From NCBI GenBank assembly GCA_964036195.1, contig OZ038452.1:13572704-13636703 (forward strand): a DNA stretch of 64,000 bases, read 5' to 3'. A model generated the notes under the pieces. It worked only from the letters and a program-made list of their open reading frames with translations, was not told the DNA's origin and ran no database searches. Below are positions 1-64,000 of the stretch, in pieces; the stretch's first letter is position 1; each line of letters begins with the position of its first letter. A program made the translations under genes and the position numbers. Source of the DNA: Sphaerolaimus hirsutus (taxonomy: Eukaryota; Nematoda; Chromadorea; Monhysterida; Sphaerolaimidae).

Positions 1-168
1 ATACAGCTCACTCGGAGAGTACAAGCAGAGCGGAAATGCCCGACGCAGCGACGCAAGTGGGTGCTTCTGCTCAGCCCACGAGTGCACCGCGCCAGGCCAA
101 AACTGAGAACACGGAAACACGAAGCCACTTGCCCCTCTGCTGGCAAGTGGATGCGCGCTTCCGTGTTC
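1..168 (-). CDS. possible exon running off the left edge
   Basis: Minus-strand sequence after a TTGCAG acceptor near 168 is GC-rich, and at least two frames stay open for 30 or more codons. One frame (REHGSAHPLASRG onward) stays open to the window edge; another ends at a TGA with ARG/LYS-rich content. It could be the next exon of the gene represented at 1852-1659. The identity is unknown. Confidence 0.22.
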
Positions 169-838
169 TCTGCAACTACAAAGGAGTTTCGCATTTTACA
201 TGACTTTTGACATTTTACAAGGTCTGCGAGGGGTGGATCACATTTAACATACAAGCACATATTACAGTACGTATCCCTGCACATGCCGCAGTGCCCATAT
301 CACAGTCTGTCTCCTTGCACATGCCCGAGGGCGCATATCACATGTCGTAGTGCTCATTGCACATACACGCGGAGCGGTGTTGTCGAAATGCGTGTGTGCG
401 CGTGAAGTACGGTCTGGTTCACCTTCAGTAAACATAAACAATTTGATTTTAATTGAATACACCAGTATCACATTTGAATTACCTATGTGATACTCGTGTA
501 TCACATACTATTAAACTGCTACAATAAAAAAAATTGTTGTCATCACTTATCTGGAGTAGGGTGGACTTATCATAACTCACATTAATATGGAGGTTTTTCC
601 ATCAACTTATTTAAACGTGACTCATGCAAATTACAATTTGAACAAAAACTCGTACACAACTGGCTTTTTAATGCATGCGCTATTCAACGCACACTATGAA
701 TGTTGATGTTTTGGGTACTGAGAACAAACCATAATAGATAAATAGGTACATGTACTTCACGCGCGCACACACATTTCCACAACACCGCCCCGCGCCCTGC
801 GCCCTCGGGCATGTGCATCTGCGCCCTCGGGCATGTGC

Positions 839-985
839 AGGGAGACAAACTGTGATATGGGAACTGCGGCATGTGCAGGGATACATACTGTGATATGGGA
901 ACTGCGGCATGTGCAGGGAGACAAACTGTGATATGGGAACTGCGGCATGTGCAGGGATACATACTGTGATATGGGCTTGTATGTG
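839..985. repeat. tandem repeat, about 37-bp unit, four copies
   Basis: Unit GCATGTGCAGGGA(G/T)ACA followed by (A/T)ACTGTGATATGGGAACT, with copies alternating between two subtypes. An inverted partial copy lies at about 283-325. The long open frames across this stretch are produced by the repeat. The rest of 169-1658 is AT-rich and shows no gene. 1040-1215 matches 56340-56520, a TIR element with CTACCATAA-type ends. Confidence 0.8.
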
Positions 986-1658
986 CAATGTAGCACACTC
1001 GTCTGCGAGTGCCCCCAAATATGTAGACCTAGTGGGGCGCATACTTTGCGCAGAATCCCACCATAAGTTAATGCATAAAATCTAGTGATAAATTTCGGAA
1101 CTAATTATTCCGTAGTAAAAACAATATGTCATGATGAAAAAAACTGTATAATTTTTGGTTCATTATTCAGGTGGGTTATGGCAAGTTCACCATACTAAAT
1201 GTGACGCCCCCTGAATAACATCAACAATTGATAAAAATCAAAGTGATTTTATGTATGGGAAGACCCACTGCGCCAAACCACCCCGACAAAATTTGTAATT
1301 ACAGGAGGACAGTTTTACGTATTTAGGAAACTGCATGAAAAAAAATAATTGAAAATTGGCATGGATTCGCATTGGTATCGAGCATGGAGCTGCAAGCTAA
1401 ATTTAAATTTTAAGCATGCTACGGAAAAAGTAAAGCTGCTGCAAACGACAAAAGCGGTTCGGTAAAAACCGTAGGGAAATCAATAATCATCAAATCTATC
1501 ATACCAGTGTTTTATATTTTCAACACAGCGAACTGCGATAAATAACACAAATATAATATTTACTTGGCAATATCGCAGAGACAAATCGAGTGAAAAATGC
1601 CCGTGGAACTGAAGGTCGCAGCGCACCGAAAAGTCACCCACTTGCGGGGACCTGTCAC

Positions 1659-1852
1659 TTGATCTGCAATGTCCCTCGTGAGGGCAGAGTGCAGACGCGA
1701 CGGCGGGCAGTGCGGCAGCGGAGTGGAGGCGTGCGGCGGCGCGGCGCAGAGGTTGCCGCACTGCGACACGCGGCTCCCATTCCAACGAGCCACGGCAGGC
1801 ACAAGGCTCCCGCCACTCATTCGAATGGAGTACCACTCCGCCAGCACGCAAA
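1659..1852 (-). CDS. coding-like exon of an unidentified minus-strand gene
   Basis: A 194-nt stretch after a TATGCAG acceptor (phase 1) reads CVLAEWYSIRMSGGSLVPAV and continues to LTRDIADQ before a GTGACA donor. It has strong third-position GC and abundant Cys/His/Pro. A second frame (beginning LRAGGVVLHS) is also open across the same bases, so the frame is not certain. No family is recognised. Confidence 0.35.
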
Positions 1853-2692
1853 CTGCATACACGACACGTCTGCTATGTTAATTAGCCCAAAACTTGTTTA
1901 TCGGGAGCGCTGTTTTTTTCATTCAAAATAGTTCGCCACACGATTCAATCGGCGAAATCAGTATCGGGCTAATTAGCGGTGAGAATATCGGGCTATAAAT
2001 TGCGCCACAAGCCACTATTCAAAGTTTCGGCATGCGTGACGAATGCAAACTACGTATGAGCAATATGAACTATGAATATACCTAGAAACAAAAATGCGGA
2101 TAACGGAAAGCGACAAAAAGCGGATAACTGAATCACGGCACTATGATCACATAAATGAAAATGAGAGACACCTATCGAACAAGTTCAAACATAAATCTCC
2201 ACCCGTTCAGAACCACACAATCAGAACGGACTATTCCGCACGAATCAGATCGGGGGTTTTGTAGGGGCCTGACGAAATTTCTTGGCCACTATCCCACAAA
2301 CACCCACCCAATTTCGGCCAGCTATCTATCTGGATAAACATGTGCAGATATATCTACCATTTTAGCGATTTTTTTACCATTTTCTACGACAGGGCGATTT
2401 ACTATACATTCGAACCCCCGCACGGGTATAAATCTACAAAACCCCAGAATAAGAGGAACACTAACATTAGCACAGATCAGATGTAAAGCAACACCACAAC
2501 GATAACGGCACAGATTTTCATTCGATGCTGATATTCGAGACAATTCGACGCGATACGCAGTCGTTCAATAAGCAAAGCAAGTCTTATTATGGTTGTCGCC
2601 GAAGTGGACAGATTCAAAAAAGATAAGCTCACAAAGAACTTAAGCAAGTAATAAATTACTTATAAGAATGCAGACGACTGTAAACTCATAAC

Positions 2693-2830
2693 GGTGAGGA
2701 AGTAGTCAGCCGTGAAGGACTGGTGTGGCGCAGCGTCGCAGCAGCCGGTGTGCAGTGGGTCGCGTGGAGGCGGGTGGGTCGCCGCCGCCAGCCAGTCGCG
2801 TGCTGCGCCAGCCACCGCTGCCAGCTGCGT
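2693..2830 (-). CDS. coding-like exon of an unidentified minus-strand gene
   Basis: This 138-nt open stretch on the minus strand has very high GC at third positions, like the proven exons elsewhere in the window. It follows a TGTCGCAG acceptor and reads TQLAAVAGAARDWLAAATH onward, ending SFTADYFLT before a weak GTTATG donor. I do not recognise the family. It may belong to the same gene as 1852-1659, but their phases do not join directly. Confidence 0.35.
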
Positions 2831-3259
2831 CTGCGACACGGCGCAAACATCTCAAATGATAGATATTTTGACGGAAATCACCACTTATGACGCTATCCCA
2901 CGACTCCACAGTTATAATATGACTAAAATAGACATAACAATACATTATGTGACACCTAACACACACAGTTTTGCTAGGGTTCAAACAGTATCGCGGTCAC
3001 GGTACATAGTTCGGCAAAAAGCAAACTGGGGCAGTACCGGTCCCGACATTAGAAAATTGCTGGTCCCGTTTGAACCCTATTTAACCCTCACATTTCGATG
3101 ATTTTGAAAAAAAATCTTATAAAAAATTGATTTTTTCCAACCCTAGTTATGACTATTCAGCGGGCCGGACATAAATAATGCCAGGAAATGGCAGTTTTGA
3201 ATACGACTTTTGCGCGCAAGCGCGCAGTTCCACACCGACCACTATCCTTTTATGAGTCT

Positions 3260-3440
3260 GCACTGCTCGGCATCTAAACCTGCATGGCATCTGGACCTGG
3301 ATAGCATGGATTTCTGCCTGCTTGGCATCTAGACCTGCTTGGCATGTATCGTCCCATAGATGCCAAGCGGGCTACATGCCGGCACATGCCATGCGGTCTC
3401 CATGCCGTGTGGGTGTAAATGCCAAGCAGGCTGAACCCCC
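3260..3440. repeat. TTGGCATCTAGACC repeat block, copy 1
   Basis: Clustered copies of TGCTTGGCATCTAGACC and its complement. The same block occurs in opposite orientation at about 4705-4880. Poly-C runs follow at 3437-3500. Confidence 0.6.
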
Positions 3441-3564
3441 CCCCCACACACCCACGAGACAGCACATGTATGCATCTGACCCCCCCCCCCCCCCCGCAGC
3501 CGATTTTAGGCTTTGAATGTGCATATCATTATACTTATACTCTGGTTACTTTACACCCTGCACG

Positions 3565-3746
3565 CGTGGTTCCCGCTGGGAGTGTGCCAACGATGGTTAG
3601 AGCGTGCAAGTTTCATTAAAAAATGACAAAATTGATTGTTGTGATAATGTTATTCATTTACATATTCACATTGATGAATTTTTTCATCTTTTTACGGAAA
3701 TCGTGTGACTTAACAATCATTGGCACGCTTCCAACACGAGACATAA
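3565..3746. mobile_element. TIR element, GTGCCAACGATGG family, copy 1
   Basis: Ends are GTGTGCCAACGATGGTTA and TAACAATCATTGGCACGC. A reverse-complement copy lies at 51325-51510, also bordered by TTCCCGCTGG. The sequence between 3750 and 5222 holds only AT-rich DNA and the repeat at 4705-4880. Confidence 0.6.
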
Positions 3747-5222
3747 ATCAGTGTGATGGCAGAGTATCATGTACGCCGAGTATACTATTGATGCTGTGCC
3801 TTTTATATTTTGCATTTCAAATTAATCGGTATTTGATAGGTAGTCTCGACGTTACACATGCACACAGAACAGAACTGATTTTAAAGTTCCGTATCTATTT
3901 GTGTGGTGCACGTGCAAACACACGTGGACGCGTGCACGCGCACCGCATTGGAATATTGCCAGCTGCGAAAACGCATGCACACTTATCTAATAATTGCACT
4001 GCATTGAACTATCGCCAATGCAAACTGCACAAATCTACTAATCACTAATCTACTACAAATCCTATAATTGGGGACTGACGTTCCAAAAGTTCACAAGTGC
4101 CAAATCTAGAAAAATCGAGTTAAGCGTGGAATTGACCTCCACGTATAGTTTTTCACACTTTAGAGAAAAAATTTCAGCATTATAGTCCATTTCAGTCCTG
4201 AGATTTTGTGCATTCTGATTTTCAGTAAAATCACAATTTTCATATCGAAAGTTCACATATCCATCTCAAATCCCCTATGAAAAACTGAAGTTTCACGTCG
4301 AAAGTTCACATATCCATCACAGACCACTTGAGTTTCATTTCATAAGTTCATAAGTTCACAAGTCCAAAAAATATTTTCATTTCCATTTCCGATGCACCGT
4401 AAGGAAGTTATTTACATTTCAAGTTCAAATTTTCAAATTTACATATTTTGGGTGGTTTACAAAATATGACATAACTCCCAAAATTTGGGATCGGGATTGG
4501 CTTTTTAGGATTTCGGTCAATGTCAATGTTGATGTCAATATTCGATATTTATGTTCGACATCAACTAATTAATTCGATCATTGCCATGGCGCTTGTGCTC
4601 AAACAATGGCGTTTTTTTCACCATTGTTATGTGTATTCCATTCTTCTTTGCCCTTTGTGTTTGCCGCCTGAGTTGACATACCTCCCCGCGCCACCCGCCC
4701 GCGCGCCTGGATGGCATCTAGCGCGCTTGGCACCTGGCCCCAGCCGTCCGCTTGGCACCTACGCCACCGCCCGCTTAGCATCCAGCATTGGATAGATGCC
4801 AAGCAGGTCTAGATGCCAAGCAGGCAGAAATCCATGCTATCCGGGTCCAGATGCCAAGCGGATTAGATGCCATTTAGGCCTGACCCCCTTTTATTCTTAC
4901 AATGTTTTACGAGTAGAAACACAACTGCAAAATGTACCATTGACTTACGTATACAGTGACTCCTCGAATATGTTCCCGGGGAAGTTATTTTTTCGTCAGA
5001 ATTTTTGAGGGGAACTTATTCATATTGGAGTTATTCGAGGGGGAGTCACTAGTTCATCGGAATGTGAGAAAATGCATGATCAATATATCATCTGAATGGG
5101 GTTAAAGTGGTCGCACAAAAGTGTATGCAAGAGTAGAAATCACGAAATTCGTGCAATGAAATCAATGCTAGTGTGCATAAACTTCACAATGAATAATTTT
5201 TTAATGAACATATACCTACATA

Positions 5223-5655
5223 CAAGGACGTATCCAGGGGGGGGCGGCCCCCCCCCCCTTCCCGGGGTGAAACCTAAAAAGTCCCGGAAAATGCGACTTT
5301 TCCCACAAAATTTTTGATGTTTCTTAAAAATTTTGCGCGCTAGCGCGCAATTTCGTCCCCATGCATTGTATTTTCAGCGGATTGGTTCCTTTAAACCAAT
5401 ATCCTTAGAAATGAACACATTTTTACAACTTTTCGCTGTATATGTATGCATAATTATATACATAATTATAAAGCGGTTCCCGGCGCTGGCGCCTACGCCA
5501 ATAGTGCCATGGCGTGGCGCCTTTGTATGGTGCTAGCGCCAAAACGCTTTTTCGTACCTATATCGGGGAAAAAATTTAGGGAGGGCTGAGCCCCCCCGTA
5601 CGCCGACCCCCGTAAACAAGCACCCCCCCACTCAAAAATCCTGGATACGTCCATG
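5223..5655. mobile_element. CAAGGACG-family TIR element with 8-bp duplication
   Basis: Begins CAAGGACGTATCCAGG and ends CTGGATACGTCCATG. It is flanked on both sides by CCTACATA (5215-5222 and 5656-5663), an exact 8-bp target duplication typical of hAT transposons. The interior has poly-G/poly-C tracts and the hairpin TTGCGCGCTAGCGCGCAA. The sister copy is at 52039-52488. Confidence 0.75.
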
Positions 5656-5663
5656 CCTACATA

Positions 5664-6015
5664 TCGTATTTCCTCGAATTACCCCGGGGGGTTTATTTTT
5701 TCAGAGTGGAAATTTTGAGGGGGGGTTAAACGAGGGGGAGGATTTCGAGGGGGGTTTATTATTTCGCCAGAAATTTTTCGAAAGTCCAGTACTAAATTGT
5801 TGTTTGAAACGTACACGGGTTTCGAGACGGGGTATTTCGAGGGGGGGGGGGGGGTATATCGAGAAAATACGGTACGTTTTTTATGCATGGACGTCTTTCC
5901 CAACCATCAAAGAGGTTTTTTTCGGAGGGGGATTTTTTCGAGTCGGAGTAATTTTTCCTCAGTCAGCTAACAGGGGGGTGGGTATTATAGGGGGACTTAT
6001 TCGAGGATTTACAGT
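5664..6015. mobile_element. degenerate TACCGTATTTCCTCGAAATACCCC-family element
   Basis: Starts at CGTATTTCCTCGAATTACCCC and ends at TTATTCGAGGATTTACAGTA. The interior is G-rich and similar to the 49.7-kb and 47.7-kb copies. Confidence 0.5.
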
Positions 6016-6091
6016 ATATAGAAGTGGTATTTATTTATGTCTATAGTAGACAACTAGGGATGAAAGAGCGCTTTTTTCAACGGCTAGGGTT

Positions 6092-6783
6092 GGCCGATGT
6101 TTTTTTAAACGTTTTTTTTGTTTAAAAACGTTGTTTTTTTAAAAAAAACATGACGTCCGAAATGTTTTTTTTTTTTAAAACATCGGCCAAAATTTTTAGT
6201 ACTCAGCACTAGGTATTTTGCAAAATTTTTGCGCGCAAGCGTGCAATTTCACACACAAATTGACATTGGTGGTTGTTTTCATTGGTTTTGTTGCATTTTT
6301 AGTATCAAAACATCCATTTCTATGTGCTACCATGGGTGAATAAGCCGACATATGTTGCTGTAATATATAATATTGAGGTAATGTGCTTCCATGTACCTCC
6401 ACAGTGTGTAACTTCACTCCCAAAGTAACAACCTCCTTTTATAACCTTGTTTGATCACCATTCCGTGCCAAACTTTACCTGAAGTCACAAACATTCGACT
6501 ATAAGGCGATATACGAACGATATGTCGACGAAAAATGGATATTTTTGACACAAATCACCACTTATAATGCTATCCCATGGCTCCACAGCCATTATATGGT
6601 CATATTTAACATCACAGAGTATTGCCAGTGTCTGATATACCTATATATGTTGACACTAGGTCATATCTGGGAGCTTTTAAAAAAAAAACGTTTTTTTTAA
6701 AAAAAACGTTGTTTAAAAAAAAAACGTTTTAAAACAAAAACAAACATCGAGTTAAAAAAAACGTTTTTTTTTCCAACCCTATC
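6092..6783. mobile_element. TAGGGTTGG element flanked by an 8-bp duplication
   Basis: Begins TAGGGTTGGCCGATG and ends CCAACCCTA, with TCAACGGC repeated on both sides. The interior is built of AAACGTTTTTTT arrays and carries the widespread segment with GCTATCCCATGGCTCCACAG. It sits inside an older ACTAGGGATG element starting near 6055. 6784-7370 is similar repeat debris. Confidence 0.6.
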
Positions 6784-7373
6784 AACGGCCCCGATTTTTT
6801 TTCAAAAAATGTCGAGACATTTCCTCTAAAATATGGTTATGACTATGAGTCAATATATACAGGTATATAAGACAAGTGGCAGTACTTGTGATGATATAGC
6901 CAAAGAATGGCTATGGAGCCATGGGACAGCATTATAAGTGTTGATTTCTGCCAAAAAAATTCCACTTTTTATGTCAACGTGTTACGTAAATATATCGCCT
7001 TATAGTAGAATGTTCATGACTTCAAGTGATGTTAGGCATGGAAGGTTATAAGGGCTTAAATAAGGTTATAAGAGAAGCCTAATACATTGAGACTGATGTT
7101 TACTGGATATTATATACTACACTAACTAGGGATGGCAGGGGTTTATTGTTGTTGTTTTTTAAAAACCGACATTCGAAACCGTTTTTCTATTAAAATACCC
7201 ATGGCCAAAATTTTTAGTACTAAGCACTAGGTAGGTATTATGCAATTTTCGCACGCCAGCACGCAATGCAGGGGTCTCCTATGGGGGGCTGGGAGAGGGG
7301 GCTGCCCCCTCCCCAATCCGCCAGCTATCTATCTATCCCAGAGGCCGCTTAGCCATCTATCTGGGGGTGCACT

Positions 7374-7577
7374 GATACGCACATCTGCCCGATACGCACA
7401 TGTGCACGTTTTTTCACTTGACACATTTTCAAGTGATTTTCAGATATGAGTGAAGTGAAAAAAGTTCACTAATGTCATTGCGCAACTTTTTTCACTTTAC
7501 TCATATCTGAAAATCACTTGAAAAAGTGTCAAGTGAAAAAAACGGGCAAATGTGCGTATCGGGCAGATGTGCGTATC
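7374..7577. mobile_element. foldback element, GATACGCACATCTGCCC ends
   Basis: The two halves are inverted copies: GATACGCACATCTGCCC at the left, its complement at the right, then TTTTTTCACTTGACAC and the complementary arm. The span is about 204 bp with a short loop. Confidence 0.65.
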
Positions 7578-7663
7578 AAGCCTGCCCATCTATCTACACC
7601 AGAGGCAATTTTTTTGGCTATCTATCCCCCAAACCGGCCAGCTATCTACCTATCTGGAGCGAT

Positions 7664-8325
7664 TTTTGAGGAATTTTGCCGGAATTTTCGCTCAAAATCA
7701 CTAAGATTCATACCTTTTTATACTTTATTTACTTTCAAAATCGCGGATGTCACCTATACACATGTTTATATGGCCCCGCACCTGTACGCACAAACGCCCG
7801 GCGCGCACAAACGCCTGGCACGCACAAAATGAAAGTCCGGTACGCACAAACGCCCTGTATGCACAAAACTGTAGCTTTGTGCGTGCCGCACAATGTGCGT
7901 GCCAGTCGTTTGTGTGCGCCGGTCATATGTGCGGGCGGGGCTTGTAGTGAGACATAAATGAGTGAGACCAACGTGAGACATAAATGAGTGTGAGGGCAGA
8001 GTATCATATCCGTCGAGTATAAATAACATTGCCGCCAATCTCACTGAGTTTTTGAGTGCATGTTGGGTGCATTTACGTGTAAGTGCGGTGCACATTCACG
8101 TGTCGCGGCGGGGGGGGGGGGGGCGTGTAAGACATAATTAACTTAGACAAATTAAGTTTTTTGAGGAATTTTGCCGGAATTTTCGCTCAAAATCACTAAG
8201 ATTCATACCTTTTTATACTTTATTTACTTTCAAAATCGCGGATGTCACCTATACACATGTTTATATGGCCCCGCACCTGTACGCACAAACGCCCGGCGCG
8301 CACAAGTGCCTGGCACGCACAAAAT
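7664..8325. repeat. direct duplication of about 168 bp (7664-7831 and 8158-8325)
   Basis: Both copies run from GAGGAATTTTGCCGG through GCACCTGTACGCACAAACGC with almost no differences, 494 bp apart. Between and after them (to about 8705) are degenerate tandem copies of ACGCACAAACGCCCGGCGCGC. No gene is visible from 7.1 to 9.1 kb. Confidence 0.75.
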
Positions 8326-9149
8326 GTGACACAAATCACAATCAAAATTTCGTCAACAGCGAAATCTGTTTTCTACATTCAAATCGCGATTATCAAAAGC
8401 TCGCGACTCACGATCCAATAGCACTCAACGCAGTCAAGACACGCAGGTGTACTCTTGCCCATACATACGTGTACTCTTGTAATCCAGGTGCTCATGTATG
8501 GGGGGGGTGCTCATGTATGGGGGGGGGCAAACACAAAGTGGGGGGGGGCGTGTGAAAATCCCATGGCCGGTACGCACAAATGACCGGCGCGCACAAACGA
8601 CTGGCACGCACAAATACCCGGTACGCACAGAGCATCAGATTTGTGCGCGCCGGGCGTTTGTGCGTGGCGGGCTCAATTTTGTGCGTGCCGGGCGTTTGTG
8701 CGTAGGAGGCCTGGCCCGTTTATATACCTATTTTTAGCCATTTTTTGCTTGTTTTAGCCACTTTTAACCTGTTTTTAGCGATTTTTACCCCTTTCTACCT
8801 TCTATGCATTGAAAAAGCCTATTATATTTTGCCCCCGCGATCCCCTCCCCAGAAAAACTTTCAGCTATCTATTCCTCCGGAGGACCGATTTGAAATCTAT
8901 CCAGCCCTCGCTATCGCCAAAATCTTGGAAACCCCTGACGCAATGTCACCTTCACTTTACCAAATGTGGTGGTTTTCATTGGTTTTGAGGCATTTTTAGT
9001 CGTAAGCTTCCATTCGTTCATGCTATTGTGTTTTAAGCTGTTATATTTTAGTCAGGGGTTTTGTAGATTTGGACCCTCGCCTCGCAGGGTTCATATAGAG
9101 TAAATCGCTCCTCCGGAGGGATAGATAGCTGAACAAATTTGTGGGGGGG

Positions 9150-10010
9150 GGGGTTGCGGGTAGGGTGGCAGAATTTACCGTACCGTACAGTACCGCATTT
9201 TTGGAAAATTTACCGTACCGTACCGTACCGTTTACCGCACTTTTAGAAATTTACCGTACCGTACCGCATACCACATTTTCCAAAATTTACCGTACCGTAC
9301 CGCGTACCGCACTCATTTACCGCAGAAAATGTGGTAAATTTTACTCCGATTGACTTTAAAAATTCACCTTAAAATTGACTTTAAGATGTGGTGTTCTGCA
9401 AATTTTTTGCGCACAAGCACGCAAATTTGACAACATTGTTTTGACTGATTTGAAACCCTTCCATTTCCACATGCAATATTGCTGTAACTCTTCATTTACA
9501 TTAGTATAATGTGTTTTTAAAATCAAGCCATGTGCTTCAAATCGCACTGTAATTGTTTTACATCATCCTCAATGTTTTGAGCTTATTTGTTGTAGGTACA
9601 TATGTATGCACTTATATACTTTTTACCATTTTCACCCACTTAACAATTTTTCACCCACTTTTAGCAATTTTTCTCCATTTCTTCCTTCTAAACCTTAAAA
9701 AAGCCTATATATTGAGCCACTGCATTGTGGTTTATGTAATTCTATGTTATCACACTGTTAGTGTTCTAAAGTCCATTAACACATTGCATAATTCAATTTT
9801 CTGTCAATTCACGAAGTAAAAGTTGTCTGTAGTCCGGCATTGGTACATTTTTGACAAGCAAAAATTTACCGTACCGTACCGTACCGCGAACCGCACTTTT
9901 CAGATTTACCGTACCGTACCGTTTACCGCAAAATGAAGATTTACCGTACCGTACCGTTTACCGCAAAAGAGAAAATTTACCGTACCGTACGGTTTACCGC
10001 AAGGCCGTAA
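9150..10010. repeat. TACCG tandem arrays
   Basis: Two arrays of ACCGTACCGTACCGTTTACC (9160-9345 and 9865-10005) flank about 500 bp of AT-rich DNA with a (G/C)GCGCAAGCACGC hairpin remnant. The left end GTAGGGTGGCAGAA resembles a TIR. The open frames here are repeat artefacts. Confidence 0.7.
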
Positions 10011-10658
10011 ACATGTAGTACAGCAAAAATAGCCGGAAATAGGCAATAAGGAACATGAATAAGAATTTTGAAAGTGAAAAACTATAAAATGGTACGAAAA
10101 TTAGCGATTTGTAACGAAAATTGGGCCAAGATTTCTCTAAAATCGCTCCACCATAGGTAGATCTGGGCGATTTTGGGGATAGATAGCAAAAAATTTGCCT
10201 CTGGCATACATAGGTAGCTGAGCAGGCCTCCGGGATATATAGAATGCTGGCGTATTTGGGGGGTAACCACCCCCAACCCCATATTAAACCCCTGATGTTA
10301 GTGTAGTATATAATATTCATCCAATGTGCTCCCACATGCTTGTACAGTGTGAAACATCACTGTCAATGTAAATATTAGCCTTCTCTTATACCTATTTTGG
10401 CACTGTTCCATGCCCAACTTCACATGAAGTCATGAACATGCAGTAGGTATATTGTCAGATGCACCTAGAGGCCATTGGCATAAGTAGACATAAATAGTCT
10501 ACATAATAAGTAGACATAAAAAGGGTTAAAAAAACGTTGTTGTTATAAACGGGGTCGTTAAAAAACGTTTTTTTCCATCACTAATTTTACCTACTACTTA
10601 AGTATACTCGGCGGACCGCATGCTATGCATTTTTCTGAAGGAAACACTCCACCATGAC

Positions 10659-11338
10659 TAGGGTTCAAACGGGATTGACTTTTCGGGATCGGGATTGGTT
10701 TTTTGAAGTTTCGGGATCGGGATCGGGATTGGCCTTTCGGGATAGGGATTGGCTTTTGAGATTTCGGGATCGGGATCGGGATTGACTTTTCGGGATCGGG
10801 ATTGGCGTTTTTTCGGGATCGGGATTTAGGGCTTAAAAAATTGGTTTTCAGGGTTTTTTCCTGACATTTCACAAAATGACCCAAAACACCAAAAACAATG
10901 GATGCCAGAAACGTTGGATTAAATTGGCATTCAAAACAATGCTATAGACTCATTAAGGCACTGAGCAATGGGTTGCCTGGCATTGTCATTCACACCACTG
11001 TCTACCATATATGCATGTGTATGAACCTAAAACTATGGTTATGGGCACGTTATGGGTTATGGGTAGTGGTGTCCATGCCCATGGAACATAGATATAGAGG
11101 GAGGTGTGGAAATGCGCGCTTGCGTGCAAAATTTTTGGAAACTGCATACAAAATGGTCCTTCAAAAGTGCCATTTCTGGCACCTTTTGTGGCTGTGAAAT
11201 TTTCCGGGATCGGGATTGGGGCATTTTTTTCGGGATCGGGATTGACTTATTCAAATCTCGGAATCGGGATCGGGATCGGGATTGAGGTGTCGGGATCGGG
11301 ATCGGGACCACAAAATCCCGAATCCCGTTTGAACCCTA
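10659..11338. mobile_element. GGGATC-array element, hAT-like
   Basis: Ends are TAGGGTTCAAACGGGATT and AATCCCGTTTGAACCCTA. Flanks are ACCATGAC and ATCATGAC (7 of 8 match). Arrays of CGGGATCGGGATTGG sit at both ends; the middle is unique and carries GCGCGCTTGCGTGCAAAATTTTT. 10010-10658 is AT-rich with element fragments. Confidence 0.75.
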
Positions 11339-11884
11339 ATCATGACGTCATCATAATAAAATTAATCCAGCAAAAAAAAAGAAAAAACATTTCGGGAAAA
11401 AACATTCCTCGTTTGTACGCGGACTCCACCTTTTCTTTTTTAGAAATATTGTTCTTTTTGTGAAAGTGCATACATAAGTATCCATCTCGCGCGTTTTAGA
11501 CCAAGACATAAATAATTTTGGGCGCATACTTTGCGGTCCGCCGATTATACCAAATTTTTTGTTAGCGACTTACAAAAAATCGGAGGTGTTGCGATTTTTT
11601 TTAAATTGGACTTTTTCACAATAAATCGCTAGCCAACCCTACCCGCAGGAGTCCAAATCAACAAGGTCTCTGCGAAACAGTAAATAGTGACTCACAAGTG
11701 AGCATCCAAAGTGACGGAGCCATCTGCATGCAGCCACGCGGCAAAGGATCCAGCGTCACCGCAAAAGGCACAGCAACAAAACGCAATGCCGTTCCGCAAG
11801 CTATCCAGTCTGCGAGTGATGGAACCGAATAAAGATAGACAACTAACTAGGGATGGAAAAAACGTCTTTTTGACAACCGTTTTT

Positions 11885-12755
11885 TTAATAAAGCATATTT
11901 CATAAAGTCAGTGAAATTAGAAACATGCTTAAAGTTTTTGACGAAGTAACAAATCCCCCCTTGGATAATTCCGCCCTCGAATAGTCCCCTCTTAAAAAAG
12001 TCTGACGACAAAATAACTTTCCGGGGGGATTATTCGAGTACATACGGTATCTTTCTTTGTTCATTTCGCATATTTGGTTTTTGCACTCACTAACAAGGTG
12101 GCACCAACGGTCAGATGTGTTCGACTTGTTATATAAATTTCGAATCTCAAAATTTAAGTAAAAACGTTTTTGGTGGCCAGCTAACAGTCCCACAACCACG
12201 CCAGTAAAATCTAACACAAATTTCTCAAAATGCTATGCGTAGTTGTTAAAACTTACCTATTTGCTTTTACTCAATAAATACGTATACTCGAGTACAGAGT
12301 AAATACGTTTCTTCCGAAAAAAGTTCATGTACTCGCTTTGACGTAAACTTTTTGACAGTACAGAAAACGTATTTCAGACGTTTTCGTATACTTTGAAAAA
12401 AGTTCGATAATTTTAAGCACCCTGATGTTATGTTACACGTAAAATAATAGAAAATATCACTGTAAGTACACAGTTCCCCCGCCAGTATATTATTTTGGCA
12501 GGCTTATTTGAAATATGACATTTTGGAGAACACGCCCGGTCGTGTTCGCACGACGCAGCACCCCGTCCATGTCGCTGCCATAACAGAGTGATGAATAAAG
12601 ACGATTGAAAAAACTTTATTACAAAAAAAAGGAATATTTTTCTTTACGCTTTTTTCGTACTTATTTGGGTCTTGGGGAAAGATTTGTTTGGGTGAAAAAC
12701 CATACATCGTTCCCCTGCATACTAGCAAACATAACGCAAACGGCGGCGCAGGTTA
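11885..12755. repeat. 0.87-kb duplicated block carrying a decayed ALDH1L1 exon 15 piece, copy 1
   Basis: Closely matches 21411-22084 joined to 22901-23095 in ALDH1L1 intron 14. It includes a copy of the acceptor and first half of exon 15 (minus strand GGCAGCGACATGGACGG at about 12560-12580), with codons for EFGLAS lost and the frame ruined. Here the site of the 22-kb insertion is empty (CGCAGCACCCCGTCC). 11339-11884 shows nothing recognisable. Confidence 0.75.
12529..12583 (-). pseudogene. ALDH1L1 exon 15 fragment outside the gene
   Basis: The minus strand keeps the exon-15 start ([10 protein letters not shown]) and a shifted piece of GVFSKDV. Internal deletion and altered downstream sequence make it non-functional. 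Confidence 0.65.
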
Positions 12756-13007
12756 TATTATAAACCCTTACCCTAATTTATAAACGCACCAAAACCAACC
12801 AATTGGTGGGCCGGTAAGGCAGCAAAAAGCAGTATTCATCACTGCAGCCACAGGCACGATTTGATAATAATACCGCCCTAGGAAGGCCGACAGCGACCTG
12901 CGAATAGCAATTTGCGCGTACATAGTCTGTAAATGCGGTTGTTGAAATGTCGAACCCTGCATCAACTGGGCGCAGGTTCTAGCTAGTAGGGTTGGGACGG
13001 GCCTGTG

Positions 13008-13396
13008 CCTCTGTGCATGTTTACCCGCTGTGCATGTCAGGAGTATTCAAGACTTTGAGCCTCCAGGGGGTTGGATAGATGGCTAATCGCTCCTCTGGAG
13101 GGATAGATAGCTAGAAAAAAAAATTTAGGGGGTTTGGGGGTTCATGGGGGTTCATTGCATAGGCTTTTTCATAATGAGGAAAAAAGGTAGAAAAATCGCT
13201 AAAAGTAGGTGAAAAATTACTAAAAATAGGTATATAAGCACAAATACTACAAGAAATAGCTGAAAATAGACAATAAAACACATGAACTAGTGATTTTGAA
13301 GGTGAAAATGTATAAAATGGTATGAAAATGAGCGATTTTGTGTGAAAATTAGGGTCTACATGCACAGCGGGTAAACATGCACAGAGAGCCTCAGTC
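13008..13396. mobile_element. TIR element, CTCTGTGCATGTTTACCCGC ends, copy 1
   Basis: Ends CTCTGTGCATGTTTACCCGC and its complement enclose a segment with TGGATAGATGGCTAATCGCTC and AAAATCGCTCATTTTCATAC. The inverse copy is at 24821-25193 in ALDH1L1 intron 11. Similarity continues a few bases outside (GGGCCTGTGC and GCCTCAGTCG), so these ends may be internal to a slightly longer unit. Confidence 0.7.
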
Positions 13397-13399
13397 GTT

Positions 13400-13960
13400 G
13401 GGACGACATGACTCTTCGATATCGATATTTTTATCTAAATTTGATATTCGATATCCATACGATATGGACCCTGGATATGAAATTATGATTTCGAATTTCG
13501 AATTTGAAATTTCGATATGAAATTATGCTCGATATTCGATATGTGGATATTTTCGTCTTGGAATAGCGACATATTTCAAACAACATTTTGTATTTCCATT
13601 GTGCCGCTAATTTTCACCGTGACTTCGTGTGAAAACTAAAATTTACTCAAATGCAAATTGACGAACACGGTTGAATGATTTAATTTAAATTAAATTTGAA
13701 TTTAAATTAATGAAAGTTAAAATTTGAAAAACCAAAACACATATAGCATACAATAAGAGTAGGCTGGATGTCGCCATGTCGCCATTTCAGTTTTGACATC
13801 AGTCACGGTGAAAACTAGTGTGTGTAGGGCCATTCGGTCACAAACATGGTTGATCATCTGTTTACCGATATGTAAATAGGACAGGTGATTAAAACAAGGT
13901 ATAAAGTATCAAAGTGGGTTCAAGACATGAAGAATCAAATTGTATCTGGCAAATAATTTA
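13400..13960. other. no gene seen; AT-rich
   Basis: Palindromic ATCGATATTC-type and TTTAAATTTAAATT-type simple sequence, plus a foldback of the CACTAGTTTTCAC family at about 13610-13830. Confidence 0.5.
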
Positions 13961-14464
13961 ATCTGATAAAAAATGGCTAAAGCCAACAAAAAGTGGACAC
14001 TGCACCTAACCATGTGTATGCTTTTGAATGCACAAAAGTAATATATCATATACCATGCCATTTTCTGATTGAGCTATCAAAAGATGTAAATATATCAAGG
14101 GAAATGTACACAAATGCTAATAATATAGGCTATCAACACAGCAAACTGCATCACAAGAAACAATTTCATCAAACTTTTGCATGGCAGCGTGAGCTGTGTC
14201 AAAGTGCTGCAAACATTAAAGATACAAAAAGCTCACGCTGCCATGCAAAAGTTTGGTGAAATTGTTTCTTGTGATGCAGTTTGCTGTGTTGATAGCCTAT
14301 ATTATTAGCATTTGTGTACATTTCCCTTGATATATTTACATCTTTTGATAGCTCAATCAGAAAATGGCATGGTATATGATATATTACTTTTGTGCATTCA
14401 AAAGCATACACATGGTTAGGTGCAGTGTCCACTTTTTGTTGGCTTTAGCCATTTTTTATCAGAT
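13961..14464. repeat. near-perfect palindrome, 235-bp arms, 35-bp loop
   Basis: Arm 13961-14195 is the near-exact inverse of 14231-14464 (outer ends ATCTGATAAAAAATGGC and its complement). An 88-codon frame appears on both strands because of the symmetry, so it is not evidence for a gene. Confidence 0.9.
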
Positions 14465-14589
14465 ATACTTCTTTTTGTGGGCCACAGGCCCAAAAGTTTA
14501 TAAGTTATTGCAAATCAAGCAAATGCCAAATGTGGCAGTGAGCAATACAATCTATAGTCAAGAAGAAGCCAAATACTAAGATTCAAAAG

Positions 14590-15790
14590 ATTTTCAACCT
14601 GACATTTAGAACCTGAAAGTTATCACTTGACATTTATGACTTGAAATTACCCACTTGACAATAACTTGACATAAACCACTTGACATTTATGACTGAATGG
14701 CATCACTTGATATTTATGACTTGACATGAACTGCTTGCCATTTTTTCACCTGATAGTTTTCACTTGACATAAACAACTTGACAGGTATCACCTGAAAATT
14801 GTTACTTGACATATTACTTGACATTTGACATGACATTTATCACTTGACATTAAACTTGACATTTCACTTGAAACTTATCACTTGACATTAAACTTGACAT
14901 TTGACATGACATTTATCACTTGACATTAAGCTTGACATTTAACTTGACATTTGACTTGACATTTGACTTGACATTTCACTTGAAATTTATTACTTGACAT
15001 TTCACTTGAAATTCATCACTTGGCATTTGACTTGACATTTCAATTGAAAGTTATCACTGTATATTCACCTTGACATTTATCACTTGACATTTGACTTGAC
15101 TTGACTTTAGACTTGACATTTATAACTTGACATTCAACTTGATATTTGATCACTTGACATTAAACTTTACATTTGACTTGACATTCCTCACTTGAAATTT
15201 GACTTGACATTTATCACTTGAAATTTGACTTGACATATGACTTGATATTTGACTTGACATTTATGAGTTGACATTAAACTTGACATTTCACTTGAAATTT
15301 GTCACTTGACATTTGACTTGAAATGTGTCACTTGACATTTGACATGACATTTGACATTACATTTCACTTGAAATTTATCACTTTACATTTGACTTGACAT
15401 TTGACATGACATTTATCATCTAACATTAAACTTGACATTTCAATTGAAATTTATCAGTTGACATTTGACTTGAAAGTTATCACTTGAAATTTGACTTGAT
15501 ACTTTATCACTTGATATTTTATAACTATCTATCACTTGACATTTATCAATTGACATTTCACTTGAAATTTATCACTTGACAATTATCACTTGACATTTCA
15601 CTTGAAATCTACAACTTGACATTTATCACTTGATATCTGACTTGATATTTTATCACTTAATATTTTATCACTAGACATCTATCACTTGACATTTATCACT
15701 TGACATTTGACTTGACATTTATAACTTGACATTTGACTTGACATCAACCACTAGACATTTATGACCTGATAGTAATCAGCATGCAAGGTC
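14590..15790. repeat. TTGACATT satellite, about 1.2 kb
   Basis: Degenerate array of (A/T)CACTTGACATTTAT and ACTTGACATTTG units, about 11-15 bp each, with many substitutions (GAAA for GACA, GATA for GACA). There are no open frames. 15791-16728 is AT-rich with no gene seen. Confidence 0.92.
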
Positions 15791-16728
15791 ACATGCTCAG
15801 TATCACATGAAGCAGTAGTTCAGGCATGTTTGCGCATTTTACACAAAATAAGCAAACTTGAATAACTTTTGTAAATCTGTACCAAAATTGCCAAAAATTG
15901 GCTCATTTGAAAGCTCTAGTCATGGCACACATCAACAAATTTTTTGTATTGCCCCATTTGTATTCAAATTTTAAATTTATTGAGGTTTGAAAATTTCAAA
16001 CAGATACCGTACCAAAGTGGGCGGAGCCTGTGAAAAAAAATCCCGAAAATAAGAAATGGCATCATATTCTCTTTCAAATGAGCCATCAACCATGAAAATC
16101 GGTCGTGTTTCAAGGAAGTTATTGCAGTTTGAAGATTTTCGGGAGAACAAGAACAACAACAACAACAAGAACACTACTTGAAAAAGAAAATGCGTAATAA
16201 CTTCCTCCGAACTCAACCGTTGGATCTGAAAATTTGCATGGTGGTATGTTTCGACACGGGCTTTTTAATGGTGCGATCGGTTCTGCACTAGCGCATTGCG
16301 TTCCGAAGTTATTGCGATTTTAAATTTGCGATTTCCGCATTTTGGTGTGTCTGACCATATTATGGGTGGGTCGCTTGCGCCCTCCCTCGGCAGCGAGGGA
16401 TGGCGCTGGCGCGCCCACCCGATTCATACTTGTAATCTAATTGCTTTTGCGAAACAGCAATGTGCATTTGTGTAATGTGCAAACATATGAGCATTTTCTG
16501 GTTCCAAATTTGATGTTTGGTGGTCATGCTTAGATCGTATTTCTTTGAAATACCCCGAGGTTTATTTTTTCAGAGTGCAAATTTTGACGGGGTAATTCAC
16601 TGTTTTTCACGTGCTTTGCATTACACATACCACAAACGGCAGTTATAGGCAATTCTCTTTACACACATTTCGGGCGAATGTATTTCGAGGTGGAGGGGTA
16701 TATTTTCACAAGTTCGCTCAGACCTGGG

Positions 16729-17011
16729 TAGTGATGGAAAAAGCGCCAGGACTTTGGCGCCAAGCGCCATGGCGCTTTTCCGAATTCCAGCGCCAAGCGC
16801 CAATGGCGCTATAGAAAATTGGCGCCAAGCGCCAGAACCGCCATGGCGCTTTTTGCTTTGGCGCTAGCGCCAAGCGCCAGCGACAGGAATTTTGTTCCTG
16901 GCGCCAGGCAAAAAGAGCGCCAAGCGCCATGGCGCTTTTCCGAACCTCAGCGCCAGGCGCCAATGGCACCACAGCAAAATGGCGCTAAGCCATGGCGCTT
17001 TTCCATCACTA
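16729..17011. mobile_element. GGCGCC-array element, TAGTGATGG ends
   Basis: Begins TAGTGATGGAAAAAGCGCC and ends GGCGCTTTTCCATCACTA. Flanks are GACCTGGG and GACGTGGG (7 of 8). The interior is a dense array of GGCGCCAAGCGCCATGGCGC. Confidence 0.75.
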
Positions 17012-19460
17012 GACGTGGGGTATTTGGAGGGGGCATTTATACCTATAACTAACGGTATGGCTATTTTGTGATATAATTTAGCTATTTGCCATCTGTTCCG
17101 GCTTCTACACGGTAGAAAACTCGCGAACCCCACCATAAACGTTTTCAGCAAAACGTAGTACGCCGACGTACGCCGAAGTAAAGAGTAGTACGCCGACGTT
17201 TCGAGAATTTTGTTAGGGCTCGACAGGCACAGGAAATAGTTTGAGGAATATTCACAATGCCCCATTATGCAATCACTCCGGAGCTGCAGTGAGGGGAAGC
17301 GGTTGCCCCCGAACGCTCCAGCACTTTGTATCCCAGAGAAGCTATCGAGGTATCCAGAGGTGAAAATTTATGGCGAAATTTCATCCTGAAGCTTGAACCA
17401 CCTCTGCAGGGACCGTGAATCACTCAGGGCTACAACCACTCGAAAAATTGCTCCATGACAAAAATCAACTGGACAAACCATTGCTGCAATCAGCTGTCGC
17501 CGCCATCGAACCGAATGCGCAAACTGCTAAATTTGCCATTATTTTCGACTGCGCGACTGCAGCCGGATGAACTTCAAACTGCATCGCGCTGGTATACCGC
17601 AACAGGAAACCGGAACATCTGAAATTGACACCTGGGATAAAAATAAACGAATAGAAAACGTTGATATCAGTTAAAGAGGCCCGAAAAAGTTAAAGAGAAA
17701 ACGTTTTAATTTCCGCCCGGGCAGAATTATAAAGTCAGTTGGGACGAGTTTATTTACGACACATCTAAAAACTACTGAAATTTGGGTCGGTTCGGACGAT
17801 TTTCAATTCCACACCTCTTTTTTAATTCAGCCTCTGAATTCCACCCATGCAATAATCGTCCGAACTTCCCGTTACATTTTGCAGTGTGCGGTGCGCCAGA
17901 AAGAAACAAACCTTGAATCGTTGGCACTAAGCCAGAGTTATCCGAACTATAGAAATGGATAAAATGAGAATACGCAATGCACGGATTGATGAGAGGTTCC
18001 TCTAGCCTGCGCGAAGGAGAGTATTACCTGCACACAGAAACAATTCCAATGTAACGTCGAAAATACAATAGAACGACACAACTCCGAATCAAAAAAGACG
18101 GGGGAGCGACATTACGCGCAGTTGGCAACATTCCAAAACAATTTTTGGATACACCCGTTTGTAAACCGCCATTCGAGGACTCGCCGTGGAATAGATTATT
18201 AAGAAATTTTCGAAAGAAATTGAAAGAAAAATTTTTCTTTTGTCGAATGTGACTTCAAGTTTGGCATAGAATAGTGCTTACAAAAGGTGATAAAAAAGGG
18301 ACACTTTCACACTGTAGAAGTATGTGGGAGCACACCGGCTGGGTATTATATAATACAGGTCTGCGCCGGTGCGCATGTAAACCCGGTGCACATGTAGGCC
18401 AAATTTACCTCATTTTTCCATCACACTGATATTTTATAAGTAAATCGGTCCTCGTACTGTCAATTCTCTACAAAATACACCGAATGGCGTGCCTGTCGCT
18501 TTATATTTATGTATGTATATTTACATACATATCCGCGATTGTTGGCGCCGACGTCAATGGCTCCAGCGCTAGGACGCCATTGCTGGCTCAATAAACAAAC
18601 AGCACCCCCCCCCCCCCGCTCAAAATCCCTGGGTACATTACTGGCCCTTCGATCAACGGGTCTACATGTGCACCGGGTTTACATGCACACCGAGTTTTAG
18701 CCATCTAGAACAAACAAATATTTTGTCTTTTATCTGGTTCATTAACATATATCTGCATAAATATGACTAACGCCCAAAAAGAAAAAATTAGTGTCACAGT
18801 CCTGAAAAATTGGAGCATTTAACCGATGCTTGGCACTTGCCTCTTGTGTAAGTTTGAAGGTTTTGGCACTGTATCACAAAAGCGACGTTCGATAGTTAAA
18901 AAGACGAAAGAAGTAAAATCGAAAATCACAAGCGGTTCGATAAATAGAAAACTTAGTCTTTCATTCCAAGTGAGAAAGTATTAAGCCTCACGCAAATATT
19001 GTCACGTTTATAGACTAAGATTTGTGGAAAACACAACAACAATTTGATGCAAAAAAAATCTCCCGGAATAAAAATACTGACATTAATGTCAGAATTTCAT
19101 GAAAAGTGAATGTGACAAAAATCCCTGCACCATGCATGCTGCATAATTTTTACGACGATAGAAATGTCCTCAACAATAGGAATTCATCACATTATTCCAA
19201 CTACCTACATCTGTCAAAAATACTGTACCAAATGTATGGTACAAATCGAGGACGTATTCAGAACTTTTGAGCGTGATGGGCCCTGGAGCCGTATGGAGCC
19301 CTGCTACCTACATGGTTACGGAATGGCGCTGGCACTGGTACGGATTTGTGTTGGCGCCAAGGAACAGCCTATATGTAAATACGCAGATAAATGCGTAACG
19401 TGTATGGTACTGAGTTGTAGAGATTCTGAGGCGCACCTGCTACAAAACGAACATCTGTAG
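17012..19460. other. no gene recognised; mixed unique and repeat DNA
   Basis: 17230-18180 is the least repetitive part of the left half but has no exon I can defend. 18370-18690 is a foldback with GGTGCACATGTAG/CTACATGTGCACC ends around GGCGCC palindromes. A weak plus-strand frame at 19164-19460 lacks supporting signals. Confidence 0.4.
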
Positions 19461-19632
19461 AGGACAGTGGCGTAACCAGGACTTTTGAGCGGGGGGGGGG
19501 CGCCGCCCCCCCCCCCTAAAATTTGACCCCTATAGTAAGGGAATGGCGCTATGGCGCTGGCGCCATTCGGACGCACCACGCCATGGCGTCATTGACGTTG
19601 GCATTGGCGCCGACGGCCGCTGTATATGTATG

Positions 19633-20025
19633 TACCGTATTCACTCGAATAATTCCCCCAACTTGAATAATTCCCCCCCCCCCCCGGCCAGACGAGTGAG
19701 GAAAAAATAATTCCCCCATGTGAATAATTCCTCCCCTCGAATAATTTCCCCCTGCTAGACGAGTGAGCAAGCAAAATAGCAGTGCCTCGTTTGATTCATC
19801 GAACACAAATGCAGCACATTCGGTGTATAAGGATGCAAAGGAATGTGCACTACGAATGGAAATTGGACGTACATGTGTATGTTGTGTGACGGAAACATAC
19901 TTGAAAATTTTGAGGAAAAAATAATTCCCCCACTTGAATAATTCCCCCCCCCTTGAATAGTTCCCCCTCAAAAATGTCTGACGAAAACATAATTCCCCGG
20001 GGGAACTATTCGAGTAAATACGGTA
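19633..20025. mobile_element. TACCGTATTCACTCGAATAATTCC element
   Basis: Ends TACCGTATTCACTCGAATAATTCC and GGAACTATTCGAGTAAATACGGTA. The interior segment (GCCTCGTTTGATTCATC to GAATGTGCACTACG) is related to 35930-36000 in the similar element there. It is embedded in GGCGTAACCAGG-type element debris from 19463 to 20345. Confidence 0.65.
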
Positions 20026-20518
20026 TATAAATATTTACAGCACGGGGACAATTTTGAGCATAATATATTTGCACTGGATTTTGCGTTGTCGCGACCGGAG
20101 CCCTTAAAATATCTGTTATACGGGGTAAGAATGCGCGCTTGCGCGCAAAATTTTAGGAATCTGCCAAATAAATCGTATATAAAAGTCCATTTCCTGGCAT
20201 CTTTTATGTCTGGCCCGAGAAGGGGGGGGGGGGGGGGCGGCCGCCCCCCCGCTACGCCACTGGTAAAAAGGACATGTAAAAATTCGCGCTTGAGCGCATA
20301 CTTTCCGTAAAGTACACCCCCCACCCTGAATACGTCCACGGCACATATTTCTGGCTTATATTTGAGGGGAATTCCATCTTGAGGGGAGCTTCATCAGACA
20401 AATAGATGAGTAGCATTACATTTACAAAATAATTGACAAATCACATAAATAATTGGATATCTGTATGGTAAAAAACCATAGTGCAACAATACTGGGGTGT
20501 GGCAAGTGAGCGCTTGGC

Positions 20519-32419
<11,901 letters not shown>

Positions 32420-33308
32420 GGTCTTGGCGATATTTGGACGAGTGCCAAAAATGGCGCCCACTTGCCACAGCGGGAGAAAAATTAACAATCGTTAGAAGTC
32501 TGTATACGGTGTATCCAAATATATTCTTTTTTTCGTGAGACAGCGGATTTAGTAGGTCAAAGACAAAAATGACGTGGTGACGATCGCAAGCAACTTCTTC
32601 ACAAACAAACAAACATAAATTTGTCGGTATTTTTTGATTGAAAATGCATATCCAGAAAGTGCATAAACACAATTCAAAACTTCAATTTCAAATGGACCTA
32701 CTCATGGCGGCAGAGAGAAATATGCAATGTGTCTGCGGCAACAGCTTGGAAGGCCGCAAAACATAAATATCTATTCAAAATTCAGCAGAAATATTCTAAA
32801 AAGCAACAAATTAGTGGAATAATCAAAAACGTATTCTGAAAAAAGATCGAAAATTCGAAATATATTTTTGGCAAAAAATCTAAATTCGAAAAGTTATTTT
32901 AGAAAAAAACACCTTAAAATTTAAACACTTTTTCAGAGGGTTTGCCATCTTTACGTGTGTGGGCCTGGGAACCCTGAGGCAGCGAGAATAGTGAAAACAA
33001 TCCAGTAGGAATAAACATATGGAACTGTGAATGTAGAAACAATTCATATAACTGAAAATAACACCGTCTTGATGCGCTGTAACACCGGAAGGTTGGAATT
33101 TATTTCCAGCCAAAATATTAACTTTTAGTTCACCGTTGAAAACCTTATCCCACATTGATGCGAAATGCAAAAATGTTGGGTTACTTATCTAAACAACATG
33201 ATGCAGTCAAAACATTGCCAAATATGACGGCGTGAACTGAAAATACGCTCCTTGTTTCATATACGTAGAACCTACACGTGCACTCTTATTTTGAATATAA
33301 ATATGACG

Positions 33309-34117
33309 TGGTGATGGAATGGCGCCATGGCGCTAGGCGCCCTTTTCCTGTGGCGCCATTGGCGCCTGGCGCCCACTTTCTGAATGGCGCCATTGGCGCT
33401 TGGCACCCTATCCCGTGGCGCCCTGTCCAAAAAGGGCGCCAAAATGGCGCCAGCAGGGTATCAAGGTGAGTACAGTGTAAATGAGAAATTTAAATAAAAA
33501 ATAAAAAAGCGCGTGTGTGGATAATGGAATTTCCAGCAAAAAAATGGTGAACTGATTCAAGTGAACAAAAATCTTCCATCCAATGTTACATCAGACACGT
33601 CTGATGGATCGTCGAACTCACAAACTCGTAAATCAATGGAGACGAATCTTCGCAATTCTGTTTTTGTCGATCGTCAAGTACAATTTGCAATATTTGTAGT
33701 GAATGCTTGCTTAGTTGAATCACAATCTTCATTGTGTCTGCATTGAATTTCATGTGAGTATGATTTTGTGCATAAAATTTTGTTGCCTTTTTCGTTTTTG
33801 TTGAATACATCATGGAGAAAATGAAGGAACAAATTAAATGTGGCACTACCGTGCTGAATTGATATTGAGACTGAGAGCACATGTAGGTCATTTCATGTAA
33901 CTATCTATTCTGGCGCTCTATTTTCTAAATGGCGCCCTGGCGCCATTGGCGCTTGGCGCCCTCTTTCCGTGGCGCCTTTGGCGCCTGGCGCGCACTTTCT
34001 GAATGGCGCCATGGCGCCCTTGGCGCTTTGCGCCCTTTTCCCGTGGCGCCTGGTTTCCGAATGGCGCCATGGCGCCATTGGCGCTTGGCGCTTTTTTATG
34101 GCGCTTTTCCATCACTA
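33309..34117. mobile_element. GGCGCC-array element, copy with unique core
   Basis: Begins TGGTGATGGAATGGCGCC and ends GGCGCTTTTCCATCACTA, with imperfect flanks ATATGACG/ATAGGACA. The core (33480-33900) is homologous to 34800-35220 of the next element. 32420-33308 is the upstream region of ALDH1L1: AT-rich, no TATA box I would defend. Confidence 0.7.
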
Positions 34118-34570
34118 ATAGGACAATATCATATGATGAACATTTTATATTGACACAAACTATCAGTAGCGGGTGCACTTTACACACACATCATATGACA
34201 ATTTCCTGTGCGTATTATGTCGTGTAAAGATGTGGCCTGAAACTGACTGATAATTCTGCGCATATTCGCCCGATGGAATTGCGATTAGAAAAACAGAGAA
34301 GAAAATAGGGCATGTACTTGTAAATAGTGCGCCCGATGTAACTTTTGAGAAAGTGTCGTTGTGAAAAAATGTCTATTTCATGTGTAAAAAATAAGCCATT
34401 ACGGTACACCGTGTATGTTTACTAAAAATTGCAAAAATAATTAACAAATGGCGTATTACTCCAATTGTAAGCATACCTCCAATAAAAGGTACCCTGTTAT
34501 TGAAGGTACAATTTTGGCCTTTTTGAACGTGAAGAAATGAATTTAAGGCATACCTCCAATAGGAGGTAAC

Positions 34571-35491
34571 TAGTGATGGAATGGCGCCATGGCGCTGGCG
34601 CCATTTGAGGGCGCCAAAGGGCGCCGCGCCATGGCGCCATTGGCGCTTGGCGCCCTTTTCCTGTGGCGCCCTTGGCGCCTGGCGCCCACTTTCTGAAAGG
34701 CGCCATGGCGCCAGTGGCGCTCGGCGCCCTTTTTCCGTGGCGCCATTGGCGCCTGGCGCCCTGCCCTAGAAGGGCGCCAAAATGGCGCCAGCAGGGTTTC
34801 AAGGTGAGCGCTGCGTTAAAAAAAAAGCGTGTCTGTGGATATCGAAATTCGCCGGAAAGTGGTGCCAGTGGATGGAAATCTTGCATTCAACGGTTCATCA
34901 GACACGCCTGAAGAATCAGAAACTTAGAATGATGAACCATCGAACTTGCAACCTCGTAAATCAATGGCTACAAATCGTCGTAATTTCGTTTTTGTCCACT
35001 TCAAAAAAAGATCCATTGGAAAATCTATTTGAAGTTGATGCATTGTTTGGTCAAATGACAATTTTTATCGTGTTTGAATCGAATGTCATGTGTGTTCATT
35101 ATTTTGTGCAAAAATGTTGTTTCTAATCACGTTTTTGTTGATTTTATCCTGGAGAACGTGAAAAAAGAAGTGATTGTGTACACTACAGTCTTGAATAAAC
35201 ATTTTTAGCACACACAACAGGGCATTGTACATGTACACACCTTTTTATTCTGGCGCCCTTGGCGCCTGGCGCCCAAAATTTCAAATGGCGCCATGGCGCC
35301 CTTGGCGCTTGGCGCCCTCTTTCCGTGGCGCCCTTGGCGCCTGGCGCCCACTTTCCGAATGGCGCCATGGCGCCCTTGGCGCCTGGCGCCCTTTTTCTGT
35401 GGCGCCCTTGGCGCTTGGCGCCAATGTTTTGAATGGCGCCATGGCGCCATTGGCGCTTGGCGCCCTTTTTTCTGGCGCTTTTCCATCACTA
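34571..35491. mobile_element. GGCGCC-array element with exact 8-bp duplication
   Basis: TAGTGATGGAATGGCGCC to GGCGCTTTTCCATCACTA, flanked by GAGGTAAC on both sides (34563-34570, 35492-35499). It shares its 0.4-kb core (CATCAGACACG(C/T)CTGA, CTCGTAAATCAATGG) with 33309-34117. The core may descend from an autonomous parent but has no long open frame. Confidence 0.85.
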
Positions 35492-35725
35492 GAGGTAACC
35501 TATAAAAGGCACAGCTGCCTGCATGCCAAAATGCGTAAAATAGTAAAAACAGTGACCAAACATGGTGGTCAATGATGAAAATGGTGCTGAATGGCACCCA
35601 TACAACCCAGACAAAAAGAGATAAAATCAATTGAAGGTATGCCTACCTATAATTGGAGGTAATACGATAACTGTGGCAAAATCTAAAAGTGACAAAAATC
35701 TGGTAACATTTGAAAAAGTACTAAA

Positions 35726-36180
35726 TACCGCATTTACTCGAATAATTCCTCCCACTTAAAAAATACCCCTTGAATAATTCCCCCAAGTTAGACAAGTCAT
35801 GAAAGATAATTCCCCCACATGAATAGGTTGTCCCATTCCCAATAATTCAAAAGGATATTTACTTACTGCACATATCTTTGTTTAAAAAACAACAACCAAT
35901 GATTTCAAACCAAGCAAATGACAAAGGGCTGTGTCTCGTTTGTTCATCCAATGTAAATGCAGCATATCTCGTGTGCAAAGATGCAATTGAATGTGCATTA
36001 AAATACCAACAGCGACAGGACATAAATATTTACATGGGGTATGTAGTGTGTGTGATATTATATTATATTTACATGCTTGGCAATTTTGAGGAAATATTTA
36101 GGTCATAATTCCCCCACTTGAATAGATCCGATTAAAAAAGTGTGAATGCGGGAATTAAAAATTCGGGAATAATTCGAGTA
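35726..36180. mobile_element. TACCGCATTTACTCGAATAATTCC element
   Basis: Left end TACCGCATTTACTCGAATAATTCC; right end AATTCGAGTAGA is degraded. The interior CTCGTTTGTTCATCCAATG shares ancestry with 19785-19870. Confidence 0.55.
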
Positions 36181-36188
36181 GATTGTGG

Positions 36189-37017
36189 CCAACGATGGGT
36201 AAGTTCTCCAAAAAAAAACACTTTCTGTGTTTTGAGTTTTTCAAAAATGAATACCTGTGTTTTGAGTTTTTTTATCAAAAAAAACTTGAGTAACTCTGTT
36301 TTTATTTCTGTGTTTTTTGTTAAAACTCGAGTTTTTTGAGTTTTTTTCTAAAAAACTCAAGTTTTTGTCCAAAAAACTCGAGTTTTCCCCCAAAAAATTC
36401 TGATTTACAGCATTTTGATGTGGAAACAGCGGTTTTCTTATAAAATATTGGTTTTGCACATGTTTTAACCCCACATAACATATGTGTATTCATTCAAGTG
36501 TTGAAAAAGTCCATAAAAATGTCCTCAATGAGGACATCCACCCACATCACAACACCAGCATCAACAAAATGCTCACAAACGACAATTTACGCAGTACTCC
36601 AAAATTTTTCAATGGATGTGCACTGTATGGAAGACTACAGAATTGATTTGAACTACAACTAGATTTAAACATGTCCACCAGGAGATGTGCATGCCATCTT
36701 TTATTTATTTTTTGTTCCATCATAAAATATGAATACATTATGTACATATTCACATGCATTACATGCTTATCTTATCTTGTTAAACTGAATTCATGTGCGT
36801 TCTGAAAATGTGTTCAACCACTTCGCTGAAAAAAAACTCAAAAACTCAAAAAACTTTTCTGTGTTTCCGTGTTTCTGTGTTTCTGTGTTCTCCAAAAAAA
36901 AACTCATTTGAGTTTTGAGTTTTTAAAAATTTGTGAGTTTCCGTGTTTCTGTGTAAAACAACAACACAGAAACTCAATGAGTTTCTGTGTTCAATTTCTG
37001 TGTTTTTTCCATCGTTG
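36189..37017. mobile_element. CTCGAGTTTTTTGAG-array element, CAACGATGG ends
   Basis: CCAACGATGGG at the left and TTTTCCATCGTT at the right, with GATTGTGG on both sides as an 8-bp duplication. The interior is built of TGTGTTTTGAGTTTTT and GTTTCTGTG repeats around about 350 bp of other DNA. Confidence 0.65.
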
Positions 37018-37024
37018 ATTGTGG

Positions 37025-37234
37025 CTGCACACACTAGTTTACTAACAGGAGTAAACTCAATTTGGGTGCCCATACATCAGCTTTGAACGTATTTGAGTTT
37101 ACCAGAATACGTTATTTTACATCCTCGTCAACTGAAGTTTACAGACACCTCATTCTGGTAAACTCAAATGCGTTCAAAGCTGATTTAAGGCACCCAAAAT
37201 GAGTTTACTTCTGTTAGTAAAATAGTGTGTGCAG
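37025..37234. mobile_element. CACACTAGTTTACTAAC foldback
   Basis: A 210-bp inverted-repeat element (CTGCACACACTAG to ATAGTGTGTGCAG) next to the preceding element. Related foldbacks are at 25204-25396 and about 13610-13830. Confidence 0.65.
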
Positions 37235-37456
37235 CGCCATTATCATTCACATCGTTGAGAGGAACGACTACCTACATGTTGTTGAAAAAAAATGGTTGCA
37301 TAAGATGGCAGAAAGGCAAAAAGGGTAGCATAAAGGGCAAAAAGGGCTGCATAAGCTCTGTAAACGTTTTCTAAATGATAACGATCATGGTACTGTTCCT
37401 AGAAGCGCGCAACGGCGAACACCATGAACATTGTTTGGAAAAACGCACAAGGGGAA

Positions 37457-38456
37457 TCACAGTGGAACTTCTTTCATGTAGCCCGTGAGAACAATTCTCA
37501 GTGGAGGTGACCAGTTAATGGCTGGCGCATCCACCTGCGAGAGACCGTTGGAGGCAAACACGTGTTTTTACATTTTGTATCACATTGTCTACTGGCTGCA
37601 TTGTCTTCTTGCTTCAAAATCTACCACGTTCCATCTCACAATGAACAAGGACTTGAACCACAATCTCCCTGTGGAACACCTGGTAGATAATTCTGCATAA
37701 CATTTAGTTTTCATTGATAGGCATGACTTAACCCATCATAATTTAGGTCAAAATAGTAAGATAGTATTCAAAACATGCAGTAGGCTCAGTCTCAGTGTAT
37801 ATAGGTACCTATAGAGGAAATAGTCTCGCCGACTTACACTGAGTGGCTTGGCCGGGCCGTGGCAGCACCTGGCCGGCTGCACCATGACCATCAGGGCACC
37901 CCGTTCCGGGTCGCACGCGTCCGCCAGCGTGGTCACCGCCTCCCGCGCGTGCGCTATGCGCATGCAGTGCCCTTCGCTCCGACTGCGCTTGTCTGCGTTA
38001 TCGCTTCGTTCTTTGTGGCCGCATACTTTTGTACCATATCATTTAATGACAAAATGGGCCATTATCGGTTAAGCTGAGTTTGCCAACACAAACGTTTACT
38101 CAACCCACTCACAATCTATAAACCTCCATGACGGTGGGCACTGTCTCTCACTAGCGCCAGATTTTTCACAACTCTGCTGTCTGTTATGAGTGCTGCTGGC
38201 ACGCAGCCAAATGCGTTCCACCTCTGGGCGGACATGTGCCAGTTCTTGGTCAACTGGAGCACATACGTGACCCACCAGCCACCCTGCCATGGCCGCTGAG
38301 TCAATGTCACTGTGAGCGCCTGGTAGCGAGTTTAATTTTGCATCGAAATTGTGCGTTTGAAGAAAGCTGAAATTTACCTGTGAGGTCGGCACGCGACACT
38401 GCAAGTACTGGAAGACGCAGGAGGACGCAAACATTCTCACCAGATTCACATGGTGC
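37457..38456 (-). other. DGKZ: DGK C-terminal exons without ankyrin repeats
   Basis: Four exons after the accessory domain match the part of zeta that precedes the ankyrin repeats: CPPSWRFID (zeta SPKWCFLDA), then MRIAHAREA (zeta YRIDRAQEH). The frame then closes with a 25-residue exon (37534-37457) ending KEVPL and TGA. No ankyrin repeats follow in about 3.3 kb downstream, which is filled by TIR elements. The last exon rests only on a GTAAGT donor, a CTCTCGCAG acceptor and a phase match. Confidence 0.55.
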
Positions 38457-41400
38457 CTGCGAAATTAGCAATTGATCGTATGAAATGATTTGTTCATCCC
38501 CACATCACACAAAACATTTTCCGTTTTTAAAATGTCAAATCTCTTTCATCATTTCTCCCGTCTTCTTGCTCACATGCTCAAAATGCACCCTAACCCACCT
38601 GACTACTGCCACTTGGCTGTCTGCCAACTGCGCTCATCATACTGACTTTAGAGCCAGCTGTGGACCTCTTGCTGCAGCGCAATATGGGCACGGTGTTGTG
38701 CGGCGTGATGCGCACAACGCTGGGTGCGAGCAGACATGGTTCGCCATCTACTTGGGCTGGGATCGCCTTGCCCGTGGTCAGGCGCGCTGTGCGACACTGG
38801 GCCAGGGCGATGCCTTTGCCACCTAGCTGAAGGGCCGCCTGCGGGTGTGGGTGCGATGCATAATACTCGATCCCGGTGTCAATGATAATTTCAATGTGAT
38901 AAAAGTTACTCAATGGGCAACATAAGGAGTAAATATCTTTACAGAAGAGATGATGACTGGGGGAAGAAATTTTCCTATAAAGCTGTACAGAGCTCAGTCC
39001 CTGTGAAATTCCTCGTAAAATGTCAAATGTCATGCACAGTGTCAAAAGTCATGTAAAATGTCCTGTAAAATGTCAACAGTTTGCCATTTTACAGGGCACT
39101 TTACATGACCATTCATATTTTGCAAAACATTTGGTGTCTGGGAATCAGAGTTGTTGAAACGTATTTACGTCTACTCGATAAATACGTATACTCGCGTACT
39201 GCGTAAATACGTTTACGTTTCCTCCTGAAAAAACACACCGGTACTCACATACTCGCGTACTTTTTGAAAATACGCGAGTACAGAAAACGTATTTAAAGGG
39301 GACAGAAAATGACAAACATAGGACATTTTCCTAAGAAATACTTATCAGGAGAGAAAAACACAAACTTTGATGTATTTCAGAGTAAAAATTGGAGAAAAAA
39401 CACACCGATTTTTGTGTTATTTTCATTTCATTTCATCAACAATACCACGGGTGGCTACGCGAGTCATGGCAGTATCCTCAATACACAAACAAAGAAGAAA
39501 AATAATTCAAACATACGACGGGTATTATACGATATTATATAAGGACAGGGCGGTGAACAACATCTAAATGTTAGTAACATGAGCACCAATTTTATATTAT
39601 TGTAATAGTAGCATGAGAAAGCGATACCAAGGCCTTGGAATTTTTCAATTACTAATAGTATTGAAGACCTAACAAACAGTAGGTAAGAGTATTGAATATT
39701 TAAATGGCGAGCGGGTCAAATAAGCGAATATACGTATAAGAGAGTACTGCTGCGAGGAACTATGAGGGAGTAGACATGAGTATATGTTATATAGTTAGTA
39801 TATAGTTATGTTTGTGAAAAAAATGCTCACTTTTACGTTTTCTGTGAGAAAAATATCCATTTTCACATTTTCCCTGGAAAAAATACTCATTTTTACGTTT
39901 TCTCTGGAAAAAAAGTATTTTACTCTTGTTTTACGCAGTGTAAAAGTAAAAATAAAATACTTTGTGTTTTCTGTACGCATGTGTGAGTAAAATAAAAATA
40001 TTTTACGTTTACATTTAAAAACGTTCAGTACTTTTAACAACTCTGCTGGGAATGGAAGCGGTATTCTCAGTAAATACAACATACCAGCATTTTTGTGGTA
40101 AAGCCAATAACTTCAATCTTGCCATCATTCACAGCTGCCTTTCCCATACCTGCCCTGGTAGCACTGTCAGTTGGCCACGGCTGCACACCACCAGCGTAGT
40201 ATGGGATATTGTGGAATAAGATACAGTGTAGTTTGTAATCTTTGATCTTGTCTGTTACATCCAGGCCGTCACACTGCAGGGTGGGTGGTTATCTGGTATT
40301 TAGATTATTTTAGCTGATTTGAAAATAGATCGAAAAAATTTTATTTGGGCACACAAACTAGTTTTCATGACTCCAATTTGAAAACTTAATTTGAAACTGA
40401 ATGGCAATGCATCGCTGTACAGTTTTCAAAACATGTAAATTTGCATTGTTAGTTTTCAAAAACTGCAATCATATGCGTATTTTTGTTTTGATAATTTGAT
40501 AAAGCTAGGTAGATGATTTTTTCTCAAACACTGTTCTCCTCACTTACCTCCAGGTAGATGTGCTCGCTCAAATTCCTCCACGTTCTCTTGAACAAATCAA
40601 CTGTACCCAATCCTCCATAAACCATTCGATTTTTGAGTCTACTATTGAACATCTCGGGGTTGGCACTGCGACTCTGGTGAAACTGCAGTGCGACATGCGC
40701 GTCAGCGCCAATGCTAAAGTAGTTATTCATGACAGCCAGCGGTAATTTGTCGACCACACTTGGCCCATCTTCATTGTCAGACCATTCAACGCCAATATTG
40801 GGCTGGACAGTGATGGCCCACCTGTTCATGGTGTCTGTGATGCAGCCAGAGTGCACTCTGGTCAGAATTGAGCTCAGGGGGTCATCTGAGAAGGCGCCAC
40901 CCCAACCTGCGGGTGGAGGGTGGAGTCAACTGAATGAGCTGGTCCGGAGAACAATGTGAACATTTTGTATGATACCAATTCAAGAAACTGTTATGCCCCG
41001 TGAATCAGTGAGAGATCTTATTAAAAACCATTAACAATGAACGGAATATTTTTGCGTGAGAATTTGTAGCCAAGAATTACCCATCTCTCACAAAATTCAT
41101 ACGTACCGAATGTGCGCGCCAGATCATTGCCAGTGCCCAGAGGAAGTGCTGCTAGTGGTGGGTACAACTCAGTCCCACCGCTCTGAAAAGTAATTGCCCT
41201 TTCTGTCTAACTTTATGTAAATAAATTCTGCACCATTGTGGCTATGCACGTAACCTCACTGCAGGTCAACTGAAAAATCTCTTTTTAACACGGTTTTTAC
41301 TTCACGGAAAAACATTTATTTGTCTGTTATTAGTAGTGAAACTATACATACCTTCCCGCTAACTGAAGCGTGTTTAAGGCATATTGCAAACAGTTGACTC

Positions 41401-44400
41401 CAGCTCAGTTGACCGACAGTGAACCAGTGTCAGCAGCGCCAACAGACTGGAATCTTACTATTATTTCATCCAAAGCGGAGAAAACCCATCCAGCTGTGCC
41501 ATCGCCTCCCAGCACTAGAATTTTACACCTGTGCATTATTTTTTGATACATTCGCAGTCCAAACTGCGGCCCATTTGTCACAGTCAGATCGAAGCATTGT
41601 CTTGGATTGAGCAGCCATTGTACAGATGATAAAAGTCGCCTCCCTTTGCCCCCGCCTGACTTCGGATTGACAAAGACTATGAGAGGTGATTGGCCGAGGT
41701 CCGGTGCCTGAATACATTTTCCCTTTGTCGGTGTTTAGGTGAAGTTATGATTTAGAAGTACCTTGAAACAGCAATAACCTTGTCATGCGTGACTCCCAAT
41801 TTTGCTACGTATGAAACACTTATTTGTGGCTTGGGTGGCTGCCGTAAACTCTGGCTCTGTGCGTTCAATGCAGTAAAACGGTGTTAATTTCATTATTAAA
41901 GGAAATTTCCAAATAACCTTGTTGATTCCTCTGACGCCTGTCTTCCTAGCTGTCTGTGTCTTTTCTTCAATTCTGTGAGAATATTCAAAGTTTAGCTGAA
42001 AACAGGCACATTCCTTCACAATATCCAACAATAACCGACCTGACAATCCAAGCAGGCGGCGTAATCAGAGGTGCCAGAGTGCCGCCGTTGCAAATCTGCT
42101 GAGTGAGCTGCGCATCGAAACAACCTTGCTTGTTGTGGTAGCACACCTTGCACCAGCTGCATTGCACGGCATCGCGGCCACTCTGCATTCGGGTAGACAT
42201 CAGTTTTCATATCATTAAGTTTGGTTTCAGTGAGCTTAATTAGTTAACTTAACCTTATCTGAAAAAATCCCTTGTTGGAGAGATCTATCACACGCAGCGC
42301 ACTTTCCTTCGGGGGACGAGCTGTGTAATTAGAGTCGATTATTCACGAATTTATGAATTCCTCAAAGAACACATCGTTCATTTAATTAAATACTTCACGG
42401 ACCGAAACAGCCAATGGTGATTCTGCACGGATCTGTGGGCCTCCAGTGCGGCGCGGCCGCGGTCATCTACGCTTTCGTTGGCAAATGTGCGCATCAGGTG
42501 CAACTGGGACGGCACGAACGTGGGCTTGCAGGAAACGCCCATCTGCGTATCGTATGGTTGTAGTCTGGTAGCGATGTCCACAGTGTTCAAAGTACTCAGC
42601 GGACAGCACAGTTTACATGCGCAAATACTTATGTCTTACGTAATAATACGCCAGCCAACGCAACTCCTCAACCTTTCGCAAAAAAATGTAAATATCAAAA
42701 GGCAAAACGATGTTGTCATGCGTGAAACGCCTTTTTTATTCTTGGGACAATGCAATCAGAAAAATGCATAATAAAATACAAAAATGCACACAACAGTAGA
42801 GCCCACCTTATCGGCGACAGGTATGCACGCAGTGTGCAGCACGAGTCGACAAGCGTTGCACCTCTGCTTTCTGCCGCCGGTGGGTGTGGCGGGCACTTGC
42901 GACAGTTCCGTGGCGCTGGCGTTCCTCTGCTGGTGGTGCAACTGGTGCTGCATGCACGCGTGCGCCGACACCAAGTAGCAGTCGACCGGACTGCCAGACT
43001 CCGCCCCGCTGGGAACCAACTGCCAAATGTGCTGGCCTGACATGCGCGTGTTTTGTTGCGGTTGTGTGGGTTGTGTACTGGGATGTTTGGGTACTTGGAT
43101 GTTATCGTCGCCCGTTATGTCACAATGATGACTGAACCCATAGGCACAAACCTTGTTGAACAGCAGGCTCGTTCCAATATTTTGGTCCATGCACGTTTAC
43201 CTGCCATTTTGCACCAACTGCGGACAGCATGTACTCCGCACGTGTTTTCAAGAGCGGTGATTGGGCCAGAGCTTCTCTGTGATTATCAAGCATTAATTTT
43301 TTATGTTTTTTTTTTAAATTATAGACGAGCTTTATGTGAATGCAAGTAGACTGTATTTCACCTTTCCGATTGACCCATTTCCGGAAAAAGCAGTCGCATC
43401 TGTTCTGAGCCGACAGCACTGCATTTTGTCGACGCGTCGCTGGGCAGCCTGAAAAATGAGTCAAGTCCAGACAATAAAGAAAATGCAATAGGTATGTAAA
43501 AAAAAGTAAAAAAGTAAGTAAGTATAAAAAAGTCACTGCAGCAAGGCATCACAAACTTCACGTGCTTTTCTGAATCACGTTACAAAGCCTAGATATTGAA
43601 ATACAATAAAAACCTGCCAAATGCTAAATAAAGACCGCGTCAGGACCATTTGAGAATAAAAAAAGTTATAAAGTTAATATTGTTAAGTTTAATTCTTAAA
43701 TTTGGACGAAAGACAACAATTGCGACCAATCCTTTACCCGACCAAAATCTTAACAAACGTGTAAAATTCCCACCACCAGTTACCGTTCTCTCCTGTGCTT
43801 CCTGGCTTTCTTGCTGCCAGGTCGGTCGTGCATCAAGCTGGACGCATCGTCGCCGATATCGGATTCATTCGAGTCAGCCGAGTGCATGCCGGTGCTGACC
43901 GATCGCGAACGGCACATGGTAAGCGCGCCGCCGCCGTGCTGCTGCGATTGCGCTTGCCGCTGCGGCTGGTCGGTCGCTTTGCGGCTGCGGCGCTTGCGCG
44001 ACGACTGCACGTGCAGCGTGGCCAGCGACATTTCTGAGTCAGCCGCCCGCAGCCTGTAGGATGGGTGACGGTTTTCATCTGACGGGGACGACTCGCCGCG
44101 GTGGCTTCACCCGATTATTCAGGGTATTTTGTACTTGGGTACGTATTTCAAAATGTTTTCTCGTTTTTTTCTTCAAATTCTATCGAAAATATTTGAAAAA
44201 TGTCTCACATTTTCTGTAAAAACATAGATAATTTGAAAAGCCGATTTTTCTACATAACCGTTTACTTTTTCCAAAATCACAGTATTTTAATAACTGCGAC
44301 TTCTGCCACTAAACAAACCGTCCCATCCACCAACCTTGGATTGACTCTAACGAGTGCCGTATTAAAATTGGTCCACGCGTGGATGGCGGCGGCTAGTCTC

Positions 44401-44533
44401 GGCTGCAATTCGAGTTCGAAAAGGCTGTGCGCTCGGCTTTCTTCTCGATTGCGTTGGTGCTGTCTGGAGCAGCCGGCGCGGTGGCCCGTGGACAGATTGA
44501 GCGATTGGCCGCGCGACTGCCTGTCTAGTGCTG
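37457..44533 (-). CDS. DGKZ: type IV (zeta/iota-like) diacylglycerol kinase, 5' end not found
   Basis: This kinase phosphorylates diacylglycerol to phosphatidic acid and so ends DAG signalling. I rebuilt 17 exons on the minus strand: 44533-44335, 44053-43784, 43448-43362, 43077-42807, 42542-42403, 42320-42254, 42182-42040, 41972-41918, 41707-41459, 41182-41107, 40906-40548, 40273-40085, 38838-38599, 38456-38378, 38319-38113, 37992-37838, 37534-37457. Phases agree throughout, giving about 953 residues plus the missing N-terminus. The catalytic core matches zeta/iota closely: FVNPKSGG, GGDGT, LPLGTGNDLAR, NNYFSIGADAHVAL, CDGLDVTDKI and QVDGEPC. Exons before 43077 are a Ser/Arg/Gln-rich, probably disordered region placed mainly by phase. 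The exon at 44533 needs an upstream partner in phase 1 that I could not locate. The last two exons are less certain. Confidence 0.88.
39150..39305. repeat. AAACGTATTTAC / AGTATACG repeat family in a DGK intron
   Basis: Degenerate AACGTATTTACTCTGTACTCG sequence, also at 12270-12410, 21775-21935, 50840-51600 and 62785-62945. The rest of 38839-40084 contains related ACGTTTT low-complexity DNA (39830-40030) and no exon. Confidence 0.55.
40085..41707 (-). other. DGKZ: DGK catalytic and accessory domains
   Basis: Exons 41707-41459 and 41182-41107 hold the DAGKc catalytic domain. It has PLIVFVNPKSGGGKGRR, the ATP-binding glycine motif LGGDGTAGW and LPLGTGNDLART. Exons 40906-40548 and 40273-40085 start the accessory domain, with FHQSRSANPEMFNSR and FHNIPYYAGG; exon 38838-38599 completes it (AALQLGGKG, AIPAQVDGEPC). 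In the IPYYAGG exon, the zeta residues RHDDGYLEVIGF read VNDGKIEVIGF. Confidence 0.9.
42040..43077 (-). other. DGKZ: DGK tandem C1 (zinc-binding) region
   Basis: Exons 43077-42807 and 42542-42403 encode the first C1 domain: QHIWQL, then a Cys/His set in QRCNACRLVLHTAC and CKPTF. The linker to HHWLF matches human zeta. Exons 42320-42254 and 42182-42040 encode the second C1 domain: GKCAACDRSLQQG, CSWCKVCYHNKQGC and PPAWIV. The first domain has an extra His/Gln-rich insertion (MQHQLHHQQRNA) not seen in mammalian zeta or iota. Confidence 0.85.
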
Positions 44534-45225
44534 CTGTGGGGGGGGGGGGACATGTTTGAGGTGCTGTGACTGGGAAATTTTCGAAGTTGACGAAAAAATA
44601 GGAAGGCGGTCACGAACTAGAATGGCGTCTCTAATAGAAGGGCAAATAAAATAGTTGACGAACAATATAATAAGGGCGCCTTTCTATTAGTATGAAATGC
44701 GGTAGGTTGAAGTCGTCGCGGAAAGGACAATAATTTACGTTGGGCGAAATTTTTGCGACAAGATTTAACTGTAAACGGGTCGATTATGCCTGTTTTTCTG
44801 TATTTGACCATTTTCTGGCTCAACTTTCTGTTTTCTGTTTCAGCATAGGTAACTGTTAAAACTGTATTCAGGTTTTTCAATTATGTGAATTTTTCTGTTT
44901 CCAGCAAAATTTCTTCAAATCTTCTCATTTCTGGAAAAAAATTCTGCAAATTTTTCATTTCCAGCAAAATTGCTGCATTTTTGCATTTCCAAGAAACTTT
45001 TCGCAATTTTTATCCGTTTCTGTGCAAATTTTTTTTGACACTCTAATGACGATAAAGGTCTCCTATTTGTTTCTCCAGTTTCTGACCAATTACATTAATC
45101 GTGCTCAAAACTCACCGTTTCCCTAAATATCAATTTTCAGTTATTTCAGTCATTTTTCCATCGAAATTTATGATGAAGGTAAAATAAACTGGAATCATTG
45201 AAATATTGGTATCTCCAGGTGCCAA

Positions 45226-45403
45226 TCCCAAGCCCTGTAAAGTGTAAAGTAAAGTGTCAAATGTAAAGTCAAATGCAAAGTTAAATGTCAATTGTCATGC
45301 AACATTCAGTAATAAAATCTTTTCTTTTTTGTTTTGATTGACACTTGACTTTGCATTTGACTTTACATTTGACACTTTACTTTACACTTTACAGGGCTTG
45401 GGA
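45226..45403. mobile_element. foldback element, TCCCAAGCCCTGTAAAG ends
   Basis: Near-perfect 178-bp inverted repeat of TAAAGTGTCAAATGTAAAG sequence. Related pieces (CATGTAAAATGTC, TTTACAGGGC) occur at 30955-31035, 39010-39115 and 55600-55760. The rest of 44640-45225 is low-complexity TTTCCAGCAAAATT. Confidence 0.7.
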
Positions 45404-45531
45404 CTGCCCCCAGAAATAGTTGACAATTTTATTAACATTGAGTTTTTTACACGATTATGGTATTGTTTGGTACATTGTCCACCACAAATTTGAGGCCCGT
45501 ATCCCCAGGGAAAACTGTACACAAAATTTAC

Positions 45532-45751
45532 CTCCGTGTTGTCGGCGACTTCTATGAGAATCCATAACCCGGAAGTTTTTGCCTTTTTATGATCGATATA
45601 TTTTTCGATCTGGCTACTTTTCTGCTGCATCAAAGCTTCTGGTAAACGGCTGATCGCTACATTAATGTAAAGAATGCCTAAAGCTGCGATTACACTGGCA
45701 CGTGTGTCGACAAAAAAGTTTTTGGGCTTCAATTTTCTTGTGTCACGAAAA
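45532..45751 (-). CDS. coding-like exon, unidentified gene
   Basis: This 220-nt stretch follows an ATATTCAG acceptor and ends at GAG/GTAAAT. It reads KPKNFFVDTRASVIAALGI and later QQKSSQIEKYIDHKKAK, ending ILIEVADNTE. The composition is protein-like, but the family is unknown. It enters in phase 2 and leaves in phase 0, so it does not join directly to 46071-45916 (which leaves in phase 0) or to the kinase exon at 44533 (which needs phase 1). Confidence 0.33.
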
Positions 45752-45915
45752 CTGAATATTTGTTGTGTCAGACACCTAGATCTCGATCACTCTTTTTGCC
45801 TGAGACAAACATAAATTGTCATCTATGACGTAATCATACACAATCAACAAAAAATATATTTTGTCGTCACAGGCTGTCGGTTCGGTTGCGGTAATTTGTC
45901 AGCCACCAAAAGCAC

Positions 45916-46071
45916 CTGCGCATATAGGTACTTGGTTTCGTTTAGCTGTAACAAAGAATTTTGTTCCCATTTAAGGAATGAACGAGCTTGTCTGCAGGAT
46001 CCAAATTTGCATACAGTAATGGACTGCAAATTGAATGAGTGGTTTGGACAGCCGCCGACGCTAATTTTCAC
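45916..46071 (-). CDS. coding-like exon, unidentified gene
   Basis: A 52-codon open stretch lies between a GGGCACAG acceptor and a GCGCAG/GTGCTT donor, reading VKISVGGCPNHSFNLQS and ending NETKYLYAQ. The Cys pattern (Cys-Pro, Cys-Lys, Ser-Cys-Arg) and an Asn-Glu-Thr sequon suggest an extracellular domain, but I do not recognise it. It lies upstream of the kinase gene on the same strand and could be part of that gene or a separate one. Confidence 0.35.
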
Positions 46072-46455
46072 CTGTGCCCTGCCCACCACTTTGCATGGTC
46101 ATGGAGTGGCTAATGAGGTCTTGATCAATGTTACATTTCGCTGTCGTAGATGACTTCAGTTCTTACGTTTTCATTTTTAACCCTTAGTTTCGGTGTGGGT
46201 TGCGGTGTCGATACTTCTAAAGGTCGATTAGTCCAAAAATTGATTTGCTGCGAATTGCATTTACCTATAGGTAGATTTTTACCAATTACTTGTATACCGT
46301 ATTTCCTCGAAATACCCCCCCCCTCGAAATACCCCCCCCCCCTCAAAATGGACACTATGAACTTATAAACCCCCCTCGAAATACCCCCCTCAAAATGGAC
46401 ACTATGAACTTATAAACCCCCCTCGAAATACCCCCCCCCCAAATTTAGTGTATAG

Positions 46456-46903
46456 TAACGATGGAAAAAAAAAGATTCGAAAATTCGAATTTTTTCGGAC
46501 TTCTCGAATTTTTGAGCACACGGTGAAAAAAATACATAAAAATCGATTTTTTTCAAAAGATTCGAAAAGACTTTAAATTTTTTTAGGTGATTCAAGGCAT
46601 TGATATGTATTCTTAAGTTCAACGTTCTAAATCAATTGACAATTGACTTGCGGTGTGTCTGAGCTGTAATAAAAACGTAAAACGTTGACTTCCAGGTTCA
46701 ATAAAGTTTTGAATGCAATTTTTTCAAAAAATTTGAAAACTATTGAAAAAAATTCGAAAACTACCCAAAAAATTCGAAAATTCTAAAACTAAATCCGAAA
46801 ATTCGAAAACTTTTTCTGGGAAAAATTCGAAAATTCGAAAAGTCATTTCATAAAAAATACTTAAAAATTTAAATACTTTTTTCTGGAGGGTTTGCCATCG
46901 TTA
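46456..46903. mobile_element. TTCGAAAA-array element nested in the 1.5-kb element
   Basis: Begins TAACGATGGAAAAA and ends GCCATCGTTA. GTGTATAG flanks both sides (46448-46455, 46904-46911). The related copy at 49.8 kb has the intact empty site TAGTGTATAGAGAAC. Confidence 0.85.
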
Positions 46904-46931
46904 GTGTATAGAGAACGTAAATAACAAAGGT

Positions 46932-47255
46932 TTGTCATCCTGGCAATGCAGAACACACGTTAAAAACAATGAACTAAATTGGTTTCATGCACGCCACAAT
47001 AATTTAAGAGTATTTAAACGACAGTCACAAAAAATATGTACATACTGTAGTACATCAGTGGTAAAACTAAGAGGGGATCTAAATCATGTCCTCGGAATCT
47101 GTAAAGGTAATGAATCAGAAAGAGAAGCTATATATAAAACAAAATGCTCAATACCCTGTAAATTTAGGGATTCACTTCTAGGAGGAGACCTGTGTCATGC
47201 GCACAGAAAAGCATGTGACGAGATGATACGAGTGTGGATAAATCTTCTGGGATGA
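46932..47255 (+). CDS. possible element-borne Cys-rich reading frame (about 100 residues)
   Basis: Inside the 1.5-kb TACCGTATTTCC element, a plus-strand frame encodes CTYCSTSVVKLRGDLNHVLGIC, then KCSIPCKFRD and CHAHRKACDE. The CxxC...H...C spacing looks like a zinc-binding module of a transposon protein, but I cannot assign it. The matching region is deleted in the smaller element copy at 49678. No clear start-codon context is visible, and it may be a remnant. Confidence 0.3.
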   Translation: MSSWQCRTHVKNNELNWFHARHNNLRVFKRQSQKICTYCSTSVVKLRGDLNHVLGICKGNESEREAIYKTKCSIPCKFRDSLLGGDLCHAHRKACDEMIRVWINLLG

Positions 47256-47801
47256 TTGAAAAATGAAACTTTTGTACACTATGAGTAGAATGAAGGCTGG
47301 TCAATGACCCCAGTCAATGTCTACTTGCAAGCTCAGATTGCAGCTCTGAAGTAATGTGTCAGAAAGGTATGATTTGAATACCATTTATCAATGGGATACG
47401 ATGTACCCACTGCATGTTATGTTAAATACATGTACAGGAACAGTAAACATATATAGGAATGAAAAAAAAATTTTTATCAACACTGGATGGACGAGCCTCC
47501 ATGGCAAAGTCCACGTCGTAAGACAATCCCTGTTAACCATAATAATAATAATGACTCTGCTATGTGAGAACAGTGTTTATAAGTCAACACATTTATACAA
47601 GGCTTTAGAGTCCTATAAATTGCGATTTTTGTTGCATTTTTCGACGTCTGCGTACGTTTCAGACGACAATTTAGTACTGGGATTTCAAAAAATTTCTGGC
47701 GAAAAAATAACCCCCCATAATAATACCCCCTCGTTTAACCCCCTCAAAATTCTCACTCTGAAAAAATAAACCCCCGGGGGGTATTTCGAGGAAATACGGT
47801 A

Positions 47802-49246
47802 GTTCCAAACCTATTGGTCTGTCGGCAAAGCTTTTTCCGTTTCAGGGTCGTCTCGCATTTGGATAGTCCTGGACGATCAGTGGGGTTTCAGCCGGGGTAT
47901 ATCAGCTGGAATTTATTCAAGCACACAATTTTACCGCGAAATTGATTCCGTAAAACTGGATGCAATAATACCGTATTTCTTATAATAGAACGGCATATCA
48001 CCAATAGGACGGTACCTCCAATAGAACGGCAGGTTTTGGCCTGTTTCTGCACTCACGAAACCAATAGAACGGCAGCCTCCAATTGAACGGCACCTCCAAT
48101 AGAACGGCGGGTAGAAATTACGTTGGAGGAATGCCTAAACACAAAAATACTAGAAAAATGGGTGTTGAGAACATCCAAGGTGTTCAGAACTGTGATTCAG
48201 GGTCGTTTTCACATTTGGTTTTGTTTGAATAGATCCCTTGATATCAAAATGTTGTTCATGTTTAATCAAAAACACTTTGTTTAAATGGTAAGAATGTGTG
48301 AAAAAGATTGGTGAAAAAAATAGAACGGCAGCCTCCAATAGAACGGCACCTCCAATAGAGCGGCAGGTAAAAGAGTCGACGAAAAAAAATAGAACGGCAC
48401 TCTTCTATTAGAAGAAATACGGTAATCCATCTCTTAATCCTGTCCAAAACTGAACATACACGATCCACCATTTCCGGAGTTTTCTATTTTTGATGAAATT
48501 TCAATGCAAAATGAGTTGGCAACGTATAGTTGGAGACATGTATTATCATCCACTTTTATGTAATCGATTTCACGATAAACTTTTATTTTTAACTTTTACG
48601 TAGAGCTGTAATTCCATCTTTTATACTCTGACTGAAACCTCAAAATCACAGGGGAGACGATCGTGAAACTGAAACAACTTTCCCGCCGGCCCAATACTTT
48701 ATGAAGCGAGATTTTTTGTCACTGCTCTTAAGTCTTAACATGTATGGTAAAAATGGGTATCCACAAAATACCATTGGAAATGTGTGGAATCTCTTCAGCG
48801 AGACGTCAACAAGTGGCGGTTGTCAGGTGCTTTGTTTGCATGACGAGCAGGTCGGGTGCATGTAAATATTTATGCCTTCCTAATAAAATCTCGAATCTCG
48901 TGTCATTACGCGATCAAGGGATGTAAAAATTGACTCGAAGGCGACTCGGTTCTAGTTTGACACAGCAACCGTTCCTACACTTCCGCGTCTTTCTATTGAT
49001 TTATTTTATCGGCTGTCAGTTTTACTGTAAATTCATGTTCAAAGTATTTAGAGATAATTATTTTAGTCATTTTCTTTATGAATTTTTATCTATTTATCCG
49101 TGAGAAGGCACTTCCAATTTACATTTTTTTGCCAAAGATGAACAGAAATTTTATGACGTGAATATTTGAAGTGAATTCTTCCTTCCTAGTGGATCCGATC
49201 CGAACCAGCTTACAGCACACGTGTTAGAGTCACACCAATAATCACG
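47802..49246. other. no gene seen; AATAGAACGGCA repeats
   Basis: 47965-48425 is an element with ACCGTATTTCTTATAATAGAACGGCA and its inverse ATTAGAAGAAATACGGTA as ends and CCTCCAATAGAACGGCA arrays inside. 48430-49190 is AT-rich, without recognisable features. Confidence 0.5.
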
Positions 49247-49408
49247 TCACGGGTGGCTTCCAAGCTTTACTGCCTCCCGGGTGGGTGGTACTGCCTCCCT
49301 CTCATGCTGCACATAATCATCATCCATGTGCATGCTGCGACCGGCCTCATGCCTCCACTTGACGTCTACCACATCGTGCAGAGCGTCGTCCCGGTGCCGA
49401 GTGTACGT
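49247..49408 (-). CDS. orphan terminal exon, possibly the vesicle-protein tail
   Basis: The minus strand is open for 53 codons to a TGA, with protein-like codon use. It includes VDVKWRHEAGRSMHMDDDY and ends AVKLGSHP. It starts flush against the left end of the inverted-repeat element at 49409, so its splice acceptor is not visible. Being a 3' end on the minus strand downstream of the synaptophysin-family gene, it could be that protein's cytoplasmic tail. That link is only positional. Confidence 0.4.
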   Translation of the reverse strand, partial: TYTRHRDDALHDVVDVKWRHEAGRSMHMDDDYVQHEREAVPPTREAVKLGSHP

Positions 49409-50705
49409 CATTGAGACAAAAGTGCTTTGAGACAACAGTAGCTTTGGTACAACAAAAATGCTCATTGAGACAAAAGCTACTTTGGTACAACAGTTTGTGC
49501 ATTGGTACAACTACCTGTGCATTGGTACACCATTTGTTGCTTTAATACAACAAAAATAATTGTGTCACTTTGATACAACATACTGTATTACCTCCAATAT
49601 AAGGTACACCTCGAATATAAAGTACCCTCTAATATAAGGTATAACTTTTGGCATTATTGAACCTGACGAAATAAATATACCGTATTTCCTCAAAATACCC
49701 CCCTCGAAATACCCCCCCTCGAAATACCCCCCCTCGAAATACCCCCTCAAAATGGACACTATGAACTTATAAACCCCACCCCTCGAAATACCCCCCCCCC
49801 CCGAAAATTTAGTGTATAGAGAACATAAATGACAAAGGCTGCGGTTTGTCATCTGGGTAATGCAAAACACACGTTTAAAAAAAATGACTCTTTTTTGTGA
49901 GAACAGTGATTATACGTCTACACACTTATACAAGTCTTTAGAGTCTTATCAATGGCGATTTTTGTTGCATTTTCGACGTCTGCGTACGTTTTAGACGACA
50001 ATTTAGTACTTGGTTTTCAAAAAATTTCTGGCGAAATAATAACCCCCCCCCCTCGAAATACCCCCTCGTTTAACCCCCCCCCCTCGTTTAACCCCCCCCC
50101 CTCGTTTAACCCCCCCCCTCAAAATTCTCACTCTGAAAAAATAAACCCCCCGGGGGTATTTCGAGGAAATACGGTAAGGCATACCTCCAATATAAGGTAT
50201 ACCTCTAATATAAGACACAGCTGGCTGCATGCCAAAATGCAAAAACAAATCATAAAAACCACCATAATAAATTGTATTAGGCCTGGTTCACCATTTTGTT
50301 ACATTCCAGTTTGATCAAATGAATTGCGTTGTTGTTCACTGTTGGTAACATGTTTGCAAAATATGTCGAAAACAATATATGGTATACCTCTAATACAAGG
50401 TACCCTCTAATATAAGGTATACCAAAATGCTGGAAAAAAACTGAAGAAATCAATATAAGGTATACCTTATATTGGAGGTAATACAGTAAATAATGGTGAT
50501 TAACCATTATTTATGTTGTATCAAAGTGACACAATTATTTCTGTTGTATCAAAGCGACAAATGGTGTACCAATGCACAGGTAGTTGTACCAATGCACAGG
50601 TAGTTATACCAATGCACAAACTGTTGTACCAAAGTAGCTTTTGTTTCAATGAGCAGTTTGGTTGTACCAAAGCTACTGTTGTCTCAAAGCACTTTTGTCT
50701 CAATG
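49409..50705. mobile_element. three-level nested inverted-repeat element
   Basis: The outer arms (49409-49580 and 50515-50705) are inverse copies of CATTGAGACAAAAGTGC and TTGGTACAAC-type sequence. Inside lies a TACTGTATTACCTCCAATATAAGG element (49581-50488), and inside that the TACCGTATTTCCTC element (49678-50176). Confidence 0.8.
49678..50176. mobile_element. innermost 499-bp TACCGTATTTCCTC element
   Basis: Deletion derivative of the 46295-47801 element, sharing about 150 bp at each side of its centre but lacking the Cys-rich frame. Confidence 0.75.
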
Positions 50706-51324
50706 GGATACCCCCCGGTGCCCGGTGCCAACTGCTGCTCGTACCGCCGCCGTTCCAGTTAACATCGCCGCTCCTGCGCAACACTGCAGCATCTTTTTAC
50801 ATAGCGCACTTAAATACTTATGCACACAGTGCGCCAGAAGTGTTAAAAGTACCGAACTTTTTGCAAAGTATACGTAAACGTTAAGTATTTATTTTTTATC
50901 ACACACCGACGCCCCGAGTATTTACTGAAAATGTAAGATATATTTTTTACTTTATTGACGATGATGAGTATACGTGAGTAAAATACGTTTTCCCTGGAAA
51001 ACGAAAACGTGAGTATTTTTGAGAAATTTTGCTCCAATTTTCACTCGAAATCACTAATTTCCATATATATTTTTTGTCAATTTTCATCTTCAAATTCGCT
51101 TATTTTCCGTTTTTTTTGCTATATATGATCTTATATACCCATTTTTGGGTATTTTTTATCTATTTTTGGTCTTTTTCACCCTTTTCTCACCATGCCTTGA
51201 AACGCCTATAAAATTGCCAACGTGAAATACGTTTTCAGTACCCGAGAACTTTCAAAAAGTATACGTAAACATGAGTATACTCGGCGTACGTGATACTCTA
51301 CCCTCGCACTGATTTATGTCTCGT

Positions 51325-51510
51325 GTTGGAAGCGTGCCAATGATTATTAAATCATGCGAATTCCGTAAAAATATGAAAAAAATTCATCGATGTGAATATG
51401 TTAATGAATAACATTATAACAACAATCAATTTTGTCATCTTTTTATGAAACTCGGACGCGTTAACCATCGTTGGCACACTTCCAGCGGGAACCACGCGTG
51501 CAGGGTGTAT
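51325..51510. mobile_element. TIR element, GTGCCAACGATGG family, copy 2
   Basis: Reverse complement of 3565-3746. The surrounding 50840-51620 is AAACGTATTTAC-type repeat and an AATCACTAATTTCC low-complexity tract. Confidence 0.55.
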
Positions 51511-51708
51511 AGTAACCGGAGTATACAAGAACTCGTTTACGGAGGAAACGTAAACGTATTTACTCTGTACTCGGGTATACGTACTTATGGAGTAAAACTA
51601 AATACGTTTTAACAACTACGCAGTGCGCATTGATGAACACAGTGCTGGCATAGGGCACCATTTCTAATCGTGATCGTTGCATTTTCATCCGGTGCTGCCG
51701 GCCGTCGA

Positions 51709-51908
51709 NNNNNNNNNNNNNNNNNNNNNNNNNNNNNNNNNNNNNNNNNNNNNNNNNNNNNNNNNNNNNNNNNNNNNNNNNNNNNNNNNNNNNNNNNNNN
51801 NNNNNNNNNNNNNNNNNNNNNNNNNNNNNNNNNNNNNNNNNNNNNNNNNNNNNNNNNNNNNNNNNNNNNNNNNNNNNNNNNNNNNNNNNNNNNNNNNNNN
51901 NNNNNNNN
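51709..51908. other. assembly gap, exactly 200 N
   Basis: All bases are N; the round length suggests a placeholder. GC-rich sequence right at the left edge (CCGGTGCTGCCGGCCGTCGA) suggests coding DNA may be missing. Confidence 0.99.
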
Positions 51909-52038
51909 TTGTATTCGTGATATCTGTCATATTACGTACTTTCATTTTCGTGTGACTCGATCGAACATATCTTATGTGCAGTCACCTAAACCAATCAACC
52001 AAATTCAAAAATTCATTCCTTGTGCTAGCATATGCAAA

Positions 52039-52488
52039 CAAGGACGTAGCCAGGGGGGGGGGCGGGCCGCAATCCCTTCCCGAGCCGGACCAAAAAATGT
52101 GCCAGAAATGGCACTTCCAGAAGACAATTTTGTCGACAGTTGTAAAAAATTTTGCGCGCAAGCGCGCATTTTCCCTTCACGTAACATATATTTTCGGCTA
52201 ATCAGTTTCCCAGCCTAAAAGCCAGTGAAATGGACCCAATTCCTGCCCATGTGGCTGTACTTGCCTATAAAATACAGGCATATACTGCTGTTTTGGCGCC
52301 AATGCCAACGCCAGTGGCGCCATGACGCTGGCGCCAGTCGTAGGCGCCACGCCATGGCGCCACTGGCGTTGGCATTCCCCTACTACAGGTTAAATTTTAG
52401 GGGGGGGGGGGCGCCGTCCCCCCCGTTCGCCGGGCTCCGTATACAATCCGCCCCCCCCCGCTCAAAAATTCTGGCTACTACGTCCCTG
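52039..52488. mobile_element. CAAGGACG-family element with exact 8-bp duplication
   Basis: CAAGGACGTAGCCAGG to CTACGTCCCTG, flanked by TATGCAAA on both sides (52031-52038, 52489-52496). It contains GCGCGCAAGCGCGC, a GGCGCC palindrome cluster and poly-G/C runs. The sister is 5223-5655. Confidence 0.8.
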
Positions 52489-52652
52489 TATGCAAATGAA
52501 GTATTTGTTTGAACAATTCCCCCGTGTAATATGAGTGCAAAAAATAATTCCCCCCTTAAGTCATATAATCATATTCATATGTCATGTCCAATTAATTCAG
52601 ATTAATGTCCAATAAAAATGGCATGCTATTGTAATCATAAAGCATATTTTGT

Positions 52653-54120
52653 AAACCCATGTTCACCTGGGTTGGGACACGTTTGAGTTTCCGATAAAGT
52701 TAAAATTTGTGCTCGATCGCGGGCATCCCGGGGAACTTGGCCGGCATCAAAAGATAGCCCCAACATTTGTCTACAAGTTCCCTTGGACACCCCCTGGCTG
52801 AACCCCCTGTGGGCCGTGTAAATGGCCCACACTTTTTTTTATACAAAAATGAACTGCTCACGTGGGTTGGGACATAAATACGTTTGGCCCATAAATCGAT
52901 TCTATTCTATCTTTCAAGGCCGGATTTCAACCTTGAAGACAACACAGTGTTGGCATACTGCCAGAGGACAATTCTTAATCAAAAAAATCAGATTTGGATA
53001 GAGTTATATAAACTCATGCTGTCAAGTGAGTTAACAGTCAGTTTTCTGTTGTTAACAATCATTTCTTTTGGTAAACTGACTTAACAAAGCCACACCCACT
53101 TCTCAGACATCCACTACACTCCCACCAACCAGAACGACCCTGAAAAGTGCAATGAGGCACTGCACAGTGAAGGGATAATCTCTAATGTGGATCGCTTAAG
53201 CACAGTTGGTGTACTGGGTAAGGGATTCTGGGAATTAAGCTGTGTGTAGGACACTGGAAACAAAATGTCACATTAGAGGAGAGTATGGTGAATTTTTTAA
53301 TATATTTTCCCTGCGCAATGAACCATCCAAAAAATGGAGAAACGGAGGTGCAAAAAAAAAGTGCAATTTTTTTACATTTTTATTACTAAATTTTTGATTT
53401 TTTCATTTCTAAGATTTTTGCACTTTCATTTCTCCATTTTTTGGATGGTTCATTGCGCAGGGAAAATATAAAAAAAAATTCACCATACTCTCCTCTAATG
53501 TGACATTTTGTTTCCAGTGTCCTACACACAGCTTAATTCCCAGAATCCCTTACCCAGTACACCAACTGTGCTTAAGCGATCCACATTAGAGATTATCCCT
53601 TCACTGTGCAGTGCCTCATTGCACTTTTCAGGGTCGTTCTGGTTGGTGGGGGTGTAGTGGATGTCTGAGAAGTGGGTGTGGCTTTGTTAAGTCAGTTTAC
53701 CAAAAGAAACGACTGTAAACAACAGAAAACTGACTGTTAACTCACTTGACAGCATGAGTTTATACAACTCTATCCAAATCTGATTTTTTCAGTTAAGAAT
53801 TGTCCTCTGGCAGTATGCCAACACTGTGTTGTCTTCAAGGTTGAAATCCGGCCTTGAAAGACAGAATAGAATCGATTTATGGGCCAAACGTATTTATGTC
53901 CCAACCCAAGTGAGCAGTTCATTTTTGTATTAAAAAAAGTGTGTGGGCCATTTACACGACCCACAGGGGGTTCAGCCGGGGGGTGTCCCAGGGAACTTGT
54001 AGACAAATGTTGGGGCTATCTTTTGATGCCGGCTAAGTTCCCCGGGATGCCCGCGATCGAGCACAAATTTTAACTTTATCGGAAACTCAAACGTGTCCCA
54101 ACCCAAGTGAACATGGGTTT
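52653..54120. repeat. 1.47-kb palindrome, arms about 700 bp
   Basis: The left arm from AAACCCATGTTCACCTGGG and the right arm ending AACATGGGTTT are inverse copies with scattered mismatches, centred near 53387 with a short T-rich loop. No protein-like frame is seen in either arm. Confidence 0.9.
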
Positions 54121-54619
54121 ATAATATACAGCTAAAGTGCACCCACATACTTGTGCAGTGTGAAACACCACTGCCAATGTGTTAGCCTGCTCTGATATCC
54201 TTATTTAAGCACTTTTCCATACTACACTTCACTTTAAGTCACAAATGTTCGACAAAAGGCGATATCCGTAATAAGTCGACATAAAACAGATATTTTTGAC
54301 AGAAATAACCACTTATAATGCTATCCCATGACACAACAGCCATTCTACGGCTATATGTAACATTACAAAGTACTGTCACCAGTCTGATTTACCTGTATAT
54401 GTTGACTCATGTCCATATCTGGGAGCTTTTAAAAAAACGGTCTTATTTTAAAATAAAACAGTTTTTGAAAAAAAGGTTGTTTTTTTAAAACCCTGTCGTT
54501 GGAAAAAACCTTTCTGGGCCATCCCTTATTTACAGTCATATACAGCGACGTGAATAGAACTTTCACATTTCCTGCACATTTTTACAGGATTTAAGGCTGC
54601 CGTGACCAGTCAGGCAAAA

Positions 54620-55440
54620 ATACCTGTTGCGTGAAGGAAAAATGCGCGCTTGCGCGCAAAGTTTTTTCAAACTGGCGACTTAATCGCTTCACGGAAGTGC
54701 CATTCCTGGCATATTTTTTGTCCGGCCCGGGAAGGGGGTGGGGGCGGCCGCCCCCCCCCCCCCGCCTGCGTCCTTGCGTTATGGCACAGTAAATCTGAAA
54801 ACTGCGGTAGGCGGTAGGGTGTCAAATTTCCGTTTTCCGTTTCCGTTTTCCGCAGGCAAATTTTTTCCGTTTTCCGTTCCGTTTTCCGGCTGCTGAATTT
54901 TTTTTCCTGATTTCCGTTCCGTTTTCCGGCCACTTTTTTTCCGTTTCCGCTTTTCCGGCTCATTTTCCGTTTTCCGGCTAAATTTTCAGTTTTTCCGCCT
55001 TTTTTCCATTTTCTGCCTCAATTTCCAGATTTTTCTGCCATTTCCGTTTTCCGCCTCAATTGTTCATTCTTACACCTCATTTTACCTTTTTCTGGCTCAA
55101 CTTTCTGTTTTCTGTTCCAGCAAAACTGGTAAGCATTCATGCTGATTGTCAATTATGTAACTTTTTTCTGTTTCCAGCAAAATTTCTGCAAATTTTTTCC
55201 ACTTCCAGCAAAATTTCAGCAAATTTTATCGATTTTCCGGCAAAATGTTAGCAAATTTTTCCGTTTCCGTGCAAATTTCCATTTGCCGTTTACGTTTTTC
55301 TGACCCCTTTTTACGTTTCCCGGCTGCAGAATTTTTTTTTCCGTTTCCGTTTCCGTTTTCCGCCAAGTGGAAATTTTTTTTCCGTTTTCCGTAAAAAAAA
55401 ATTTTTGACACGGTACGGTACAGTAAATTCTGCCAGCCCA
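54620..55440. repeat. GCGCGC hairpin element remnant plus TTTTCCGTTTCCG array
   Basis: 54640-54780 matches the CAAGGACG-type interior. 54820-55420 is an array of CCGTTTTCCGTTTCCG related to 26449-27355, starting at GTAGGGTGTCAAA. The unannotated DNA of 54121-54619 holds the GCTATCCCATG repeat. Confidence 0.65.
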
Positions 55441-55994
55441 GTGGCACGATATTCAAGCAACCACAACCCATCATGAATCAAGTGTTATAAGTGATAAGTA
55501 TTGGTGAAAAACTCATCCCTTAATAGTTTGCGTCATTTTACTTGAGATTAGGATTCAAACGATACTGGCTTTTCTATACCGATACCAGGACCAGGTGCCA
55601 CACGCAGACCATGTAAAATTACCTGTCAAATGTCATGCTATCAAGTTATGTAAAATTTCATGAAAAATTTAAAACATCCAGTAAAAAAAATAAAGATTAC
55701 ACCTTACATGACTCTTGACACTTTGCATGACACTTAACATTTTATAAGGCATTTTGCGGCTAACTTTTTAACTTTTGCGGCATATAAGGCTATTTTGGCT
55801 ACCATTTTTGGCTACCTATGTATGTGCTTATACAGTTTTTAGTCATTTTTCAGCTATTTTTAGCGATTTTTTGCTTATTCCTTCTACAGACAAACCTACC
55901 TTCGAATTTTGATGCTCAGCCATAGTTTACAATGGGCAACGCATGAATTATGGCAGGTCCGCGGTAAAAACTCGCATCTTCCAAATGAACCAAC

Positions 55995-58055
55995 GACGGA
56001 AATGGCCAGGCCGGCGTAGCCCCATCCCTCCTGCAGCTTGCAGGCTCCCTCCACTTTGCAGGCTTTGTCAGTGCTGCTCAGCGCCTTCTCGATCGCCGTC
56101 GCACTGGTGACGGTGCCCACGCCGAACGCGTTGAACATCCAGAAGATGGTGCCGAACAGCCAGAACACGAACAGCACCGCGGTCGCGATGGTGTCCTGTG
56201 CGGTGTCACAGGTCAGTTGATGTATTGGTAAGAATCGAGATAAAAATTTTCACGTTTATGCAGTGTCACTGCAGTTTTTGCAACTTCCACAGATATTATC
56301 TGTCTACCGAACACACGAAACCACTTTATATATACTCGGCGGGCAGTACACCTAGTATGAAAACCTACCATAATTTAATGAATAAAATCTAGTGATAAAT
56401 TTCGTAATTAATTGTCCTATAGTAAAAGACAAAATGTTATGATGAAAAAACTGTATAATTTTCACTATTCAGATGGGTTATGGTAGGTTTTCATACTAAG
56501 TGTGATGTCCGCCGCGTATACCAATATACTGATCGTGTTCTATACCCACTTTTGGGTTATTGAAATTTTTTCATCAAAAAATTGATACTGTTTAAATCAA
56601 GCAGCATAGAAAATAATTTTTTCCCATCCATACACCTCTGAGCATAATATTAATCACAAAATGTGGATGTACCCTTAACGTCAAGACGAATGAGCGCAAG
56701 CAAACAAATTCCAAACATAAAAACAAGACCCAGCGACCGACCACGATAGCATACCGATCATCCCTCTCATATTTGTGCCACAGCACCAAGTACACGGCCA
56801 AAATGGCCAGGCAGTAGAGCATGGTGATCACGCCGACGAACACGAAGAACTGCGACGTGCTGGTGTAGGTCTCGTGGAACAAGGCGGCCGTGCCGGAGTC
56901 CTTGGTGCAGGAGTCCTTTGGCACCATTGAGTCTAGACTGGTTGGGTGGGGGGCCTAGTTAGTGGCGTGTGAATAGTAATTAGCTAATTGAGTTTGTGTT
57001 GTTCAGGCTCCCCCAAACGTCTGACTTTACCCTTGACATTGGTTTGGTTTCACTCTTAAAATCGCAGTTTTCAATGAAAAAGCCACTCCTCGCTTCACAC
57101 TGATTTAATGCACAATGTTCCGCAAATGTTGGAACGGATGATAAACTCATTTTGTTTAAATATATTATCCACGTCATCAATTTGCCAACGTTTACCTATT
57201 CGCCCTTGAACATTCCCCGAAAACATCCATCTTTCTACACACATGGAAGCGATTTTGCAAAAATTTTCACCCAAAATCGCCAATTTTAGTAAATATCCTA
57301 TTGCAGATTTTCACAACCAAAATCTTATTTCTTTACTTCAAACCCCATCCTAATGGAGGAGCGATTTACATTCATCTCAACACCGACAAAATCTCCACCT
57401 CAAATGTCAGACTATCAAAATTTTTTAGATAATAAACAACTCACGCGAAAGGGTATCCAAAACGTATAGTGACCTTCTCACAAGTGGAGACGTTGGACGC
57501 ATGATACGTGGTCTCGCGTCCGAAACCAACCAACGAAGAGAAGGCTATTATGGACAGCGGCTGAAAAACGGTGGCGGTGTGAGGTGACACTTGGAATGAT
57601 GCCAAACGGCGGCACCATCCCAGGGTGCTGAGCGAAGGTTTATTGGATGGCAGAATTTGGCGGGCTGGCGGAAGTTATGCAGCGTGTGCTAATGCGAGCG
57701 CCCTGGAATGGTGCCAAAAGTGTCCGACGGGACTGAACAATAGTGGCGCTGCGCACATTTGTTTTTTGCCGGAAAAATAACAATTTAGTAAACTCATTTA
57801 TCAGGTTTGAACGACAACCGGAATGAGCTGTTAGTCATCTTGACAGAGATCGCAAATAACACATTCCAGTAAACTCAGGTTCGCTCAGAAGCCGATAAAG
57901 GTTTATATTGTTTGCCGGTAGCCGTAGGCATTCCCTGGAAACTTGCCATATACCAAACAAAAATACCACAAATAACTCACAAGCTCAACGAGTCTGATAA
58001 AGCCCAGCGGCACCTTGAGCACGTCCAAGTTCAACTGCATCATTAAGCTGCCCAT
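55995..58055 (-). CDS. SYP: synaptophysin/synaptoporin-family vesicle protein, 3' end missing
   Basis: This is a four-pass MARVEL-type membrane protein of synaptic or secretory vesicles. Four exons on the minus strand are in phase: 58055-57981 (first coding part), 57560-57445, 56937-56742 and 56195-55995, giving 196 residues. The start MGSLMMQLNLDV followed by LKVPLGFIRLVEL aligns with the synaptophysin-like N-terminus (LKEPLGFIKVLEW). Exon 2 has the luminal loop and GYPF. Exon 3 has STSQFFVFVGVITMLYC (human SSAEFFVTVAVFAFLY). Exon 4 has the third span TIATAVLFVFWLF. The coding exon is preceded by an acceptor at 58075, so a 5'-UTR exon lies upstream. The expected exon with FGFLN..LW..N.WF and the cytoplasmic tail was not found; it may lie in or near the N gap, or the terminal exon may be 49408-49247. 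Confidence 0.85.
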
Positions 58056-58336
58056 GATGGATGCAGACTCGACACTGCAATCCAAAACACTTGGTGGGAA
58101 GGAAATGTTTACATGATAAAAATGACAAATCAAGGTGCAAAGTGAAATGGACAAAAATAAAACTGAAAAGTGGACTTATTTTGATGTAACCAGTCGATAG
58201 ATGGCATGCGAGGATAGACTATTACAGGCTACCGAAAGAAACATCGCATGAAGGGATTTCACTACTTTCATTTCATTATCGGAAGCAGTAAATAAAAAGA
58301 AACATGAAAAAAATGCCGAGGTGCATCCAGCAGTAG

Positions 58337-58342
58337 TTTATT
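58337..58342 (-). promoter_or_regulatory. candidate poly(A) signal for UQCRFS1
   Basis: AATAAA on the minus strand lies about 204 nt past the Rieske stop codon. Position and motif fit, but no transcript evidence is available. Confidence 0.35.
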
Positions 58343-58545
58343 ACAATTGACAAATCACAAATGCAAAATCCCTCATAGTCGGTCTACTTCACTCCCACCA
58401 AAAACCACGCAAATCAAATGTGCCAGCTTTCTGACAACTTGAGCTTAGCCACCACATTACATCTGTTCCTAAACAATATAAATTCTGAACTTTACACGCA
58501 CACGCTATGGATTGCGATTGCACAATCTACGGGGTATCACTTCAA

Positions 58546-61500
58546 TCAGTCAGTTTCGCCAATGACTATGGTGCCCTCGTCTTTGAATCGATAGGGTGGC
58601 ACCTCCAAGTTCAGCGGGGCGGGGCCCTTGCGAATGCGCCCAGCCGTGTCGTAGTGAGACCCGTGGCAGGGGCAGTAATAGCCGCCGAAGTCACCCATGC
58701 CAGCTGCAAGGGGAAGTAGACTTTAAACGGGATCCAATCTCGAATCCCGAACATTTTCGGAATTCAGCCATCCCGATCCAGACGACACAACCCCGAAAAT
58801 TTGAAATGCTACTTTCGATTAGGGATGGAAAATAGCGCTTTTTTTTAAAAAGCGCTTTTAAAAAACAGGCCTTTTTCAAAAAAATGTCAAGATACCTTAA
58901 AAGCTCCCAAATATGTTTCTGGTTCTGGTTCTGTGTCTACAGGTATATCACACGAGTGGCAGTACTTGTGAAGATATATAGCCATAGAATGGCCGTGTAA
59001 TCATGGGATAGCATTATAGGTGCTGATTTCTGTCAAAAGAATCTAATTTTATGTCGACTCGTTATGTATATCGCCGTTTTTGAATGTTTCTTGACTGCAA
59101 GTGAAGTTAGGCATGGAATAGTGCTTAAATACGGCTATAAGACAAGGCTAATACATGACTAGGGTTCAAACGGGATCCCGATCCCGGATCCCGTGAAATT
59201 CCGGGATTTAGCGATCCCGATCCTGAAACCCCAATTCCGATCCCGATCCCGAAATCCAAAAATACCAATCCCGATCCCGATCCCGTAAACTTTCAAACCC
59301 CGATCCCGAGAATCTCCCAAGTCCGGGATCCCGATCCCGGAAAAACATAGTGAAAATTATAAAAAGTGAAAAAATGACATTTTTGTGTGCAAAAATGTGA
59401 ACACAAACCCCCAGTGTCAATTTTATGTCACTTTTCTGGCATCCAACAGTGTTTTGAGACCTTTATGAACAACTGTGAATGCCAGAACAGTGACGAAAAT
59501 CTCTATCCCTAGACCCCAATCCCGATCCCGAAAAAATGCCAATCCCGATCCCGTGACCCCAATCCCGGCCAATCCCGATCCCGAAACCCCAATGCCGATC
59601 CCAATCCCGAAATCTCAAAATACCAATCCCGATCCCGAAACCCCAATGCCGATCCCGAAATCTCAAAAAGTGAATCCCGATCCCGATCCCGAAAAGTCAA
59701 TCCCGTTTGAACCCTATACATGACAGTGATGTTTCAGACTGTAGAAAAGTGTGTGGAAGCACATTGGCTGGATATTATTTACTACACTGACATATCACAA
59801 ATTACTATTACATTATACCATGCAGGAATAGAAACAATGCAACTAAAATGCACAAAACCAATGGAAACAACCACCAATGGCAATTTGCATTTGAAATTAC
59901 GCGCTTGCGCGCAAAACTTGCAAAATACCTAGTGCATAAGTGCTAAAAAATTTGCCTGCGCTTTTTTATATAAAAAAGCGCTGGCCTTCCCTACTCTCGA
60001 TCAAGAAAATTTCCAAACCATACTGCCAATCGATCCCCATAAAATTTCTCCAACCCCGAACACGGGAAGAACCATTTCTGGCGGCACATGCTGTGGCGCC
60101 TCTGGAAACACAAACTACAAAAGTGCCAACCCCTGACAAACCAATTGGCACGCAGCCAAGATGCGTACACACGCCGAGAGACACCACCCAGCTGGGGTTC
60201 TTTACTCTGTCGTCATCATGCTGCGGGTCGCGCAGCGAGTTCAAATCCACGGAGCGCTCCTTGTCGATTTCGCTCTGCGGCCGATGTCGCACGAACACCG
60301 GCTTGCCGCGCCAAGAAAACGTTTTGGTAATGCCTGTAATAAAAATTCTGCAACATTCAGAGGTCTAAGTCTAGAATGGGGGGTGATAGAGGTAGAGGGG
60401 GTTACCCCAACCCAAACGCTCCAGCTATCTATCTATCCCGACGCAATTTTTTTGGCGAATATCATCTGAAACCCCACCCTCAAATCGGCCATCCATCTGG
60501 AACGATTGTCGAGAACTTTCCTCAACATCGCTAACTTTTTACCCATTTTCACTTTCAAAATTACTAGTTCACGTGCTTTACTGCCTATTTTCAGCTATTG
60601 GTGTGCCTGTATTTTTATTTTTACCAATTTTTTTTCCATTTCTTGCTTGAACCTTGAAAACCCTATAAAATGAACCCCGCGAACCCCTTTTTTCAGCTAT
60701 CTATCCCTCAGGAGGAGCGATATATACGAAACCTCTCATAGGTCCAAATTTACAAGACCGCTGGCAACGTTCGTTCACTTGAACGTCAAATCGACGCAAT
60801 CGTCTAAGGAACCTTCATGAATGTCGGAGATGTTGACTTCAGTGTTGGCCAAGGCGACTTGGTCCATGGCCATGGACTTGTACTCGACCATGGTGCGCAC
60901 TGCGGCCTTGCTCACGTACAGGCCGAACACGCCAGCGGCGCCGTACGACAGGTAGGTGAACGCGCGTCTCTCGTCCTCGGACTCGCGCGCCGGCTTCGTG
61001 GGGTCCTTAGTGCTGTCGCGTCTGCGCCGGACAGTTCAACGCATTTGGCTACGCAATGCGGCTCAGTCGGCTAACTTTGTAAGGCCGCGTTTACACGGAT
61101 TTGTTCTGTGCGGCTTCGCTCACGAGGCTGCATAGAACAAATTCACCGGCAACGGGAAAAATAAGTTATCTAGTGCTCATTATTGCGTAATCTATAAAAC
61201 TTGGTAATGGCACCATGCAGTGAGTGAGGTTGATCAAATCATTATTGATCGAGGCGTCCGATCTATTTAATAATTAATTGTCATCCCCCAAAAAAGGGAA
61301 AAACCACGTATGACAAATTGGCAGCGTGCCATAAAGAAGCCTGCCAAAAATTATTTCCCAATCGCTATAAATAAAATAGCTATATAACCATGTATAAAGA
61401 CGAAAATAGTGATTATGAAGGTGAGAGTTGGCAAAATGTGGCTAATTTTAGCGATTTTGAGTACTTTGAGCGCTTTCACACTCACTCGTACGATACATAA

Positions 61501-62193
61501 CTGTTAACTTGGACGGCTGTCAATTCGTCATAAATAGCCCGATCCCAAAAAAACGCTGCCTTAAAAACACACCTGTACGTTTCCATATTCGGGAAATAGA
61601 CATCCGTGTGCACCGTGCGTACTTGCATGCCGGCTGGAAAAACAACAAAAATGGAATAGCATAAACTGAATTTGAAACAAACATGCAACAAAACCTACAG
61701 TTGACTCCTTTGGTGAATCTGAGGCCGGGCGCGACAAGCCCCGCCTTCCACTCGCCGTGCTTGGCCATGGAACTGTGCGTCAGGGGCTCCACGCTGGTAC
61801 TCAGGTGCTCCTTGCGCTTTTTGGACAGTGGCAAAGGCGTGTAGCCCGACACCGCCGGCGACACGGCCGCCACCTGGGGTCAGATCCAATTTGAACATGA
61901 CAGGCTCGTGACCGACAAGTGAGTAAGTGTGTGAAATTGTACATGGATGTGTAGCACTGATGTGCACAATTTCAGTGCTTACTCAGATCTAACTTCAGTG
62001 ATTACTCGCGTGTCGGGCGTCTGACGTGCGTTCAAATTTGCGCCCTGGGATCAGATCCAATGAGAACGAAGGATGTACACACGCATAAGGCGCCCGACAC
62101 GCGATTAAGCGCACGAAATGTGGCTAGATTATGCGCTAAACGCACCACTTTGGTGAATGGGCGACCAGGCGTCGTCCGGAACAGCGATGCCAT
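58546..62193 (-). CDS. UQCRFS1: Rieske iron-sulfur subunit of cytochrome bc1, complete, 6 exons
   Basis: This is the 2Fe-2S subunit of respiratory complex III in the inner mitochondrial membrane; it passes electrons from ubiquinol to cytochrome c1. Exons on the minus strand are 62193-62083, 61873-61699, 61633-61573, 61021-60813, 60333-60142 and 58703-58546. The sum is 906 nt, or 301 residues (human 274). The start is an ACCATGG context giving [22 protein letters not shown], rich in Arg/Lys and hydroxyl residues as expected of a mitochondrial presequence. [13 protein letters not shown] marks the mature N-terminus, and residues about 136-158 form the membrane anchor. Cluster ligands are Cys241 and His243 in CTHLGC and Cys260 and His263 in CPCHGSH, with the disulfide partners Cys246 and Cys262. 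All junctions are in phase. Intron 5 carries a nested transposon pair. Confidence 0.96.
58820..59993. mobile_element. TAGGGATGG element in UQCRFS1 intron 5
   Basis: Begins TAGGGATGGAAAATAGCGC and ends GCGCTGGCCTTCCCTA. Flanks CTTTCGAT and CTCTCGAT agree at 7 of 8 bases. It carries the GCTATCCCATGATT repeat and a GCGCGCAA hairpin, and is interrupted by 59160-59716. Confidence 0.78.
59160..59716. mobile_element. GGGATC-array element nested in the intron-5 element
   Basis: TAGGGTTCAAACGGGATCCC to TCCCGTTTGAACCCTA with TACATGAC repeated exactly at both sides (59152-59159, 59717-59724). Arrays of GATCCCGATCCCG surround a 150-bp core. Confidence 0.88.
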
Positions 62194-63169
62194 GGTGTCC
62201 AAGCAGAAACAGAAGCACCACAGCCAAATCAGATCATTTGATGGGACGACTCCAAAGTGAGCCAATAATTTTATTTCTTTTTTGCGTGCAGATTGCTAGC
62301 GGGAAATATACACATCTCTTCTCTTTTTTCCCAAGTCAGTCGTGTAAAACGATATGCGTTTTCCGGAAAACTGACATAAAAGGCGGAGCTAAGTGCGACA
62401 AGTGACTGCCGAACGTTCTGCGTGCATTATTTAACACAGACGTTGTGAAACTGTGTGAAAAGCGCTATTTACAATAACACAGTTTCTCTCATGCCACTAC
62501 CTCTATCGAATGATTAGAAATGGGAAAAAAACGTTATTTAGAGCTCACAAATATGATTTTGAGGTATTAGATATTTATCTGACAAGTACTTTGTGATGTA
62601 AATATAGCCATAGCTGTGGGGCCATGGGATAGCATTGTGAGTGATGACTTTACATAGCTGCCGAAAATATACATTTTTATGTAGACTCGTTACATAATTA
62701 TATCACCTTTTGTCGAAGGTTTGTGACTTCAAGTAAAGTTCGGCCTGGAATAGTGCTTTAATAAGGTATAAGAGAAGCATAGTTGTTCAAACGTATTTAC
62801 TTTTATACGATAAATACGTAAACATATTTACTTGAGTACAGAGTAAATACGTTTACCTACATTTCCTCCGAAAAAAAGTTCTTGTACTCGCATTTATGTA
62901 TACTTTTTGAGAGTACTCGTGTACAGAAAACGCATTTCTGATAGGTGTTGAAGTAGGTTTTTTCAAGGTATGGAAGGGATAAATGGGGACAAATAGAGAA
63001 AAATAGCCAAAAAATGGGTGTATGAGCTTCATAGATCATTTATAGCCCAAAAAAACTGAAAATAGTCGAAATTGAGAGTGAAAATGGTGACACGTGAAGC
63101 CTGACAACGAAATCTGAGTTGACACAGACCACTTGACGCACGTGTGTCAACTAGTGTGTGGGCCGCCAC
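62194..63169. other. upstream region of UQCRFS1; repeats, no gene seen
   Basis: 62194-62480 is mostly unique and should contain the Rieske promoter; no clear motif is visible. 62520-62790 is the GCTATCCCATG-family repeat and 62785-62945 the AAACGTATTTAC family. Confidence 0.4.
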
Positions 63170-63286
63170 TAGTGATGGAAAAGCGTCAGAAAAAGGGCGC
63201 CATGGCGCCATTCGGAAGGTGGGTTCCAAGCGCCAAGGGCGCCACAGAAAAAGGGCGCCAAGCGCCATGGCGCCATTCCATCACTA
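63170..63286. mobile_element. short GGCGCC-array element
   Basis: TAGTGATGGAAAAGCG to GCGCCATTCCATCACTA, 117 bp. Flanks GCCGCCAC/GCCGTCAC agree at 7 of 8. Confidence 0.75.
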
Positions 63287-63756
63287 GCCGTCACTTACGT
63301 TCAACGTTCGGTAAAGAACGTTATACCGCGAACATTTATACTGCGACGTTTTGAACCGATGCTTATAACCACTTTCGTCGTCAACTGACCTCCAGTTCTG
63401 GGTTCTTTGCAATGAAACAAAATCTTCAATCCACTCGTTTGATTTGTTCAGTGCGTGCATCCTCCTAATGGAATCGCCCACGCTCCAATCCAGTAATCGA
63501 GATATAAAGCGGCAGACCAGTTAATAGGGTTGGAAAGCGATTTTTGATTTTTTTTCGAATTGTAGCTTTTAATATGATTTTCAAATCACTGACACATTTT
63601 TGGCAATGCAAATTTTGTTGGCATGCGTACATTTTGTCGCTCAAGCACGCAGTTTCACATCTAGTTTCACATCCATTCATCATCTTTGGTTATGCATCAT
63701 TCTTTTCTGCATGCTTTTTGAAAAAAAAGTTTTTCGGTGATCACAGTTTAGACATG

Positions 63757-63875
63757 TACCGTATTACCTCGAAATACCCCCATGGGAGTTAATTATTTCG
63801 CCAGCAAAATTTAAGGGGAGAGGGGTTAATTCGACGGGGGGTTAATTCAGTGGGGTAATTCGAGGTAATACGGTA
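63757..63875. mobile_element. 119-bp TACCGTATTACCTCGAAATACCCC element
   Basis: TACCGTATTACCTCGAAATA to ATTCGAGGTAATACGGTA, the smallest member of this family here. 63287-63756 and 63876-64000 show no gene. Confidence 0.7.
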
Positions 63876-64000
63876 TACAGACTTTCCTACTTAATGCGCG
63901 CACATCTGAACGTCCGTCGGTCATTTCATTGGAGTTTTCGATCCGCAGCGATGCAACTGCAGCGACTAAAGATATTTACCGTTCGAACGGACAGCAATTC

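Follow-up and report, generated by a model that had tools for sequence, protein, structure and literature searches.

Short hAT-like elements with paired subterminal hexamer arrays in the nematode Sphaerolaimus hirsutus

The window, i.e. the complete stretch of 64 kb of Sphaerolaimus hirsutus contig OZ038452.1 that was analysed, contains 18 elements that are bounded by terminal inverted repeats (TIRs) and flanked by 8-bp duplications (TSDs), 11 of them exact and 7 with one mismatch (Table 1). Three further array-bearing elements (2975, 20731 and 33309) lack a clear TSD.

Table 1. Repeat features recovered in the window.
Feature	Position	Strand	Characteristics
Short family-A copy	2975..3079		TAGGGTTCAAAC ends, two CGGGAC sites; flanks (by eye) without clear TSD
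hAT-like element	5223..5655		ends CAAGGACG/CATGGACG; TSD CCTACATA 8/8
hAT-like element TAGGGTTGG	6085..6781		TSD TCAACGGC 8/8; ACGTTT sites only in both ends
Element CAGGGGTCTCC	7269..8937		TSD ACGCAATG 8/8; internal CGCACA-type repeats
Element CAGGGGTTT	9053..10294		TSD 7/8; encloses TACCGTACCG array pair
TACCGTACCG array pair	9176-9313 + 9872-10002		within 9053..10294; behind TAGGGTGGCA end (left end by eye), partner TIR not seen
Family A1	10659..11338		TAGGGTTCAAACGGGA ends; paired CGGGAT end arrays; TSD 7/8
Paralogous empty site of 22085 element	11878..12754	+	alignment to joined flanks
Free satellite-like array	14600..15760		TTGACATTT-type unit, unrelated to element motifs, without CG
Family D	16729..17011		TAGTGATGG ends; GGCGC-type array over full length; TSD 7/8
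Degenerate family-A copy	20731..20995		no clear TSD
Family A2	22085..22900		TIR as A1; paired GGGACC/GGTCCC end arrays; TSD GCAGCACC 8/8; with empty site (11878..12754)
Family B	26449..27355		TAGGGTGCCAA/TAGGGTGTCAA ends; paired CGGAAA end arrays; TSD 7/8; middle with a different, nested repeat
Element CATTGGCG/CAGTGGCG	28668..29309		TSD 7/8
Element CAGGGGTCTCC	31370..31764		TSD 7/8; without hexamer array
Element CATAGGGG	31810..32147		TSD GCCTCACC 8/8; without CG hexamer array
Family D	33309..34117		paired GGCGC end arrays; TSD not clear
Family D	34571..35491		paired GGCGC end arrays; TSD GAGGTAAC 8/8
Family F	36190..37017		CAACGATGG ends; paired AAACTC end arrays; TSD ATTGTGGC 8/8
Family H	39146..40045		CAGAGTTGTT ends; ACGTA sites 7 in left, 2 in middle, 3 in right third; TSD CTGGGAAT 8/8
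Family E	46456..46903		TAACGATGG ends; TTCGAA sites in either end; TSD GTGTATAG 8/8
Element CAAGGACG/CAGGGACG	52039..52488		TSD TATGCAAA 8/8; GGCGCC cluster one-sided
Decayed family-B copy	54818..55418		CGGAAA array pair; left TIR by eye; TSD not found
Family A1	59160..59716		paired CGGGAT end arrays; 180-bp core; TSD TACATGAC 8/8
Family D	63170..63286		117 bp; TIR and GGCGC array only; TSD 7/8

The window was scanned for YA-ended inverted ends (at least 9 of 11 positions matching) with 8-mer flanks, and 40 sets of displaced flanks served as the control. Exact 8-mer flanks were recovered for 9 inverted-end pairs (control mean 0.85, largest 5) and flanks with at most one mismatch for 22 pairs (control mean 3.2, largest 9). 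Fifteen of the latter (9 exact, 6 with one mismatch) were kept and seven were discarded by eye: three lie inside the array at 14.6-15.8 kb, and the pairs at 4619, 32772, 39418 and 45310 have AT-rich or low-complexity ends. A second scan contributed 5223-5655 and 52039-52488 (exact) and, among its candidate ends, 28668-29309 (one mismatch); its own count of 31 did not differ significantly from the control (mean 9.0, largest 28), since the satellite at 14.6-15.8 kb inflates the observed and the control counts alike, and the window statistics were therefore taken from the displaced-flank scan. That the elements have inserted is proven for the 22085 element, for which a paralogous empty site is identical to the joined flanks at 788 of 895 aligned positions. 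The short TIRs begin with Y-A as those of hAT elements do, a start that was imposed by the scan design, yet ends of 16-18 bp recur thousands of times genome-wide. When up to three mismatches were allowed, TAGGGTTCAAACGGGA had 13 matches in the window (0.5 expected) and TAGTGATGGAAAAGCGCC had 7 (0.06 expected); a consensus pattern for TAGGGTG(N)CAA ends was dropped, as its 7 matches were no better than chance (5.8 expected).

According to the preliminary description, each of these elements has a satellite array of its own as interior. The repeat motifs that it named are present in the window, and the short copies (100-283 bp) indeed consist of TIR and array from end to end, but in the long copies the arrays form the outer part of each end, mostly over 100-240 bp (extremes 42 and 314), and the middle is unique. 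The "satellite interiors" are paired subterminal arrays. Among 23 genomic elements of at least 600 bp (three nested or multiplied ones excluded) 791 of 793 CGGGA sites are no more than 250 bp away from an end, where a uniform spread would give 529, and the middle third is free of sites in 8 of the 14 window elements tested. The middles of the family-D elements 33309 and 34571 are identical at 269 of 394 positions (68%), and those of 10659, 59160 and 22085 shared only local matches of 29-31 bp by the first method used. Contrary to what had been supposed, not every element has such an array: none is present in 31370-31764 and 31810-32147, and the GGCGCC cluster of 52039-52488 is confined to one side. 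The words are distinct, but less so than one repeat per element would imply, since GGTCCC equals GGGACC, which is one base off GGGATC, and both are carried on the same 16-bp TIR. No mixture of the two was found within the 44 sampled family-A elements (25 T-type, 19 C-type). In this family the whole array may carry a variant word (CGGGAT, CGGGAC or ATATCG) behind one outer TIR; one outer TIR is found with three words, and one word with two outer TIRs. The inner TIR bases match the array word in families A and D. Window clusters of at least four sites of CGGGATC, GGTCCC, CGGAAA, GGCGCC and TACCGTAC sit inside TIR-bounded or truncated/decayed elements, which argues against independent microsatellites that received a TIR by insertion.

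Genome-wide, exact ends of two families were counted 11,202 and 5,476 times, and the further end counts were 3,241 and 1,185; the reversed-pattern controls of all four gave 0. The 44 sampled family-A elements (8 found by similarity, 21 from stretches picked for paired ends and 15 from unselected TIR hits) span 100-1357 bp; an exact TSD was found in 37 and one with a single mismatch in 4 more, and the unselected hits had an exact TSD in 11 of 15 cases, so that a lack of duplications in most copies does not apply. For family D the TSD was exact at 17 of 30 loci (two of which are both ends of one element), in a comparison that is biased toward exact TSDs because the partner end was selected for the best one; 2 more loci had one mismatch and at 3 the partner end was absent. 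The 8-bp TSD, a hAT trait, is therefore present both in the window scan, relative to its controls, and in the sampled genomic copies. The elements have the traits of MITEs (short, high in copy number, with TIR and TSD, and non-coding as judged from size), and nearly all of the 44 are too small to hold a full transposase. The exact 16-bp TIR also occurs in 25 IMG/VR contigs, with a single TIR each and at most four CGGGATC per stretch; these matches were taken as chance. That TIR-like sequence was inserted into pre-existing arrays, or was paired with them by chance, has a negligible probability in our view: nothing was found in favour of it, and it is contradicted by the empty site, by the TSD counts and by the thousands of exact genomic ends, of which the sampled ones share the same layout.

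We inspected the surroundings of hAT transposase C-termini. The end TIR of a window family (B, H, A or E) occurs downstream of the transposase C-terminus in 16 of 17 stretches, compared with 12 of 60 controls, and 12 of these 16 also contain the matching CG word; the script reported no enriched CG word in L121, L125 and L130 and only that of a separate element in L129, and L133 has no family TIR. Three of the four transposase elements that were followed up are bounded by both TIRs and a TSD (8/8, 8/8 and 7/8). They belong to families B, A (ATATCG subfamily) and E and match PF05699 (E-values 6.8e-18, 7.4e-8 and 1.5e-9), with only the C-terminal part visible, so that for these families a transposase with the C-terminal hAT dimerisation region is found in elements with these ends. 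Family H is tied by its 3' end only: the 5' end was not found within 4.2 kb and the upstream ORF had no Pfam match to a transposase domain. The BED finger (PF02892) had 8 genomic matches, none of them at the hAT loci. Identity between transposase C-termini averages 73.6% within a TIR family and 35.2% between families, with overlapping ranges. Among the 23 stretches examined, no TIR of the D, A1/A2, F or AACGTT family was found as a transposase's own end; in L132 and L135 family-D ends are located just past the B end. For the ATATCG transposase 53 matches were found, and none of the six relatives that were fetched has CGGGAT/C arrays: three have ATATCG arrays with a TAGGGTTGG(G/A)ACGATAT end, L142 has ATATCG words and none of the listed TIRs, and two have neither. 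It is probable that every lineage has a hAT transposase of its own that moves it; shared ends link four families to one, and the others are included by extension. The hAT-like nature that had been proposed at the outset is supported by the 8-bp TSDs together with these matching ends beside transposase remnants.

The arrays expand within a family, as had also been anticipated: among 14 copies that share one core, the number of sites per end ranges from 9 to 24. Length changes between near-identical copies mostly involve whole hexamers (multiples of 6 in 16 of 19 non-zero differences), and run lengths in the sampled loci are 1-5 hexamers. Such run-length variation, down to differences of one hexamer, is what ordinary microsatellites would display, had they arisen or been captured in the elements without a role in transposition. 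We nevertheless hold this explanation to be improbable, even slightly more so than the seeding of satellites discussed next, as the arrays are paired at both ends, stop some 250 bp inside, have a single unit per element and a word that matches the inner TIR in A and D, and recur beside transposase remnants, whereas long pure runs of CGGGAT/GGGACC are nearly absent elsewhere.

The preliminary description went further and proposed that subterminal binding repeats expand and are planted by transposition as seeds of new satellites. Their subterminal position and their expansion within families hold, and an element can start a satellite-like tandem, since at L044 one TIR pair with an exact TSD encloses core and arrays in a threefold tandem (unit of 398 bp, with 396 of 398 positions identical between two of the units). 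In addition, satellite arrays made of end repeats are described for Tetris of Drosophila virilis (PMC4079207). Free satellites of the two words searched, on the other hand, did not turn up. A search for ten exact tandem units of two words, CGGGAT and GGGACC, recovered the former at one locus in the 348-Mb assembly, directly behind a TIR, and the latter nowhere in it; tandemly multiplied interiors occur at just 2 of 97 listed loci of one subfamily, with two or three copies; and the window's single long free array is built of a unit without CG that is unrelated to the element motifs. For CGGGAT and GGGACC there is no sign in this assembly of arrays turning into free-standing satellite DNA, and long free-standing tandem arrays are lacking for these words and for one core, so we consider satellite seeding unlikely. 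This is a first negative result on whether arrays of this kind regularly turn into satellites.

The plan had been thought to correspond to no standard class, which needs correction: multiple short subterminal repeats that bind the transposase are reported for Ac/Ds, Hermes and Herves (PMC3260210, PMC10368747, PMC3143072). In the account of maize Ac/Ds the transposase binds the hexamer AAACGG, multiple copies of which lie in the outermost 200 bp at either end, and the likeness extends to the 8-bp TSD, the short TIR, the CG-containing hexamer at both ends and the many non-autonomous derivatives with unrelated middles (PMC3260210). The 11-bp TIR of Ac/Ds, (C/T)AGGGATGAAA, is however unlike the TIRs of the 18 listed elements, which places these outside the Ac/Ds family proper, and the S. 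hirsutus units stand in tandem runs, with 40 and more sites in some elements and several unit types per outer TIR. Herves, a hAT element of Anopheles, is described with several copies of subterminal CG/AATTCAT at both ends that are critical and sufficient for transposase binding; hexamer runs do not figure in that description (PMC3143072). Hermes is reported to have 17 and 14 short subterminal repeats per end, bound by the BED domain, and to need ~220 bp of each end in cells, but its 4-bp AAG(T/C) repeats are interspersed, without tandem runs; as ~70% of its activity was left after mutation of the putative left-end sites (PMC10368747), many array sites may be dispensable. The hAT-derived DNA-binding domains of CGGBP/hAT-19-type proteins are reported to prefer CGG or GCGC, and some of them AT-rich words, and these motifs correspond to subterminal sequence of the hAT element that belongs to each (PMC8097297); no protein of this type was found in the present analysis. 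Tetris, as described, similarly has terminal repeats with internal tandem repeats, but it is a foldback element with a ~220-bp unit and longer, kilobase satellite-like arrays of that unit (PMC4079207). The pineapple microsatellite-associated MITEs are different in that they are described to insert into TA microsatellites (PMC8449440), and the coral CMITEs, reportedly able to form tandem arrays, are TTAA elements and not hAT (PMC2872659). The known hAT elements compared are described with short, dispersed subterminal repeats, in contrast to the tandem hexamer runs of S. hirsutus; our literature search met no hAT with both tandem hexamer arrays and array-length polymorphism, which does not prove their absence.

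The elements are hAT elements with subterminal repeats, built on the plan of Ac/Ds, Hermes and Herves and overgrown. We consider it highly likely that they form a guild of hAT transposons, mostly short and non-autonomous, of which the paired end arrays, putative transposase sites, grow in tandem and spread with the elements. In the proposed plan a TIR of ~10-16 bp, next to the 8-bp duplication, would be followed at both ends by an array of one word, usually CG-containing, and then by a unique middle. The arrays most likely represent the subterminal repeats bound by the transposase, as suggested by their position, pairing and motif type and by comparison with known hAT elements. Being arranged in tandem runs, the word gains and loses copies in a microsatellite-like manner and also by block duplication, since the same core is found with different arrays; as parts of the elements the arrays spread via transposition. 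Since many copies per core have countable hexamer runs, the growth, homogenisation and word switching of putative binding-site arrays become measurable, and array evolution can be compared with that of the matching transposase lineages in the same genome. Somewhat speculatively, a runaway process could be envisaged, in which non-autonomous copies compete for scarce transposase, with an advantage for longer arrays and with slippage as the source of variation, and in which a lineage splits once a whole array flips to a one-base variant (CGGGAT to CGGGAC) that is matched by a transposase of changed specificity. If this applies, the outer TIR and the array word would be separate modules, and the genome would offer a ready comparative test of how transposase specificities split.

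The window DNA is animal-like, and exons are legible by eye on its minus strand (ALDH1L1-like, diacylglycerol-kinase-like and others). The elements within it were inserted with an 8-bp target site duplication (TSD). We scanned the window for inverted ends starting with Y-A and matching at ≥ 9 of 11 positions, compared their 8-bp flanks, and used 40 sets of displaced flanks as a control: exact flanks were recovered for 9 pairs (control mean 0.85, largest 5) and flanks with at most one mismatch for 22 (control 3.2, largest 9). Fifteen of these 22 were retained and seven discarded by eye (three within the array at 14.6-15.8 kb, four with AT-rich or low-complexity ends); together with three from a second scan this yielded 18 accepted elements, 11 with an exact TSD and seven with one mismatch. 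When 22085-22900 is excised together with one GCAGCACC, the joined flanks align to 11878-12754 at 788 of 895 positions (88%) and the junction is exact. The latter segment and the region around 21200-23100 constitute a duplication, 88% identical, that holds the empty and the filled site. The duplicated sites of the elements starting at 10659, 26449 and 59160, which represent two families, all end in CATGAC, perhaps a target preference.

The preliminary description had taken the interiors to be satellite arrays; the repeats are in fact subterminal. With each of 14 window elements scored for its own word (the short repeated unit), the middle third was free of sites in eight; 59160 and 39146 have two sites each there, 16729 and 63170 are short with arrays throughout, and 2975 and 20731 are small or degenerate. 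In the long copies the longest gap without the word is 185-573 bp, and the arrays mostly reach 100-240 bp from the end (extremes 42 and 314). The words CGGGAT, GGTCCC and CGGAAA mostly have the same orientation at both ends of the window elements. Two word types occur in the window: CGG words (CGGGAT, CGGGAC, CGGAAA, CGGTAC) and CG-centred palindromes (GGCGCC, TTCGAA, AACGTT and CTCGAG, the last seen by eye inside an AAACTC array). Both fit the preference for CGG, GCGC or AT-rich words described for hAT-derived DNA-binding domains (PMC8097297), and the words are putative transposase-binding sites. The plan with subterminal repeats is common to the window elements and the known hAT elements Ac, with AAACGG repeats within 200 bp of each end (PMC3260210), and Hermes and Herves (PMC10368747, PMC3143072). 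Unusual with respect to known hAT elements are the tandem arrangement of the repeats, how many sites there are, and that words are switched wholesale.

In family A, different words are combined with one 16-bp terminal inverted repeat (TIR). In the window, CGGGA is followed by T 25 times and C once in 10659, by T 30 times and never C in 59160, and by C 34 times and never T in 22085. Among 44 sampled family-A elements, 25 were of the T-type, 19 of the C-type and none mixed (lowest purity 0.88, scored on T and C only). The sample comprised eight elements recovered by similarity to the end of 22085, itself included (all eight TSDs exact), 15 out of the first 30 TIR matches on contig C1 (TSD exact in 11, one mismatch in one, two to five in three) and 21 from 20 stretches picked as +/- pairs among the matches listed (18 exact, three with one mismatch); the partner end was selected by best TSD, which biases these figures toward exact TSDs. 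The same 30 matches included four further loci without a partner in range and one ATATCG-type element. The word ATATCG was also found behind the same outer TIR in stretch L063 (TAGGGTTCAAACGATAT, 3,241 exact genomic copies), and behind another end, TAGGGTTGG(G/A)ACGATAT, in three stretches (L140, L141, L145; TAGGGTTGGGACGATAT, 1,185 exact genomic copies). A decayed ATATCG-type stretch lies at window 13388-13560 behind a GTTGGGACGA-like end, and in stretch L069 one family-A element is apparently inserted into the array of another (233-1138 and 368-819).

The arrays turn over. Fourteen copies with a core (the unique middle) of 179 or 180 bp, identical to that of reference copy L073 at 162-177 of 179 aligned positions, carry between 9 and 24 CGGGA sites at each end and measure 421-627 bp in total; this site range excludes L082 (core 99 of 141), L042 (with a core of 132 bp) and L044, whose core is multiplied. 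Comparison of 13 element pairs with ≤ 6 core differences, not independent since members recur between pairs, showed unequal array length in 19 of 26 cases, the difference being a multiple of 6 in 16 of these 19; between L068 and L074, whose cores are identical, one run differs by one hexamer. In L044 a single TIR pair and an exact TSD enclose three tandem core copies (unit length 398 bp; two of the units match at 396 of 398 positions), a multiplication as would be expected from unequal exchange between left and right arrays running in the same direction. An exact core 29-mer occurs at 2,014 places in the genome, the first 100 of which represent 97 loci; two of these loci are tandem, one with three copies at a 398-bp period and the other with two at a 202-bp period. 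Selection may act on array length.

Transposition had been proposed to seed new satellites; no free satellites were found for CGGGAT and GGGACC, sought as ten exact units in the assembled genome. GGGACC gave no match, and the five overlapping CGGGAT matches all belong to one locus of 14 units, which begins 8 bp past a 13-bp match to the TIR and for which no second end was found within a 3-kb stretch. The window itself contains a 1.1-kb tandem array of a ACTTGACATTT-type unit (14600-15760), short AAATGTCA-type repeats (39015-39080, 45236-45393, 55699-55744) and an inverted repeat adjoining the TTGACATTT satellite (13951-14474; arms 245 bp, 98% complementary, loop 34 bp).

The element ends are common to hAT transposase remnants. 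A PF05699 profile search of the genome gave 28 matches, 18 of which are spanned by the 17 stretches examined. Downstream of the transposase match, 16 of these stretches carry a correctly oriented end TIR of family B, H, A or E, five being one-mismatch matches (among them L122, L123, L125 and L129; for L123 the family was confirmed via its CGGAAA array), and L133 has no family TIR. As a control, 60 strand-windows of 1,490 bp next to family-D loci were searched at equal thresholds, and 12 contained such an end; the transposase stretches (1.5-2.5 kb) were somewhat longer. A matching enriched CG word accompanies the end in 12 of the 16: family B 7/7 (CGGAAA), the ATATCG family 3/3, L131 (CGAAAA) and L122 (ACGTAA); none was reported in L121, L125 and L130, and in L129 it is present only in a separate neighbouring element. 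The 5' side was examined for four transposase elements and three proved closed at both ends (see table); the 5' end of the family-H element was looked for and not found. All four contain PF05699 (E 7.4e-8 to 6.8e-18), and the best Pfam match of a fifth ORF, upstream in the family-H element, was to an unrelated family (E 0.23). The closed elements contain just the C-terminal part of the transposase and are therefore deletion derivatives.

Transposase-containing elements closed at both ends (positions within the element)
Family	Length	TSD	Word	Left sites	Right sites
B	1,228 bp	8/8	CGGAAA	13-197	996-1199
ATATCG	1,389 bp	7/8	ATATCG	12-155	1222-1360
E	1,145 bp	8/8	TTCGAA	20-147	995-1076

C-terminal identity averaged 73.6% within TIR families (33 pairs, range 44-100) and 35.2% between them (103 pairs, range 19-57, overlapping the former), with L133 placed by similarity and L129 by its one-mismatch TIR. 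None of the eight genomic BED-finger matches lies at a hAT locus; seven are located in one region, C1:7466186-7680097 (G000), away from these loci. For family D, with 5,476 exact genomic copies of TAGTGATGGAAAAGCGCC, the first 30 loci had an exact TSD in 17 (including L111 and L112, the two ends of one element), one mismatch in two, more in eight and no partner in three.
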